Shown: piece after piece, positions 1-64,000 of the stretch | How the letters are laid out: each line of letters begins with the position of its first letter | Numbering within the stretch: the first letter of the stretch is position 1 | NCBI RefSeq assembly: GCF_000411295.1 | Contig: NZ_KE150421.1 | Span: 683,324 to 747,323, forward strand | Direction of reading: 5' to 3' | DNA length: 64,000 nt | Origin: Paenisporosarcina sp. HGH0030 | Lineage (GTDB): Bacteria; Bacillota; Bacilli; Bacillales_A; Planococcaceae | The notes under the pieces: generated by a model | What the model was told of the DNA's origin: nothing | Database searches by the model: none | The model's input: the letters and a program-made list of their open reading frames with translations, nothing else | Translations under genes and position numbers: made by a program

Positions 1-34
1 ACAAAGCAGACGGAATGGATACCGTCTGCTTTGT
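1..34 (-). terminator. Hairpin at the 3' end of the HesB-like gene
   Basis: A perfect 13-bp inverted repeat (1-13 with 22-34) with an 8-nt loop lies directly after the stop codon of the minus-strand gene that ends at 36. The run of T residues expected on the minus strand would fall outside the window, so termination is inferred from stem and position only. Confidence 0.6.
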
Positions 35-35
35 C

Positions 36-326
36 TTATTTTACGTATGAATATGTAAGTTCTTTTTGTTTCGGATCAACAGTGACATGTAAATCATGCC
101 CGTCAAAATACCAAATATCTCGGTCTTCAATGTAAAAATGAATATCTTCTTCAACTAATTCAACGGATAGTTCCATCGGTTGCTCTTTCGTTACACCGAG
201 TGAAAATCCGTCATGGAGCTGACTGGAGCCACCGTAGCGGGCGTAAAACCGAATATATTCGCCGGCTTTTGCTTCCATTTCTTCTTTAAACCATTGCATT
301 GCTTCATGTGAAATCACGATTTTCAT
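36..326 (-). CDS. HesB/YneR-like small protein lacking cysteines
   Basis: A 96-residue protein of the HesB/IscA-like fold family, similar in size and neighbourhood to B. subtilis YneR, which also sits beside plsY. The Gly-Gly turn at about residue 32 and the acidic beta-rich second half fit that family. It contains no cysteine at all, so the three-cysteine Fe-S site of true IscA proteins is absent and a carrier role is unlikely. It is followed by a strong hairpin and lies 35 nt downstream of plsY on the same strand, so the two genes may be co-transcribed. Function unknown; family call moderately sure. Confidence 0.7.
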   Translation of the reverse strand: MKIVISHEAMQWFKEEMEAKAGEYIRFYARYGGSSQLHDGFSLGVTKEQPMELSVELVEEDIHFYIEDRDIWYFDGHDLHVTVDPKQKELTYSYVK

Positions 327-361
327 GCGACACCAACCTTTCGTGGTCTAATCGTATTGTA

Positions 362-967
362 TTATATCCACTTCACTTTTGGCTCGGTTCCCGCTTTGAT
401 TCGGATGATATTAGCACGATGACGGTAAAGAATGAATGCAGTAAGTAAAACAATCACTACCAACAATGGAATATCGGTTTCAAAGACAATGTTATAGATT
501 ACCGTATATAGCAAAGCAATTACTCCTAGAACCATCGAAGTTAAAGAGACCATTTTTGATATCTTCAGTACGATAAAGAAAGAAACCAGCATTAAAACGA
601 AAATCGGCCAGTGGTACCCTAACAGAATCCCCCCTGAAGTAGCTACGGCTTTGCCTCCTTTGAAATTAGCAAAGATAGGATACATATGACCAACTACTGC
701 AATTACGCCTAGAAATAACGGGTGAAGGCCTGTATCTACGAAGAAAGGAATTAGCGGTAGACAAGTAGCTGCAGTTCCTTTTAAAATGTCCAAAATTGAC
801 ACAATTAAACCTGCTTTCAGACCTAAAGTCCGAAAAGTATTCGTTCCACCCAAATTCCCACTTCCGTGTTGACGGATATCCGTCTTGTAAAAAAGTTTCC
901 CGATCCATAATGCGGATGGTATAGATCCTAGCAAGTAAGCTAGTAAAATAGCGATAACAGTATTCAT
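362..967 (-). CDS. plsY: Glycerol-3-phosphate acyltransferase PlsY
   Basis: A 201-residue integral membrane enzyme that transfers the acyl group from acyl-phosphate to glycerol-3-phosphate, the first step of phospholipid synthesis in Gram-positive bacteria. The three PlsY motifs are visible: GSGNLGGTN near residue 36, FKGGKAVATSGG near 102, and the C-terminal HRANIIRIKAGTEPK. Several hydrophobic membrane spans separate them. The length matches the family. It diverges from parE as in B. subtilis, where a small gene (yneT) lies between them; that gene is absent here. Confidence 0.95.
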   Translation of the reverse strand: MNTVIAILLAYLLGSIPSALWIGKLFYKTDIRQHGSGNLGGTNTFRTLGLKAGLIVSILDILKGTAATCLPLIPFFVDTGLHPLFLGVIAVVGHMYPIFANFKGGKAVATSGGILLGYHWPIFVLMLVSFFIVLKISKMVSLTSMVLGVIALLYTVIYNIVFETDIPLLVVIVLLTAFILYRHRANIIRIKAGTEPKVKWI

Positions 968-1024
968 ATAGTGCTCCTTTAATAATTAGTACGAACTCTT
1001 AATATCTACAAATAGTTTATCATG

Positions 1025-1053
1025 TGTCACAACCTGTCACAACCTGTCACAAC
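1025..1053. repeat. Three tandem 10-bp repeats between plsY and parE
   Basis: Three head-to-tail copies of TGTCACAACC (the last ends in G) occupy the divergent plsY/parE intergenic region. A 10-bp period places identical faces on one side of the helix, which suits cooperative binding of a regulator. No known regulator is assigned. Confidence 0.6.
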
Positions 1054-1131
1054 GCTTTAGCTGAACTTTCATTTATCCTATAAATTACCTGTTGATCATG
1101 GAATATACTACTAGACTCATTGCAAAGGTGA

Positions 1132-5594
<4,463 letters not shown>

Positions 5595-5600
5595 AAGGGG

Positions 5601-5636
5601 TACAACAAGGGAGCTATAATGGCTTCCTTTGTTGTA
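5601..5636 (+). terminator. Hairpin after parC
   Basis: TACAACAAGGG and CCTTTGTTGTA form an imperfect stem of about 12 bp with G-U pairs, just after the parC stop. The downstream T-run is weak, so this may be an attenuator or partial terminator ahead of the MFS gene. Confidence 0.45.
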
Positions 5637-5649
5637 TACAGGGGATTGT

Positions 5650-6870
5650 ATGTGGAAGAATCGTAATGTATGGATTATTTTAGTGGGGGAAATGATTGCG
5701 GGTCTTGGTCTCTGGACTGGAATCATTGGAAATTTGGAGTTTATGCAGGAACGAATTCCTTCTGATTTCCTGAAGTCAGTCATCATGGCAATTGGTTTAC
5801 TTGCTGGAATTTTAGCTGGACCACTGGCCGGCAAAATAATCGACCAATCGAAGAAAAAGACGGTTTTGTTGATTTCAGGATTTGGTCGTATGATCAGTGT
5901 CAGCTTCATGCTGATTGCAATCGGAACAGGCTCCATCTGGTGGATGGTCGCCTTCATGATCAGCATCCAATTGTCGGCGGCATTTTATTTTCCAGCATTG
6001 CAGGCAACCATACCATTAGTGGTTAAAGACGAACAGTTGCTGCAAATGAATGGCTGGCATATGAATGTTGCTACTATGGCTCGTGTTATTGGAACAGCGC
6101 TTGCAGGTGTCGTATTGGTCTATTGGTCATTGGAATCGCTATATTATATGTCCATCATCGCTTATGCCGGTCTGTTGATCTTTACTTATATGCTCCGCAT
6201 CGATGAAGGTCAGGATAAAGAAGCACAAGTGAAAGTTGCTTCACAAAGTAAAGGCGGATTCATGGAAGTGTTTCCGATTTTAAAATCATATCCAGCAGTC
6301 ATGATGACTTTGGTCATGACGTTAATTCCTTTATTGTTTATTGGATCGTTTAACTTGCTGGTCATCAATATCAGTGAGCTGCAGGATTCATCGTCCATCA
6401 AAGGGGCAATTTATGCCGCTGAAGGTATTGCATTTATGCTGGGTACTGTTGTTGTTAAGTATATTGCAAATAAATGGCATACGAGTACGATATTATTTTT
6501 CTTTGCATTTGTAATCGGCGTTGCTGAATTAATCTTAATATTTGCAGCCAGTCCAGTTTTGTCAGTAACCGCATTTGCGGTATTTGGCTTTGCAGTGGGT
6601 AGTTTTTTCCCAACTGCTATGACAATATTCCAGAAGCAAATGCCAAAAGCGTTTCACGGCAGATTTTTCTCGTTTCGAAACATGCTCGAGCGCGTAATTT
6701 TCCAGGTCGTTTTATTGGCAACAGGAGCATTGTTGGATCTAATCGGTTTACAATGGATGGTCGTTATATTTGGGGTACTCAGTTTATCTCTAACCACAGT
6801 TTTCCTGATTCAAATGAAGAAACGTAACATCAAATTGGATACAAATGATCAAACCGCTGAAATCATATGA
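5650..6870 (+). CDS. MFS transporter
   Basis: A 406-residue major facilitator superfamily permease with about twelve hydrophobic segments and the cytoplasmic basic loop (GKIIDQSKKKTVLLISG) typical of the A-motif after the second helix. It resembles multidrug or enterobactin-exporter type MFS proteins, but nothing in the sequence fixes the substrate. I prefer ATG 5650 (AGGGGA at 5640-5645) over the upstream TTG at 5629, which lies inside the parC hairpin. The stop codon TGA is itself inside the downstream terminator stem. Monocistronic by context. Confidence 0.85.
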   Translation: MWKNRNVWIILVGEMIAGLGLWTGIIGNLEFMQERIPSDFLKSVIMAIGLLAGILAGPLAGKIIDQSKKKTVLLISGFGRMISVSFMLIAIGTGSIWWMVAFMISIQLSAAFYFPALQATIPLVVKDEQLLQMNGWHMNVATMARVIGTALAGVVLVYWSLESLYYMSIIAYAGLLIFTYMLRIDEGQDKEAQVKVASQSKGGFMEVFPILKSYPAVMMTLVMTLIPLLFIGSFNLLVINISELQDSSSIKGAIYAAEGIAFMLGTVVVKYIANKWHTSTILFFFAFVIGVAELILIFAASPVLSVTAFAVFGFAVGSFFPTAMTIFQKQMPKAFHGRFFSFRNMLERVIFQVVLLATGALLDLIGLQWMVVIFGVLSLSLTTVFLIQMKKRNIKLDTNDQTAEII

Positions 6871-6886
6871 TTTCAGCGGTTTTTTC
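6851..6886 (+). terminator. Rho-independent terminator of the MFS gene
   Basis: A perfect 16-bp palindromic stem (6851-6866 with 6867-6882) leads directly into a run of T residues. The last codons and stop of the MFS gene form its left arm. Confidence 0.9.
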
Positions 6887-7078
6887 CTGGTTTGTCTTTT
6901 TTATCCAGGAGTAAAACGTACAACCCGTCAAAATTGCTTAATTTAGTTGGTTTTTTAAATGTGAAAAGAATTTCAATAAAATCGAATCGTTGTTACCGTA
7001 AAAATGCTTCAAATGTCATGTTGTTAATGGTTTTATCATATAAATAAATTTATAGCTGGGAAGGGGGAACTAAAGATT

Positions 7079-7798
7079 ATGGAAGAAACTATAAGTTTAC
7101 AAGAATTTTTCCAAACACTTCGAAAGAGAATGCTTCTGATTTTTTCTATAACACTTTTAGTAACTACGCTGAGTGGAGTAATTAGTTTTTATTTAATAAC
7201 ACCGATCTACGAGTCTTCAACTCAGCTTTTAATAAATCAAGAAGACACAAACACAAACCAAATGCCTGATTTAGATATTCAAACAAATTTACAGCTAATA
7301 AATACCTATAGCATTATCATAAAAAGTCCAGCGATACTTGATCTTGTTATAAAGGAATTGGCACTTGAAAATATGACTACTCAATCATTAAACAAAAAAA
7401 TAAATGTCAATAGTGAAGGCGATTCTCAAGTTGTAACAATTACTGTCCAGGATGCGGATCAATATATAGCTCGTGACATTGCCAATTCGACTGCTGACAT
7501 TTTCCAGCGTGAAATAACGGATCTTATGAACATCAATAATGTGGGTATATTAGCAAAAGCCACTGCAAGTGAAAAACAAGAACCTGTAAAGCCCCAACCC
7601 ATATTAAACATAGCTATTTCAATGGTTATTGGATTTTTACTTAGTATTGGGCTCGCTTTCCTTTTAGAGTACCTTGACAATACATTAACTTCGGAGCAAG
7701 ACATTGAAAAGCTACTTTCCTTACCAGTGATAGGTTCTATTTCATCCATGGAGATAAAAGAACAGAAAAAAATAGCAAGACTTAATAAAATGCAGTAA
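7079..7798 (+). CDS. Wzz/CapA-type chain-length determinant, BY-kinase modulator
   Basis: A 239-residue membrane protein with two transmembrane helices (about residues 20-42 and 180-200) flanking an extracytoplasmic Wzz domain. It belongs to the family (YveK, CapA) that activates a cognate tyrosine autokinase and helps set polysaccharide chain length. A proline-rich stretch (PVKPQP) precedes the second helix, as is usual. It is the first gene of the polysaccharide locus, with AGGGGG at 7062-7067, and is followed after 19 nt by its kinase. Confidence 0.9.
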   Translation: MEETISLQEFFQTLRKRMLLIFSITLLVTTLSGVISFYLITPIYESSTQLLINQEDTNTNQMPDLDIQTNLQLINTYSIIIKSPAILDLVIKELALENMTTQSLNKKINVNSEGDSQVVTITVQDADQYIARDIANSTADIFQREITDLMNINNVGILAKATASEKQEPVKPQPILNIAISMVIGFLLSIGLAFLLEYLDNTLTSEQDIEKLLSLPVIGSISSMEIKEQKKIARLNKMQ

Positions 7799-7817
7799 AA
7801 GAAAGGAGGAGATATGA

Positions 7818-8516
7818 ATGGCTAATCGGATGAATAAGAAAATGGAGACGCAACTAATAACAATTGAAAATTCAAAATCTCCTATTTCAGAACAGTATCG
7901 AACATTAAGAACAAACATTCAGTATTCTTCGGTAGATAAAGAATTGAAATCCATTATTATTACTTCACCAAATCCTGGAGAAGGAAAATCAACGACCATT
8001 GCAAACTTAGCTATTGTGTTTGCTCAACAAGGAAAAAAAGTGCTGCTTGTAGATGCAGATTTACGGAAACCGACAATTCACTATACCTTTAATATTAACA
8101 ATACAAAAGGTTTAACAAATTTATTGATGAAAAAAGCCTCACTAGGAGATGTTATACAACAAACTCCAGTACTTAATTTGTTTCTATTACCTAGCGGAAC
8201 AATTCCCCCATATCCAGCAGAACTACTTCAATCAGAAATGATGTCTCAATTGATGGACCGATTAAAAGCTAGTTTTGATTTAATTTTATTTGATACACCT
8301 CCTATACTTGCCGTAGCAGATGCACAAATACTGGCAAATAAATGTGACGGATCTATTTTGGTAGTGAAAAGTGGTTCTACAGAAAAAGAAGGAGCCGTTC
8401 GATCAAAAGATATACTAATGAGTTCAAGAAGCAAACTATTAGGAGTTGTGTTAAATAATAAAATGATGAAGGACTCACCTTATCAAACCACCTATTATTA
8501 CGGTCAAATCAAGTAA
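7818..8516 (+). CDS. BY-type tyrosine-protein kinase (CapB/YveL-like)
   Basis: A 232-residue cytoplasmic bacterial tyrosine kinase. Walker A (PNPGEGKST, about 51-59), Walker A' (LLVDADLRKP, about 77-86) and Walker B (LILFDTPP, about 155-162) are intact. The C-terminal tyrosine cluster is short (YQTTYYYG) and is the expected autophosphorylation site. Family role: phosphorylation cycles with the modulator upstream and the phosphatase downstream control polymer export and sugar-enzyme activity. Ribosome binding site GGAGGAG lies ahead of ATG 7818. Confidence 0.92.
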   Translation: MANRMNKKMETQLITIENSKSPISEQYRTLRTNIQYSSVDKELKSIIITSPNPGEGKSTTIANLAIVFAQQGKKVLLVDADLRKPTIHYTFNINNTKGLTNLLMKKASLGDVIQQTPVLNLFLLPSGTIPPYPAELLQSEMMSQLMDRLKASFDLILFDTPPILAVADAQILANKCDGSILVVKSGSTEKEGAVRSKDILMSSRSKLLGVVLNNKMMKDSPYQTTYYYGQIK

Positions 8517-8638
8517 TTAGGTTAGCAATGGTTTCATACAAAATAATTAAATTCTTTACTAATTATTAATTGTAATATCATTTCGAAAACTAATATTCAT
8601 GTTAAAGATTACTAAAAAATACATTTACGAGGATGGGA

Positions 8639-9403
8639 ATGTTGATTGATATACACTCACACATAACTTTCGGTCTTGATGATGGCGCACGAACATTAGA
8701 AGAGAGTGTCAATATGGCTAAACAAGCTGTTTCTGAAGGGATATCTACTATTATCGCAACACCCCATCACCGACATCCTTCTTACCATAACCCCAAAGAA
8801 ATAGTTGTAAAGAACGTTCTTAAGCTGAATGAAATATTTTCAGCTGCACAAATTCCTTTAACTGTATTGACTGGGCAAGAAATAAGATTATTTGGAGAAC
8901 TGGAGAGTGTCTTAGATTTAGATGAAGAACTATTAACATTAAACCATTCCAAGATGATATTAATCGAACTGCCATCGTCTAATATTCCACTATATACGGA
9001 GAAGTTGTTTTATAACTTACTAGTAAAAGGAATTAAGCCCGTGATTGCACATCCAGAGCGCAATGCTGAAATTGCAAGGAATCCAGAAAAACTTTATCAA
9101 TTAATAAAAAATGGTGCATATTCTCAAGTAACCGCAACAAGTGTAGCAGGCGGGTTCGGTAGAAAATTACAACGCTTGAGTATTCAAATGATTGAATATC
9201 AATTGACCCATTTTATTGGATCAGATGCACACAATCTGACTAGCCGAGTGTTTAAATGGAAAGATGCATGGAACATAGTAGATAAAAAATTAGGAATTGA
9301 GTATACGACAAACTTGAAAAAGCAATCGATTGAACTTGTTAATAATCAAAATATTAGCAAGCTACAGCCCGAGCAGATTCCAAGAAAAAAATTTTTTATT
9401 TAA
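8639..9403 (+). CDS. PHP-family tyrosine-protein phosphatase (YwqE/CpsB-like)
   Basis: A manganese-dependent phosphatase of the PHP superfamily that dephosphorylates the BY-kinase. The metal-binding motifs DIHSH (residues 3-7), ATPHH, GQEIR, HPERN and SDAHN are all present. I chose ATG 8639, because GAGG at 8629-8632 is better spaced to it than to ATG 8633, and homologues begin directly with MIDIH. Completes the Wzz/kinase/phosphatase trio. Confidence 0.92.
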   Translation: MLIDIHSHITFGLDDGARTLEESVNMAKQAVSEGISTIIATPHHRHPSYHNPKEIVVKNVLKLNEIFSAAQIPLTVLTGQEIRLFGELESVLDLDEELLTLNHSKMILIELPSSNIPLYTEKLFYNLLVKGIKPVIAHPERNAEIARNPEKLYQLIKNGAYSQVTATSVAGGFGRKLQRLSIQMIEYQLTHFIGSDAHNLTSRVFKWKDAWNIVDKKLGIEYTTNLKKQSIELVNNQNISKLQPEQIPRKKFFI

Positions 9404-9423
9404 ATCCTACTAAAGAAAAGAGT

Positions 9424-11250
9424 ATGTGCTCAATGACGGTAAAGAAATGGAAAACATTACTTTTTGTATTGGATTCTTTTATTGTTGCTTTTTCGATGTT
9501 TGCTAGTTATTTAATTCTATATCCCTATTTAAATGTTTTAACAGAAAAAGTGTTAATTCTAAGTGTAATAACTATTTTTTTAGCACATCATTTTTTTGCT
9601 TGGCGTTATGGACTTTATCGAAAGGTTTGGTTGTATGCTTCAATTGGTGAACTTACCTCAATAGTTCGTGCAGTGACCTATTCGATTATTTCAGTAATGC
9701 TTATGCAAGTAATAGTCAATCAAGATATTTACGTTCGCGTGTTAGTCATCACATGGATGGTTCATATTCTTTTTATTGGTGGTTCACGTTTTTCCTGGCG
9801 CTTAGCTGTTGATTTAAAGAAACGAAAATTAAACTTGAAAACAAAACGTACTTTAATAGTAGGAGCAGGAGCAGCAGGTACCATGGTGGTTCGTCAATTA
9901 TTAAGAAATCAGGATAGGCAATTACAACCAGTTGGTTTTATAGATGATAATCTCTTTAAGCAAAATCTTGAAATTTATGGAGTTGAAGTATTAGGGAAAA
10001 TCATTAATATTCCAGAGATTGTTGAAAGAAACAAAATCGAGTTAATTATTATTGCTATTCCCTCATTGTCTAAACAGGAAATGATTGTATTAACGAAAAT
10101 TTGTGTTGGGACAGGCGTGAAAACTCAAACTATTCCTAGGATAGAAGATATTATGACTGGTAAGTTATCCGTAAATGAAATTCAAGATGTTCGTTTTGAG
10201 GACTTACTTGGGCGTGAGGAAGTAAGACTTGATATGCTCGCAATTGCAAATCAACTTACGAATAAAAAAATTCTTATAACTGGAGCAGGTGGCTCCATAG
10301 GTTCAGAAATATGCAGACAAGTGGCGAGATTCGAACCTAAAGAAATTATTCTATTAGGACATGGAGAAAATTCCATTTATAAAATTGATTTGGAAATGCG
10401 GAACCTAGCTTCATCTAATACTAAAGTTATACCAATAATTGCTGATATCCAAGATCGCAGTCGGATTTTTGAAATTATGGAGATTTATAAACCAGATGTA
10501 GTTTATCATGCAGCTGCCCACAAACATGTACCACTCATGGAATTTAATCCAAGAGAAGCAGTCAAAAATAATATTTACGGAACTCTGAATGTAGCAGAGG
10601 CAGCAAAAGAAATTGGTGTTTCCTGCTTTGTAATGATTTCGACTGATAAAGCAGTGAACCCACCAAATATAATGGGTGCGACGAAACGATTTGCAGAAAT
10701 GATTATCCAAAACTTGGCGGTTAATAGTAAAACGCACTTTGCCGCTGTAAGGTTTGGAAATGTCTTAGGTTCTAGTGGAAGTGTTGTTCCTCTATTTAAA
10801 GCACAAATTGCGAAAGGCGGACCAGTCACTGTTACTGATCCTGAGATGACTAGGTATTTCATGACGATTCCTGAAGCATCGAGTCTTGTCATTCAAGCAG
10901 GAACACTTGCAACAAATGGAGAGATATTTGTCCTTGATATGGGAGAACCCGTAAAAATTGTGAACTTAGCAAAGAGTTTAATCCGCTTATCCGGGTATCA
11001 AGAAGATGAAATTGGTATAGAATTCACAGGAATTCGACCGGGTGAAAAATTATTTGAAGAATTATTAAACGAAGACGAAATTCAAAACGAACATGTTTTT
11101 CCGAAAATTTATATTGGTAAGTCCACACCAATTAACAATATAGATATGAAGAATTTATTGGATAAGATGCTTGATTTAAATAATGAGAATCTTAAAGATG
11201 TGTTACTTAAAATTGCTAATAAACAAAGCTTCCGAAGTGTAATTCAATAA
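9424..11250 (+). CDS. Membrane nucleotide-sugar 4,6-dehydratase (CapD/PglF/EpsC type)
   Basis: A 608-residue protein with four N-terminal membrane helices, a first Rossmann domain (VGAGAAGTMV, about 141-150) and a C-terminal SDR dehydratase domain with GAGGSIGSE and the MGATK variant of the active site. PglF/FlaA1 relatives convert UDP-GlcNAc to the 4-keto-6-deoxy sugar. With the aminotransferase at 11621 and the formyltransferase at 27336 this would supply a 4-amino (or formamido) trideoxy sugar. A second Met at 9433 could also be the start. The downstream gene is a truncated stub. Confidence 0.92.
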   Translation: MCSMTVKKWKTLLFVLDSFIVAFSMFASYLILYPYLNVLTEKVLILSVITIFLAHHFFAWRYGLYRKVWLYASIGELTSIVRAVTYSIISVMLMQVIVNQDIYVRVLVITWMVHILFIGGSRFSWRLAVDLKKRKLNLKTKRTLIVGAGAAGTMVVRQLLRNQDRQLQPVGFIDDNLFKQNLEIYGVEVLGKIINIPEIVERNKIELIIIAIPSLSKQEMIVLTKICVGTGVKTQTIPRIEDIMTGKLSVNEIQDVRFEDLLGREEVRLDMLAIANQLTNKKILITGAGGSIGSEICRQVARFEPKEIILLGHGENSIYKIDLEMRNLASSNTKVIPIIADIQDRSRIFEIMEIYKPDVVYHAAAHKHVPLMEFNPREAVKNNIYGTLNVAEAAKEIGVSCFVMISTDKAVNPPNIMGATKRFAEMIIQNLAVNSKTHFAAVRFGNVLGSSGSVVPLFKAQIAKGGPVTVTDPEMTRYFMTIPEASSLVIQAGTLATNGEIFVLDMGEPVKIVNLAKSLIRLSGYQEDEIGIEFTGIRPGEKLFEELLNEDEIQNEHVFPKIYIGKSTPINNIDMKNLLDKMLDLNNENLKDVLLKIANKQSFRSVIQ

Positions 11251-11274
11251 AATCAATTGGTTTGAGGTGTAGAG

Positions 11275-11358
11275 ATGAAAGGAATTATTTTAGCGGGTGG
11301 AAATGGCACAAGACTTTACCCATTTACAATATGGGGATTGCAGCCATTATTGGATTAA
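11275..11358 (+). pseudogene. Truncated sugar-nucleotidyltransferase start (RfbA-like)
   Basis: The reading frame from ATG 11275 begins MKGIILAGGNGTRLYPFT, the unmistakable N-terminal signature of glucose-1-phosphate thymidylyltransferases, including the GGxGTRL nucleotide-binding loop. After about 18 codons the similarity ends abruptly, and the frame runs into a stop at 11356. A good ribosome binding site (GAGGTG) is retained. It looks like the left edge of a deletion or recombination event inside the locus. Confidence 0.85.
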
Positions 11359-11620
11359 TGCTAGGAGTCTGAATTACCTTCCTGGGCAAAAAAGCGTTCA
11401 ACTGTTTATCAGGGACATGAACGACTTTCCAAAGCCAAAATCCGCAGCCAAATCCAAATCAACCAGCCATTCATCTATATAGTGAACATCGTGTTCGCGC
11501 CTAGTAACTTCACCCGGGTCACTCGCACTCAATACACCAAACTAGAATACTAGCAACCGCAGCACCCAGCGCGAATACAAAAAAATGCAATACCCATAAC
11601 GAGTAGAAAGAAGGAATATC
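11359..11620 (+). other. Non-coding rearrangement scar
   Basis: A 262-bp stretch between the RfbA-like stub and the next aminotransferase. Overlapping the stub in another frame (about 11331-11372) is a short hydrophobic frame, MGIAAIIGLMLGV, that resembles the second membrane helix of a Wzz-like protein; this could be a fragment of a lost second modulator gene. The remainder is richer in C than its surroundings and encodes nothing I recognise. Confidence 0.4.
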
Positions 11621-12802
11621 TTGTCAGGTATCCGGAACGAGAAGTCGAAGAGTGATGGGAATTCTCAACCAAATCCAAAGTCAGAGAAAATCTATCTTTC
11701 ATCGCCACATATGAGTGAGGAAGGGTTTGAGCTGGCATTTGTTCAAGAGGCTTTTGATACGAATTGGATTTCACCACTTGGGGCAAATGTCGATCTGTTT
11801 GAGAAAGAGCTGGCTGAAAAAGTGGGAAGTACATCTGCAGCGGCCCTTTCATCAGGAACGGCAGCTCTTCATTTGGCTCTAAAAGCAGCTGGCGTCGAGC
11901 AAGGAGATATTGTTTTTTGTCAGTCGTTAACTTTTTCGGCGACGGCTAATCCCATCATTTATCAAAATGCCACTCCAGTTTTTATTGATAGTGATGCTGA
12001 AACGTGGAATATGAGTCCTACCGCATTAGAAGAAGCGTTCCAGAAATATCCGAAGGTGAAAGCCGTCATAGTCGTACATTTATATGGGTTATCGGCGAAT
12101 ATGGACCCGATCGCCCGGCTTTGCAAAAAACATCAGGTTGCATTGATTGAAGATGCGGCTGAATCGCTTGGAACCTACTACAAAGGTACGCATACTGGGA
12201 CTTTTGGAGACTATGGTGTTTTTTCTTTTAATGGGAACAAAATTATTACTTCTTCAGGCGGTGGGATGATAGTTTCGGACAATGCGGAGAGGATTGCCAA
12301 GGTTCGATTCTGGGCTACACAAAGTCGAGATCCAGCAATTCACTATCAGCATAGTGAATTAGGATTTAATTACCGGATGAGTAATGTCGTTGCCGGAATT
12401 GGTCGAGGTCAGCTGAGAGTGCTAGAACAACGAGTGGCAAAGAAAAAATACATTTTTGAATTTTATCAAAAAGAGTTAAGCGGCCTGGATGGTGTGGAGT
12501 TTATGCCCATTCACGATTGGAATGAACCGAACTATTGGTTAACTGCCTTGACCCTAAGCGGAAAAGTTCGTCCACTAGACATTATGAAAGCTCTTGAAAA
12601 AGAAAACATTGAATCAAGGCCAACTTGGAAGCCGATGCACTTGCAACCATACTTCGCGAAATACGATTTTATAGGAGCCAATGTATCAGAAAAGTTATTT
12701 GAAAATGGTGTCTGTTTGCCATCTGATACAAAAATGACCGATGAGGACTTGGGAAGAGTCGTGGACACAATCAAAAAACTGTGGGGAGCCTCAAAAAATT
12801 GA
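11621..12802 (+). CDS. DegT/DnrJ/EryC1/StrS aminotransferase (EpsN/PglE-like)
   Basis: A 393-residue PLP-dependent sugar aminotransferase. The body starts at KIYLSSPHMSEEG, close to EpsN/PglE-type enzymes that aminate UDP-4-keto-6-deoxy-GlcNAc. The PLP lysine lies in FNGNKIITSSGGG. The start is TTG 11621 with GAAGGAA at 11611-11617; about 20 extra polar residues precede the family's usual N terminus, so an internal start is possible. It pairs logically with the dehydratase at 9424. The stop overlaps the next gene. Confidence 0.88.
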   Translation: MSGIRNEKSKSDGNSQPNPKSEKIYLSSPHMSEEGFELAFVQEAFDTNWISPLGANVDLFEKELAEKVGSTSAAALSSGTAALHLALKAAGVEQGDIVFCQSLTFSATANPIIYQNATPVFIDSDAETWNMSPTALEEAFQKYPKVKAVIVVHLYGLSANMDPIARLCKKHQVALIEDAAESLGTYYKGTHTGTFGDYGVFSFNGNKIITSSGGGMIVSDNAERIAKVRFWATQSRDPAIHYQHSELGFNYRMSNVVAGIGRGQLRVLEQRVAKKKYIFEFYQKELSGLDGVEFMPIHDWNEPNYWLTALTLSGKVRPLDIMKALEKENIESRPTWKPMHLQPYFAKYDFIGANVSEKLFENGVCLPSDTKMTDEDLGRVVDTIKKLWGASKN

Positions 12803-14055
12803 AAAAGAACATTTGGATCTTCAATCATTATGCCACCGATACGTTTAAAGACCTAGGGGGACGGCATTTTTGGTTTGCTGAAAACTTAATCCGCCAAGGA
12901 CATCAAGCTACCATTTTTTGTGCAAGCACGATCCATAATACAGACGAGAATATTGATACAGGGGGTCAAAAATACAAAACGGATGAAGTAAACGGCATTC
13001 CGTACGTATTTGTGAAGACTCCTAGTTATGTTGGAAATGGCAAACAACGAATTAAAAACATGATCGTATTCTATCGAAATCTGTTCCCCGTCGCAAAAGA
13101 GGTTGCAAAAATTCACGGGAAGCCTGATGTGATCCTCGCTTCAAGTGTTCATCCGCTAACTTTAATAGCGGGCATTAAACTCGCGAAAAAGTTTGGCATT
13201 CCTTGTGTTTGTGAAGTACGGGATCTATGGCCTGAGTCCTTAATCGAATATGACTCGATAAAAAGAAATAGCTTAGTCACCAATCTGCTATATCGTGGGG
13301 AAAGATGGATTTATAAAAAGTGTGACAAATTGATTTTTACGATGGAGGGTGGGAAAGATTACATAATTGAACGAGGGTGGAACAAAGAACTCGGCGGACC
13401 GATTGATTTAACGAAAGTGCATCACATTAATAATGGTGTTGATTTAGAGCGTTTCACTGAAAATATAAAGCGTTATATAGTAGTGGATCCTGATTTAAAC
13501 AACCCCAAACTGTTTAAGGTTGTGTACACAGGATCGATTCGGAAGGCAAACAATGTAGATCTGGTTGTAGAAATTGCAGACATCATCCAGAAAAAAGGTG
13601 TTAATCATATAAAGTTTTTAATTTATGGGCGAGGAACAGAGAAAGAGAATTTAGAAAAATATTGTGTCGAACATGGAATTAAAAACATTCAATTTAAAGG
13701 GTTTGTCGATAAAAATCATATCCCGTATATTCTCAGTAAGTCCGATTTAAATATTGTGCAGCTTTTTTCACAAAACGGGCTCAAACGGTTTGGTACGAGT
13801 GTGAATAAAATGTTTGAATACTTTGCAAGTGGGAAACCAACGCTTTCAGGATGTGAATATGGGTACGATCTCATTCGAAAATATCAATGTGGCATTGTGA
13901 TTGATAATGCTAGTACGAATCAGCTTGCGGAAGCCATTATTAACCTGTCTAATATGCCTCAGGATGAAGTTGCAATTTATAGTCAAAATGCATTAAAAGC
14001 CGCACAAGACTATGATTTTAAAGTGTTAACTAGAAAGCTTGAACAGTTACTATAA
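12799..14055 (+). CDS. Glycosyltransferase family 4 (WbuB/EpsD-like)
   Basis: A 418-residue cytoplasmic retaining glycosyltransferase of GT4 type. The N-terminal half contains the GGRHFWFAE acceptor-side motif near residue 20. The C-terminal half has the nucleotide-sugar binding region (VYTGSIRKANN, then FGTSVNKMFEYFASGKP). I chose TTG 12799, which overlaps the previous stop (TTGA), over GTG 12781, because relatives begin MKKNIWI. The acceptor and donor sugars cannot be read from the sequence. Confidence 0.88.
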   Translation: MKKNIWIFNHYATDTFKDLGGRHFWFAENLIRQGHQATIFCASTIHNTDENIDTGGQKYKTDEVNGIPYVFVKTPSYVGNGKQRIKNMIVFYRNLFPVAKEVAKIHGKPDVILASSVHPLTLIAGIKLAKKFGIPCVCEVRDLWPESLIEYDSIKRNSLVTNLLYRGERWIYKKCDKLIFTMEGGKDYIIERGWNKELGGPIDLTKVHHINNGVDLERFTENIKRYIVVDPDLNNPKLFKVVYTGSIRKANNVDLVVEIADIIQKKGVNHIKFLIYGRGTEKENLEKYCVEHGIKNIQFKGFVDKNHIPYILSKSDLNIVQLFSQNGLKRFGTSVNKMFEYFASGKPTLSGCEYGYDLIRKYQCGIVIDNASTNQLAEAIINLSNMPQDEVAIYSQNALKAAQDYDFKVLTRKLEQLL

Positions 14056-14195
14056 TTTTATAGATTGGTGGTCAGGATGGGCTCTTTAAAGGAAAAATGG
14101 ATAAGAATTCTGGAAGGATTACTTAATCAATGATTTTACATCACCAAAATTTTTAGCTGGAGAATTTTCCTTAAATACTGATCTGAGGATGTGAT

Positions 14196-15491
14196 CTGTC
14201 TATTATTAATATTACATTTAAAAAAAAATATCTATATACACTATTCGTAATAATCGTTTTTAAAATGCTATTGGAATACGGTTACTTTTTATTTGTAAAT
14301 CCAGTATTTGAATATGAAGGGTTTACTATTAAGATATCAATCTTTAAATTATTCGAATCTTACCTAGTAGTTTTCATCTTAAGTATTTTTATAATTAAAT
14401 TAGAAAATCTAAGTTATCCAAGCAAAATTGTAGTATATGTACTGTTTATCAATTTACTTTTACCTATTTCATCACTTTATTGGTTACAGGATCATTCACG
14501 AGAATTTTTTCTAACCATTTCACTGTCATTTTTATTACTTTTTTATATTCTAGTAAAAACCCCAATGCTAAAACTTCCTACTTTAAAAGAGGGGAAAAAT
14601 TTATCATTTTTAATATTATTTTTCTTAACCATCATTGTTTATGTTTTTTTAATCGTTACTGGTGGTCTACAAAGAATAAATTTTGACCTATCAAATGTTT
14701 ATTCAACTAGAGAAGAATTTAACGCTAGTAGTGATAATTGGTTAATGGATTATTTATTGCCTTGGCAAGCGCATATAACAAATATGTTCTTGTTGATTTA
14801 TGGATTGATCAGGAAAAATAGAATATTAGTTGTTATCTCCTTAATTTTACAAATTTCAATTTTTGCAATGACAGGACATAAGAGTTATCTTTTTGCGCCT
14901 ATTCTTATTTTTGGAATTTATTATTTCTTTAAAAAGGGTTATCAGAATAATATATTATTTTTTATCACATCTGCCTTAATATTTTTACAAAGTACTTTAT
15001 ATATTTTGTACAGTATTTCTAATAACCCAAATATGTTATCGCTATTTTTAAGAAGGCTATTTTATGTTCCTGCACAGTTACATTTTTTATATTTTGATTT
15101 TTATGAGAACATGACGAAATATAAGTTGTCCGCATCTTTCCTTTCTTTTATCATTGATAATCCATATGGAACTAATCCAGTTTATTTAGTAGCACAAAAA
15201 GTATTTGGTAGAGACTTTAGCCCTAACGTAGGTATATTCGGGGATGCTTATTTGAATTTCGGAATAATTGGAATTCTCCTTTTTATGTTGATCTTAGGGG
15301 GAGTATTAAAAATATTAGATAGTGTGTCAAAAAATACTCCATTAGTTTTATCAACTGGAATTATCATCATTCCTGGAACTGCACTAGTTGATGCAGCCCT
15401 ATTTACTAGTCTTTTAACTCATGGAATATTATTTGCAATTTTTGTTATATGGCTAACTAATTCCGTGGTTAACAGACACGAAAAGACTTGA
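14196..15491 (+). CDS. O-antigen/EPS polymerase (Wzy-like)
   Basis: A very hydrophobic protein with about ten membrane helices and a C-terminal NVGIFGDAYLNFGIIGIL stretch typical of Wzy-type oligosaccharide polymerases. The first canonical start is ATG 14265, but the frame stays open to 14187 and encodes a plausible extra N-terminal helix. A GAGG at 14185-14188 is spaced 7 nt from CTG 14196, so I propose CTG (or a nearby ATT) as the true start, adding 23 residues. The gene is more AT-rich than its neighbours, as is common for Wzy genes. Confidence 0.75.
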   Translation: MSIINITFKKKYLYTLFVIIVFKMLLEYGYFLFVNPVFEYEGFTIKISIFKLFESYLVVFILSIFIIKLENLSYPSKIVVYVLFINLLLPISSLYWLQDHSREFFLTISLSFLLLFYILVKTPMLKLPTLKEGKNLSFLILFFLTIIVYVFLIVTGGLQRINFDLSNVYSTREEFNASSDNWLMDYLLPWQAHITNMFLLIYGLIRKNRILVVISLILQISIFAMTGHKSYLFAPILIFGIYYFFKKGYQNNILFFITSALIFLQSTLYILYSISNNPNMLSLFLRRLFYVPAQLHFLYFDFYENMTKYKLSASFLSFIIDNPYGTNPVYLVAQKVFGRDFSPNVGIFGDAYLNFGIIGILLFMLILGGVLKILDSVSKNTPLVLSTGIIIIPGTALVDAALFTSLLTHGILFAIFVIWLTNSVVNRHEKT

Positions 15492-15523
15492 TGGCAAGCT
15501 CAAAAAAAAATGAGGGTGGAAAA

Positions 15524-16834
15524 ATGGAGACTATAAAGGAAAAATTGCTTAATAAAACAGCAACACTGGGGGTCATAGGGCTAGGTTATGTTGGTCTTCC
15601 TCTTGCTGTGGAGAAGGCAAAAGCAGGGTACCGGACAATCGGATTCGATATACAAGATTCTAAAGTAGTTATGGTGAATTCCGGTATCAATTACATTGGA
15701 GATGTCGTGAACGAAGACCTTGAACAAATCGTACAATCCGGCTACCTTACCGCCACCTCAGATTTTGCACAGGTTGCACAGGCAGATTGTGTATGTATTT
15801 GTGTGCCGACACCGTTAGACCTCTATAAGCAACCGGATATTAGTTATGTGAAAGCTTCGGCAGAAAGTATTGTTCCTTATATGCATAAAGGAATGTTAAT
15901 CGTTTTAGAATCTACAACCTATCCCGGTACAACAGAAGAACTCCTGAAGCCGATTTTTGAATCATCGGGTCTGAAATGTGGGGTCGATTTCTATCTTGCG
16001 TTTTCGCCTGAACGAGTCGATCCGGGGAATTTACGCTATAAAACGAAAAATACCCCCAAAGTGGTAGGGGGAATGACTGCAAAATGTACGGAAATCGCAG
16101 CGAGTTTATATGAGAGCATTTTAGAAGCACCGATTTATCGGGTTTCATCACCTGCGATTGCAGAAATGGAAAAAATCTTAGAGAACACCTACAGAAATAT
16201 CAATATTGGCCTCGTCAATGAATTAGCCATTCTTTGTAACAGAATGGGTATTAATTTCTGGGAAGTGGTCGATGCTGCTGCAACGAAACCCTATGGATTT
16301 CAGGCCTTTTACCCAGGGCCAGGTTTAGGGGGCCATTGTATTCCACTAGATCCCTATTATTTATCTTGGAAAGCGCGTGAATATGGGTTTCACACGTCCA
16401 TGATTGAGGCTTCCATGATGATCAATGACCGAATGCCGGAATACTGTGTGGAACGAGCAAGTAATATTTTAAACAAATCGAAAAAGGCGTTAAGTGCATC
16501 GCGCATTTTAGTCCTTGGTGTCGCGTATAAACAGGATATTGAAGATTATCGAGAAAGCCCAGCGATTCGAGTTATCGAAGTATTAGAAAAAAACGATACT
16601 GATGTGATCTATTATGATCCTTATATTTCAGAATATCGTGATGAACACGGTGTGATCAAAAAAGGTGAATCAAAATTAACTGCGGAGCTTATTGAAAGTG
16701 CTGATTTAGTAATGATCACAACTGCCCATACAAAGGTAGATTATGATTTCGTTCAGCAACATGCGAAGGCAATCTTTGATACGAAAAATGCCATGCAGAA
16801 TGTTTTGAATCGAGAAAAAATCGAATTGTTGTAA
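15524..16834 (+). CDS. UDP-N-acetylglucosamine 6-dehydrogenase (WbpA-like)
   Basis: A 436-residue nucleotide-sugar dehydrogenase oxidising UDP-GlcNAc (or a related UDP-sugar) to the uronate with two NAD+. It shows the NAD motif GLGYVGLPLA, the central YPGPGLGGHCIPLDPYYL motif with the catalytic cysteine, and the C-terminal UDP-binding domain (VLGVAYKQDIEDYRESPA). The start is ATG 15524 with GAGGGTGG just upstream; the longer frame from TTG 15488 overlaps the wzy stop and is less likely. Followed by a deacetylase-like gene after 11 nt, with the other enzymes of a 3-amino-uronate route downstream. Confidence 0.92.
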   Translation: METIKEKLLNKTATLGVIGLGYVGLPLAVEKAKAGYRTIGFDIQDSKVVMVNSGINYIGDVVNEDLEQIVQSGYLTATSDFAQVAQADCVCICVPTPLDLYKQPDISYVKASAESIVPYMHKGMLIVLESTTYPGTTEELLKPIFESSGLKCGVDFYLAFSPERVDPGNLRYKTKNTPKVVGGMTAKCTEIAASLYESILEAPIYRVSSPAIAEMEKILENTYRNINIGLVNELAILCNRMGINFWEVVDAAATKPYGFQAFYPGPGLGGHCIPLDPYYLSWKAREYGFHTSMIEASMMINDRMPEYCVERASNILNKSKKALSASRILVLGVAYKQDIEDYRESPAIRVIEVLEKNDTDVIYYDPYISEYRDEHGVIKKGESKLTAELIESADLVMITTAHTKVDYDFVQQHAKAIFDTKNAMQNVLNREKIELL

Positions 16835-16845
16835 GGGGAGACGAA

Positions 16846-17577
16846 ATGGAATTTACAACAAAAGCCTACATCGAGCTGCTGGAATTATTAAGACACAACG
16901 GGTATTACTTTTGCATGTATCGCGAAAGTGAAACTGTCAAAAAATCGGTCATCATCAGGCACGATGTTGATTTCTCACTTGAAAAAGCACTAGAAATGGC
17001 CAGACTAGAACATGATCTAGCCGTGAAATCAACCTATTTCATTCTATTATCCACTAATTTTTATAATATCTTTTCAAAAGAATCCTTCGAAAAGCTAAAA
17101 CAAATCCGGTCGTTAGGTCACGAAATTGGCATTCATTTTGATGAAAAACGATATGATATTCAAACTATTGAAGATATGCAGAAAGCTGTACAAATGGAAG
17201 CCAAAATTCTCGGTAACTTACTAAATACTGAAGTGAAAGTAGTTTCCATGCATCGACCTTCCAAACTCGTATTAGAAAATGATATTCAATTCCATCAAAT
17301 CATCAACTCCTATTCCTCCAAGTACTTCAAAAGCATGAAATACGTATCAGATTCAAGAATGAATTGGCGAGAAGACCCGATTGAAACGGTTGAATCTGGA
17401 AAATATGAAAAGCTGCACATTCTGACCCATCCTTTCTGGTATTCTACTGAAATTGAAACAATGGAAGTTAAGCTAAAGGACTTCCTCAAACAATCGATAA
17501 GTGAACGATATGATTTTATGTATAACAATTTCACCGCATTAGATCAAGTGATTGATTGGAAGGAGATAACAGGGTGA
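16846..17577 (+). CDS. Polysaccharide deacetylase-like protein
   Basis: A 243-residue protein with the NodB-type arrangement: IIRHDVDFS near residue 35 (metal-binding Asp), [13 protein letters not shown] near 95 (His), SMHRPS, and a C-terminal LTHPFWYS. This matches carbohydrate esterase 4-like proteins often found in capsule clusters. The conserved HxxxH is not classical, so it may be a divergent or non-hydrolytic member. The stop overlaps the next gene's GTG start (GTGA). Confidence 0.65.
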
Positions 17578-18488
17578 TTCGTATAAAAGATATCACAGAC
17601 TTTTTAGACACTACAGAAATGCCCTACACATTTATCGGTGATTCAGAACTCACGATTCATACCTATGTTTCCATTGAAAATATTGCTGCCAATTTAATTT
17701 CATGGATTAAAGACGAGAAAAAAATGCAAGCCATTATGGGAAAAGTCATTACAAATTCGCTCATTGTCTCACTACAATTTGATACAAGTTCTTTTGAGAA
17801 GGCAAACTTTATTTTTTGTGACAATCCAAAAGCCATGTACTTTACGATACTCAATCAATTTTTTCATGAAGAGACGAAGGTTGAATTTATTAGTGCAGCA
17901 TCGGTTGTTGAAACGAGGAGTATCGGTAAACAAGTTTACATTGGTCACCATTGTTATATAGGGCCAGAAGTTGTGATTTCAGACAATGTACGAATCGAAA
18001 ATAATGTTTCGATCCAAGGGAAAGTCACGATTGGAAAAGATACAATCATTCGTTCAGGTGCTGTGATTGGTACTGATGGGTTCGGCTATTTTGAAAATAC
18101 TGACGGGATCAATGTTAGAGTTCCCCATTTTGGCGGTGTGATCATTGGCGAAGATGTGGAAATTGGGGCGAATACGTGTATTGACAGAGGAACGTTAGGG
18201 GATGTGGAAATCGGGAATCATGTAAAAATTAACAACCTTTGTCACATCGCCCATAATGTCATCATTGAAGATCATGTCATGATTGCCGCGTTGGTCAATA
18301 TCTCTGGAAGTGTGTGGATTAAGAAAAATGTTTATATCTCTCCTGCAGCGACGATTCGAAATCAAGTAACCATTGGCGCCAATAGTTTAATCGGCTTAGG
18401 TTCGGTCGTTGTAAAAGATGTGGAGGATAATGTGGTGATTGTCGGTGTGCCTGGAAAAAAAATAAGAAATCATGTGGGTGAGAAATGA
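17574..18488 (+). CDS. LpxD-like hexapeptide N-acyltransferase
   Basis: A 304-residue acyltransferase with an N-terminal nucleotide-binding-like domain and a left-handed beta-helix. The segment [28 protein letters not shown], then [10 protein letters not shown] with the catalytic histidine, is the hallmark of LpxD, the lipid A N-acyltransferase. In a Gram-positive locus it cannot serve lipid A as such. Beside the Gfo/Idh oxidoreductase and aminotransferase it probably acylates the 3-amino group of a UDP-sugar. The start is GTG 17574 with AAGGAG 8 nt upstream, overlapping the preceding stop. Confidence 0.85.
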
Positions 18489-19597
18489 CGAACTTACGAT
18501 TTGCCATCATCGGTTGCGGGAGGATTTCACCGAATCATCTGGCCGCCGCTATTGAAAATAAGTTAGACATTGTCGCCATTTGTGATCTCGATGAAAAGAA
18601 AATGGAGCAGACCTTTTCAACATTTGATTTAGGGGTTGCAGTAACTAAATATACGGATTATCGACAGATGCTGGCAATTGAAAAACCTGATTTAGTGGCG
18701 ATTTGTACAGAAAGCGGGAAACATGGACAAATTGCATTGGATTGTATCGATTCGGGAAGCCATTTGATTATTGAAAAACCCATCGCGCTTTCTTTAGAAG
18801 AAGCTGATCAGATTATTGAAAGGGCAGAGGCGAAAAACTTAAAAGTAAGTGCTTGCCACCAAAATCGGTTTAATAAATCGGTTCAAAAATTGAGAGAAGC
18901 AGTAGAGGCAGGTCGTTTTGGTAGACTACTTCACGGAACAGCCCATATCCGCTGGAACCGTGGAGAGGACTACTACATCCAGGCACCTTGGCGAGGGACT
19001 TGGCAGCAAGACGGTGGGGCACTCATGAATCAATGCATTCATAATATTGATCTTTTGCGGTGGATGATGGGTGACGACATTGTAGAAGTTGTTGGAATGA
19101 CGGATAATTTAAAGCATCCATTTATCGAGGCTGAAGATCTTGGAATTGCGTTAGTTCGATTTTCGAACGGTAGTTACGGTGTAATTGAGGGAACAACAAA
19201 CATTTATCCTCAAAATTTTGAGGAAACGCTCTATGTGTTCGGGGATCAAGGGACCGTTAAAATCGGTGGGAAATCAGTAAATATTATTGAAGAATGGCTG
19301 TTTGCGGATCAATTGGACGATTCACAGGAAGTAAAAGCCAAGTATCACGAGAATCCGCCAACCGTCTATGGCTTTGGACATACGCCACTCTATGCAGACG
19401 TCATTGAGGCGATAAAACAGGACCGTGAACCATATGTGACGGCTGAAGATGGCAGAAGGGCATTAGAACTCGTCCTTGCCATTTATAAGTCAGCTGCTGA
19501 AAAGAAAAGTATCCAACTCCCACTGGAGAAGGCGAGTACATTAGATTTTATTAATTTATTTCATCGAGTTAGTGGAAGTGGGCAGGGGCATGACTGA
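18485..19597 (+). CDS. Gfo/Idh/MocA oxidoreductase (WbpB/GnnA-like)
   Basis: A 370-residue NAD-dependent sugar oxidoreductase with an N-terminal Rossmann fold ([12 protein letters not shown]), the diagnostic EKP motif (IIEKPIALS) and the catalytic [15 protein letters not shown] region. In the WbpB/GnnA pathway it oxidises C3 of a UDP-GlcNAc-type sugar before amination. It overlaps the acyltransferase by 4 nt (ATGA) and lies two genes from the matching aminotransferase, supporting a UDP-3-amino-3-deoxy sugar pathway. Confidence 0.9.
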
Positions 19598-20501
19598 ACT
19601 CGAAAAGTATCTGCAATTCAGCGAGCAGGAAACGACCATTCCTTTATTTTCAAAAGGCTGGTGGATGGATGCGGTTTGTCCGAATGAATGGGGTGCCATC
19701 TTAATTAAAGAAAACGGCGAAATCCGTGCGTCCTTGCCATACTATCTCCAACAAATCGGAACCGAGAAAGAAATTAGAAAAGCGACGTTAACCCAAACGA
19801 ATGGCATCTGGATGCGATACCCACCAGATCAAAAATACGAAAGAACACTGACGTATGAAAAAAACATGATGAATACCATCATAGATGAAATCGAGAAACT
19901 GGGGTTAACAAAATACCAACAATACTTTCATTATTCCTTTACAAACTGGCTTCCTTTTTATTGGCGTGGCTACTCGCAAACAACAAGGTATACGTATGTC
20001 ATACACCATACTTCCAATTTGGATGAAGTCTATCAAAATTTCAATTCCAATATACGAAAGAATATAAGAAAAGCAGAGAAAAGCTTGCAGATTTATGAAG
20101 GTCTTGGAATCGATGAATTCTATCATTTAAATAAACTGACGTTTGAGAGGCAAAACTTAGAAATCCCCTATTCATTTGAAACGGTTTTGAGAATTGATGA
20201 AGCATGTGAACAAAGAAATGCTAGGAAAATATATTATTGCGCGGATGAGCAACATCAAATTCATGCCGCAGCTTATTTTGTTTGGGATGACGAGACGGTT
20301 TATTATTTAATGTCCGGTTCAAATCCTGACTATCGAAACAATCAATCCCTAACTTTACTGATTTATGAAGGCATTAAATTAGCAAGTAGGTTGAATCGGA
20401 AGTTTGATTTTGAAGGAAGTATGAAGCAAAATATCGAGCAGTTTTTCAGACAATTTGGTTCAAGGCAAATGCCTTACCATAATATTCATAAGGTTTTCTA
20501 G
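19590..20501 (+). CDS. FemAB/GNAT-like aminoacyl or acyl transferase
   Basis: A 303-residue protein resembling the GNAT-fold transferases of the FemAB/BioF2-like superfamily: the central NSNIRKNIRKAEK motif, the RNNQSLTLLIYEGIKLA acyl-donor region, and the C-terminal FDFEGSM signature followed by FFRQFG. Family members acylate amino sugars or peptides using acyl-CoA or aminoacyl-tRNA. The start ATG 19590 overlaps the upstream gene by 8 nt behind AGGGG. A fragment of a related protein survives at 28948. The substrate is unknown. Confidence 0.75.
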   Translation: MTELEKYLQFSEQETTIPLFSKGWWMDAVCPNEWGAILIKENGEIRASLPYYLQQIGTEKEIRKATLTQTNGIWMRYPPDQKYERTLTYEKNMMNTIIDEIEKLGLTKYQQYFHYSFTNWLPFYWRGYSQTTRYTYVIHHTSNLDEVYQNFNSNIRKNIRKAEKSLQIYEGLGIDEFYHLNKLTFERQNLEIPYSFETVLRIDEACEQRNARKIYYCADEQHQIHAAAYFVWDDETVYYLMSGSNPDYRNNQSLTLLIYEGIKLASRLNRKFDFEGSMKQNIEQFFRQFGSRQMPYHNIHKVF

Positions 20502-20556
20502 GGTTACGGACGTAATGGGTTTTCCGGGTGGAATTTATGTGGATTGGAGAGTGGCT

Positions 20557-21696
20557 ATGCAGTTTCGTGATTTACAGGCTCAATATCAAACCTATAAACA
20601 TCAAATCGATTCAGCGATTCAAGGTGTTTTATTTCATTCCAATTATATCGAAGGAAGAGAAGTAAAGGCACTCGAAGAACGATTAGCTGAATATGTGGGC
20701 GTGAAGCATTGCATCACGTGTGCGAATGGAACAGAAGCGATGACCCTTGTGCTGATGGCGTGGGGGATTGGGGAAGGCGATGCCGTTTTCATTCCAGATT
20801 TAACATTTTTCTCAACAGGAGAAGTGGTTTCGTTTTGCGGTGCAACACCGGTGTTTGTGGATGTATGTAGAGATACCTTTAACATGGATCCAACGCAACT
20901 AGAGAAGGCCATTGTTAAAACGTTAAAAGAAGGGAAAGTCACACCAAAAGTGATTATTCCTGTTGATTTATTTGGGTTACCTGCTGATCATCTTGAAATC
21001 GAGCGTATCGCAAAGAAATATCATTTACTTGTATTAGAAGACGCTGCCCAAGGCTTTGGGGGCAATATTCATGGGAAACGAGCATGCAGTTTTGGTGATG
21101 CCGCAACAACTTCTTTCTTCCCAGCGAAGCCTTTAGGTTGTTATGGAGATGGTGGGGCAATTTTTACGGATGATGATGAATTAGCAGAGTTGTTAAAGTC
21201 TTTGAAGGTTCATGGAAAAGGCGAAAGTAAGTACGACAATATTCGCATTGGGTTGAATTCGCGACTTGATACGATCCAAGCAGCCATTTTACAAGTCAAG
21301 CTTGACGCGTTCATCCAGCATGAATTGGATGACGTAAACCGAATTTATCAACTTTATAATGAAAAATTGAGCGCAATGGTTGATACACCTGCCATCCCCG
21401 ATGGATTTTTATCTAGCTTTGCCCAGTATACTATTAAGCTTAAGAATAGGGAGCAACGGGATCAGTTACAACAACATCTCAATAAGAACGGGATTCCAAG
21501 TATGGTGTATTACGTGAATCCAATGCATAAACAGAAAGCATTTGTACATTTACAATTTAATGAAGAAGATTTTCAAGTTACTAACGAGCATTGTGATTGT
21601 GTTCTGTCGTTACCAATGCATCCATATTTGAAGGAAACGGATGTAGAACTTGTGGCAAAAGTGGTTTCAGACTATATCAAGAAGAGCAACTTATAG
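20557..21696 (+). CDS. UDP-3-keto sugar aminotransferase (WbpE/GnnB-like, DegT family)
   Basis: A 379-residue PLP aminotransferase whose start MQFRDLQAQY and motif AAQGFGGNIHGK resemble WbpE/WlbC enzymes acting on UDP-3-keto-GlcNAcA. The PLP lysine is in FFPAKPLGCYGDGG. ATG 20557 behind GGAGAG is preferred; the upstream extension overlaps the preceding gene and is not family-like. It follows the Gfo/Idh oxidoreductase with one gene between. Confidence 0.9.
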   Translation: MQFRDLQAQYQTYKHQIDSAIQGVLFHSNYIEGREVKALEERLAEYVGVKHCITCANGTEAMTLVLMAWGIGEGDAVFIPDLTFFSTGEVVSFCGATPVFVDVCRDTFNMDPTQLEKAIVKTLKEGKVTPKVIIPVDLFGLPADHLEIERIAKKYHLLVLEDAAQGFGGNIHGKRACSFGDAATTSFFPAKPLGCYGDGGAIFTDDDELAELLKSLKVHGKGESKYDNIRIGLNSRLDTIQAAILQVKLDAFIQHELDDVNRIYQLYNEKLSAMVDTPAIPDGFLSSFAQYTIKLKNREQRDQLQQHLNKNGIPSMVYYVNPMHKQKAFVHLQFNEEDFQVTNEHCDCVLSLPMHPYLKETDVELVAKVVSDYIKKSNL

Positions 21697-21745
21697 ACGA
21701 GACAAATAGTGGAATATGTAATGAACGGATATTGGAGGGACCATC

Positions 21746-22858
21746 ATCAAAAAAGTATGTCATATAACGAGTGCTCATGAACGTTATGATATTCGCATAT
21801 TTGAAAAGGAATGTAAATCATTAGCAAGTCATGGCTATGATGTCTCCTTAATTGTAAATGATCAATTACCTAATGAAACAGTGGATCAAGTAAAGATCAT
21901 CTCGACCAATTTTAAGCCAAAGAGCCGACTTGATCGGATGTTGAACTCCAAGAAAAAGATATTTATAAAAGCTGTGGAAGTAGATGCCGATATCTATCAT
22001 TATCATGATCCTGAATTAATGCCAATCGGGAATAAGTTAAAAAAACGAGGAAAGAAAGTCATCTTTGATTCCCACGAAAATTATCCGATGCAAATTAAAG
22101 AAAAAGAATATATTCCAAAGTTTTTACGGAAGGTCATCGCAAAAATATATTTCATGTATGAAACCTATTCGATTAAACGAATTGATGCGGTTGTCTTTCC
22201 ATGTACGTATAGTTTGAAAAATCCTTTTGAAAACCGGGCGAAAAAAACGGCATTTATCGATAACTTTCCCATGTTACACGAATTGTACGATCGTTTTAAT
22301 GAAAAGGAAGAAAAACTAAAAAATACGATTTGTCATATTGGCACGCTAACCCATGATCGAGGTATTACGTATAACATTCAAGCTGCCTATAAAGCGAAGG
22401 TTAACTTGATATTGGGGGGCGTCTTATCCCCTGATCGTTATCTTCAAGACGTTCGTGGAATGAAAGAGTTTGCGTGTGTGGATTATAGAGGTCATGTAAA
22501 TCGAGAAGAAGTAACGGATATTTTGCGAAAAAGTAGGATTGGTCTATGTACAGTTTTAAATGTTGGCCAATATAACAAAGGCGATCATTTTGCAACAAAA
22601 GTCTATGAATATATGGCGATGGGATTGCCCGTCATTATAACCGATTTTCCATATGCCAGGGAAGAATTGAAAAGATACAAATTTGGAATCCCAGTTGACC
22701 CCGAAAATGTTGATGAAATCGCAGAGGCTATTTTGTATTTATTGAAAAACCCTGACATTGCAAAAGAAATGGGGAAAAATGGCCGCTTAGCGGTGAAAGA
22801 AAAATACAATTGGAGTATCGAAGAACAAAAATTATTCCGTTTATATAAGAATCTATAA
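21746..22858 (+). CDS. Glycosyltransferase family 4, apparent ATC start
   Basis: A GT4 glycosyltransferase. The only canonical start (GTG 21881) would cut off the first strand of the fold, yet the frame is open from 21725 and reads KKVCHITSAHERYDIRIF, a typical family N terminus. GGAGGGA at 21734-21740 is placed for an ATC at 21746 (or 21743), so translation probably begins at a non-canonical ATC, giving 370 residues. Other motifs: DSHENYP, the GTLTHDRG donor-site loop, and KVYEYMAMGLPVIIT. Alternatively a recent point mutation has weakened the start. Confidence 0.8.
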   Translation: MKKVCHITSAHERYDIRIFEKECKSLASHGYDVSLIVNDQLPNETVDQVKIISTNFKPKSRLDRMLNSKKKIFIKAVEVDADIYHYHDPELMPIGNKLKKRGKKVIFDSHENYPMQIKEKEYIPKFLRKVIAKIYFMYETYSIKRIDAVVFPCTYSLKNPFENRAKKTAFIDNFPMLHELYDRFNEKEEKLKNTICHIGTLTHDRGITYNIQAAYKAKVNLILGGVLSPDRYLQDVRGMKEFACVDYRGHVNREEVTDILRKSRIGLCTVLNVGQYNKGDHFATKVYEYMAMGLPVIITDFPYAREELKRYKFGIPVDPENVDEIAEAILYLLKNPDIAKEMGKNGRLAVKEKYNWSIEEQKLFRLYKNL

Positions 22859-22992
22859 TACGTAAACCATCTGCCATCGAACACGTTAGTCTTGTGTGTA
22901 CACACAAAAAAATGGTTAAGTATGGTATGACTTCGTGGCTACAATCTAGAAAGCCGTTTTGGCACATCAATATTTAGTAGGGAGTACGCCAT

Positions 22993-24210
22993 TTGAGTAA
23001 GAAAAAGTTTTTGATTGATTCACTATTAAATATTGTCGCTACAGCCATACCGATTATTATTCTTCAATTATTCACTTTACCGATTATTGGGGATCGATTA
23101 GGTGAAGAGCAATACGGTTTGGTCGTTACTTTAATCAGTCTCTTTACTGTATTGAGTTTTCCGTTCGGCAATGTGTTAAACAATATTCGATTATTAATAG
23201 ATGAAGAATATAGTAAAAAGCGAATTTCTGGTGATTTCAATATTTTATTAATCAGCAGTATCGCGTTAAGCACGATTATGATGATCATTGGAACAATCTA
23301 TTATGAAGGTAAGTTTTCATTCATCAGTATTAGTTTAATCGTCCTCATCTCCTGTTTAAATTTATTAAGAGAATATTTAGGCGTCAGTTTTCGGCTACAG
23401 TTAAACTATAAAAAGATTGTAATCAATAATGTGATCTTAACCATTGGCTATATTTTGGGCACTTTTTTATTTAGTTCGATGGGATACTGGCAATTCATCT
23501 TTATTTTTGGATACGGATTTAGTGTTCTCTATATCATCAAAAATTCAACCCTATTGAAAGAACCAGTTGTACGCACAGACATATTTAACTCCACTACTTA
23601 TAAAAGTATCGTTCTCCTCGGCTCCTCTCTACTAACAAACGTATTAAATTATGCAGATAAACTATTAATTTTCCCATTACTTGGCCCAGCTGCGGTAACG
23701 ATTTATTATACGGCGACCATCATCGGTAAAATCATGTCCATGGCCATCACGCCGATTAATGGGGTGATTTTGAGTTATATAGCGAGAATGGAAAAATTCA
23801 ATCACAAAACATTCGGTTCGATTATGCTACTGACAGGGATTGTTGGCATCATTGGATATGTTTTTACGATTTGGATCAGTCCGTTTGTTCTAGGTTTTTT
23901 ATATCCTGATTGGGCAAATGAGTCGTTAAAATATATTTATATTACAACCGCAACGGCTATTGTCGGTGTGATTAGTTCGGTCATCCAACCTTTTATTCTG
24001 AAATTTAACCATATCAATTGGCAGTTGATCATTAATGGCTCCAATGTGATTGTATATATGGTTTGTGCGTTTGTCTTGTATCAATTTTATGGATTAATGG
24101 GCTTTTGTATCGGGATTTTCATTTCAAGTGTGTATCAATTAATCCTCATGATTTGTATTTTTATTGTAAGTAATCGAAGAAATCAAGAAGAACATGTAAT
24201 GGGTGAATAA
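22993..24210 (+). CDS. Polysaccharide flippase (Wzx-like)
   Basis: A 405-residue membrane protein with about twelve helices, of the polysaccharide-transporter (MOP/MATE) superfamily. It begins with a short basic N terminus and a first helix containing IVATAIPIIILQLFTLPI. It would translocate undecaprenyl-linked repeat units to the outer face for the Wzy polymerase at 14196. The start is TTG 22993 with GGGAG 8 nt upstream. The 134-nt gap before it holds a 16-bp TG-rich palindrome at 22892-22907 of unknown meaning. Confidence 0.85.
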   Translation: MSKKKFLIDSLLNIVATAIPIIILQLFTLPIIGDRLGEEQYGLVVTLISLFTVLSFPFGNVLNNIRLLIDEEYSKKRISGDFNILLISSIALSTIMMIIGTIYYEGKFSFISISLIVLISCLNLLREYLGVSFRLQLNYKKIVINNVILTIGYILGTFLFSSMGYWQFIFIFGYGFSVLYIIKNSTLLKEPVVRTDIFNSTTYKSIVLLGSSLLTNVLNYADKLLIFPLLGPAAVTIYYTATIIGKIMSMAITPINGVILSYIARMEKFNHKTFGSIMLLTGIVGIIGYVFTIWISPFVLGFLYPDWANESLKYIYITTATAIVGVISSVIQPFILKFNHINWQLIINGSNVIVYMVCAFVLYQFYGLMGFCIGIFISSVYQLILMICIFIVSNRRNQEEHVMGE

Positions 24211-24231
24211 TTCTTCAAAGGGTGGAAAACG

Positions 24232-25425
24232 GTGAGAAATCAAAGGTTGACGCATGATCACTTAGAAACACCTTATTTTTTAATCGATGAACAGGAATTA
24301 CAGTCAAATCTCAATCAGCTAGAGGAAGCACTTCAAAAACATTGGGGTAACTCGCTCATTGGCTATTCATTCAAAACGAACGGATTGCCTTGGTTATTGA
24401 ATTACTTTAAAGAGCGCGGTATCTATGCAGAAGTGGTTTCAGACGATGAATATGAATTAGCGAAGAAGCTGGGGTATAAAAAAGAAAAAATCATTTATAA
24501 CGGGGTCGCTAAATCAAAAGAAACGTTCATCGAAGCGGTTAAGAATGGATGTATTGTGAATGTTGATTCGCAAAGGGAGCTAGATTGGCTTAGGGAGTTG
24601 GATCGGTCTAGTGGGGAAATTTTTGAAGTTGGCATTCGCGTGAACTTTGATTTGGAGCGTGCCTGTCCTAATGAAACCGTTATGGGAGCAGAGGGTGGGC
24701 GATTTGGGTTTTGTTATGAAAATGGGGATTTGAAGAAAGCGATTGATACTGTCAATGAGCTAAAAACGATCAGCTTAACAGGCCTGCATTTACATTGCAG
24801 TACAAAGACAAGAAGTTTAAATATCTATCGAGCGATTTCGAAAATGGCCTGTGAAATTACACAAAAATATTCACTAAAGCTAAAGTATGTGGATGTCGGT
24901 GGAGGGTTTTTTGGAGGGCTTAAAGATAAACCCCAGTTTGATGAATATATCGAGGTAATTTCTTCTGAATTAAGCAAAGTCTTTAACAACGAAGATACGG
25001 TCTTAATTGTAGAACCAGGAACGTCGATTGTTTCCTCTCCATTTAGTTTTGTGACAAGTGTCGTTGATGTGAAGCAAACGAGTGCGAATCATTTTGCCAC
25101 AACGGATGGTAGTCACATTAATATCAATCCACTGAAAAATAAGGGGATAAAGTTTTTTAGGGTTCAGTATAAGATTAGTGAGGATAGAAAGCTTATCGAC
25201 AAACAAGTCATCTCTGGATTTACCTGCATGGAGGATGACCGAATCATGGTGCTAGAGGACGCTCCTCAAGTTTTGGTTGGGGATCAAATCATTTATGAAA
25301 AAGTTGGCGCGTATTCCATGAGTCTATCTCCGTTATTTATTAAGTTCTTTCCTGCTGTCTATGTCGAGAAAGATGGCGTGATGATGGAAGCTCGTGAAAA
25401 ATGGACAGCTGATCATTATTTGTGA
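24232..25425 (+). CDS. PLP-dependent decarboxylase (LysA/Orn-DAP type III fold)
   Basis: A 397-residue alanine-racemase-fold decarboxylase. The PLP lysine is Lys48 in YSFKTN. GEFDVGGGFFGG-like phosphate binding is seen as VDVGGGFFGG, and the second-subunit active-site Cys lies in GFTCMEDDR. The family decarboxylates diaminopimelate, ornithine or related D-centre amino acids. In a polysaccharide locus next to an ATP-grasp ligase it may make an amine that decorates the polymer. Start GTG 24232. The true substrate is not readable. Confidence 0.8.
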   Translation: MRNQRLTHDHLETPYFLIDEQELQSNLNQLEEALQKHWGNSLIGYSFKTNGLPWLLNYFKERGIYAEVVSDDEYELAKKLGYKKEKIIYNGVAKSKETFIEAVKNGCIVNVDSQRELDWLRELDRSSGEIFEVGIRVNFDLERACPNETVMGAEGGRFGFCYENGDLKKAIDTVNELKTISLTGLHLHCSTKTRSLNIYRAISKMACEITQKYSLKLKYVDVGGGFFGGLKDKPQFDEYIEVISSELSKVFNNEDTVLIVEPGTSIVSSPFSFVTSVVDVKQTSANHFATTDGSHININPLKNKGIKFFRVQYKISEDRKLIDKQVISGFTCMEDDRIMVLEDAPQVLVGDQIIYEKVGAYSMSLSPLFIKFFPAVYVEKDGVMMEAREKWTADHYL

Positions 25426-25460
25426 ACATATTTCTTTGGCAATTTGGAGGAGGAAGGCGC

Positions 25461-25653
25461 GCTCATAACGGGGGGAAAGGTGCACATAGATACGTGCGAC
25501 GTGCTTATAACCGAGGAAAAGTCACTCATAAATGCTAGAAAAACGCTCATAAACTCGAGTTTCGTGCTCATATACCCGGGTCGTTGCTCATAAACCCGAA
25601 ATCGGTGCTCATAAGTAGTAGCACCACTCAGCAACTAAAGGTTCGCGCTCAAA
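25461..25653. repeat. Degenerate 21-bp tandem repeat array
   Basis: About nine units of 19-21 bp (mostly 21) start with GCTCATA or a close variant (GCACATA, GCTTATA, ACTCATA). Units begin at 25461, 25482, 25503, 25524, 25545, 25566, 25586, 25607 and 25626. Only the heptamer is conserved; the other 14 bases vary. The minus strand is open and would read a heptad peptide (FMSxxxx). It fills the 250-bp gap between two polysaccharide genes and ends at the ribosome binding site of the next. Confidence 0.85.
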
Positions 25654-25675
25654 AGAAATGAGAGGAGCTTTTCAA

Positions 25676-26635
25676 ATGAACATATTGATTCTTAGTTGTG
25701 GAACTAGGAATAAAATCGTTCAATACTTCAAAAAAGAGCTTGAAGGAATCGGCAAGGTCTACGCGACAGATTGTAGTCCTCTCGCACCAGCACTTTATGA
25801 TGCGGACCAGTACTTCATCGTTCCAAGGATGGATCATCAAGATTATTTAAGTACGATTCTAGCAATTTGTAAAAATAATGATGTCAAGGCTGTGTTTACG
25901 TTAATCGACCCGGAAATCAGTTTGTTAGCAAAACATCGAGAAGAATTTTTAAACGTAGGCACCATCCCGATTGTGTCTGATTTAGAAAACGTTGAGATGT
26001 GCTTTGATAAGTTTTCGCTGAATACATTTCTAGTAAAAAACGGTTTTCATTCAATCAAAAGCTATATTGATAAAGAAGAATTTTATCGAAATGTGGATGC
26101 TGGGGTTGTAGATTTTCCCGTATTTGTTAAACCAGTAAAGGGCAGCGCAAGTATCAATATCAATAAAGTGACATCAAAAGAGGAAGTTGAATTCTTATTT
26201 AAAAACTATAAGAATATGATGATTCAGGAATTTATAGATGGGGTTGAAATCGGCGCGGATGTGTATATAGATCTCCATTCAGGTGAACCCGTCGCCATTT
26301 TTACAAAAGAAAAGCTTGCGATGAGAGCAGGAGAAACGGATAAATCCATTTCTATCAAAGACGAAAAACTGTTTGATCTCATTAAAGATTTTGTGAAAGT
26401 GATTGGTTTTAGAGGAATCATTGACATCGACATTTTTAAAGTAAAAGGGGAATATATCATTTCGGAAGTGAATCCACGTTTTGGTGGAGGTTACCCGCAT
26501 GCCTATGAAAGTGGTGTCAACATACCGAAGATGATCGTCCATAATTTACACAATCAAGTGAATGAAAATGTCATTGGTCGGTACGAAGAACGTATTCGGA
26601 TGATGAAATACAACGAAATCAAGATTATTAGATAA
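25676..26635 (+). CDS. ATP-grasp ligase (CarB/PylC-like)
   Basis: A 319-residue ATP-grasp enzyme: a pre-ATP-grasp Rossmann domain (ILILSCGTRNKIVQYF), the nucleotide-binding VFVKPVKGSASI and MIQEFIDGVEIGADVY motifs, and the Mg-binding SEVNPRFGGGYPHAYE. Such proteins ligate a carboxylate to an amine, and PylC/CarB-like members often modify amino acids. Beside the decarboxylase it could form an amide substituent on the repeat unit. ATG 25676 with GAGGAG 7 nt upstream is chosen over the longer frame. Confidence 0.8.
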   Translation: MNILILSCGTRNKIVQYFKKELEGIGKVYATDCSPLAPALYDADQYFIVPRMDHQDYLSTILAICKNNDVKAVFTLIDPEISLLAKHREEFLNVGTIPIVSDLENVEMCFDKFSLNTFLVKNGFHSIKSYIDKEEFYRNVDAGVVDFPVFVKPVKGSASININKVTSKEEVEFLFKNYKNMMIQEFIDGVEIGADVYIDLHSGEPVAIFTKEKLAMRAGETDKSISIKDEKLFDLIKDFVKVIGFRGIIDIDIFKVKGEYIISEVNPRFGGGYPHAYESGVNIPKMIVHNLHNQVNENVIGRYEERIRMMKYNEIKIIR

Positions 26636-26687
26636 CTAGATGTTGAGAATTCAGTGGTTTGGAACGAAGATGAAGGAGCTGTGGAAT

Positions 26688-27281
26688 ATGTACACAGTCA
26701 GTAATCTGAATCTGTTTTTTAAAAGACTGATTGATCTAGTTGGTAGTGGTTTAGGATTGCTATTGTTATCACCACTGATTGTTGTGATTGTCTTGCTTAT
26801 GAAAATCACAATGCCTGGTCCCGTTTTTTTTAAGCAGGAAAGGGTGGGGAAAAGCGGGGTAGACTTCCATATATTTAAATTCCGAACGATGAAGGTTGAC
26901 GTGGAAGCAGAGAGAAATTTAGATTTTTCAAAGGATGAAAATCGAATTACTACATTAGGAAAATTTTTAAGAAGGACCAAAATAGACGAACTTCCGCAGC
27001 TTGTTAATGTTTTGGTAGGAGAGATGAGCTTAGTAGGACCTAGACCAACAGTTCATATACAAGTGGAGGAATATACACCGATTCAGATGCAACGCCTTCA
27101 GATGAAACCAGGAATGACAGGTCTTGCCCAAGTGAACGGAAACAATTCTATATCATGGGAACAACGAATTGAATATGATCTTTCATATATTCAAAATTAT
27201 TCCATTTCACTCGATGTTAAAATCATCTGTAAAACAGTCGCGATTGTTTTATTTGGTGAAGAGAAATATAAAAGAGGTTAA
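26688..27281 (+). CDS. Initiating phosphoglycosyl transferase (EpsL/PglC-like)
   Basis: A 197-residue monotopic sugar transferase that moves a sugar-1-phosphate from UDP-sugar to undecaprenyl phosphate, starting repeat-unit assembly. The re-entrant hydrophobic helix (LIDLVGSGLGLLLLSPLI) is followed by PVFFKQERVG, FKFRTMKVD, the DELPQLVNVL catalytic Asp-Glu pair and SLVGPRPT. The short, single-membrane-segment form matches PglC/EpsL rather than WbaP. Start ATG 26688 with GGAG 9 nt upstream. Confidence 0.92.
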   Translation: MYTVSNLNLFFKRLIDLVGSGLGLLLLSPLIVVIVLLMKITMPGPVFFKQERVGKSGVDFHIFKFRTMKVDVEAERNLDFSKDENRITTLGKFLRRTKIDELPQLVNVLVGEMSLVGPRPTVHIQVEEYTPIQMQRLQMKPGMTGLAQVNGNNSISWEQRIEYDLSYIQNYSISLDVKIICKTVAIVLFGEEKYKRG

Positions 27282-27335
27282 TTCTAAGAGCGCAATTCGA
27301 CGATTAAATTGTTTTAAAACGGTAAGGAGATGGAA

Positions 27336-28235
27336 ATGAAGACAATCCTAATTGGCTCTGTTGATTCAAGTAAAGTGGTACTTGAAGAAATGATTAGACT
27401 GAACTTTCCGGTGGATCTCGTATTTTCACTGGATGAAAAATATTCAAAAAATGTTTCTGGATATGAGCCAATTCATGAGTTGGCCGAAGCTCATCACATT
27501 CCATTTCGGAAGTTTAGAAATATAAACGAAGATCTCTATGTGAAAGAGATTACTGATCACCATCCAGATTATATTTTTGTGGTCGGATTGTCCCAACTCA
27601 TAAAACCAGAAATTATTCATGCTGCAAGAATTGGAACAATCGGATTTCATCCCACTCCCCTTCCAAAATTCAGAGGAAGAGCCGCTTTAGTTTGGCAAGT
27701 CTTATTAGGCGTACGAGAAACAAAATGCTCTCTATTTTTTATAGATGAAGGCATGGACTCTGGCGATATTGTTGCACAGGAAGTGTATGTAATTGAAGAT
27801 TCTGATTATGCGATTGATGTTCAAGAAAAGAGTAATGAAGCGCTTCAACGCATGATGCATCGGGCGCTACCTCAGATGTTGGATGGAACCGTTACATCGG
27901 TTAAACAGAATGAGGAAGAAGCGACCTATCTACTAAAGAGAACACCTGAAGATGGACGAATCGATTGGCAAGAACCTGTAGAATCAATTCAACGATTAAT
28001 AAGGGCGGTTTCAAAACCATACCCAGGTGCTTTTTCTCATTATAATGGACAGCATAAATTGATCTTTTGGCGAGCGGATTATTTGGAAAACAAAAAATAT
28101 GTCGGGATACCGGGGCAAATTGCACAAATTACGAGCGACTATATCGATATTGTTTGTAAAGGTGGGCTACTTCGAGTTTCCGAGTTTGAGAATATTGATG
28201 ATGTGCAAATAAGAGCGGGCTATAAATTTAAGTGA
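27336..28235 (+). CDS. Sugar N-formyltransferase-like protein
   Basis: A 299-residue protein with a Fmt/ArnA-type formyltransferase domain: GFHPTPLPKFRGRAAL (catalytic His) and DEGMDSGDIV (catalytic Asp), followed by a C-terminal OB-like subdomain. Such enzymes use 10-formyl-tetrahydrofolate to formylate amino sugars in surface glycans. A 4-amino sugar from the dehydratase/aminotransferase pair is the natural candidate substrate. ATG 27336 lies 6 nt after AAGGAG. Confidence 0.85.
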   Translation: MKTILIGSVDSSKVVLEEMIRLNFPVDLVFSLDEKYSKNVSGYEPIHELAEAHHIPFRKFRNINEDLYVKEITDHHPDYIFVVGLSQLIKPEIIHAARIGTIGFHPTPLPKFRGRAALVWQVLLGVRETKCSLFFIDEGMDSGDIVAQEVYVIEDSDYAIDVQEKSNEALQRMMHRALPQMLDGTVTSVKQNEEEATYLLKRTPEDGRIDWQEPVESIQRLIRAVSKPYPGAFSHYNGQHKLIFWRADYLENKKYVGIPGQIAQITSDYIDIVCKGGLLRVSEFENIDDVQIRAGYKFK

Positions 28236-28276
28236 TGTTTCCCTTGGAAAGTTAAGAAACAATCAGAGGTGAATGG

Positions 28277-28927
28277 ATGAAGGTGTTGGTATTTGCACCA
28301 CACAATGATGATGAGGTATTAGGTGTTGGCGGCACGATTGCGAAGTATGCAGCGCAAGGTCATGAAGTGTTTATTTGTGAGGTCACTAAAAGTAATACAG
28401 ATGAAGAGATCAAAGAAGAACGTTCAGAAGCATTAGCTGCTCATCAACTATTAGGTGTTAAGGAAACAATCTTTTTAGATTTTCCCATTGTGACTTTAAG
28501 AGAAACTCCTTTAGTGAAAATAAATGCTGAATTTCTAAAAGTTGTGGAAGATATTCGACCAAACATTGCATTTATTCCTCATAAAGGTGATATGCATATG
28601 GACCATACAGTTGTCTCTCACAGTGCAATGGTTGCATTAAGACCAATTAATGGCATTAAGGTGGAGAATATTTATGCATATGAAACCCTTTCAGAAACAG
28701 AATGGAATCTTCCCACAGTAGACAATGCCTATATGCCAAATGTATGGAGTGATATCTCGAAATTCATCGACATAAAGAAAGAAGCAATGAACTGTTATCA
28801 ATCACAACTAAAACAACCGCCTCATCCTCGAACACTTGAAATCATTGAAGCATTGGCAAAGCTTAGAGGCTCAACAGTTGGTGTACCATTTGCGGAAAGT
28901 TTTATGTTAGTTAGAAGATTAATTTAA
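28277..28927 (+). CDS. PIG-L family deacetylase
   Basis: A 216-residue zinc-dependent N-deacetylase of the PIG-L/BshB type. The motif APHNDDEVLGVGGT (residues 7-20) supplies Zn ligands, with the partner histidines in DMHMDHTVV near 120. The family removes acetyl from GlcNAc-type sugars. Together with the formyltransferase it could deacetylate and then re-acylate a sugar in the repeat unit. It is the last intact gene of the locus. Confidence 0.88.
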   Translation: MKVLVFAPHNDDEVLGVGGTIAKYAAQGHEVFICEVTKSNTDEEIKEERSEALAAHQLLGVKETIFLDFPIVTLRETPLVKINAEFLKVVEDIRPNIAFIPHKGDMHMDHTVVSHSAMVALRPINGIKVENIYAYETLSETEWNLPTVDNAYMPNVWSDISKFIDIKKEAMNCYQSQLKQPPHPRTLEIIEALAKLRGSTVGVPFAESFMLVRRLI

Positions 28928-28947
28928 TTTTTTTCTTAAACGGCTAA

Positions 28948-29145
28948 ACCAGCACAATTGAATGGTATGATTTTTCAGGTATATTTATAGATCCACATAA
29001 AGAGCAAGAACAGAACATTAATGAGTTTAAAAGAAGCTTTGGTGGACAAGAAGTTGACGAGATAAAAGTGCTTAAAGCTCATAGTTTAAAAGGGGAAATA
29101 TTCCTTCTATATGGAGGAATAAGCTTGAATATTTACGGGCAATAA
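28948..29145 (+). pseudogene. C-terminal remnant of a FemAB-like transferase
   Basis: An open frame without a start codon reads TIEWYDFSGIFIDPHKEQ and then NINEFKRSFGGQEV before its stop at 29143. The WYDF-G and FK-SFGG pattern is the C-terminal signature of FemAB/GNAT-type peptidoglycan or sugar aminoacyl transferases. The N-terminal four fifths are missing, so this is a remnant at the right edge of the polysaccharide locus. Confidence 0.65.
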
Positions 29146-29582
<437 letters not shown>

Positions 29583-29612
29583 AGGAGTTCTCATTTTCCC
29601 CTGAGACTCCTC
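29583..29612 (-). terminator. Terminator of the endonuclease relic
   Basis: AGGAG-TTCTCA pairs with TGAGA-CTCCT with a single bulge and a loop of about eight bases. On the minus strand it is followed by TTTAATTTG. It lies 23 nt beyond the stop of the minus-strand frame at 29636. Confidence 0.6.
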
Positions 29613-29635
29613 TTTTCAACATGCAATTCGATAAA

Positions 29636-30007
29636 TTACACACTATATTCAATTATGTCATTCATGAATACGTTATGATTCTTTGCGTACTCTTTTACAT
29701 CGCTTATTAATTGATGATCATACGTCGCTTTATACTGAATCCGATCTAGTGGTTTATCAGTTTTGTCCAAAGTGATTTTGTCTTGTACCAGAACGTTTTT
29801 TAAACCATTTTCAATTAAATGATTCACATTTGTATTATGCTTTAACGCTAGTTGCTTTAACGCGTTTAAAACTGATTTACTGATATTTGTTCTGAATGAA
29901 ACTCTATTCGAATTTGGCGTGTGAATGATTTTCCCATCGACAATTTTCCACATTGGAATCTTTCTATTGTCATCAACTACATATGGATTATCTGTATGCT
30001 GTGTCAT
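29636..30007 (-). CDS. Residual frame: tandem ribbon-helix-helix-like tail of a homing endonuclease relic
   Basis: A 123-residue frame containing two similar units, RVSFRTNISKSVLNALKQLA and RIQYKATYDHQLISDVKEYA, each followed by a helix, as in ribbon-helix-helix DNA-binding folds. Upstream in the same frame, beyond its first Met, the sequence reads IYRIWVRGKTSLQILSDRLY, which belongs to the C terminus of LAGLIDADG enzymes. The frame is therefore most likely the intact 3' end of the broken gene described at 30143-30763, although it could still be expressed as a small protein. Confidence 0.5.
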   Translation of the reverse strand: MTQHTDNPYVVDDNRKIPMWKIVDGKIIHTPNSNRVSFRTNISKSVLNALKQLALKHNTNVNHLIENGLKNVLVQDKITLDKTDKPLDRIQYKATYDHQLISDVKEYAKNHNVFMNDIIEYSV

Positions 30008-30142
30008 ATAGACTCTTTTATATATATGAAAGTTTTCAGAATCTGCATCTTTGTACAGTCTGTCAGAAAGTATTTGAAGACTGGTTTTTCCTCGTACCCA
30101 AATACGGTAAATCGTATGATTTTACTGATGATAGTACTTATA

Positions 30143-30805
<663 letters not shown>

Positions 30806-30893
30806 CTAAATCCATTATGCGAACAAATGTTCCAGCGCTTCTATTTTGGCATTTAAAATTGGAATTTCATTTTACACAAGGCAATGTCAGTAT

Positions 30894-30922
30894 TTGATAC
30901 ACAGCTAAGAAATTGGTATACT
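30894..30922 (+). promoter_or_regulatory. Sigma-A promoter of the antitoxin RNA
   Basis: TTGATA (30894-30899) and TATACT (30917-30922) are separated by exactly 17 bp, with a start site expected near 30929. There is no coding sequence downstream on this strand before the terminator at 31028-31069. Confidence 0.75.
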
Positions 30923-30928
30923 GATTGT

Positions 30929-31068
30929 AAGATATGAGTAAAATAAAAAAGATCGCTGGTGCGCTAACACCAACGATCGACGTAATAGCAGGTTCCCATC
31001 AAGGGGATTGGCTACAAAATGGTAGGAATAACCCATCTGAGCGGCTAACTCAAGGATGGGTTATTTTT
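30929..31068 (+). ncRNA. Antisense antitoxin RNA (RatA-like) of a type I toxin-antitoxin unit
   Basis: A predicted RNA of about 140 nt, bounded by a strong promoter and an intrinsic terminator, transcribed against the 3' end of the toxin mRNA. It is complementary to the toxin transcript over about 125 nt, including the last two toxin codons. It contains no plausible open frame. The 3'-overlap geometry matches the TxpA/RatA type of Bacillus systems. Expression has not been shown. Confidence 0.7.
30951..30978 (-). terminator. Terminator of the toxin mRNA
   Basis: An 11-bp stem (30951-30961 with 30968-30978, one mismatch) is followed on the minus strand by TTTTTTATTTT. It gives a toxin mRNA of about 260 nt when paired with the promoter at 31210. 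Confidence 0.8.
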
Positions 31069-31069
31069 T
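31028..31069 (+). terminator. Terminator of the antitoxin RNA
   Basis: A 10-bp stem ATAACCCATC/GATGGGTTAT encloses an inner TGAG/CTCA helix and runs into TTTTTT. It overlaps the stop codon of the toxin gene on the other strand. Confidence 0.8.
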
Positions 31070-31144
31070 ATGGTTAAAAGACAGAATTGACACAATCAAT
31101 GCTGCGAACGATAATGCAAACATTAATGCTTCGAATACTGACAT
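31061..31144 (-). CDS. Type I toxin, putative holin-like membrane peptide (TxpA/BsrG-like)
   Basis: A 27-residue peptide too short for routine gene calling. It starts MSVFEALMF, has a single hydrophobic helix (about residues 7-22) and ends in a charged SFNHKK tail, the classic form of putative holin-like toxins that depolarise or disrupt the membrane. A strong AAGGGGG ribosome binding site precedes ATG at 31142-31144. A promoter, a terminator and an antisense RNA with its own signals surround it, completing a type I toxin-antitoxin module. Confidence 0.82.
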   Translation of the reverse strand: MSVFEALMFALSFAALIVSILSFNHKK

Positions 31145-31209
31145 GGCACCACCCCCTTTCTAACGGGAGTGAGCCAACCACCCTTGAGTACCTATTCTAT
31201 TACCTTGCT

Positions 31210-31230
31210 ATTATAACATACGTATGTTCG
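31210..31230 (-). promoter_or_regulatory. Toxin promoter with LexA/DinR-like box
   Basis: On the minus strand an extended -10 (TGTTATAAT; hexamer at 31210-31215) is preceded by CGAACATACGTATG (31217-31230). This matches the Gram-positive LexA consensus CGAACRNRYGTTYG at 13 of 14 positions and sits between the -35 and -10 regions, where binding would block RNA polymerase. The -35 hexamer is weak. LexA control is inferred from the motif only. Confidence 0.6.
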
Positions 31231-31289
31231 TAGTTAGAGGAGCCAATGGAACCTTTTTTAATACGCGATTTCCCACAATTTATTACTTA

Positions 31290-32102
31290 CTATTTCTTCT
31301 TCCCTATATAAAGCAAATGCGAAGAAACGCCTAACATATGCGGATTACTCGCTGTTTCTTTCAGAAGCTCCAGCAATTGAGTGTACTCTTCATCCCCACG
31401 ATTTCTCCAATAATCCCATTGTTCGCTCGTCAAAAGCGTTCCAATATTGGTCGATCCAATCAAATCCAATGTCTCAAACCCTTGGGACTCCATAAATGGT
31501 TTAATATCCTCTACATTAAAGTAATATGCTCCCGTAAACCGGCCTTCCTCGCTATGATTAAACTCACCAGTCTTCATGAAATCCACTATCGCATCCATCT
31601 TATCGTTTGGACTCCAGTTCCAAGGATTCATTAAAGAGCTCAGTACATGCTTGCTTCTTGGCATAAAGGCAACAAACACAATCCCTTCCTGTTTGGTCAC
31701 GCGGTACAGTTCCTGAATCGCTTTTTGTCGGTCATCTTCTTTTTGCAAATGGTACATCGGTCCAAGCGCAAGTGCAGCATCAAACTTCTCATCAGTCAAA
31801 ACAGACAGGTCTCTGGCGTCGGCCACGTGAAAACCTTTAAAGTGTGCATCTAGATCCATTTCTACTGCTTTATCTTGAGCAACTTCAACCAATCTAGGGA
31901 CTAAATCCGTCAATGTCACTTCATACCCTTGGTGTGCCAACCTCATGGCATATTTTCCAGGTCCCGCTCCGTTATCCAGCACACTTCCTGTTGCCGGCAT
32001 ATATTTCTGAATGAAATGCCAATTAATCTGAAACTCTAATGGTTCTCGGTCAAGTCTTCCCCATTCATCAAACTTGGAATAGTACTCAATAATTTTACTC
32101 AT
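31290..32102 (-). CDS. Class I SAM-dependent methyltransferase
   Basis: A 270-residue methyltransferase with the SAM-binding motif SVLDNGAGPGKYAMRLA (about residues 40-56), an acidic motif II (VTLTDLVP) and ALALGPMYHL. It looks like a UbiE/small-molecule type enzyme; the substrate is unknown. ATG 32102 (8 nt from AAGGGG) is preferred over TTG 32108. It lies 24 nt downstream of the GNAT gene and would be co-transcribed under the same T-box. Confidence 0.85.
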   Translation of the reverse strand: MSKIIEYYSKFDEWGRLDREPLEFQINWHFIQKYMPATGSVLDNGAGPGKYAMRLAHQGYEVTLTDLVPRLVEVAQDKAVEMDLDAHFKGFHVADARDLSVLTDEKFDAALALGPMYHLQKEDDRQKAIQELYRVTKQEGIVFVAFMPRSKHVLSSLMNPWNWSPNDKMDAIVDFMKTGEFNHSEEGRFTGAYYFNVEDIKPFMESQGFETLDLIGSTNIGTLLTSEQWDYWRNRGDEEYTQLLELLKETASNPHMLGVSSHLLYIGKKK

Positions 32103-32126
32103 TTTCAAATCCCCTTTTTTGATCTC

Positions 32127-32636
32127 TTATATGTTACTCCAACCATACCCTATTAAATTTAACTGTTTGCCGCCGATTGTAATGTCTTTTTGGTTTTCAA
32201 TGACTTTGGCACCCATTGCTTCGTAGAAATATTTTGAAGGATTATCTTCCAATACCCATACGAGCGCGGATGTCATATTATTTTCCTTAAGCTTCAAAAA
32301 GACTTGTTGCAGCAATTGCCTGCCCATTCCTATGCCTTGAAATTCTTCCAAGATATATAGCGTCGTAATATCAGCCATATAACCTGGATATTCTCCTGAC
32401 TTTTCTTTTCCACCATCAGTAAAACCAACGATTTTCCCGTCCAGTTCAGCTACGAACACATAATTAGTTTCGTTTGAAATATTTTGAATCCACAGCTGGG
32501 TACGATTTTCATAGGAGAGTTTATTCAAAAACACTTCCGGGACGATGTCTTTATAAGTAGTTCTCCAGCAATCCACATGCACACGTGCGATCCCTTCTGC
32601 ATCCGTAACGTTAGCCTCTCTGATTATCATCTTCAT
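32127..32636 (-). CDS. GNAT family N-acetyltransferase
   Basis: A 169-residue acetyltransferase starting MKMIIREANVTDAEGIARVH, with the acetyl-CoA loop EEFQGIGMGRQLLQQ (motif A) and a C-terminal FYEAMGAKV segment. ATG at 32636, 4 nt after GGAAGG, is the start; the longer frame would begin inside the T-box terminator hairpin. It is the first gene after the T-box, so its product may use or detoxify an amino acid or aminoacyl compound. Confidence 0.85.
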   Translation of the reverse strand: MKMIIREANVTDAEGIARVHVDCWRTTYKDIVPEVFLNKLSYENRTQLWIQNISNETNYVFVAELDGKIVGFTDGGKEKSGEYPGYMADITTLYILEEFQGIGMGRQLLQQVFLKLKENNMTSALVWVLEDNPSKYFYEAMGAKVIENQKDITIGGKQLNLIGYGWSNI

Positions 32637-32660
32637 CGTTCCTTCCCTTTTTTTAGACGC

Positions 32661-32907
32661 AAAAAAACCCATCGCTCAAAAGAGACGACAGGTTTACCCT
32701 TCGTGGTACCACTCTTATTGGTTTGTAAACTGAACAAACCTTCTTAAGACTTTATTACGGAAGTGAACCGTTCAGACCTACATGTCAGCCTGACCTCTCA
32801 TAAGCGAGTTGGGGAGTTTATTGACTGTCTTTCACCGACCGACAGCTCTCTGAGCAATAAATATTCCTTAATACTCTTAATCTCTGAGTTTACTTTATGG
32901 GAAAATT
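32661..32907 (-). promoter_or_regulatory. T-box riboswitch leader
   Basis: The leader RNA runs from about 32907 to 32661 on the minus strand. It has the stem I AGAGAG/GGTGAAAG distal elements, the conserved T-box core GAGTGGTACCACG (32703-32714 region) and an intrinsic terminator (stem with AACC...GGTT, then seven T) at 32661-32694. Pairing of TTTATTG with CAATAAA suggests a specifier loop 3' side at 32810-32816 (CTCCCCA in the RNA sense), compatible with Leu, Ser or Pro codons; the exact codon is not certain. It would switch on the GNAT and methyltransferase genes when the cognate tRNA is uncharged. Confidence 0.85.
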
Positions 32908-32913
32908 TTCTTA

Positions 32914-32942
32914 ATGATACAATTGTTTGAATATTTAGTCAA
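32914..32942 (-). promoter_or_regulatory. Sigma-A promoter of the T-box operon
   Basis: On the minus strand TTGACT (32937-32942) and TATCAT (32914-32919) are 17 bp apart, placing the start near 32907, just upstream of T-box stem I. Confidence 0.75.
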
Positions 32943-33040
32943 GAAGATTTTTTAGATAATCAATAATTCCAAAACAACGAAACCTTCCAGTCTTTTCCTG
33001 CGTACACTTAAATAGGAGTTCGAAGGGCGGTAAGAAAATA

Positions 33041-33642
33041 ATGAAAATCAGTAAAATTAAATCTCTACTGGCAGTAAGCCTTTTGGTCAGCACCTTTTTG
33101 TTTTATGGATGTCAGGTCTACTGGGCACATGGACAACAGGCATGCCGTTTATTGTTGGCGACACGAAGAAATATCATGATGAAAAAGGTCACACTGTCAA
33201 AGGTACCTACTCACTAACCGTAGATCTCACCAATTTGGAAAGTAATCTTGGCAAAGATTTGTACAATGATGGAACTCACCGCATTTATGTGACCCACATT
33301 CGAACGTCTGATCATGATGGTGTGTATGAAATTATTTTCAGATCAAGTGGAACATATTCGCAGAGTGGAGCTTCACTAATCTCAGGAATTCATCATGCCG
33401 GGATAAATGGAAATACATTCACATCCGAAATGTCTGCAAAAATGTCTACTGAAATTGATGGTAAGACCTATGAAAACTACCCTTTAAGTACGAGTGGGAT
33501 CAATTTTAGTGACGGCGATGAATTTGGATTTTATACTGGCCCAACAGATGTCCAAGAAACTGATGGTAATATTCCGGGTGAAGTAGAATCGATGAAAATT
33601 ACCGTAAGCATTCTTTATCAAAACCTCTGGAGCAAGAAGTAA
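33041..33642 (+). pseudogene. Frameshifted lipoprotein gene
   Basis: ATG 33041 opens a classic lipoprotein signal (basic KISKIK, hydrophobic core, lipobox LFYGC with Cys24 at 33110-33112). One base after the cysteine the frame is lost. The mature-like part (SGLLGTWTTGMPF onward, 176 residues, beta-rich) continues in another frame from 33112 to 33642. Restoring one base at about 33111 joins them cleanly. It is either a true one-base deletion or a sequencing error. I do not recognise the mature domain. Confidence 0.75.
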
Positions 33643-33659
33643 TCACGATTTAAAGACAA

Positions 33660-34505
33660 TTAACATCTTTCTGCAACATGTTCTGCTTCATCGTGCAGCC
33701 CCATTGAAGTCAGCAATTCCTGTATCAATTCCCAGACCGCTTCATCATAACCAGATGTCACGATGTACCAATAATTTGCATCACGGATGAATGCCAGCTT
33801 TTCTAATTCATTGGCTTGACTCAAAAATAGACGCATTCGTTTCATTTCCTTTTCATCGCACTTTCGTTCTTCAGAAAAAGTGAAGCTCGCTTTTGAAGTC
33901 GTTTCCGAATTTTGATCCGTCACGCCGAGTCCATCCAAAGTAGCCATATGGATAGACTCAGCTCTTTCTTTTTTCACTTCATGTAAATAACTGACTACAT
34001 CCACTTTCTTTGTCCCAAAAACTTCACGACAACGGGTAAGAATACGCTCCCGATCTTTTTTCCATTTTCTTGGCGCATCTTTCCCGAATTCTTTTGCCAG
34101 TTCTTGAGCTTGTTGTTCATTCTCATAACTCCATATGGTTTCCAACATCTCCACATAGGGTACTGAAAAAGCCAAATCTAAAAACTCTCGAATATTCCTT
34201 GCCATGTATCGAATCGGCGGATCATTGGTTGGCGTTACACATACAATTGGGGCTTCGGTTAAATCTGATAAGGAATGAAAATCAGTCAAAAACCCGAAAT
34301 GAATTCCATCACCGCCAGTGCTAGCAAACGCAATTAAATCAGGAGGCGTAATCGCATAAGGATCAAATTGGTTGAATGGTTGAAAACCAATTTGACTAAG
34401 TGAAAGGCCTTTTTCCGCAAACTCTTCTTCCAGTTGGAACAATTGATGGATTTCACGTGGTATTTCATAGGAACCATATGATTCTTTCAATTCAACATTC
34501 CCCAT
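33660..34505 (-). CDS. Hypothetical protein, possibly SMI1/KNR4-like
   Basis: A 281-residue soluble protein. The central stretch DLIAFASTGGDGIHFGFL and PIVCVTPTND loosely resembles SMI1/KNR4 (SUKH) domains found in immunity and housekeeping proteins; this is a weak call. The second half is charged and helical (KKWKKDRERILTRC-like). It is convergent with the lipoprotein gene, the two stops being 17 nt apart. No neighbour suggests a toxin partner. Confidence 0.5.
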   Translation of the reverse strand: MGNVELKESYGSYEIPREIHQLFQLEEEFAEKGLSLSQIGFQPFNQFDPYAITPPDLIAFASTGGDGIHFGFLTDFHSLSDLTEAPIVCVTPTNDPPIRYMARNIREFLDLAFSVPYVEMLETIWSYENEQQAQELAKEFGKDAPRKWKKDRERILTRCREVFGTKKVDVVSYLHEVKKERAESIHMATLDGLGVTDQNSETTSKASFTFSEERKCDEKEMKRMRLFLSQANELEKLAFIRDANYWYIVTSGYDEAVWELIQELLTSMGLHDEAEHVAERC

Positions 34506-34586
34506 TGAACTCTTCCCCCTATCTTCGTCCTTTTACATTTGTTCGATGAATTAACTGGTTAATCCTGCATTTTATGGAAAACAAAA

Positions 34587-34618
34587 AACAGGAAAGAATG
34601 GGTTATCTCTTTCCTGTT
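34587..34618 (-). terminator. Second hairpin in the gap after the anti-sigma gene
   Basis: A perfect 11-bp stem (34587-34597 with 34608-34618) is followed on the minus strand by TTTTTTGTTTT. The 34506-34819 gap otherwise holds only the hairpin at 34690. Confidence 0.75.
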
Positions 34619-34689
34619 ACATAAAATGTTCTTGTTGGGGTCCCTTCAGGAAAATGCAGATTTTCAACGTTAAGAAAATATAATGTGAA

Positions 34690-34724
34690 AAAGCCGCATT
34701 CCAATGGCTATGGAATCCGGCTTT
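34690..34724 (-). terminator. Terminator of the sigma/anti-sigma operon
   Basis: AAAGCCG-ATTCCA pairs with TGGAAT-CGGCTTT (one C-C mismatch), followed on the minus strand by CTTTTTC. It lies about 100 nt after the anti-sigma stop. Confidence 0.75.
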
Positions 34725-34819
34725 CATGACGTTTTTTAATAAAACCCGTTATTCAACTATCGCGTGTTCGTTAGCTTAAGGTACTTCCGCGATATGAGTA
34801 AACAAAGCAAACGAGGTCA

Positions 34820-35848
34820 TTATTTACTTTTATTTAAAGGAACGACTAATTCTAATTCCTTTATTTCTTCATTAAATCCTTGACTATTTGCTCGACTTGG
34901 CTTGAGTGTAAATGATTTTGGTATGGTATCCATTGGAGGCAAAGTCAGTACCATATGATGACCATAGTTCCCAACAGCCATGCCTTCCTGTAGTTTTAGT
35001 TTATCATATACATGACCATTATCATCGACTACAGAGAAATTAAACCATGGCCAACTATCGTTTTTATCCATTTCGGCAGGGTAATCAATCGTTAGGTCTA
35101 TTCTTGTTGATAAAGGTGAGAATGTTACTTTGTCGGCTGTTAGTGTATACACTTCATCGACCGTTTGAGTTGTAACTTCTGGATAAAACTCAAATACATC
35201 ACCTTTTATTTTTTCAAGTGGGAAAGCCACCTTCAACTTACCTTCATAGCCAAATAAATCTTCTCCATGGACCTCAATCTCAATGTTATCGCCATATTCA
35301 TTATACTTAGAAAAGGTAAATTGATGATGTTCAATTATTGTTTTCGAGTTTACGTCATCTTGCCCTATTGAACCCATCGCTGGTTTAATTTCTTGTTGTC
35401 CATTAATTGTTATATAGCTAAAGCCGGCCTTTTCTTCTTTCATCGAAAGTTCTTTTTGACCTGTGTAAACAACTGTTACGATTATCCGGTTTCCATCATA
35501 AGCTGCTTCTTTTACAGTCATTGTTAAGCCGTTTTTACTATCTTGTTTATCAATTACTTTCGTAAGTTGATCGTGTTCAATTTTATCTGAGGCAATGTCT
35601 CTAAAGTCCTTATAAATTGGACCGATCACGGGGATATTTGATAATGCTTCTGCCATGCCTGTTGAAACAAATCCAGAACCAAGCAAAGATATACATAACC
35701 CACATGCAACCAAGATTGACCGTTTTGTGGTTCTTCCTATTTTTCTTTTTTTCTTGGCTTGAAAGATAGCCTCTTTCTCCCTTGCCATTAGCTTTTCAAC
35801 AGGTAGATTTATATTGTCGATAGATCGATTGAATTTGTCCTTATTCAT
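34820..35848 (-). CDS. Anti-sigma factor-like membrane protein (DUF4179 type)
   Basis: A 342-residue protein with a cytoplasmic N-terminal region (about 1-45), one membrane helix (SILVACGLCISLLGSGFVST, about 45-64) and a large extracytoplasmic beta-rich domain. This plan, and its position right behind an ECF sigma gene with an 8-nt overlap, fit a transmembrane anti-sigma factor holding the sigma factor inactive until an envelope signal. The inducing signal is unknown. Confidence 0.8.
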   Translation of the reverse strand: MNKDKFNRSIDNINLPVEKLMAREKEAIFQAKKKRKIGRTTKRSILVACGLCISLLGSGFVSTGMAEALSNIPVIGPIYKDFRDIASDKIEHDQLTKVIDKQDSKNGLTMTVKEAAYDGNRIIVTVVYTGQKELSMKEEKAGFSYITINGQQEIKPAMGSIGQDDVNSKTIIEHHQFTFSKYNEYGDNIEIEVHGEDLFGYEGKLKVAFPLEKIKGDVFEFYPEVTTQTVDEVYTLTADKVTFSPLSTRIDLTIDYPAEMDKNDSWPWFNFSVVDDNGHVYDKLKLQEGMAVGNYGHHMVLTLPPMDTIPKSFTLKPSRANSQGFNEEIKELELVVPLNKSK

Positions 35849-36374
35849 AAAGATACCCCTCCTTTAAAATGGGTCTTAGCTCTTTTTTCGCTCTATTTAA
35901 GTGTGATTTCACGGTTCCTTCCGGATAATTCATGATGGTGGCAATTTCCTTAATGGACAGATCGTGATAATACCTCAACAAAATAATGGTTTTAACAGTA
36001 GGATTTAAGAATTTAAAGGCTTCTGATAAATCCATAGAATGCATTATAAAATCAACATTTTCAGAAGCGATTAATTCAGTAAAGATTTCCTCATCATCTG
36101 TAGAAAAATGGCGGGATTCTTTGCGAATAAAATCAATCGCTTTAAAAACTAGAATTTTTGTAATCCAACTCGCAAAGCTTTCAGGTTTTTTTAATGTCTT
36201 TATTGAAATATAGGCTGTGTAAATAGTATCTTGATAGATATCAAGAGCATCTTGTTCATTTCTAACATATGCATAGGCTGTCCGATACAACTTTTGTCGA
36301 ACAGAACTAATCAATTGTTCAAATGCTTCATCTTCCCCTTTTTTTGCTTTTTGTACTAATTTTGCTATATCCAT
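35841..36374 (-). CDS. ECF-type RNA polymerase sigma factor
   Basis: A 177-residue group 4 sigma factor. Region 2 (YRTAYAYVRNEQDALDIYQDTIYTAY) binds core and -10 DNA; region 4 (SIKEIATIMNYPEGTVKSHLNRAK) reads the -35 element. ATG 36374 behind GGAGAGGAG is chosen over the 24-residue longer frame. It is translationally coupled to the anti-sigma gene. The promoter it recognises, possibly its own, is not obvious in the short upstream region, which abuts transposon remnants. Confidence 0.88.
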   Translation of the reverse strand: MDIAKLVQKAKKGEDEAFEQLISSVRQKLYRTAYAYVRNEQDALDIYQDTIYTAYISIKTLKKPESFASWITKILVFKAIDFIRKESRHFSTDDEEIFTELIASENVDFIMHSMDLSEAFKFLNPTVKTIILLRYYHDLSIKEIATIMNYPEGTVKSHLNRAKKELRPILKEGYLYE

Positions 36375-36454
36375 TCTGGCTCTCCTCTCCGTTACACAAT
36401 AAAGTCGAATGAGGAAGTAAATCGGTTGCAAAATAATTAAATGCATTAAAATTG

Positions 36455-37017
36455 TTATACATTATCTTTTTCCAATTCCCTTAGTCTACGATAAATTGCC
36501 GCCTGACTGATTCCTGTAATTGCACATAACTCCTTTACAGTTTTATCGGTAGTTTTACTTAATTCAATGGCATGATTCATAACTTGATGCTTATCTGTAT
36601 ATTTTTTAACCATTCCGCGATATTTCCCCTTTTGCTTGGCTAATTTAATTCCTGAACGCTGCTTCTCCTTAATCATTTCTCGAACTAGTTCACTAAAGGC
36701 TGCCATTACCGTTAAAAGAATTTACCAGTTGGTGTTCATTCCCAAGTTTAAAATAACAAAGTGTATGTCTCTTTCTCGAAGTTGTTCAACTAATTGCAGT
36801 AGCTGAACAGTATTTCGACCAAGACCACCAATTCGTGTCACAACTAACGTATCATTAGAAGCTATCTTGGAAAGAAGTTCATCTAATAGTGGCTTTTGTT
36901 TAGAAACGCCACTTATATTTTCCTTTACAAGTTCATCTACTCCATATTTTGTAAGTTAATCAATCTGGCTATCTAAATTTTGATCTTGTGTACTTACCCG
37001 AGCTATCCATATATCAT
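36455..37017 (-). pseudogene. Serine resolvase/recombinase, inactivated
   Basis: Read on the minus strand from ATG 37017, the frame gives MIYG, loses one base, then ARVSTQDQNLDSQ with the catalytic serine. A TAA follows, then GVSKQKPLLDELLSK and LVVTRIGGLGRN, a TAA after NTNW, and finally MAAFSELVREMI plus a C-terminal helix-turn-helix (ELCAITGISQAAIYRRL) to 36455. This is a Tn3-type resolvase carrying one frameshift and two stops. The 36455-36706 part remains an open frame. Confidence 0.85.
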
Positions 37018-37084
37018 TTTTATCCCTCTTTTAATCAATAATTTTGATAAGTGTTATTGAGAGTCTATTAAGCTATTAATATCA

Positions 37085-37210
37085 ATGAGCCAAATTCCTG
37101 CCCTTCGTGACTTTCATGAAAATAAGCGTTATTCAATATTAACCGTATATTTATTACATCTTACTCATGAGTTAACAGATACAGCAACATTTATCATAGC
37201 CATGTTTTAA
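37085..37210 (+). pseudogene. Tn3-family transposase fragment
   Basis: A 41-codon frame, SQIPALRDFHENKRYSILTV and then LLHLTHELTD, matches the internal region of Tn3-family transposases where RR-YALL and TD motifs occur. Its ends are truncated. Divergent from the resolvase relic, it reproduces the tnpA/tnpR arrangement of a Tn3-like element that has been almost completely deleted. Confidence 0.65.
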
Positions 37211-37277
37211 TTTGTCAGTCTATATGGATAAAACGCATAGTGATATACTAACAATAGTGTTGGACTATTTTCGAAAT

Positions 37278-37308
37278 ATTAAAACACTATTAAAACACTA
37301 TTAAAACT
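37278..37308. repeat. Tandem 11-bp repeat upstream of the VOC gene
   Basis: ATTAAAACACT occurs twice in full and a third time in part (ATTAAAACT) just before the ribosome binding site of the gene at 37324. It may be a slippage product. Confidence 0.6.
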
Positions 37309-37323
37309 AGAGGAGTGACATGA

Positions 37324-37746
37324 ATGGCTATTGAAGTTTATTTGAATTTTAAAGGGAATTGTCGGGAAGCTGTAGAGTATTATGCGCAGGTATTTAAAAC
37401 AGAAGAACCAAAAATAATGACATTTGGTGAAATGCCGCCAAATGAAGAGTATCCATTACCTGAAGAAGCTAAAAACCTTATTATGCACACACGTTTAAAC
37501 ATGTGTGGCAGCGTCGTCATGTTTTCTGATACATTCCCTGGTATGCCCTTCGTTGAAGGAAATAACATTAGCCTAGCAATAGTCAGTGAGGATCTGGACG
37601 AAATCAAATCACTGTTTGATCAACTGAAAACAGGCGGAACTGTAGGCATGGATTTACAGGAAACGTTCTGGAGTAAATGTTACGGCAGTGTGAAAGATAA
37701 GTTTGGAATCGAATGGCAGTTTAATTATGGCAATGGTGGCATGTAA
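37324..37746 (+). CDS. VOC family protein (PhnB-like)
   Basis: A 140-residue glyoxalase-fold protein of the PhnB/YjdN subgroup: MAIEVYLNFKGNCREAVEYY at the N terminus, MFSDTFPGMPF in the middle and a C-terminal WSKCYGSVKDKFGIEWQF. PhnB-like proteins are of unknown or diverse function; this one lacks clear evidence of metal catalysis. The ribosome binding site GAGGAG lies 9 nt before ATG 37324. Single-gene unit ending at a shared terminator. Confidence 0.85.
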   Translation: MAIEVYLNFKGNCREAVEYYAQVFKTEEPKIMTFGEMPPNEEYPLPEEAKNLIMHTRLNMCGSVVMFSDTFPGMPFVEGNNISLAIVSEDLDEIKSLFDQLKTGGTVGMDLQETFWSKCYGSVKDKFGIEWQFNYGNGGM

Positions 37747-37785
37747 ATACCTCCTATCTAATAATTAAATACAAAAATCCAAATA

Positions 37786-37818
37786 GAAACCCCGTTGAAT
37801 AATGTTCAACGGGGTTTC
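37786..37818. terminator. Bidirectional terminator
   Basis: A perfect 14-bp stem, GAAACCCCGTTGAA with TTCAACGGGGTTTC, separates the convergent genes at 37746 and 37828. Confidence 0.85.
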
Positions 37819-37827
37819 AACTCATTT

Positions 37828-38262
37828 CTAAATTCTGTTATGGTCTGCTTTCCAAGAAACAATCGCTTTCTTTATATCATCTGGGGACAGGTTTTCATTG
37901 ACTGCACGTTCACAAAGAGTTGGAAACTCTTGTTCACCGGCAAAACGTAAGGCAATAATTTGACCGTTACTTAGATTTGAATCTAATAATTTACCTGTTA
38001 ACACAAAATGGCGCAGGTTTTCTTCTGCTCGAATTGTTCGATCTTGGTTCTTTAATGGGCTCATTCTTACCAGAATTGCGACAATTATAATACACACAAC
38101 CATAAGTAACAATAGAATAGATTGCAAGATGTTTTCCCCTGCATTAAATGAGCGGACCACATTGATGATCGACACGACCAAAGTCGCAACTAATAATAAA
38201 GACAGTACATAATGATAAAGCGGGTCTACTTTTACATGTGTTTTGTAATTTTGATTTTCCAT
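37828..38262 (-). CDS. DUF6526-like membrane protein
   Basis: A 144-residue protein with two hydrophobic helices (YHYVLSLLLVATLVVSIINVV and ILLLLMVVCIIIVAILV) followed by a soluble C-terminal domain (RAEENLRHFVLTGKLLDSNL). It resembles the uncharacterised DUF6526 family. ATG 38262 preceded by AAGGAG is chosen over the 7-residue longer frame. Last gene of the ABC exporter operon, 27 nt downstream; its role there is unknown. Confidence 0.7.
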   Translation of the reverse strand: MENQNYKTHVKVDPLYHYVLSLLLVATLVVSIINVVRSFNAGENILQSILLLLMVVCIIIVAILVRMSPLKNQDRTIRAEENLRHFVLTGKLLDSNLSNGQIIALRFAGEQEFPTLCERAVNENLSPDDIKKAIVSWKADHNRI

Positions 38263-38289
38263 CAGTATCTCCTTCATAATCATTAATTC

Positions 38290-39387
38290 TTATTCCCATT
38301 TAAATGTATAACTAGCCATGATGAAAGCTCCAACTAACCAACAGCCTAATATTAGAGCATCCGCACCAAGTTCCATAAACGAAGTCCCAACATTCATCGT
38401 CTCCCGTAATGCATGGCTTAAATGAGAGATCGGTAAAACGTTAACAATCGGCTGAAGAAATTCTGGCATTTCGCGAATTGGGAAAAATACGCCTCCTAAA
38501 AACAACATGGGAAAGGATAAAAATCCTGCAATCGGTCCGGCACTTTCAGGTGTTTTAGCCACCCCTGCAATGATGAAGCCTATCGCCATAAAAGCAAGTG
38601 TCCCTAAAATAACGAATGTTATTAAACTAAGCCAAGACCCGTTTACTTGGGTTCCGTAAATAAGGTGAGCCACTCCTAATACGATAAGTGCTTGCATGCC
38701 GTTCAGCAGTAATCTGGCTGTAATTTGAGCAGCGATAAAAGTGGATGCTTTTAACGTGGTACCTTGCATTCTACGCAATATCCCGCGCTCTCTCCATGCG
38801 GCAATCTGACCTGCTACGCCATTCATGTTGTTACTCATAATCATCATGGCCAGAATTCCTGGCACCAAGAAATCAATATACTTTAAGTCTAAGGCTTCAA
38901 TGCCACTTGCATGAGTCACAATGACTGGCGAGTACTTTGCTTTCTCCTTACTAATCCCATCCACGACACTATTGACAATAGTTAAACCTATTTGCGAAAC
39001 CGCGACATCGGTTTCGTTGTAATATAATGGTAGCTCAAACGGCGTTGTGTTTGAAGCTGCCTTCATTTTTTTCTCATACCCGCTAGGAATCACAACAACG
39101 AGTTGAAGATTTCCTTTTTTTACTTGCTCAAGTGCTTTATCTTTATTGTCGATAATTTCAAGGTTAACTGTTTCAATCTTACCCATCGTATTTGAGAATT
39201 CTTTTGAAAGTGGTGTTTTGTCCTGATCCACTACACCAATCGAGACTGAAACTCCATTGCCGTCTCCTAAAAATGAACCGAGCATAACCATTAGAAAAAT
39301 AGGGAATGCAAGCGTCCAGAAAAGAACTTGGCGATTGCGAAAAAATATTCGTAATTGTGATAACGTTAATTGCAAATAAGCTTTCAT
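38290..39387 (-). CDS. ABC-2 type transporter permease
   Basis: A 365-residue membrane permease with one N-terminal helix, a large extracytoplasmic loop (about 45-170) and five further helices, as in drug or natamycin-type ABC-2 exporters. The AAWRERGILRRMQGT amphipathic segment before the C-terminal helices is a family hallmark. The start overlaps the ATPase stop by 4 nt (ATGA). Probable half of a two-gene efflux system. Confidence 0.9.
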   Translation of the reverse strand: MKAYLQLTLSQLRIFFRNRQVLFWTLAFPIFLMVMLGSFLGDGNGVSVSIGVVDQDKTPLSKEFSNTMGKIETVNLEIIDNKDKALEQVKKGNLQLVVVIPSGYEKKMKAASNTTPFELPLYYNETDVAVSQIGLTIVNSVVDGISKEKAKYSPVIVTHASGIEALDLKYIDFLVPGILAMMIMSNNMNGVAGQIAAWRERGILRRMQGTTLKASTFIAAQITARLLLNGMQALIVLGVAHLIYGTQVNGSWLSLITFVILGTLAFMAIGFIIAGVAKTPESAGPIAGFLSFPMLFLGGVFFPIREMPEFLQPIVNVLPISHLSHALRETMNVGTSFMELGADALILGCWLVGAFIMASYTFKWE

Positions 39388-40316
39388 TCTTCTCTCAGAC
39401 TCCTTCCTGTCATATGAATAAAGACATCTTCCAAGGTCGAAGTTCTGGTCTGAAGATTGATCAATTGGATCTGTTTTTCAGATGTAAATTGAATCAAGCT
39501 TATCAAGGTCTCTTGCAAATTGTCGGTATAAAGTACGTAGGTATCCTTATGTTTCCCAACTTGCTTCACCCCATCAAGCTTTTCAAGCTCTTCTGTCAGG
39601 AAGTTCCCTTCATACTGAAATTCTACTGCACTATCAGACTCTAAACCTTTTATGAGACCTGAAGGAGTATCTAAAGCAATCAGATTCCCTTGATCCATAA
39701 TGGCAATCCGATCACAAAGAACTTGCGCTTCATCCATGTAATGGGTGGTTAATACAGTAGTCTTTCCTTTTTCTTTTAATTTCAATACGATATCCCAAAG
39801 CGTCCTTCTTGCCTGAGGATCAAGTCCAGTTGTCGGTTCATCCAAAAATAGAATCCAAGGATCATGCACGAGGGCAAGCGCAATTGCTAGTCGTTGTTTT
39901 TGACCACCCGATAGAGTCTTGATACGACTCTTTGTTTTCTCCGTTAATACCATATCCTCTATCAACTCGGGAATCGAGACGTTTTTTTGATAAAAACTTG
40001 CATATAATCTCAAAATTTCTTCAACAGTAAGTAATTCAAACAATGTGGTTGATTGTAGCTGGATCCCGATGACTTCTTTCACTTTTAACAAGTCTTTTGC
40101 AATATCAAATCCTCCGATAATCGCTGTTCCCCCATCAGTTTTTCGAAGCCCAACCATCATTTCTAAAGTGGTCGATTTTCCTGCACCATTGGGTCCGAGA
40201 AGTCCGAAAATTTCCCCTTTTTTTACGGAAAAATCAATACTATTAACTGCTGTAAAACTTCCATATTTCTTTACTAATTTTTTTACTTCGATCATCGTTT
40301 CCGTCTGATTTTGCAT
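39384..40316 (-). CDS. ABC transporter ATP-binding protein (DrrA-like)
   Basis: A 310-residue ATPase with Walker A GPNGAGKST (about 40-48), signature LSGGQKQRLAIA (about 136-147), Walker B ILFLDEPTTGLD and the H-loop TTHYMDEA. A C-terminal regulatory extension is typical of DrrA-type drug exporters. ATG 40316 follows a GGGGGAG ribosome binding site. A LexA-like box lies 71-82 nt upstream. Confidence 0.92.
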   Translation of the reverse strand: MQNQTETMIEVKKLVKKYGSFTAVNSIDFSVKKGEIFGLLGPNGAGKSTTLEMMVGLRKTDGGTAIIGGFDIAKDLLKVKEVIGIQLQSTTLFELLTVEEILRLYASFYQKNVSIPELIEDMVLTEKTKSRIKTLSGGQKQRLAIALALVHDPWILFLDEPTTGLDPQARRTLWDIVLKLKEKGKTTVLTTHYMDEAQVLCDRIAIMDQGNLIALDTPSGLIKGLESDSAVEFQYEGNFLTEELEKLDGVKQVGKHKDTYVLYTDNLQETLISLIQFTSEKQIQLINLQTRTSTLEDVFIHMTGRSLREE

Positions 40317-40378
40317 TGTTCACTCCCCCATCGAGTTCGTATCCAATTTTGAATTTTGCTCATAAAATGCTAGTTTTC

Positions 40379-40407
40379 TCTAAAAAGAACATTTGTTCGT
40401 TGTTGAA
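40379..40407 (-). promoter_or_regulatory. Possible LexA-controlled promoter of the ABC operon
   Basis: GAACATTTGTTC (40387-40398) fits the GAAC-N4-GTTC core of the Bacillus LexA box. It falls within the 17-bp spacer of a weak promoter candidate on the minus strand (TTCAAC at 40402-40407, TTTAGA at 40379-40384). The promoter hexamers are poor, so the call is tentative. Confidence 0.4.
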
Positions 40408-40482
40408 GCGTTTTCAAGTGGACTGATTGATGATTCATCATATATTCCTCACTTTCTGAAACATTGACGACTTATTACACGC

Positions 40483-40516
40483 TGATAAAAGCACAGCAAT
40501 CGCTGTGCTTTTATCA
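40483..40516. terminator. Strong hairpin upstream of the ABC operon
   Basis: A perfect stem of about 14 bp (GATAAAAGCACAGC with GCTGTGCTTTTATC) with a 4-nt loop. Both strands end in TTTTATC, so it could terminate either way; no gene directly abuts it. Confidence 0.6.
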
Positions 40517-41009
40517 ATTTATATGCATTTAATGACTCAGTAATTCAATCAATTATTAAACCGATACTGCAACTTACGCATGCCCCTTTTTATAGAAGAA
40601 GAGGAATGCCCCAACGTTTAAACAGCAAAACCAATCAAGAAGAAGGACAGTACGAAGACATTTGCCAATAAGAAACTTGTATCCCCTTATGAAATGCTGG
40701 ACTTAAAGCCAGCATTAGAATACGTCAATGGCAAGAATCGGCTAAGTGCTTGTAAATTCTCTGTTAACATAGGAATTGGCAAGTTCGAACCCGTTGTAGA
40801 TTATTGCAATACCAAGAAGGCAAGGGTTACAAATCGTCCAACACTTGTGAAAACGGAAAATAATATAAAGGAAGGCATGCTTGCTACTTGAAGCTGCAAG
40901 AAATTAAATTAGTATATTCTGGATAAAGGGACAGAAATCCTGCATTATTTAGTTTCTAGCAAAAATAATTATTTTTCACATTTCTCTAGCACTATAGTGA
41001 TGAACATAA
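40517..41009. other. Gap without a recognisable gene
   Basis: This 490-bp stretch contains one plus-strand frame (40694-40891, 65 codons) with no ribosome binding site and no family resemblance. A small ATGCTGG/CCAGCAT hairpin lies near 40692-40713. I see no RNA gene or mobile element here. It may be decayed sequence. Confidence 0.4.
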
Positions 41010-41047
41010 AAAAACCCTTTGAACTTGTTAAAGTTCAAAGGGTTTTT
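41010..41047 (-). terminator. Terminator of the DUF350/ATP-grasp operon
   Basis: AAACCCTTTGAACT pairs with AAGTTCAAAGGGTTT around a short loop and is followed on the minus strand by a run of seven T. It directly follows the stop at 41049. Confidence 0.85.
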
Positions 41048-41048
41048 G

Positions 41049-41465
41049 TCAATATGTCAAACTCGCTGCAACAAGCAATCCTACAACGATAGAAATCGAA
41101 AACAAACTGAATCCAATGGCTAAATTGCCATTTTCCACTTCTTTCGCCAAGTCTGTTTTTGGCGTGAGTCCATATTCCACAATCCAGTATGCGATTACTT
41201 GAGTCGCAATACCCACCAGACCCCAGATAAAGGCATCAAGCAAATTCACGCTCCCAGCCCAGACGGTATAGATGACAATGCCCAGACCGATTGCTTTCCC
41301 CCACAATTTTAAAGCCACTGCAATATTGCCTTCTTTAATCAATTTCAACTCAGAAAACTTTGTGGTAAAAGCAAAAACGGTAAGCCCCAAAAGCATGAGC
41401 AAGACGCCAACTCCAAAATGTGCTAAAAAGTTTCCAACAGTTTCTCCTGTAATGTATTCCATCAT
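41049..41465 (-). CDS. DUF350 membrane protein (YjfL-like)
   Basis: A protein of about 138 residues with four hydrophobic helices arranged as two similar halves (LAHFGVGVLLMLLGLTVFAF and later ISIVVGLLVAASL), matching DUF350/YjfL. In E. coli YjfL is co-encoded with an ATP-grasp protein and a DUF1190 lipoprotein, as here. The start at 41465 is better spaced from AAGGGA than the one at 41474. Function unknown; an envelope role is inferred from the neighbours. Confidence 0.8.
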   Translation of the reverse strand: MMEYITGETVGNFLAHFGVGVLLMLLGLTVFAFTTKFSELKLIKEGNIAVALKLWGKAIGLGIVIYTVWAGSVNLLDAFIWGLVGIATQVIAYWIVEYGLTPKTDLAKEVENGNLAIGFSLFSISIVVGLLVAASLTY

Positions 41466-41470
41466 CGTTA

Positions 41471-42754
41471 TCATCCCTTCAATCTATCTTCTATGCCAAT
41501 CGGTAAAAAATATGATAAGTTATTCGTTATTGCCCCACCTGCACGTATACCAATTGCTCCCGCTTGATCATTCAGCAAAAAGCAGCCATACATCAAATGG
41601 ACCTGTTTTCTGCCAGAAGTCGTCTGGACTTCTATTTGTGGCAATGGATAAAAAGCTTGATAGACTGGTAAATTATTGACGTAAGTTTTCTGGGGCTCCT
41701 CGTCGATGGTTTCGCCAGCTCCGTTGAATATTTCTACCGTATCGCCTTCACGTCCAAAAGAGGGCTTTCGGACATAGGGCATATTCATTTTTAAGAATTC
41801 ATCAGGTTCCAAATAAGTTGGTAAAAAGTATTGCTCAATCACTTGATGTTCTTCAGCGGTGAAATACTGGTCATCCTCATGTAAGCCCCATATAAGTGCC
41901 TGGACTGCCTTTGATTGCAATAAAAAAGCAGAAGGAGGATTGATGACCATCACTTTTTTCTCAATAATGAGTTTGATCAGTTCCTGCCCAATGTTCTCGT
42001 CGGTCGTTGGGTCTTTGTCGTTCACTAAATGTTCGACCGGGTACGTTTGACGGTATAAAATATCGATCCGTTCCCCACTTGGAGTAAAAAGGCCAGAATC
42101 CGTGATAACCCCATTCTCCTCCACAGGTTCCGTCAGTACTTGAAGCTGGTCCAGACTGACGTATTCTGATGGCAAATCAAGGTGTTCCTGTAAGAAACGT
42201 GTCGTCCATAGATCTTCTATATTGTCACTATGGGAAGTGAAGACGATCTTAGGCGTACCAGGACGGTCTAAATGCTTCCAGGAAGCGGCAACAGCTTTCC
42301 TCATTTCTTTACGTAACAAGTCCACGCATGTTTGATTCGGATTTTCAACTCCATAGTAATTACATACATACTCGTTCGCCTGGAAAGCTTCCTTGATAAA
42401 CGTCGGGGTATCGGAATTGAATTCCATTAGTTTGATTCCAGAATGTGAAACTACAAAATCAAGACGGCCAATAATGGTTTCTTGGGGAATTGTTTTCAAG
42501 CGACAATATGCTAGAGCTTCACTCGGAAAACCAAGTTGTAGGAGCGTATCATCATCTAGTTCCCTTAATAGAGGAGCTACTTTTCTGAATATTGCCCCGA
42601 CTCGTTCCGCCGCTGTTCTGATTTCCTGTAATTCAGCATGTGAGTGTTTCCGAATATCCAATAAAGCATATTCTACTTCGTATAAGTCCGGGAAAAAATA
42701 AGGAACTTGTTCATATACTTTTTGTCTTTCCAAATGAAATTGTGGGTCACTCAC
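41471..42754 (-). CDS. Glutathionylspermidine synthase-like ATP-grasp protein (YjfC/YgiC-like)
   Basis: A 427-residue protein with the C-terminal ATP-grasp domain of the glutathionylspermidine synthase family: KLMEFNSDTPTFIKEAF, VINPPSAFLLQSKAVQALIW, YVRKPSFGREGDTVEIF (nucleotide binding) and YGCFLLNDQAGAIGIRAGG at the end. No amidase domain is present, as in YgiC/YjfC. Such enzymes form an amide bond, but the substrate is not known. GTG start at 42754 overlaps the lipoprotein stop by 4 nt. Confidence 0.88.
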   Translation of the reverse strand: MSDPQFHLERQKVYEQVPYFFPDLYEVEYALLDIRKHSHAELQEIRTAAERVGAIFRKVAPLLRELDDDTLLQLGFPSEALAYCRLKTIPQETIIGRLDFVVSHSGIKLMEFNSDTPTFIKEAFQANEYVCNYYGVENPNQTCVDLLRKEMRKAVAASWKHLDRPGTPKIVFTSHSDNIEDLWTTRFLQEHLDLPSEYVSLDQLQVLTEPVEENGVITDSGLFTPSGERIDILYRQTYPVEHLVNDKDPTTDENIGQELIKLIIEKKVMVINPPSAFLLQSKAVQALIWGLHEDDQYFTAEEHQVIEQYFLPTYLEPDEFLKMNMPYVRKPSFGREGDTVEIFNGAGETIDEEPQKTYVNNLPVYQAFYPLPQIEVQTTSGRKQVHLMYGCFLLNDQAGAIGIRAGGAITNNLSYFLPIGIEDRLKG

Positions 42755-43107
42755 CCGCCAAATCCTCCATTGGATCCACTGCCGATTCCTGACTTATAGC
42801 CACTTGTACCGCTTTGTGTGTTTTTGTAGTTATTGAAGTTACTCGAATAATGTGGTGATTTTCTTAACGCAGATTTGCTACTGAACATGTTCCCAAAAAG
42901 ATAATATGCACCGAAATGTGAGGATCTGCTATCGTCACAATAGTAGGTTGCTTCGTTTTCATCCCATTCCCAGTCATCGCAATCGTACTCAGTAGGTTCT
43001 GGTGGCAATGAGGAATTAGATTCGTATTCATCTTGGCCACAACCGGTCATCCCTAAGGCCATAACCGACGTCGCTACGCCTGCCATCAATTTTTTTGTCT
43101 TATTCAT
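42751..43107 (-). CDS. Small lipoprotein, DUF1190/YgiB-like
   Basis: A 118-residue predicted lipoprotein: signal KKLMAGVATSVMALGMTGC with the lipobox cysteine at residue 23. It continues with an acidic, Cys- and Trp-containing segment (YDCDDWEWDENEATYYC) and ends in a Gly/Ser-rich tail (SGIGSGSNGGFGG). The Gly-rich tail and pairing with the ATP-grasp gene recall YgiB/YjfM. Overlaps both neighbours by 4 nt. Function unknown. Confidence 0.72.
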   Translation of the reverse strand: MNKTKKLMAGVATSVMALGMTGCGQDEYESNSSLPPEPTEYDCDDWEWDENEATYYCDDSRSSHFGAYYLFGNMFSSKSALRKSPHYSSNFNNYKNTQSGTSGYKSGIGSGSNGGFGG

Positions 43108-43580
43108 TTATTGAGTCCCTCCATTTTATATCCGGTCTCCATTAGGTAAAGAACATAGACACGACGATCTTCATCGATTTCCGCGGAATCTTTTTCCCAC
43201 TCTTGACCATTTATATAGTGGTAAACGGAACCGATTCGGGAAAGAATGTCGATGTGGTGTTCGAACTCCAGCGTTTGCAGGAGTGGATAGTTTTCTCTTT
43301 CATTAAATCTACGCATTTCCAATTTCAACGTATTGTTAAGATTGAATTCTTCTTTTTCCTTTTCGCCTTCTTTGTGCTTTTCTACATAAATCACATGCCA
43401 TTCGCCTTCTATAGCAGATGATGTCTGCTTATAGACTGTTCCTTCTTTCACATAAAAATCGCATTCTCTGCGCGCAAGAACTTGATGTAAATCTATTACT
43501 TCATAGTGAAATAAAGGTTTATATGAACTGGTACGGTCATATAAACGGTATTCAAGTGACGTATTCACTTTTTCATCCAT
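43104..43580 (-). CDS. Hypothetical protein, first gene of the YjfMCL-like operon
   Basis: A 158-residue soluble, beta-rich protein (EYRLYDRTSSYKPLFHYEVI, later EGEWHVIYVEKHKEGEKEKEE). It might be a short counterpart of YjfK/DUF4178-like proteins that accompany YjfL and YjfC, but I cannot show this. AAAGGATGG precedes ATG 43580. Its stop overlaps the lipoprotein start, so it is translated with that operon. Confidence 0.6.
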   Translation of the reverse strand: MDEKVNTSLEYRLYDRTSSYKPLFHYEVIDLHQVLARRECDFYVKEGTVYKQTSSAIEGEWHVIYVEKHKEGEKEKEEFNLNNTLKLEMRRFNERENYPLLQTLEFEHHIDILSRIGSVYHYINGQEWEKDSAEIDEDRRVYVLYLMETGYKMEGLNK

Positions 43581-43680
43581 CCTTTCACAAACCTATGAAT
43601 ACATATACGAATCTCATCTTCATTGGTTTCATTAAAACAAAAGTCGTCAGCTTCCATTGTATAACAGGAAAAAAGAAAAA

Positions 43681-43710
43681 AGCGAAATCCTTGAAAAAAA
43701 GGAGTTCGCT
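43681..43710 (-). terminator. Terminator of the hpa operon
   Basis: AGCGAAATCCTT pairs with AAGGAGTTCGCT (one mismatch). On the minus strand it is followed by TTTTTTCTTTTTT. It lies 33 nt after the hpaD stop and closes the homoprotocatechuate operon. Confidence 0.85.
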
Positions 43711-43742
43711 TACTTTATAAGCAATCAATCAATTACATACAC

Positions 43743-44726
43743 TCAAGCCATAATTTCTGGTTTTCTTTGTTCTAAAACCGGTTCTTTGTAAGAGATTTCC
43801 TCACCAGTTTCAATATCAATAAACGAACTCGTTTCATTGAACCAGCGGTCTGGTGCTTCGTGTCCCCAGAATGTCTGACGAAGTGGATCATTCAAATCCC
43901 AGCGTTTCGGTTTCAAGTCTGGGTCGGTAGTTAAGTAATCACCGGTGTAGAGTTCAATACGATGGCCATCCGGATCTCTCAAGTATAGGAAGAAGGCATT
44001 TGATAAGCCATGACGTCCTGGACCTCGTTCAATGGATTGTGCATAGCCCATACTGGCAAGAACGTCACAACAATCAAGAATGCTGATTCGGTCTGTCAGA
44101 GAGTATGCAAAATGATGAAGTTTTGGTCCTGGACCACTCATGAATGCATGGTCATGAACGGTTGGCTTGCGGTAAAGCCACGCAGCCCACAAGTCGCCAT
44201 TTTCAGTTTCCGTATATTCTGAACAGGAGAAGCCTAAGTGGTCAACGTAGAAATCATAAGCTCTTTGAACGTCAGGCACTGCGCAATTAACGTGGTCAAT
44301 CCGCTGAATTTTCGCTCCGCGGTATAAGTCATAGCGTTGGAGCATGCGATCGGTTGTCTTCATTTCCGCAAAAAACTCCAATGGAATTCCAGAGTTATCA
44401 TGCACACGAAGTGTTCTTCCAATCGCATGCTGCGTTCCGGAAGGTAGCCATTTTGTTTTCAATCCTTTGGATTTAAAGAGCTTTTCGATTTCGTCAAGAT
44501 CCTGTTCTTTCGCCACCTTGTAACTGAGTACTTCCACCATTGCTTTTTCTGCTTGTTTTAATAAAAGACTATGATGAGCATGTTCTTCGAGACCTCTTAA
44601 GTAAATATGCTGGTCATCACTTTCTGTTTCAATCATGCCTAAACCATTGACGTAAAACTCACGGGAAGCCTGTAAATTGGTTACATGAAGAACTGTCCTC
44701 GCGATTCGAATGATAGAAAAATCCAT
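43743..44726 (-). CDS. hpaD: 3,4-dihydroxyphenylacetate 2,3-dioxygenase (HpaD)
   Basis: A 327-residue extradiol ring-cleavage dioxygenase of the type I (VOC-fold) class. It opens homoprotocatechuate to 5-carboxymethyl-2-hydroxymuconate semialdehyde. Iron ligands are readable: His in RIDHVNCAV, His in KLHHFAYS and Glu in GHRIELYTGDY, with the conserved acid-base Tyr adjacent. The C-terminal TTDPDLKPKRWDLNDPLRQTF lid resembles homoprotocatechuate 2,3-dioxygenases of Brevibacterium and Bacillus. ATG 44726 is 8 nt from AGGGGG, preferred over GTG 44735. Last gene of the operon. Confidence 0.93.
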   Translation of the reverse strand: MDFSIIRIARTVLHVTNLQASREFYVNGLGMIETESDDQHIYLRGLEEHAHHSLLLKQAEKAMVEVLSYKVAKEQDLDEIEKLFKSKGLKTKWLPSGTQHAIGRTLRVHDNSGIPLEFFAEMKTTDRMLQRYDLYRGAKIQRIDHVNCAVPDVQRAYDFYVDHLGFSCSEYTETENGDLWAAWLYRKPTVHDHAFMSGPGPKLHHFAYSLTDRISILDCCDVLASMGYAQSIERGPGRHGLSNAFFLYLRDPDGHRIELYTGDYLTTDPDLKPKRWDLNDPLRQTFWGHEAPDRWFNETSSFIDIETGEEISYKEPVLEQRKPEIMA

Positions 44727-44746
44727 TGTGGTCACCCCCTCTGTGG

Positions 44747-46255
44747 TTATTTTCCGAATTGTTGAATATGATGATCGGTTATGGAAACATGAATAATTTT
44801 CTGCTCGGTATAAAATTCGAAACCGTAATGTCCGCCTTCACGGCCGATTCCCGAATATTTCGAGCCTCCAAATGGAGTTCTTAAATCACGCACATTTTGA
44901 GCGTTCACCCATAACATACCAGCTTCCACTTTATGCGCTACACGGTGACCACGCTTGATGTCATTTGTCCATACATATCCTGCAAGCCCGTAATTGATAT
45001 CGTTAGCCAGTTTAATAGCTTCTTCTTCATCCTTAAATGTCATGACCGTCAGTACCGGTCCGAAAATTTCTTCCTGGGCGATGCGCATATGATTCTCTGC
45101 ATTTAACAGTAGAGTCGGTGCAACAAAATTCCCTTTCGCCATTTCTTCAGGGATATCTGCCGTAATGACTTCCGCGCCTTCTTCTTTGGCAATATCCAAG
45201 TAGCTTTTCACTTTTTGATAATGACCTTTATCGATTAAGGGCCCCACTTCTGTGTCGGCTTCTAGTGGATCACCCATCTTGATTTTTGCTACACGTTTTT
45301 TCAGTGCTTCAATAAATTCATCTTTTATGGATTCCTGCACAAACAAGCGGGAGTTCGCGGTACATCTTTCCCCGTTAAAGGAATAAATTCCCCAGACGCA
45401 TGCATCCATTGCCCGCTCAAAGTCAGCGTCGTCAAAGACGATAATCGGTGACTTCCCACCTAGTTCCATCGAACAGCTTTTCAAAGTATCAGCACTATTT
45501 TTAATAATAGTCGAGCCGGTTTTTGTCTCCCCTGTAAATGAAATCAGTTGAACTTCGGGATGCTTAACGAGCGCATCCCCAGCTGTCTCTCCATAGCCAT
45601 GAACCACGTTGAAGACACCTTTTGGCAGGTCTGCTTTATGAATGATTTCAGCTAACAAGTTCGCCGACAGTGGCGACAGTTCTGCTGGCTTCAAAACAAC
45701 CGTGTTGCCGGTTGCCAGTGCAGGAGCAACTTTCCATGTTTCCAGCATAAATGGTGCATTCCACGGAGTGATTAACCCTGCTACACCAACTGGCGTATTG
45801 ATTGTATAATTGATAAATTCGTCGTCCACTTGATAGGCATCGCCGACGAGGCGGCTTTCCACCATGCGTGCATAAAACCTGAAGTTTTCCGAAGCACGGC
45901 CAACCATTTTTTTGGTCTGGCTGATTGGAAGTCCCGTATCGAGCGCTTCCAAGTAAGCAATTCTCTCTACTTCTTCATCAATTAAGTCCGCTATCCGATA
46001 AATGTATTCCATTCTTTTTGTAAGTTTCATCGTCTTCCAAGGACCATGGTCAAAGGCATCACGTGCAGCAGCTACTGCTTTATAAATGTCTTCTGCTTGT
46101 CCTTCAGCAACTTCGTTGATTTGTTCATTTGTAAACGGATTCATATTGATTATCGTATTGCCACTAGTAGCAGAAGTGAATTCCCCATTGATATAGAGTA
46201 GGATATTGTCTTGCGTTTCATGTTTAAACGCCACTTTTTCTCGTGAAGATACCAT
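44747..46255 (-). CDS. hpaE: 5-carboxymethyl-2-hydroxymuconate semialdehyde dehydrogenase (HpaE)
   Basis: A 502-residue NAD-dependent aldehyde dehydrogenase oxidising the ring-cleavage aldehyde to the dicarboxylate. The general-base Glu is in MELGGKSPIIVF and the catalytic Cys in FNGERCTANSR. The early TPWNAPFMLETWKVAPALA and the C-terminal TPFGGSKYSGIGREGG are HpaE-like. ATG 46255 is spaced 5 nt from AGGTGA. It lies between hpaD and the DapA-like aldolase, matching its pathway step. Confidence 0.92.
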   Translation of the reverse strand: MVSSREKVAFKHETQDNILLYINGEFTSATSGNTIINMNPFTNEQINEVAEGQAEDIYKAVAAARDAFDHGPWKTMKLTKRMEYIYRIADLIDEEVERIAYLEALDTGLPISQTKKMVGRASENFRFYARMVESRLVGDAYQVDDEFINYTINTPVGVAGLITPWNAPFMLETWKVAPALATGNTVVLKPAELSPLSANLLAEIIHKADLPKGVFNVVHGYGETAGDALVKHPEVQLISFTGETKTGSTIIKNSADTLKSCSMELGGKSPIIVFDDADFERAMDACVWGIYSFNGERCTANSRLFVQESIKDEFIEALKKRVAKIKMGDPLEADTEVGPLIDKGHYQKVKSYLDIAKEEGAEVITADIPEEMAKGNFVAPTLLLNAENHMRIAQEEIFGPVLTVMTFKDEEEAIKLANDINYGLAGYVWTNDIKRGHRVAHKVEAGMLWVNAQNVRDLRTPFGGSKYSGIGREGGHYGFEFYTEQKIIHVSITDHHIQQFGK

Positions 46256-46302
46256 ACTTATCACCTATATTCTTAAGTTTGTAGTGATCATCAACTAAGT
46301 TA

Positions 46303-47232
46303 TTAGTTTACAGCCGCTTCCTTTGGAAGTTTTCCAAGGTCGACGAGTGTTTCGCGAACTTCTCTTTTCAGAGCCTCTGAAGGGAATCCTAAAGGCAGAC
46401 GAAGTTTCGGATTGATTTTCCCCATCATGCCAAGCGCTACTTTTGCAGGTCCAGGGTTTGTATCTTTAAACAACACATCGTTTAATGGCATTAATTCGAA
46501 GTGCAAATCCTGACATCTTGCTACGTCGCCCGCTTCCCATGCATTGTATAATTCGGCCACTTTGACTGGTTCAACGTTCGCTGTTGCGCTGATGAATCCG
46601 GCCCCACCAATCGCAAGCATCGGATAGCACAGCAGTTCGATTCCTGAATACAAAAGGAAGTCTCTGCCGCAGTTCAGCAATACACGATTGACATGCTCGA
46701 AGTCTTTGTTCGCTTCTTTTACACCGACGATATTCGGGCAATCTTCCACTAAACGTTTCATCGTGCTTACTTCCATATTGACTGCAGAACGACCCGGGAT
46801 ATTGTAAATGATAATCGGTGTTGTCACTGAATCAGCGACTGTTTTAAAATGCTGGTAAAGGGCTTCCTGATTTGGCCTGTTGTAATAAGGCACAATTACC
46901 ATCGCAGCATCAGCACCGATTTCTTCAGCGTACTTTGTCAATTCTATTGTTTCGTCATGGTTTGTCGACCCAGTTCCAGGCGCGAAAAAGACACGGCCGT
47001 CTATAGTTTCTTTTGCAAGGGCCATCACTCTTTTTCGTTCAGCCATTGTCAATGAGCTCGGTTCCCCGCTTGTTCCCGTAACGGAAATCCCATGACTGCC
47101 ACTTTCAATTTGCCAGTTAATTAACTCAATAAATGCTTTTTCATCAATTGCGCCGTCTTCTGTAAACGGGGTAACGACAGGACAAATGGACCCTCTTAAT
47201 TTTCTTTTCGCTTCTGTGTATGCCAAATTCAT
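46303..47232 (-). CDS. DapA-family class I aldolase in the hpa operon
   Basis: A 309-residue (beta-alpha)8 lyase of the dihydrodipicolinate synthase family. The Schiff-base lysine is in NIVGVKEANKD, the proton-relay Tyr in IIIYNIPGRSA, and the substrate-binding motif in VTGTSGEPSSLT. It occupies the place where hpaI (a class II aldolase) is expected, so it probably cleaves the seven-carbon hydroxy-oxo-diacid to pyruvate and succinate semialdehyde rather than making lysine precursors. AAGGAG lies close to ATG 47232. The function is inferred from context. Confidence 0.85.
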   Translation of the reverse strand: MNLAYTEAKRKLRGSICPVVTPFTEDGAIDEKAFIELINWQIESGSHGISVTGTSGEPSSLTMAERKRVMALAKETIDGRVFFAPGTGSTNHDETIELTKYAEEIGADAAMVIVPYYNRPNQEALYQHFKTVADSVTTPIIIYNIPGRSAVNMEVSTMKRLVEDCPNIVGVKEANKDFEHVNRVLLNCGRDFLLYSGIELLCYPMLAIGGAGFISATANVEPVKVAELYNAWEAGDVARCQDLHFELMPLNDVLFKDTNPGPAKVALGMMGKINPKLRLPLGFPSEALKREVRETLVDLGKLPKEAAVN

Positions 47233-47264
47233 CTACTCCTTTAAGGAATTAATGTACGTCAAGG

Positions 47265-47756
47265 TTATTCCTGAAGTTCTTTCAGTTCACGATATTTTCC
47301 CTGGCTGTAGAGCAACGGGTCATGTTGTTCCAGTTTGACGCCCGTTACTTGCCCGATAAAAATGGTATGATCGCCAGCTACATATTCGCTATGCAGTTTA
47401 CACGTCACAACTGCCAGTGAATCCGGAAGAACAGGAAGTCCTTTATATGAAGAGAACGTTATTTCATCCTCTAAATTTAACTGACCGGAGAATTGCTTGG
47501 ACTCATTTACTTGTTTGGACGTCAGGATATTGACAGCAAATTGTTTTGCTTCTTTGATATGTTGCAGCATTCTAGCTCTTTCACCAATGCTGACGGCGAT
47601 AAGTTTCGGGTTTAATGAAATCGACATGAACGCATTTGCGGTCATGCCATGTACCTCACCAGCGACTTCGGTCGTTATGACTGTGACACCGGTTGCGAAA
47701 CTTCCCATTGCATTGCGAAACAATCGATCATCCATTTCATGTTCATCGTTGTGCAT
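47265..47756 (-). CDS. hpaC: 4-hydroxyphenylacetate 3-monooxygenase reductase (HpaC)
   Basis: A 163-residue flavin reductase of the HpaC-like family that supplies reduced FAD to HpaB using NADH. Typical motifs: FATGVTVITTEV, GMTANAFMSISLNPKLIAVSI and GDHTIFIGQVTGV. The length fits the family (about 150-170). It lies 43 nt downstream of hpaB, with GAAGGGAG before ATG 47756. Confidence 0.92.
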   Translation of the reverse strand: MHNDEHEMDDRLFRNAMGSFATGVTVITTEVAGEVHGMTANAFMSISLNPKLIAVSIGERARMLQHIKEAKQFAVNILTSKQVNESKQFSGQLNLEDEITFSSYKGLPVLPDSLAVVTCKLHSEYVAGDHTIFIGQVTGVKLEQHDPLLYSQGKYRELKELQE

Positions 47757-47799
47757 ATTCTAATCTCCCTTCCACTAACTTAACGAGTCTATTATTTGA

Positions 47800-49284
47800 C
47801 TAAGATAAAATACCCGCTTCTTTTTTCGCTCTGTTCAGGAAGTCGTTCACCATGTTTTTATATGGTTGCTTGTCGAATTGATCGTAATAAGCATTAGACA
47901 TCCGCACTGGATCTCCGAAGAAATAGTACTCATACAGTGCTTGGCGGTTACCGAAGGCACTGATTGAAATATCCCATGCTAAGCGGAATAATTGAACTTT
48001 TTCCTCACCATTGATGTTGGCACCTTGCGTGTAACGATGAACTAATGTTCCGACATCCGTACTACTGAAGTCTGCTTCTGTTGGCAATGCCATCAAGCCG
48101 GATGCGCCAAGAATTTTAATGATTTCATTCATCCGTTGGTACATTTTCGGGTACCAGTTACGGGCTGCGTTCAACGGTTCAAAGTCAGGTGTCATATTGC
48201 CATATTGATCGATTTTGGCGTTGTGTTCAGCGCGGAATAGGTGAGAACGCATCACTTCCAAAATGACCATGATTTCGCTCGCTTTTTCTTTTACATGCAT
48301 GAACTGATCAATTCCGATTGCTTCCATCATGTTGACGACCACACCGAGAATGAACTCTGTTTTCACCGTGTTTTTGGCGATGACTTGATGCGTCATATGT
48401 ATGACCGCATTCGTTTCCGTATACGTGCGATTACAGATGTTTGTACTTTCGCTTACAAATACTCTTTCCCATGGAACAAACACGTCTTCAAACGAGATAA
48501 TCGCATCACTTTCGTCAAAACGGGCACCGAGCGGATGATCCCATTTGCTCTTCCCATAGTCGAATGATTCACGAGACAGGAATTTCAGCCCTGCCGTATT
48601 ATTTGGAATAGCGAATGCGAAAGCATACGGATCGTCCGTCGTTCCTGGAGTCCGATTGATAGTGGAAGGGAAAACGACCAGTTCGTCAGTGATACCACCT
48701 AAAGTGGCCAACAGGCGGCAACCGTTTACGATAATTCCGTCTGGTGTCTTTTTGGTTATACGTGCGGAAAGTGTAGGATCTTTTTGATCCGATTGAGTCA
48801 ATGTCGATCGGTTCACTTGTGGGTGGATTAATGTATGAGTTAAGCTGATGTCATTTTCACGTGCATATTCATAATAGTCTCTGGCATTTTTGGCAAATTG
48901 CTTACTGCCGCCACCTTCTTGTGCGAAGAATTCACTGGCAGTACCAAAAGCCATAATGCTTGTATTTAAATAGTCTGGAGAACGTCCCATCATGCCGCCG
49001 GAAAAACCAGCCCATTCGGAATGCATTTCACGTCTTCTAAATAAATCTTCTTTGGTTTTCGGTGCAATAAAGGAAAGCCCAACTTTTTTGCCTGAAGTCG
49101 GTGAAGTATAAAGCATCTTCTCTGGCTTCTCATGTTGCAGATCATATAGTCCAGCTACACTTTCCACGACGTTTTTAAAGGCAGGGTGTGTCGTGACGTC
49201 TTCCACTTTCTCCCCGTGAATCCACACTTCAGTGTTCCGTTTTTTTATGCCTTCGATATATTCTTTTCCTGTACGAGCGCCCAT
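47800..49284 (-). CDS. hpaB: 4-hydroxyphenylacetate 3-monooxygenase oxygenase (HpaB)
   Basis: A 494-residue FADH2-dependent oxygenase of the acyl-CoA-dehydrogenase fold that hydroxylates 4-hydroxyphenylacetate to homoprotocatechuate with HpaC. Family motifs: RTGKEYIEGI at the N terminus, GFSGGMMGRSPDYLN, ISLTHTLIHPQVNRS, FEDVFVPWERVFV, and ANINGEEKVQLFRLAWDI. Strong GGAGG ribosome binding site. It is the committed step joining the upstream amino-acid arm to ring cleavage. Confidence 0.95.
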   Translation of the reverse strand: MGARTGKEYIEGIKKRNTEVWIHGEKVEDVTTHPAFKNVVESVAGLYDLQHEKPEKMLYTSPTSGKKVGLSFIAPKTKEDLFRRREMHSEWAGFSGGMMGRSPDYLNTSIMAFGTASEFFAQEGGGSKQFAKNARDYYEYARENDISLTHTLIHPQVNRSTLTQSDQKDPTLSARITKKTPDGIIVNGCRLLATLGGITDELVVFPSTINRTPGTTDDPYAFAFAIPNNTAGLKFLSRESFDYGKSKWDHPLGARFDESDAIISFEDVFVPWERVFVSESTNICNRTYTETNAVIHMTHQVIAKNTVKTEFILGVVVNMMEAIGIDQFMHVKEKASEIMVILEVMRSHLFRAEHNAKIDQYGNMTPDFEPLNAARNWYPKMYQRMNEIIKILGASGLMALPTEADFSSTDVGTLVHRYTQGANINGEEKVQLFRLAWDISISAFGNRQALYEYYFFGDPVRMSNAYYDQFDKQPYKNMVNDFLNRAKKEAGILS

Positions 49285-49386
49285 TTAATTCCCTCCTATT
49301 TCGGTTCTATCTATACTGACTTTGATAGTAATTTTAATTTTCAAATTTTTACATCTAAAACGATGCATAAATCAGAGCATAGTCTT

Positions 49387-49770
49387 CTATTTAAATCGTG
49401 CATGGATATTATTTTGCTTATATGTGCCGGCCTCACTGAATTCGATCAGTTCCATCGACAATGCCAAGTAACGTTTGGACATGAGTTCCGAAAAATGATT
49501 TTTCAATACGGCAAATAATGCAACGCAAGCTTCTTTTTTAACTTCTACCGAACGTCCTGCTCCTATTTTCAACACGGCATGGACAAAAGCATCGTCTTCA
49601 GACCCGTCAGCAACCCGGTAATCTTTTAATTCAATTGCCCTTGAACGGATGCCCCCTATAGGGAAAACGGAGTCCCGTGAAATGAGGACCTTATGAACTT
49701 CTTCAAATAGCAGCGCGATATTCGCCTCATTTTTGATATTATCCGTATATTCCACTGTAAAATGCGGCAT
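49387..49770 (-). CDS. hpaF: 5-carboxymethyl-2-hydroxymuconate isomerase (HpaF)
   Basis: A 127-residue member of the tautomerase superfamily. The catalytic N-terminal proline follows the initiator Met (MPHFTVEYTDN), and the mid-chain Arg residues (PIGGIRSRAIELKDY, GAGRSVEVK) match HpaF. It converts the 2-hydroxymuconate to its oxo isomer. AGGAGG precedes ATG 49770. It sits 102 nt ahead of hpaB. Confidence 0.93.
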   Translation of the reverse strand: MPHFTVEYTDNIKNEANIALLFEEVHKVLISRDSVFPIGGIRSRAIELKDYRVADGSEDDAFVHAVLKIGAGRSVEVKKEACVALFAVLKNHFSELMSKRYLALSMELIEFSEAGTYKQNNIHARFK

Positions 49771-49790
49771 GCGGTTTCCTCCTGTTCACG

Positions 49791-50549
49791 TTACCGGTTC
49801 GAGAACGCTTCATCCCCGATAATGGTATTGACCAATCGTCCGATTCCTTCAATTTCTGTCACGACTTCATCACCGACAGCAGTATCGACGGACCCTTTAG
49901 GAGTGCCTGTAAGAATGACATCATTCTCACTCAATGTCATGAAGCTGCTTAAATATTCTATGAGCGTCGGAATATCAAAAATCATATCCGCTGTCGTTCC
50001 TTCTTGAACAAGCTTGTTATTGACATGGGTAGTCAACTTCAATTCCATCGGATTGGCCACATCATTCGCATCGATGAGCCAAGGACCAAATGGTGTACAC
50101 GTATCGCGGTTTTTGACACGCAAATTCGGACGGTAATAGTTTTCAAGATAATCTCGAATCGCGTAATCATTTGCTACACTGTAACCTTTGACATACTGAT
50201 AAGCCTCTTCTTTTTTTACATTGCGAGCAGTCTTTCCGATAATGACGGCCAATTCGCATTCATAATGCATGTACGTGACGTCAGAAGGGCGACGGGTATA
50301 TGCATTATGGCCGATAAACGTATTCGGTCCCTTCAGAAAAACCAATGGTTCTGATGGTGCATCAAATGCCAGTTCGGCTGCGTGATCCGCGTAGTTAAGC
50401 CCTAAAGCAAATACGGTACGCGGGACGATTGGCGTCAACCATACAACATCACGTTCTTCTACAATCCGTCCGTCATCAAGCTTCAGGCGGCCTTCCCATT
50501 CAATCGCTTTGTGGATTGCGCCTTCACAGGATATCCGTGCTGTTCTCAT
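49791..50549 (-). CDS. hpaG: Fumarylacetoacetase-fold isomerase, C-terminal HpaG half
   Basis: A 252-residue FAH-superfamily enzyme with the metal-binding signature YADHAAEL, YECELAVIIGKTA, PFGPWLIDAND and ILTGTPKGSV. It corresponds to the second half of E. coli HpaG (2-hydroxyhepta-2,4-diene-1,7-dioate isomerase/5-carboxymethyl-2-oxo-hex-3-ene-1,7-dioate decarboxylase), here encoded separately. ATG 50549 (8 nt from GGAGG) overlaps the preceding gene by 4 nt (ATGA), so the halves are coupled. Confidence 0.9.
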   Translation of the reverse strand: MRTARISCEGAIHKAIEWEGRLKLDDGRIVEERDVVWLTPIVPRTVFALGLNYADHAAELAFDAPSEPLVFLKGPNTFIGHNAYTRRPSDVTYMHYECELAVIIGKTARNVKKEEAYQYVKGYSVANDYAIRDYLENYYRPNLRVKNRDTCTPFGPWLIDANDVANPMELKLTTHVNNKLVQEGTTADMIFDIPTLIEYLSSFMTLSENDVILTGTPKGSVDTAVGDEVVTEIEGIGRLVNTIIGDEAFSNR

Positions 50550-51337
50550 TGCGGCCACCTCCGGTTGAAAGATTCTTCGTCAACCAGTTCATTTTCTAGT
50601 TTGCCGACACCCTCTATCTCAATCCGGACTTTATCTCCGACTATTGCAAGTGGCGCATCTTCTGGTACCCCTACGAGCAATACGTCTCCTGGACTCAATG
50701 TCATAAATTCAGTCACGTCAGCAAGTAAACGGGCAACGGGGCGAATTAAATTCTTTGTTGAATTTTCCTGTCGCAGTTCATTGTTGATGAACACACGGAT
50801 GGTTACATCATCCGGATTTTTCATTTCGTCCCTATCAATAACCCATGGTCCGATTGGACAAAATCCATCGCGGCATTTTTGTTGTACAGCTGGACGGAAT
50901 AGGCTTGTATGCGGAACGCTCACGTCGTTAACGATCGTATAGCCTGCCACATAATCCATTGCTGTTTCTTCCGTTACCGCAACTGCTGTTTTGCCGATGA
51001 CAATTCCAAGTGAAGCACCCATTTCAAGTTTCGATTCGCTTTTAGGAACTGGTATGCCTGCTCCATATCGATTCAATGTATTTTCAGGTTTAATGTATAA
51101 AACAGGAGCAACTGGAGGCGAAAGGTATGGTTTATCATTGACCTTATCACCAAGTCTTTCAAGGCCACCATGAAAGTTCAATAATGTACCATAAACCGTT
51201 CCAGTAACGGGGTTGTCCAAGGGTATATCGTTTATACCAAACTCATTACCTTCAAATTCGATTGAATTTGTTTCTGTATTCACAGATACGGAAGATAATT
51301 CTCTTGAATCAGTTCTTTTGATCTTTGCATTAAGCAT
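50546..51337 (-). CDS. hpaG: Fumarylacetoacetase-fold decarboxylase, N-terminal HpaG half
   Basis: A 263-residue FAH-superfamily protein: GTLLNFHGGLERLGDKV, SKLEMGASLGIVIGKTAVAV, GFCPIGPWVIDRDEM and VLLVGVPEDAPLA. It matches the first half of enterobacterial HpaG, with a non-canonical metal region (DE-E replaced). First gene of the hpa operon. ATG 51337 is 8 nt from AAGGAG, preferred over GTG 51346. Which half carries which activity is not provable from sequence. Confidence 0.88.
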   Translation of the reverse strand: MLNAKIKRTDSRELSSVSVNTETNSIEFEGNEFGINDIPLDNPVTGTVYGTLLNFHGGLERLGDKVNDKPYLSPPVAPVLYIKPENTLNRYGAGIPVPKSESKLEMGASLGIVIGKTAVAVTEETAMDYVAGYTIVNDVSVPHTSLFRPAVQQKCRDGFCPIGPWVIDRDEMKNPDDVTIRVFINNELRQENSTKNLIRPVARLLADVTEFMTLSPGDVLLVGVPEDAPLAIVGDKVRIEIEGVGKLENELVDEESFNRRWPQ

Positions 51338-51376
51338 TCGAATCACTCCTTAAGTTATTAAACTAGTTGTTTATCG

Positions 51377-51430
51377 GTTCAATAACTACAAGTATATAAA
51401 ATTGAACATGTTTAAGAATGAGACTCATTC
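51377..51430 (-). promoter_or_regulatory. Promoter-operator region of the hpa operon
   Basis: On the minus strand a TATACT -10 (51391-51396) has a poor -35. It is flanked by inverted arms GTTCAAT (51377-51383) and ATTGAAC (51401-51407). Upstream lies a perfect palindrome GAATGAG-A-CTCATTC (51416-51430). Both look like regulator sites for the operon starting at 51337. The regulator gene is not in the window. Confidence 0.5.
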
Positions 51431-51458
51431 AGAACTCACTTTGAAAAGGCATCCTGAA

Positions 51459-52256
51459 TCAAACAGACAATAAGGCTTTATCACTGGTAAGTTTTTCGCC
51501 ACGTATACGTTGGAATTCATCCATTAGTTTAGGAATGGTCAAATTCTTCTTCTCTTGTGCGTCAAATTCCAAAATAATTTGTCCTTTGTCCATCATGATT
51601 AATCTATTTCCTAAGTCCAAAGCTTGTTGCATATTATGCGTGATCATCAGCGTGGTTAGTTGATCCTTTTCAACCAGTTGTTTTGTTAAATTGGTAATCA
51701 GTTCCGCACGGGAAGGATCCAGTGCCGCTGTATGTTCATCCAATAGTAAAATCGACGGTTGTGTAAAGGTTGCCATTAATAGAGAAAGAGCTTGTCTTTC
51801 ACCACCTGAAAGCAAACCCACTTTCGCATTCAAGCGGTTTTCAAGATTTAAATGAAGTGTTTCAAGAGATGTACGAAATAATTCCCGTCGTTTCCTGTCA
51901 ACACCGATTCTTAATAAACGTTTCTTATTGCGTGAATAGGCCATTGCTAGATTTTCTTCGATTGTCATCGAAGGTGCTGTACCAGCCATCGGGTCTTGAA
52001 ATACACGTCCAATCATCTGCGAACGCTTATACTCCGGCATTCTTGTAACATTTTTATTGGAGATTTCTATTTCACCAAAATCAGGAGACAAAGCGCCGGA
52101 AATCATATTCAACATAGTGGATTTCCCTGCGCCATTGCTTCCGATAACCGTCATGAAATCACCTGGATTTAAATGGAGATTAATCTGGTCCAAAGCGATT
52201 TTTTCATCTGGTGTGGCTTCATTGAATAATTTGTTAATCTGGACGAGTTTCAGCAA
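51459..52256 (-). CDS. ABC transporter ATP-binding protein (TrpZ/LivG-like)
   Basis: A 265-residue ATPase: Walker A IGSNGAGKST (about 38-47), signature LLSGGERQALSLL, Walker B SILLLDEHTAALD (with His in place of the usual Pro) and MITHNMQQA. It energises the permease encoded upstream, whose gene overlaps by 23 nt. TTG 52256 with GGGGGAG 6 nt away is the start. Part of an importer between the 2-oxoacid dehydrogenase and hpa genes, probably for an aromatic compound. Confidence 0.88.
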   Translation of the reverse strand: MLKLVQINKLFNEATPDEKIALDQINLHLNPGDFMTVIGSNGAGKSTMLNMISGALSPDFGEIEISNKNVTRMPEYKRSQMIGRVFQDPMAGTAPSMTIEENLAMAYSRNKKRLLRIGVDRKRRELFRTSLETLHLNLENRLNAKVGLLSGGERQALSLLMATFTQPSILLLDEHTAALDPSRAELITNLTKQLVEKDQLTTLMITHNMQQALDLGNRLIMMDKGQIILEFDAQEKKNLTIPKLMDEFQRIRGEKLTSDKALLSV

Positions 52257-53280
52257 CTGCAGCTCCCCCTTTTGAACGCGATTGAAACTCCATTAACCGT
52301 TCCGCATGCCGTTTGGCTTTTCTGCTTTTCTCTCTTCGTTTATCAAAGTATTGAGGGAGGATCAATGCGCCGATTACAATAACCGCTGTAATCAATTTCA
52401 TGTCTCCCGTATCAAGAAAGTCCACTCTCAGTGCCCATCCGAGTACAATTCGATAAATAATAGCTCCTGCTATAACGGCAAATGTCGTACGGACAATGGT
52501 TTTCGTCCCGAATATTGCTTCACCGATAATTACGGAAGCTAGACCAATGATGATCATTCCTATTCCCATCCCAATATCGGCAAACTTCGCATATTGAGCA
52601 ATCAATGCACCTGAGAATGCCACCAGAGCATTGGAGAAACCAAGTCCTACAATAATGAGTGTGTCAGTATTGGCTGACAGGCTACGGATCATTTTCTTAT
52701 TATCGCCGGTCGCTCTAATCGCTAGGCCAATTTCGGTTCTTAAGAACCAATCAACCACAAATTTAATGAGCAACACGATGATGGTCATAATGAATAATGT
52801 ACCCCAGGTAGCTGGCAAATGCTGTACCCCCAGCATGCTGAGGAAATTATTCACCGCGGTGTCGATTCCAAGAGAACCCCAAAAAGATTGGAATTGATTG
52901 AACATTGACTCTGCATTTAGTAAAGGGATATTCGGACGACCTATGGAATTTTCCGAGGTCAGTCCCATTATTCGAAGATTAAGGGAATACAACGCAATCA
53001 TCATCAAAATCCCGGAAAGTAGAGCATTGATTTTCCCTTTCGTATGTAGAAGGCCGGTGACACAGCCTGCAAGAAAACCGACAATGACGGCAAGCGCCGT
53101 CGCTGCCACTGGATGATATCCTAAGGTGATCATCGTGGCAGCAACCGCAGCTCCTGATACAAAACTTCCGTCAACGGTTAAATCCGGAAAATCCAAAACA
53201 CGAAATGAAATATATACACCAAGTGCCATGATTGCATAGATGATTCCTTGCTCCACAGAGCCAAATACTGCTGAAAACAT
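52234..53280 (-). CDS. ABC transporter permease (BPD_transp_2/TrpY-like)
   Basis: A 348-residue permease with about eight to nine helices, of the branched-chain/purine type seen with PF04392-type binding proteins: YISFRVLDFPDLTVDGSF, FLAGCVTGLLHTKGKINALLSG and AIRATGDNKKMIRSLSAN (the cytoplasmic coupling loop). Its gene is 18 nt downstream of the binding protein gene. The hydrophilic basic C terminus (KRREKSRKAKRHAERLM) is longer than usual. Confidence 0.88.
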   Translation of the reverse strand: MFSAVFGSVEQGIIYAIMALGVYISFRVLDFPDLTVDGSFVSGAAVAATMITLGYHPVAATALAVIVGFLAGCVTGLLHTKGKINALLSGILMMIALYSLNLRIMGLTSENSIGRPNIPLLNAESMFNQFQSFWGSLGIDTAVNNFLSMLGVQHLPATWGTLFIMTIIVLLIKFVVDWFLRTEIGLAIRATGDNKKMIRSLSANTDTLIIVGLGFSNALVAFSGALIAQYAKFADIGMGIGMIIIGLASVIIGEAIFGTKTIVRTTFAVIAGAIIYRIVLGWALRVDFLDTGDMKLITAVIVIGALILPQYFDKRREKSRKAKRHAERLMEFQSRSKGGAAVAETRPD

Positions 53281-53298
53281 GTAGAATCACCTCCTGAT

Positions 53299-54279
53299 TT
53301 ATTTGCTGAATTCAGCTTTCCACTCGTCTTTTATCTCAAGTCCGATTGTTTCCGCTGTATCTTTGTTCATGATGAATTTTAACTTTTGTGGAATGTCTAC
53401 TGGAATTTCGGCTGGCTTACTTTCACCTTTAAGGATTTTCACAGCTTTTTGACCAGCTTCGTACCCGATGTCATAGTATTCAAATCCATATGCAGCTAAA
53501 CCGCCTCGTTTAACAGAATCGAATTCACCGACCATCATCGGCAATTTATTTTCATTTGCGACGGCAATGACCGATTCAAGCGCAGAAACAACAGTATTAT
53601 CTGTAATGATGTACAAAGAGTCTACTTTGCCGATCAATGATTCTGTTGCTTGTTTTACATCTGCAGACGTTGCAACCGATGCCTCAACAACCGTCATATC
53701 CATATCTTTCAGCATCGCCTTGACCGCATCCACTTGGGCACGTGAATTTTGCTCTCCTGAGTTGAAAACCATCCCAACTTTTTTAGCTCCTAATTCCTCT
53801 TTCAGGAACTTCATCGTATTGGAAATCGCATCAGGATGACTATCAATCGTTCCTGTTACATTACCGCCCGGTTTTTCCATCGATTCGACAAGCTCTGCCC
53901 CAACTGCATCTGTTACTGAAGTGAAGACAATTGGAATATCACTTGTTTTACTCAAAGCAGCCTGTGCACTTGGTGTTGAATTTGCAAAAATTAAATCAAC
54001 ATTCGCACTGACAAGGTTGTCTGCTATAGTCGTGTTGATACTTGGATCACCTTGTGCAATTTGAACATCGTACTCTGCTTCAATCCCTGCATCTTCCAAA
54101 GCTTTTTTGAAGCCATCGTAAGCTGCATTTAAGGAAGGGTGCTCGACAATTTGTGTTACACCAATCTTGAATGTCTTATTTTCACTTGATGAATTCGTCT
54201 TTTCCCCATCTCCACATGCCCCTAGAAGCAATGCGGAACCGAGTAGTACAACTCCGATTTTTTTCAGACCATACTTCAT
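53299..54279 (-). CDS. ABC transporter substrate-binding lipoprotein (TrpX-like)
   Basis: A 326-residue lipoprotein with signal MKYGLKKIGVVLLGSALLLGAC and a periplasmic-binding fold of the PF04392 family: FKIGVTQIVEHPSLNAAYDG, LVSANVDLIFANSTPSAQAAL, PIVFTSVTDAVGA and AYGFEYYDIGYEAGQKA. TrpX relatives bind aromatic amino acids or related small molecules. ATG 54279 behind AGGGGGA is chosen; the longer frame adds 29 residues that would bury the signal peptide. Ligand inferred (tyrosine, phenylalanine or an arylacetate). Confidence 0.88.
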   Translation of the reverse strand: MKYGLKKIGVVLLGSALLLGACGDGEKTNSSSENKTFKIGVTQIVEHPSLNAAYDGFKKALEDAGIEAEYDVQIAQGDPSINTTIADNLVSANVDLIFANSTPSAQAALSKTSDIPIVFTSVTDAVGAELVESMEKPGGNVTGTIDSHPDAISNTMKFLKEELGAKKVGMVFNSGEQNSRAQVDAVKAMLKDMDMTVVEASVATSADVKQATESLIGKVDSLYIITDNTVVSALESVIAVANENKLPMMVGEFDSVKRGGLAAYGFEYYDIGYEAGQKAVKILKGESKPAEIPVDIPQKLKFIMNKDTAETIGLEIKDEWKAEFSK

Positions 54280-54362
54280 TACAATTCCCCCTACAAGATT
54301 AGTTATATTTTCAAACTTGAAACCAAAGGAATGAATGCTACTGTGAAAAATTGTTTCTCGAT

Positions 54363-55802
54363 TCAAATGATTAATAAATCTTTCTTCTTAGCAGGTGCGG
54401 CATGGATGGCTTGTCCGATTAATCCTTCCACCGCTTCAAGCATGCCCTCACCCATTCCCGGATGAGCATAATGAGGGAATTTGACGTCTTCTTCTTTTGC
54501 GGCCATTTCTAGTAACTGCACAAAGGAACTGGACATTTCGATAGCCCCTTCTCCGATCATATGAATCCCGCTAATAATTTCTGTTGCGGGATCGGAAATC
54601 ACTTTGATGAAACCATCCTTTTTTCCAGTTATGGCTGCGTAGCCGTTGCCGCCAAGAGGGTATTGACTGACCCGAACATCGAACCCAAAGTTGCGGGCGT
54701 TCACTTCAGTAAGACCAACCGAAACAATCGGTGGAATGGTATGTGCCACAATAGGCATGAAAGTCATGTCGACTTCAGGTTTATGTCCGACAATCGCTTC
54801 AACCGCAGCTTTTCCTTGTTTAATTGCTTTAATTGCCATCAAAGGACCTTCGGTTACATCTCCTATTGCGTAAATGGATGGAATCGATGAACGCATAGAT
54901 GCGTCGACGTGAATGTAGCCTTCCTCCGTTTGTGCAACACCGATGCGGCCTATGCCAAGTGGTTTAATATTTGGTTTTCGGTATCCCGTTACAAAAAGAT
55001 GAGAGCCGTGAATCGTTTCTTCGACGTTTTTGTCATTTTTGAACGTAACAGCAATTTCATGATCATGATCTTCAGTAGAGAGCAATTGAGCATCTTTATA
55101 GATATTTATTTTTCTACGTTTAAATAAACGTAGCAATTCTTTATGGATGGATTCATCAAAAGCAAAATTTGCTTTGTCCTCAAATAGAATGCTCACTTTT
55201 GCACCCAGTGCCGCAAAACTAGAAGCCACTTCAAGGGCAATATAATCCTGTCCTGAAACGACCAAGTGCTCTGGCATTTCATTGAGTTCAAATATTTCGT
55301 GTGATAACAGTATTCGTTTACTTTTTACTTTGATGGAGTCCGGCAGAATTGGAGAACTCCCGGTTGCAATGATCGCCTGCTCGAATTCAAAAATATCGAA
55401 CTGATGACCATTTTCTACACCGATTTTGTCTGCTCCGAGAAAAGTAGCTTTGCCTTGAATCACTTCAATTTTATTGTTTTTACAGAGACTTTCGACGCCT
55501 GTTCTAAGACCATTAATTGCTTTGTCTTTATAACTCAGCAGCTTAGTCAAATTGAAAGTATCATCACCTTCACCAATCCCAAGTTCGTGTAAATGGTCCG
55601 TTTCTTCCCGTTTCTTTGCCGCGTGGGTAAAGATTTTTGAAGGGATACAGCCTTTGTTCAGACAAACCCCGCCCATGTAGGACTGTTCAATCAAAGTAAC
55701 CGACAACCCAAGCTGCGCACCTCGTATCGCTGCAGAATATCCACCCGGTCCCCCGCCGATGATGATGAGATTTCGTTGTTGACTGATTTCACCGACAACC
55801 AT
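54363..55802 (-). CDS. Dihydrolipoamide dehydrogenase (E3)
   Basis: A 479-residue FAD/NAD flavoprotein that reoxidises the lipoyl group of E2. FAD-binding GGGPGGYSAA, redox-active disulfide GGVCLNKGCIPSK, second FAD motif IYAIGDVTEGP and the C-terminal catalytic HAHPGMGEG (His-Glu pair, reading YAHPGMGEGML) are visible. It is the last gene of the complex, 2 nt after E2. A dedicated E3 is usual for branched-chain or substrate-specific 2-oxoacid dehydrogenases. Confidence 0.93.
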   Translation of the reverse strand: MVVGEISQQRNLIIIGGGPGGYSAAIRGAQLGLSVTLIEQSYMGGVCLNKGCIPSKIFTHAAKKREETDHLHELGIGEGDDTFNLTKLLSYKDKAINGLRTGVESLCKNNKIEVIQGKATFLGADKIGVENGHQFDIFEFEQAIIATGSSPILPDSIKVKSKRILLSHEIFELNEMPEHLVVSGQDYIALEVASSFAALGAKVSILFEDKANFAFDESIHKELLRLFKRRKINIYKDAQLLSTEDHDHEIAVTFKNDKNVEETIHGSHLFVTGYRKPNIKPLGIGRIGVAQTEEGYIHVDASMRSSIPSIYAIGDVTEGPLMAIKAIKQGKAAVEAIVGHKPEVDMTFMPIVAHTIPPIVSVGLTEVNARNFGFDVRVSQYPLGGNGYAAITGKKDGFIKVISDPATEIISGIHMIGEGAIEMSSSFVQLLEMAAKEEDVKFPHYAHPGMGEGMLEAVEGLIGQAIHAAPAKKKDLLII

Positions 55803-55803
55803 A

Positions 55804-57030
55804 TTAAATCATCTCCATCATCAGTTTATGTGGGTGTTCAATAAGGCTCGCAAAGCGGTTTGTAAATGCTACAGCGGTTGCACCATCTGCGACTCTGTGG
55901 TCAAAAGCCATGGAAAGTGTCATGATATGACCAATGACAATTTCATCCAGCTCATTGACGATCGGCTGTTTTTTAGTTTTATGGAAAGCAATCAATGCCG
56001 TTTCCGGATAGTTGATAATAGGTGTAGCCCCTGTACTACCCAGCGGACCGACATTACTTACAGTAAATGTGCTGTTCTGCATTTCAAACGGCTGCAGTTT
56101 CCCGGAAACCGCTCTTTCTGTCAAATCTTTTACATCTGCATGAATCGTTTTAATCGATTTCTTATCCGCATCGTGAACGACAGGAACAATCAAGCCGCTA
56201 TCTGTGTTTGTGGCGATCCCGATATGATAATTTTTCTTAAGAAGAATCCGACTGTTCTCTTCATCAAGTTCAGCATTGAAAATTGGGAAGTCTTTTAATG
56301 AAATTACTAGAGCTTTAATGAGGAAAGCAGAGACGCTGACCGATTCACCGGACGCTTTCAATTCTTCTCTCATTTTAAATAAGTTCGTCATGTTCACTTC
56401 ATCAAAATGGGTAACATGCGGAATTGTGAATAATGATTTCGTCATCTTTTCCGCAATTTTTTTGCGTATGCCTTTAAACGGAATTTCATCAGGTGTTTCC
56501 TGACGAACTGCTGACTGAGGGACCGCCATAACTGATTCTTGATAAGTTTCAGTTTGATGACCTTTCAGGAATCGATAAACATCTTCCTCCGTCACTCTTC
56601 CAGATGGATCAGATGCTTGGACATCTTCTATATTAATGTTATGTTCACGCGCAATTTTACGAGTGTATGGCGCTGCCAAGACACGGGTGAAAGTCGTCTG
56701 AATATTCTTCTCTTTAAAGACAGTTGGAGTAATCATTTCGTTTTTTACTTCCTGTTTCATTTCAGGGGATGTTTTTTGTACTGTTTTTACTGATTCATCC
56801 GCTTCGATATAAATCAGGCTAGTTCCGACTCTAACCGTTTCGCCGGCATCGATAATGATTTTTTTTACGATACCTGAGCAGGGAGAAGTAAGTTCTGCAA
56901 CCATTTTATCGGTCTGTACTTCAACAAGTGGTTGATCCGTACGTACGGAGTCCCCAACTTTAACCAAGTAATGGACAATCTCTCCTTCGGTCATCCCTTC
57001 TCCAATGTCATGTAGTTTTACTTCGAGCAT
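55804..57030 (-). CDS. Dihydrolipoamide acyltransferase (E2) of a 2-oxoacid dehydrogenase complex
   Basis: A 408-residue E2. The N-terminal lipoyl domain has the modifiable Lys42 in EVQTDKMVAEL. The peripheral-subunit binding domain lies around 117-155 (AAPYTRKIAREHNI, then DPSGRVTEEDVYRF). The catalytic core ends with AFDHRVADGATAVAF (His-Asp active site). It transfers the acyl group to CoA. A single lipoyl domain is typical of the BkdB type. Acyl specificity is inferred as arylacetyl from the genomic context. Confidence 0.93.
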   Translation of the reverse strand: MLEVKLHDIGEGMTEGEIVHYLVKVGDSVRTDQPLVEVQTDKMVAELTSPCSGIVKKIIIDAGETVRVGTSLIYIEADESVKTVQKTSPEMKQEVKNEMITPTVFKEKNIQTTFTRVLAAPYTRKIAREHNINIEDVQASDPSGRVTEEDVYRFLKGHQTETYQESVMAVPQSAVRQETPDEIPFKGIRKKIAEKMTKSLFTIPHVTHFDEVNMTNLFKMREELKASGESVSVSAFLIKALVISLKDFPIFNAELDEENSRILLKKNYHIGIATNTDSGLIVPVVHDADKKSIKTIHADVKDLTERAVSGKLQPFEMQNSTFTVSNVGPLGSTGATPIINYPETALIAFHKTKKQPIVNELDEIVIGHIMTLSMAFDHRVADGATAVAFTNRFASLIEHPHKLMMEMI

Positions 57031-57042
57031 GGCATTTCCCCC

Positions 57043-58059
57043 TTAAAAATGAACCACTTTTTCAATCCCTTCAACAATACGGGCAGGTGTAGGAAGGTAA
57101 TGTTCTTCCAAAGTGAAGAAAGGAACAGGAACATCAAAGCCCGTAACTCTTTCGATTGGAGCACGTAAATATAGGAACGACGTGTCATTGATTATGGACA
57201 CAATATCATTACCGAGCCCTCCGGTATGATGCGCTTCATGAATAATAACCGCTCTTGTCGTCTTTTGGACGGACTGTGCAATAATGTCCCGATCAATCGG
57301 ATAGAGTGTACGAAGATCGATAATTTCACAACTGATGCCTTTTTTCTCTGCCTGTACGGCCGCTTTTTCAGCGATTGCAACCATGGCACCCCATGCAATC
57401 AAAGTGACATCCGTACCTTCACGGACGACTTTTCCTTTGCCAATTTCCACAGTATATTTTCCAACAGGTACTTCTTCTCTTTGCGAACGATAGTTTTTCA
57501 TCGTTTCCAGGACCAGTACCGGGTCTGGATCTTCCATAGCTGCAATCAGTAACCCTTTTGCATCATACGGATTTGAAGGGCAGACAACTTTTATTCCCGG
57601 CATATGAGTGAACAAAGTTTCTGTACTATCGGAATGGATTTCAGGTGCACGAATTCCCGCTCCGTATGGGGCCCTGATGACCATAGGTACCGTAAAATGT
57701 GACATTGAACGCATACGGATACGGGAAACATGGGTCATGATTTGTTCGTATGCGGGATAGATAAAACCAAGGAACTGTATTTCCGCAATCGGTTTGAATC
57801 CGTTAACAGCAAGACCAATGGACGTTCCAATGATGCCGGATTCAGCTAGTGGGGTATCCACTACACGGTCGGCTCCGAACTTTTCCTGAAGTCCTTCTGT
57901 CGCACGGAACACTCCTCCATTTTTCCCGATGTCTTCACCCAGGATGATGGTACGATCATCCTCTTCAAGCAATAATCGCATGCCATCATTAATTGCCTGG
58001 ATCATCGTCATCTGGGTTGTCTGTGCCTCTTCATGATTTGACTCTTTCATTGTCGTCAT
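57043..58059 (-). CDS. 2-oxoacid dehydrogenase E1 beta subunit
   Basis: A 338-residue E1 beta (transketolase-like): TMIQAINDGMRLLLEEDDRT, ILGEDIGKNGGVFRATEGLQ, the active-site region PIAEIQFLGFIYPAYEQ and the C-terminal EGIEKVV. The frame is open a further 49 codons, but ATG 58059 has GGGGAGG 9 nt upstream and a family-like start. The 4-nt space after the E1 alpha stop indicates coupling. It forms the heterotetrameric E1 that decarboxylates the 2-oxoacid with thiamine diphosphate. Confidence 0.93.
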   Translation of the reverse strand: MTTMKESNHEEAQTTQMTMIQAINDGMRLLLEEDDRTIILGEDIGKNGGVFRATEGLQEKFGADRVVDTPLAESGIIGTSIGLAVNGFKPIAEIQFLGFIYPAYEQIMTHVSRIRMRSMSHFTVPMVIRAPYGAGIRAPEIHSDSTETLFTHMPGIKVVCPSNPYDAKGLLIAAMEDPDPVLVLETMKNYRSQREEVPVGKYTVEIGKGKVVREGTDVTLIAWGAMVAIAEKAAVQAEKKGISCEIIDLRTLYPIDRDIIAQSVQKTTRAVIIHEAHHTGGLGNDIVSIINDTSFLYLRAPIERVTGFDVPVPFFTLEEHYLPTPARIVEGIEKVVHF

Positions 58060-58063
58060 CCTG

Positions 58064-59119
58064 TTACCGCCTCCCCAAATGTGCAAGATATGCTTCTTTC
58101 TGTTCAGCGAGTTGAACGGGCAATACTGCGAATACATGATTGAAAACATCTTCCACGTTTGGCGGTGGGTAGTTTTCCATTTCATCGACAGCCGCTTCGA
58201 CTTCATTCGCTGTTTTTTCTGTCATTTCCTTAATCCACTGTTCATCCCAGTAGCCATAGTTTTTCATGAACAATTCCATACGTTCCATAGGGTCAACAAT
58301 ATGCTGGCCATGTTCCGCAGGGCGATATTTCGATGGATCATCCGCAGTCGTGTGAGCACCTTTTCGCCATGTAACTGCTTCTATTAATGTCGGTCCATCT
58401 CCATTACGTGCACGGTCAAATGCTTTTTTCGTTTCAAAGTAGACCGCCAGACAATCATTTCCGTCAATACGGACACCTGGTATTCCATAAGCAACTGACT
58501 TTTGTGCAATCGTCTTGGAATTCATTTGTTTTTCCATCGGAACTGAAATCGCATAGCCGTTATTTTGATTGAAGAAAACGACTGGAACTTTGAATACGCT
58601 CGCAAAATTCAGTCCTTCATGAAAGTCACCTTCTGAAGTGGCTCCGTCCCCGAAATAAGCAATGGAGGCATTTTTTGTTCCTTTCAGCTTTTCTGCCCAA
58701 GCTGCACCCGCAGCATGAGGCAGTTGAGTAGCAATCGGTACAGCTGGAGGGAAAATATTTCTACCTTCAGGTGGTACACACCCTTCTACTCTTCCATTCC
58801 AATACAAAAATGTTCTAGTCATGCTTTTTCCAAAAGTCAGGGTCGCACCATGGTCACGATAAGTCGGGAAGACCCAGTCATTCTCCTCAAGCGCTAACGC
58901 ACTTCCTACCTGTGCTGCTTCTTGCCCTTCGAAAGGCGCGTATGTACCAAGTCGCCCTTGTCGTTGCAAGTTAATAGATTTTCTGTCATATGTGCGGATA
59001 CGCAGCATGTTGTAATACAATTCTTTTACCAATTTTTCATCAATCGTATTTTTATAACTTTCATCAACGAGAACGCCTTGATCGTCTATTATTCTTTTGA
59101 TCGGATAGTTTTGTTCCAC
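58064..59119 (-). CDS. 2-oxoacid dehydrogenase E1 alpha subunit
   Basis: A 351-residue ThDP-dependent E1 alpha of the PdhA/BkdA group. The cofactor motif runs from GDGATSEGDFHEGLNFA to FFNQNNGYAIS, preceded by FEGQEAAQVG and YRDHGATL, and followed by the phosphorylation-loop-like YRPAEHGQ. GTG 59119 with GGAGG 8 nt upstream. Adjacent amino-acid dehydrogenase genes suggest the substrate is the 2-oxoacid they produce, i.e. phenylpyruvate or 4-hydroxyphenylpyruvate. Annotation as pyruvate dehydrogenase would also fit the sequence alone. Confidence 0.92.
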   Translation of the reverse strand: MEQNYPIKRIIDDQGVLVDESYKNTIDEKLVKELYYNMLRIRTYDRKSINLQRQGRLGTYAPFEGQEAAQVGSALALEENDWVFPTYRDHGATLTFGKSMTRTFLYWNGRVEGCVPPEGRNIFPPAVPIATQLPHAAGAAWAEKLKGTKNASIAYFGDGATSEGDFHEGLNFASVFKVPVVFFNQNNGYAISVPMEKQMNSKTIAQKSVAYGIPGVRIDGNDCLAVYFETKKAFDRARNGDGPTLIEAVTWRKGAHTTADDPSKYRPAEHGQHIVDPMERMELFMKNYGYWDEQWIKEMTEKTANEVEAAVDEMENYPPPNVEDVFNHVFAVLPVQLAEQKEAYLAHLGRR

Positions 59120-59134
59120 TTAACTTGCCTCCAT

Positions 59135-60283
59135 TCAGGATAAGTTGCGTATGGACCACTTTGGTTTAGCTGGTGCTGTGTAGAAGCTATTTCGCTTCGA
59201 TCTTTCCACAATTCGTTTTTCACACATCTCATTTGCGGATTCTTCTGTTGTTTTGCCGCTGCTGCTCGCTTCCTTGAACACTTCCAAAATCGCATCATAA
59301 ATATGTTTTGTTTTGGCAAGTACACGTTCATGATTAATCCCGTACAACTCATCAGCTACTTGAATAAGGCCGCCGGAATTGACGATATAATCAGGAGCGT
59401 ATAAAATTCCTTTTTCGTGTAACATTTTCCCGTGGGTGTCGTTCAGCAATTGATTGTTAGCTGCACCAACGATTGCTTTTACTTTAAACTGAGCGATTGT
59501 ATTGTCATTGATGATTCCTCCAAATGCACAAGGAACGAATATATCTGCCTGCTGTGAATAGATATCTTCTTTTGCTATCACGGTCACTTTGCCGGCAGTT
59601 GTTGCTGCTTTTGCTTTAATGGCATCTATACTATCCTGATGGATATCTGTTACGAAAATTTCAGCACCAGCTTCAAGCAATCCGCATGCAACTTTAAATC
59701 CAACCTTTCCGAGGCCTTGAATGGCGTAGGTGTGTCCGCCCAATTCATCGTTTCCAAAGAGCATATGATTGGTCGCTTTAATGCCGTATAGGACACCTGC
59801 TGCCGTCGGAATAGATGAATCCCCGCCACCACCATATTCAACCGGAAGGCCGTTAATGAAATTGGTTTCTTTTGAAGCGTGTATGAAATCATCCATTGCC
59901 GTACCCATATCTGTTCCTGTATAAAAACGGCCACCTAAAGAATTGACAAATTGACCGAATGCACGGAACAGTTCAGGTGACTTATCTGTTTTCGGATCAC
60001 CGATTATGACTGCTTTTCCGCCTCCAAAATCAACATCTGCGGCAGCGCATTTGTAAGTCATCCCTTTTGACAATCGCAGAACATCTTCCAGTGCCTCGTC
60101 CATACTGTTATAAGGTTGCATACGGCATCCGCCGAGTGCAGGACCGAGTGTTGTATTATGGATTGCAATGATGGCACGCAAACCAGTGGAAGGATCATTA
60201 CAAAAAACCACTTGCTCATGCGCACTCATTTTATCGAAGAGTTCAAATTCTTTAGCCATTGATGTTCTTTCTGCAACTTTCAT
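59135..60283 (-). CDS. Phenylalanine dehydrogenase-like enzyme, copy 1
   Basis: A 382-residue Glu/Leu/Phe/Val dehydrogenase. Catalytic lysines are Lys78 (MTYKCAAA) and Lys90 ([11 protein letters not shown]); the NAD site is [13 protein letters not shown]. The C terminus ([14 protein letters not shown]) and overall sequence follow phenylalanine dehydrogenases of Lysinibacillus and Sporosarcina rather than LeuDH. Asn144 in NFING aligns with Asn145 of the L. sphaericus enzyme, linked to acceptance of aromatic side chains including tyrosine. ATG 60283, 8 nt from AAGGAGG. Directly upstream of E1 alpha. Confidence 0.88.
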
Positions 60284-60325
60284 TCGAAAGGCCTCCTTAA
60301 AATCTATCACTTAAATTTGCTAAAT

Positions 60326-60721
60326 TTAGACTGACGCTTCTTTTAACTTATTAGCTATTGTTTCTTTTGATAGGATGACTTGCATGACTTCACCTTTCCC
60401 AATTACACCTAAATGATTTCGTGCCGTCACTTTTGTCTTAACAAAATTGTCGCGAAGTTCGATCACATTAGCTGTCAAAGACACGACTGAACCAAGAGGG
60501 GATGCAGCAATATGTTTCAGTTGGACTGATGCACCCATTCCCTCTTCATGCTCTTCCAAAAAAGGAAGAATGATTTTTCTTGAAACCCACTCCATATGGT
60601 ATGTCATTGCTACTGTTGAATAGACAGGGTGAACGACTTCACCTTCAAATGCAGCATACATATCCTCTGTCACAATGATTTCAATCGATTCTTCTCTGCC
60701 TAACTCCAGTCCTCGTTTCAT
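60326..60721 (-). CDS. Acyl-CoA thioesterase, FlK-like hotdog fold
   Basis: A 131-residue hotdog thioesterase. Thr36 (YSTVAM), Glu44 (HMEWVS) and His70 (LKHIAASPLG) have exactly the spacing of the Thr42/Glu50/His76 triad of fluoroacetyl-CoA thioesterase FlK. Relatives hydrolyse short or aryl acyl-CoAs. Between the dehydrogenase copies and ahead of the 2-oxoacid dehydrogenase genes, it would release 4-hydroxyphenylacetate (or phenylacetate) from its CoA thioester for HpaBC. The specificity is inferred from context. Confidence 0.82.
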   Translation of the reverse strand: MKRGLELGREESIEIIVTEDMYAAFEGEVVHPVYSTVAMTYHMEWVSRKIILPFLEEHEEGMGASVQLKHIAASPLGSVVSLTANVIELRDNFVKTKVTARNHLGVIGKGEVMQVILSKETIANKLKEASV

Positions 60722-60831
60722 GCTCTATCTCCTACTTACTATTTAGTTTATGTACATGTTATGAACGAAATCGTAGATTAATAGAAAAAAGTTTATATTC
60801 CAGCAAGATTTTCAAATATACAAAACCTAAA

Positions 60832-60845
60832 TGTAAACGCTTACA
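60832..60845. promoter_or_regulatory. CcpA catabolite-responsive element (cre)
   Basis: TGTAAACGCTTACA is a perfect match to the cre consensus TGWAARCGYTWNCA. It lies between the copy 2 dehydrogenase stop and the thioesterase gene, about 110 nt upstream of the thioesterase start. It would repress the downstream catabolic genes in the presence of preferred sugars, either at a local promoter or as a roadblock. Confidence 0.8.
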
Positions 60846-60860
60846 AGGCGATGTTAAAAA

Positions 60861-62003
60861 TCATTTGTGGAAAGCCCACTTTGGTTTCATGGCTGTAGTG
60901 AAAAAGCCATTTCTATTCCTTTTGTTTTCAATTCTCTCGTCACACATCATATTTGCAGCTTCCATCGTCGAAATTCCATTTTTTGTAGCCATCTCGTATA
61001 CTTCTAAAATGGCATCATAGATATGCCTTGTTTTAGCAAGTACTCTTGCATGATTAATGCCATACAATTCATCAGCTACCTGAATCAGTCCGCCTGAATT
61101 GATAATATAATCTGGTGCGTACAGAATGCCCTTTTGCTGAAGTCTTCTGCCATGCGTTTCATTTAGCAATTGATTGTTAGCAGATCCTGCTATTGCTTTC
61201 ACCTGGAACTGTTCAATTGTCTGATCGTTAATGATTCCTCCAAGTGCACAAGGGACAAATACATCCGCTTCCTGTGAATAGATATCTTCACTTCCAACAA
61301 CCTTCACTGTTCCCAATGTAGTTGAGGCTAATTCTTCTATTATTCTCAGACTTTCATGACTGATATCGGTTACATAGAGATGAGCCCCTTCTTCAAGTAA
61401 ACTGATGGCAACTTTTGATCCTACTTTTCCTAAACCTTGAATGGCGTATGTTCTTCCTCCCAAGTCCGGCTTGCCAAAAAGTGATTGATTCGTTGCCTTT
61501 ATGCCATAAAGAACACCCGCTGCCGTAGGAACAGAGGAATCGCCCCCACCTCCATATGCCACTGGTAGACCTACAATGTAATGTGTCTCTTTTGAAGCGT
61601 GTATGAAATCTTCCATGGTCGTACCCATATCCGTCCCAGTATAAAATCTGCCACCTAATGAATTTATAAATTGACCGAATGCCCGAAACAACTCAGGTGA
61701 TTTATCTGATTTCGGATCCCCGATAATAACTGCTTTTCCTCCACCAAAATCCACACCTGCAGCCGCACATTTATAGCTCATTCCTTTGGATAATCTGAGG
61801 GCATCTTCGAGTGCCTCTTCGACGCTTCGATATGGATGCATCCGACATCCCCCTAAAGCGGGTCCTACCGTTGTGTTATGGATGGCAATAATCGCACGGA
61901 GACCGGTTGATGGATCATTACAAAAAACTACTTGTTCATGCTCTGCCATCCTTTCAAAGAGTTCAAATTCGCCAGACAATGGAATGCTTTTAGCAGTTTC
62001 CAT
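60861..62003 (-). CDS. Phenylalanine dehydrogenase-like enzyme, copy 2
   Basis: A 380-residue paralogue of the enzyme at 59135, clearly a duplication. Catalytic Lys78 and Lys90 and the NAD motif [12 protein letters not shown] are kept. The position corresponding to Asn144 of copy 1 is Val144 (HYIVGL), a change that in characterised phenylalanine dehydrogenases alters selectivity between phenylalanine, tyrosine and aliphatic amino acids. GAGGGGGA precedes ATG 62003. Its promoter is at 62138-62166; the cre box follows its stop. Confidence 0.87.
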
Positions 62004-62137
62004 CCATTAATCCCCCTCTTAAGCCAAAGACGTAACATCCATTTTACTTTACATAATAAAATTATCGACTTTTAAATTCATTCATTTCTTTAATCCATTG
62101 TATGATGCATTTCATCGTATAACACTATTTCAACGTA

Positions 62138-62166
62138 ATATTATCAAAATGTAATATTATAGTCAA
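62138..62166 (-). promoter_or_regulatory. Promoter of the aromatic amino-acid catabolic genes with direct-repeat operator
   Basis: On the minus strand TTGACT (62161-62166) and TAATAT (62138-62143) are 17 bp apart. Two direct copies of GTAATATTAT (62135-62144 and 62151-62160), 16 bp apart, cover the -10 and spacer and could bind a regulator. It lies about 135 bp before the copy 2 dehydrogenase gene. The rest of the 62004-62420 gap holds only the terminator at 62304. Confidence 0.65.
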
Positions 62167-62303
62167 TACAATAATCGGAAAACTCTATATTTTTGGAATT
62201 AATAGATACTTATTTTTGAAAAGTCATCTTTTGCATTTTCAATTCGTTCAACAAGTGCTTATTGTATGCAGGTTTATAATGTTAAATGAACAATTAGATA
62301 GAG

Positions 62304-62342
62304 AAAGAGCCCTTCCTTTGTTAGCGACTTGGAAGGGCTTTT
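62304..62342 (-). terminator. Terminator of the nitronate monooxygenase-like gene
   Basis: AGAGCCCTTCC pairs with GGAAGGGCTTT around a 14-nt loop. On the minus strand it ends in CTCTTTCTC, on the plus strand in CTTTTG. It lies about 80 nt after the stop at 62421. Confidence 0.75.
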
Positions 62343-62420
62343 GATTTACGGTGTACCACTCACGATTCATCTGGACCTGTGAGAAATACTGGAACAAATA
62401 ACAAATACGATGTGTTCCCG

Positions 62421-63395
62421 TTATTCATATTTTCTATTGAGTATTTGATTCAATTCTATTGAAGTTCGGTTGATTTGATGGTTTGCTTCATCCAACATGC
62501 TCTCTACCAATTCCTTGACACTCGGGATATGGTCAATCAAACCAGCTATCTGACCGCTATTGATAAAACCGTTTTCCAAATCGCCATCCATTGCACCTTT
62601 GACGTGATGCTTTTCGGTAGTCATTTCACCGTATTGTGCTAAGGACATGCCCTGTTGTTCATGTTCGTCCAGTTTCTGCGAATAAGGTGTCTTCAAGATT
62701 CTTCTCAGCATTCCTACACTGCGTCCTACAATAATCGTTGCTGTATCACTCGCATTCACTAAACTGTTCTTATAGTTGTCGTGGAATGGTGCTTCTTTGG
62801 TGGCAATCAATCGTGTTCCAATTTGAACACCGCTCGCCCCCAGCATCAGTGCAGCCGCGAGTCCTTTACCGTCTCCGATACCACCAGCTGCAATAACGGG
62901 GAGTTGGACATTTTTCACAATCTGAGGAATGAGTGTGAATGTCGTTAATTCAAGACTGGAATTGATACCCGCAGCTTCAAATCCTTCCGCCACTAGAAGA
63001 TCGGCACCTGCCGCTTCCGCTTTTTGTGCATGTTTTACGGAAGCTACAAGAACAATCACTTTCACACCATGCTCATGTAAAGTCTGAATAAAAGGAACTG
63101 GGTTTCCAGCTGATAAAGAAACAATTGGAATGCCATGTTTAATAACGAGCCCAATTAATTCATTTGTATATGGAGAGACATTAATGGCGATGTTGATCGC
63201 GAAGTTTCGTTTCGTCAGTTGTTTCGTTTGAAGGATAATTTGTTCCACTTCGTCAGGTGTCATCGTTCCACACCCGATCGTTCCTAATCCACCAGCTTCG
63301 GACATAGCAGAAGTTAACGGGGCATTGCTTATATTCCCCATCCCCCCCTGTATAATTGGGTAGTCAATTTGCAACATCTCACAAACATATTTCAT
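62421..63395 (-). CDS. Nitronate monooxygenase/FabK-like flavoprotein
   Basis: A 324-residue FMN-binding TIM-barrel protein: IDYPIIQGGMGNISNAPLTSA at the N terminus, the AGGIGDGKGLAAALMLGASGVQIGTRL phosphate-binding region and a C-terminal MSLAQYGEMTTEKHHVKGAMDGD. Family members oxidise alkyl nitronates, act as enoyl-ACP reductase II, or are unassigned. The His found in classical enzymes is not clear. ATG 63395 behind AGAGGTG is used; the 66-residue upstream extension overlaps the divergent gene. Confidence 0.88.
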   Translation of the reverse strand: MKYVCEMLQIDYPIIQGGMGNISNAPLTSAMSEAGGLGTIGCGTMTPDEVEQIILQTKQLTKRNFAINIAINVSPYTNELIGLVIKHGIPIVSLSAGNPVPFIQTLHEHGVKVIVLVASVKHAQKAEAAGADLLVAEGFEAAGINSSLELTTFTLIPQIVKNVQLPVIAAGGIGDGKGLAAALMLGASGVQIGTRLIATKEAPFHDNYKNSLVNASDTATIIVGRSVGMLRRILKTPYSQKLDEHEQQGMSLAQYGEMTTEKHHVKGAMDGDLENGFINSGQIAGLIDHIPSVKELVESMLDEANHQINRTSIELNQILNRKYE

Positions 63396-63474
63396 TTTCC
63401 ATTCACCTCTACTAGAATATGTTATAGTAATTGTAGTTGAAAGACAATTGCGTGAATTCAAATTGGGGGTAATA

Positions 63475-64000
63475 GTGTTGATTATTTCATTTAAAGGAAA
63501 TACACCTAAACTAGCTTCAACGGTATTCGTTGCGCCAGGAGCTAAAATTATCGGAGAAGTAATAGTAGGGGAAGAATCGACTATTTGGTTCAACGCCGTT
63601 TTACGTGGAGATGAAGGACTTATTTCGATTGGAAAAAGATGCAGTATTCAAGACAATTCTACGATTCATTTGTATGAAGATGCGCCTGTTATAGTTGAAG
63701 ACGAAGTAACAGTTGGCCATAATGTCATCTTACACGGCTGTAAAATTGGAAAACGTTCGATCATCGGCATGGGTTCCACCATACTGGATCATGCTGAAAT
63801 CGGGGAAGAATGCATCATCGGTGCCAATACATTAATTCCTCCCGGCAAAAAATTTCCACCGCGTTCATTAGTTGTGGGATCGCCAGGAAAAGTAGTTAGG
63901 GAACTGAGCGATAAAGACTTTGAAATTATCCAGCTTTCCATTGATACGTATGTTCAAAAAGGATACGACTACCGAGAAATTCTTCAAAGCAAAGAAACTG
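63475..64000 (+). CDS. Gamma-carbonic anhydrase family protein (YrdA/PaaY-like), cut by window end
   Basis: The first 175 codons of a left-handed beta-helix protein, running off the window without a stop. Hexapeptide repeats include RGDEGLISIGKRCSIQDNSTIH and GHNVILHGCKIG, with His residues at the gamma-CA metal positions (DNSTIHLY, VTVGHNVILHGC). Homologues of about 170-180 residues include YrdA/YtoA and PaaY, a thioesterase of phenylacetate catabolism. The start is GTG 63475 or TTG 63478 after GGGGG. It diverges from the FabK-like gene. Confidence 0.88.
   Translation, partial: MLIISFKGNTPKLASTVFVAPGAKIIGEVIVGEESTIWFNAVLRGDEGLISIGKRCSIQDNSTIHLYEDAPVIVEDEVTVGHNVILHGCKIGKRSIIGMGSTILDHAEIGEECIIGANTLIPPGKKFPPRSLVVGSPGKVVRELSDKDFEIIQLSIDTYVQKGYDYREILQSKET

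Follow-up and report, generated by a model that had tools for sequence, protein, structure and literature searches.

The window analysed here, a stretch of 64,000 nucleotides from Paenisporosarcina sp. HGH0030 (contig NZ_KE150421.1, positions 683,324 to 747,323), carries a run of 18 genes extending from 62003 to 43743 on the minus strand (Table 1). The genes named in a preliminary description of this DNA are all there, as open frames lying head to tail on one strand with profile matches to the claimed families, and the intergenic gaps along the run are at most about 140 bases. The listed E1-beta frame runs into E1-alpha, and its start is likely to be the ATG at 58059, preceded by GGAGGCGG; for the substrate-binding protein, the ATG at 54279 behind AGGGGG is a more likely start than that of the frame listed to 54366. 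The same gene order was found again in genomes G003 and G005 and, without the first PheDH-type gene, in G006 and G266 (G000 being the organism's own genome), so this arrangement is not due to chance.

Table 1 Features of the 18-gene run and its upstream block (positions in the window)
Feature	Position	Strand	Evidence
PheDH-type enzyme 1 (ELFV family)	60861..62003	-	Gly + Leu at two PheDH/LeuDH positions
FlK-like hot-dog thioesterase, predicted aryl-acetyl-CoA thioesterase	60326..60721	-	PF22636 112 bits
PheDH-type enzyme 2	59135..60310	-	profile match + residue signature
E1-alpha, 2-oxoacid dehydrogenase complex	58064..59119	-	PF00676 291 bits; TIGR03181 471 bits, over cut-off
E1-beta	57043..58059	-	frame listed to 58206; start predicted
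E2 acyltransferase	55804..57030	-	lipoyl, E3-binding, catalytic domains
E3 dihydrolipoyl dehydrogenase	54363..55802	-	TIGR01350 404 bits, just under cut-off 409
TrpX-like substrate-binding lipoprotein, ABC importer	53299..54279	-	PF04392 265 bits; NF041285 246 bits, under cut-off 390
ABC importer permease	52234..53280	-	PF02653
ABC importer ATPase	51459..52256	-	profile match
HpaG N-type subunit	50546..51346	-	TIGR02305 268 bits, over cut-off
HpaG C-type subunit	49791..50558	-	TIGR02303 389 bits, over cut-off
HpaF isomerase	49387..49770	-	NF011605 144 bits, under cut-off 215
HpaB-1 4-hydroxyphenylacetate 3-monooxygenase oxygenase	47800..49284	-	TIGR02309 724 bits, over cut-off
HpaC flavin reductase	47265..47756	-	NF042921 133 bits, under cut-off 200
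DapA-fold 2,4-dihydroxyhept-2-ene-1,7-dioate aldolase	46303..47232	-	TIGR02313 (HpaI-NOT-DapA) 481 bits, over cut-off
HpaE dehydrogenase	44747..46264	-	TIGR02299 778 bits, over cut-off
HpaD homoprotocatechuate 2,3-dioxygenase	43743..44735	-	TIGR02295 427 bits, over cut-off
Conserved promoter-like block upstream of PheDH 1	62110..62215 (approximate limits)	-	near-identical in G000, G005, G003

Gly and Leu occupy two diagnostic positions in all 28 dehydrogenases compared, versus Ala and Val in the organism's own leucine dehydrogenase (LeuDH) and, by alignment, in five solved chains, four of them named leucine dehydrogenase; these six sequences, which include no characterised phenylalanine dehydrogenase (PheDH), were the references at these positions. 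Gly and Leu in place of Ala113 and Val291 of LeuDH are, we assume, PheDH determinants. V291 is given as an active-site position of LeuDH in PMC6033044. The closest curated model was that of the tryptophan dehydrogenase ScyB, matched below its cut-off. With PheDH-type residues and the ELFV fold in both, the two enzymes retain their earlier description as phenylalanine-dehydrogenase-like, and they are predicted to deaminate phenylalanine and tyrosine.

The 2-oxoacid dehydrogenase is complete as previously claimed, with both E1 subunits, a three-domain E2 and an E3. The assignment of the thioesterase as FlK-like also holds, given its profile match and residues T36, E44 and H70, which are invariant in 12 sequences and align with solved FlK; we take Thr-Glu-His to be the FlK catalytic triad. 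Its closest solved relative is 2cwz, presumably TTHA0967 of Thermus thermophilus. The proposed series hpaG-F-B-C-(aldolase)-E-D was borne out by curated models for HpaB, D, E, G and I, hpaG consisting of two adjacent genes, but HpaC and HpaF fell under their cut-offs, though nearly the whole profile was aligned in each case. A profile search of the 18 genes of the cluster returned no match for the hydratase HpaH.

Just beyond the window, upstream and on the same strand, lies a paa operon comprising paaX, ECH, paaJ, paaH, ALDH, paaG, paaF, EthD and paaD, C, B and A, which places the PheDH-thioesterase-PheDH-E1-E2-E3-ABC module between paa and hpa. On our best reading of this arrangement, paa would be the phenylalanine arm and hpa the tyrosine arm of the module. 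A profile search of the organism's own genome found no PaaK ligase, the best TIGR02155 match scoring 48 bits; most PaaKs elsewhere score 546-661 bits on this model, lower scorers being partial or divergent. By the same approach PaaK was unseen in the genus genomes G003, G005, G006 and G007 and in the incomplete G002, and it is present in G004 of the same genus. Neither the paa operon nor the absence of PaaK is visible from the window itself.

We propose that the module is probably a shared front end of aromatic amino acid catabolism, its complex supplying paa and, via the thioesterase, hpa. The ABC importer would take up the aromatic amino acid, and the two PheDH-type enzymes would deaminate phenylalanine and tyrosine to the arylpyruvates, which the dedicated E1-E2-E3 complex would convert with NAD and CoA into phenylacetyl-CoA and 4-hydroxyphenylacetyl-CoA by oxidative decarboxylation. 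Phenylacetyl-CoA could then pass straight into the neighbouring paa pathway with no need of PaaK or its ATP, while 4-hydroxyphenylacetyl-CoA, assumed to be unusable by paa, would be cleaved by the FlK-like thioesterase, yielding 4-hydroxyphenylacetate for degradation by hpa. The genes, their neighbourhoods, the missing PaaK match, the phyletic patterns and the residue signatures are observed; all substrate assignments and the direction of use are predictions. More tentatively, and as a possibility that we do not favour outright, the complex may be the sole phenylacetyl-CoA source in this bacterium and its relatives, which would then grow on phenylalanine and not on phenylacetate; the thioesterase would spare phenylacetyl-CoA and take 4-hydroxyphenylacetyl-CoA, so that carbon would be partitioned to paa or hpa at the stage of the CoA esters, and a pyruvate dehydrogenase copy would have been separately recruited in another family (G184/G195). 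Where PaaK is absent, thioesterase action on phenylacetyl-CoA would waste this ester; the enzyme's preference for the hydroxylated ester is a prediction.

The E1 subunits could also be read otherwise, since TIGR03181 names E1-alpha a pyruvate dehydrogenase and, among solved structures, both subunits are closest to E1 chains of pyruvate dehydrogenase; the complex would then be a broad-specificity or branched-chain/pyruvate enzyme in a fortuitous location. However, the genome has its own pdh and LeuDH-bkd loci elsewhere, a quick-search tree (with several long branches, namely G000 bkd, G095 and G235) places the window's E1-beta within a clade of 17 rows that is separate from the pdh one, 11 sites fixed in this E1-beta group differ in the PDH clade, and linkage to PheDH and paa recurs. 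We therefore regard a fortuitous location as quite unlikely. Twelve members of the 17-row clade lie near paaA, four have only the thioesterase nearby (G002, G007, G208 and G304) and one is PheDH-adjacent; the E1-bearing contigs of G002 and G007 end before paa. Deducing aryl specificity from E1 sequence alone was considered and rejected: most of the 11 sites occur in other E1 groups too, so they are no proof of it.

The 150 E1-beta matches listed come from 77 of the 80 genomes; among them, the best hit had PaaA, PaaK or the thioesterase within 25 kb in 33/77 genomes, versus 1/73 for other E1-betas. The thioesterase is itself a module gene; with this marker dropped, PaaA or PaaK was still within 25 kb in 31 of the 34 linked genomes among the matches listed. 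Some genomes lack PaaA places in this listing and G177 has a divergent PaaA-like gene inside its PheDH-E1 cluster, so linkage is undercounted in such genomes. In the PaaK-less G184 and G195, a PheDH-type gene stands beside E1-E2, 19-20 kb from paaA; their E1-beta belongs to the pdh clade, and they thus possibly represent a separate recruitment.

The earlier proposal that the complex and thioesterase feed hpa was upheld as regards linkage, the module being contiguous with hpa in G000, G003, G005, G006 and G266, with thioesterase-E1-E2 beside hpa and paaA elsewhere in G304, from another family. E1 linkage was also weakly enriched for HpaD (14/30 versus 10/44, p = 0.043, kinship ignored), and a profile search found no HPPD over cut-off in the organism's own genome. 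Taken further, these data could mean that the complex and thioesterase serve mainly tyrosine, delivering 4-hydroxyphenylacetate to hpa, with the neighbouring paa incidental. In G004, however, the module stays beside paa and hpa is about 2 Mb away, and in G007 the hpa genes form their own cluster on a different contig, so feeding hpa is not the module's primary role. With a threshold of E 1e-38 or better, 87 of 299 genomes of the class have the thioesterase, all 87 with PaaA, as against 0/181 PaaA-negative genomes, the four weaker matches (1e-15 to 1e-17) all being in PaaA-negative genomes. Among paa-bearing genomes it was independent of HpaD (28/37 with, 59/81 without; Fisher p = 0.82, kinship ignored), and a role as mainly an hpa gene was rejected. 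The co-occurrence check suggested earlier thus confirmed the gene order in relatives, but the thioesterase tracks paa rather than hpa, which points to arylacetyl-CoA as its predicted substrate. G283 and G292 keep the module, paa and the thioesterase and have no HpaD or HPPD scoring over cut-off, so the role of the thioesterase is not hpa supply alone, and we consider a mainly tyrosine-directed function unlikely.

The thioesterase of G283 and G292 would also suit an overflow module that turns arylpyruvates into free arylacetates for excretion, paa and hpa handling only external arylacetates. This we judge very unlikely, as ring-opening operons flank the module on both sides and, with no PaaK in G000, free phenylacetate could not re-enter paa. 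For the shared front end, replacement of PaaK by the complex is perhaps the sense of the arrangement: it finds support in the organism's own genome, genus and family, although the class-wide comparison was not significant (E1 linkage among 74 paa-bearing genomes in 10/18 without PaaK versus 20/56 with it; p = 0.17, Fisher test ignoring kinship), and the module is present in many PaaK-positive genomes. Of 118 PaaA-positive genomes in the class, 18 lacked PaaK at E 1e-60; six (G038, G093, G167, G177, G190 and G197) were set aside post hoc for weak or odd PaaA matches or an incomplete genome, and the remaining 12, together with the five genus genomes, make up a set of 17 that lack PaaK and have a clear paa operon. 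In 15 of these, E1 genes lie close to a paa marker or to the thioesterase. No E1 was found beside paa in G035 and G290, where PaaK is absent; a ferredoxin-type arylpyruvate oxidoreductase was considered for G035 and discarded, the five neighbouring genes scanned giving no match. Other acyl-CoA synthetases could activate phenylacetate.

The block upstream of PheDH 1 contains TTGACT-17-TAATAT at 62166-62138; promoter-like matches in the region are no more frequent than chance (41 versus 44.5 expected from shuffles), and terminators number 19 versus 15.8. A shared operator for module, paa and hpa was rejected: when 14-base words were compared among nine regions of the genome lying upstream of PheDH 1, the thioesterase and genes of paa and hpa, a single near match emerged, between PheDH 1 and hpaG1, and a search of the available sequence near paa did not recover the block upstream of PheDH 1.

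If the proposal is correct, the paa pathway, whose described first step is ATP-dependent activation, can also be entered without a ligase, the energy of oxidative decarboxylation being kept as a thioester, and PaaK-anchored surveys overlook one class of paa cluster in these bacteria. Genes annotated as pyruvate dehydrogenase and leucine/phenylalanine dehydrogenase would gain a testable aromatic function, the expected phenotype being the ability to grow on phenylalanine but not on phenylacetate.

No proposal of an E1-E2-E3 complex as a PaaK replacement was found in the openly accessible literature searched, most of it at the level of listings. The indole oxidoreductase encoded by ior1 is ferredoxin-linked. 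In Phaeobacter, Ior1 is described as converting phenylpyruvate directly into phenylacetyl-CoA for paa independently of PaaK, like the module, but it is not an NAD-linked E1-E2-E3 and two PaaK genes are present, as far as the available text states (PMC5577590). Clostridium HpdDEFG-HpdJ-HpdK likewise leads from 4-hydroxyphenylpyruvate through 4-hydroxyphenylacetyl-CoA to the free acid, whereas in the excerpt available this system is ferredoxin-linked and anaerobic, and a phosphotransferase and a kinase, not a thioesterase, remove CoA with ATP gain (PMC13285125). The pgl operon of Streptomyces pristinaespiralis also combines a named phenylpyruvate dehydrogenase (PglB/PglC) with a thioesterase (PglD), but it makes phenylglycine for an antibiotic rather than serving catabolism, and the accessible portion of the paper states no paa or hpa partner (PMC10685826). 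In Thermus thermophilus, the thioesterase relative TTHA0967 is co-regulated with paa in the PaaR regulon (TTHA0963-0967), being co-repressed with a phenylacetyl-CoA ligase; unlike at our locus, that ligase is present and the passages available list no E1 complex in the operon (PMC6651687). Another comparable case is Exiguobacterium sibiricum, which has PaaK and for which the part of the article at hand mentions no thioesterase, hpa arm or PaaK replacement (PMC2615787). There, as in the module, a pyruvate dehydrogenase adjoins PheDH, and it was proposed to be able to convert phenylpyruvate into phenylacetate; the adjacency itself is thus already known, having been remarked on in print in 2008 (PMC2615787).

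The preliminary description had read an 18-gene run as one linked route from tyrosine or phenylalanine, through an arylpyruvate dehydrogenase complex, to the homoprotocatechuate (hpa) pathway. The run itself was borne out, all its genes being open frames on the minus strand. Their order is PheDH1, an FlK-like thioesterase, PheDH2, E1-alpha, E1-beta, E2 (with lipoyl, E3-binding and catalytic domains), E3, and the substrate-binding protein, permease and ATPase of an ABC importer, together called the module here, followed by hpaG (two genes), hpaF, hpaB, hpaC, an aldolase gene, hpaE and hpaD. Beyond the window, some 5 to 16 kb upstream of PheDH1, the same strand also carries a phenylacetyl-CoA (paa) operon comprising paaX, enoyl-CoA hydratase, thiolase (paaJ), paaH, aldehyde dehydrogenase, paaG, paaF, an EthD-domain gene, paaD, paaC, paaB and paaA. 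A TIGR02155 profile search of this genome found no phenylacetate-CoA ligase (PaaK), the top match scoring 48 bits against 546-661 bits for most PaaKs elsewhere (lower scorers being partial or divergent), and no 4-hydroxyphenylpyruvate dioxygenase (HPPD) exceeded the cut-off. With paa upstream, hpa downstream and neither PaaK nor HPPD found, the module therefore sits between a phenylalanine arm and a tyrosine arm.

Coordinates of features (G000, this genome; other G numbers, class genomes; L numbers, extracted loci)
Feature	Location	Strand
18-gene run	window:43743-62003	-
Promoter-like block 5' of PheDH1	window:62110-62215	
Nitronate-monooxygenase/FabK-like gene	window:62421-63593	-
Hexapeptide-repeat protein gene	window:63448-63999	+
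PaaA/PaaC-type genes	G000:C1:758764-760814	
Thioredoxin-reductase-like flavoprotein gene, just upstream of own paaA	L037:16002-17033	
Second HpaB-1 homologue, away from the cluster	G000:C1:1022766-1024193	
Extra substrate-binding protein gene by ABC importer, G004	L024:13990-14880	
Extra substrate-binding protein gene by ABC importer, G007	L028:5607-6611	
Lipoate-protein ligase gene next to paaA, G035	L043:10044-11039	
Lipoate-protein ligase gene near thioesterase, G040	L029:12410-13495	
Divergent PaaA-like gene, G177	L076:17102-17929	
Divergent PaaA-like gene, Tumebacillus lacus	L129	

The promoter-like block is strongly conserved in three genus members; it was looked for near paa and not found there. 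The FabK-like gene and the hexapeptide-repeat protein gene, whose product we take to be PaaY-like, are frequent neighbours of paa and the module, occurring at many loci read. The flavoprotein, with relatives near paaA in G004, G006, G009, G184 and G195, is a candidate electron donor replacing PaaE. The second HpaB-1 homologue, over the cut-off here, is likewise present in G004, G005 and G006, and falls slightly under it in G003.

Seven of the eight genomes of the genus carry the thioesterase, and in the exception PaaA was not matched and HpaD did not exceed the cut-off. The paa-module-hpa arrangement recurs in the relatives G003, G005 and G006 (the last without PheDH1); in G004 the module adjoins paa and hpa lies about 2 Mb off, in G007 module, paa and hpa occupy three separate contigs, and G002 is a fragment (81% complete). 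Profile search among these six relatives found PaaK in G004 only. Of the genomes from another genus of this family, G266 shows paa-module-hpa with one PheDH and PaaK was not found, G283 and G292 have paa and the module without PaaK and without HpaD over the cut-off, and G009 has PaaK but no thioesterase match, its PheDH-E1-E2 genes and paa lying on different contigs.

Across 299 class genomes, PaaA/PaaC were found in 118, PaaK (E 1e-60 or better) in 105 and HpaD in 40, 37 of the latter with PaaA. The thioesterase was matched at E 1e-12 in 91 genomes, 87 of them at 1e-38 or better; the four weak matches (1e-15 to 1e-17; G030, G071, G085, G259) are all PaaA-negative. Every strong match (87/87) is in a PaaA-positive genome and none in the 181 PaaA-negative ones (Fisher p=2.6e-49, kinship ignored). 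Within the PaaA-positive set, presence of the thioesterase showed no dependence on HpaD (28/37 with HpaD, 59/81 without; p=0.82). The thioesterase thus belongs primarily to paa. Its nearest solved relative is PDB 2cwz, which we take to be TTHA0967 of Thermus. TTHA0967 is described as lying in a PaaR-repressed operon with a phenylacetyl-CoA ligase (PMC6651687). The lipoate-protein ligase genes of G035 and G040 perhaps serve a lipoylated complex.

The tyrosine side is variable. In G304, from another family, hpaF, G, C, E and B adjoin thioesterase-E1-E2, with HpaD slightly farther; the module of G270 is followed by HPPD, aminotransferase and FAA-hydrolase genes, and HPPD lies within the module locus of G208. 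HPPD exceeded the cut-off in 6 of the 28 genomes tested, and neither HpaD nor HPPD did so in G283 and G292. The module is usually partnered by paa, and the tyrosine partner is exchangeable. All 28 dehydrogenases compared have Gly and Leu at two positions, presumably PheDH determinants, where the genome's own LeuDH and the five solved chains listed (four named leucine dehydrogenase) have Ala and Val. At a third position, which we assume affects tyrosine use, the window's two paralogues differ (His versus Asn). V291 is described as an active-site position of LeuDH (PMC6033044).

Besides the module's own E1-alpha, this genome has four E1-alpha-type matches: one in a pdh locus, one in a LeuDH-bkd locus and two that are more distant. 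Among the matches listed, 33 of 77 genomes have their top-scoring E1-beta no more than 25 kb from PaaA, PaaK or the thioesterase, a proximity shown by only 1 of 73 further E1-beta genes; in 31 of 34 linked genomes PaaA or PaaK itself is within that distance. In a quick 55-row tree, the window's E1-beta belongs to a 17-member clade (SH-aLRT 98) apart from the pdh clade, with 12 members within 25 kb of paaA, four thioesterase-linked only (G002, G007, G208, G304) and one PheDH-adjacent (G009); the sister group (support 92) has five members, all paa-linked. A PheDH-type gene stands directly ahead of E1-alpha, E1-beta and E2 in 12/20 loci, with a gap in G177. Within the best 80 of 589 loci from a public genome collection, the 29 most similar (L111-L139) include 19 with at least one paa-type gene, four with the thioesterase only and six with neither, and paa-type genes occur in 2 of the other 51; paa and module genes stand together in Exiguobacterium indicum, Shouchella shacheensis, Heyndrickxia sporothermodurans and Fictibacillus nanhaiensis. 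In G184 and G195, where PaaK was not found, a PheDH-type gene lies beside E1-E2, 19-20 kb from paaA, and E1-beta forms a long branch inside the pdh clade of the quick tree; their E1-E2 may be a separate recruitment. The divergent PaaA-like gene in the PheDH-E1 clusters of G177 and Tumebacillus lacus (27-30% identity to own PaaA; under the TIGR02156 cut-off in G177, 125/280 bits) may encode a ring-attacking oxygenase of a different kind.

In the simplest chain, PheDH would convert Phe or Tyr to the arylpyruvate, and E1-E2-E3 would form the arylacetyl-CoA with NAD. Phenylacetyl-CoA would pass straight into the paa epoxidase, and 4-hydroxyphenylacetyl-CoA would be hydrolysed by the thioesterase to the substrate for HpaBC. 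This genome, G283 and G292 retain the thioesterase although they lack PaaK, so any phenylacetyl-CoA that it hydrolysed would be lost to them; from this we infer that the enzyme prefers the hydroxylated ester. It would supply hpa in genomes that have it and, in those that do not, release CoA trapped in a dead end. The idea that the E1 complex replaces PaaK draws on this genome, its genus and its family. When the class sample was taken uncurated, 10/18 genomes without PaaK had E1 linkage, versus 20/56 genomes with PaaK (p=0.17). Beside paa in G035 and G290, both without PaaK, E1 was looked for and not found; PheDH, thioesterase and ABC genes lie next to paa in G035.

A 2026 paa pathway survey is described as inspecting paaK neighbourhoods (PMC13186573), so PaaK-less clusters would be expected to escape it. 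A pyruvate dehydrogenase next to PheDH was remarked on in Exiguobacterium sibiricum in 2008 (PMC2615787). Comparable chemistry is described for Clostridium, with a ferredoxin-linked 4-hydroxyphenylpyruvate route (PMC13285125), for pristinamycin, with the PglB/PglC phenylpyruvate dehydrogenase and a thioesterase (PMC10685826), and for Phaeobacter, in which Ior1 converts phenylpyruvate directly into phenylacetyl-CoA, bypassing PaaK (PMC5577590).
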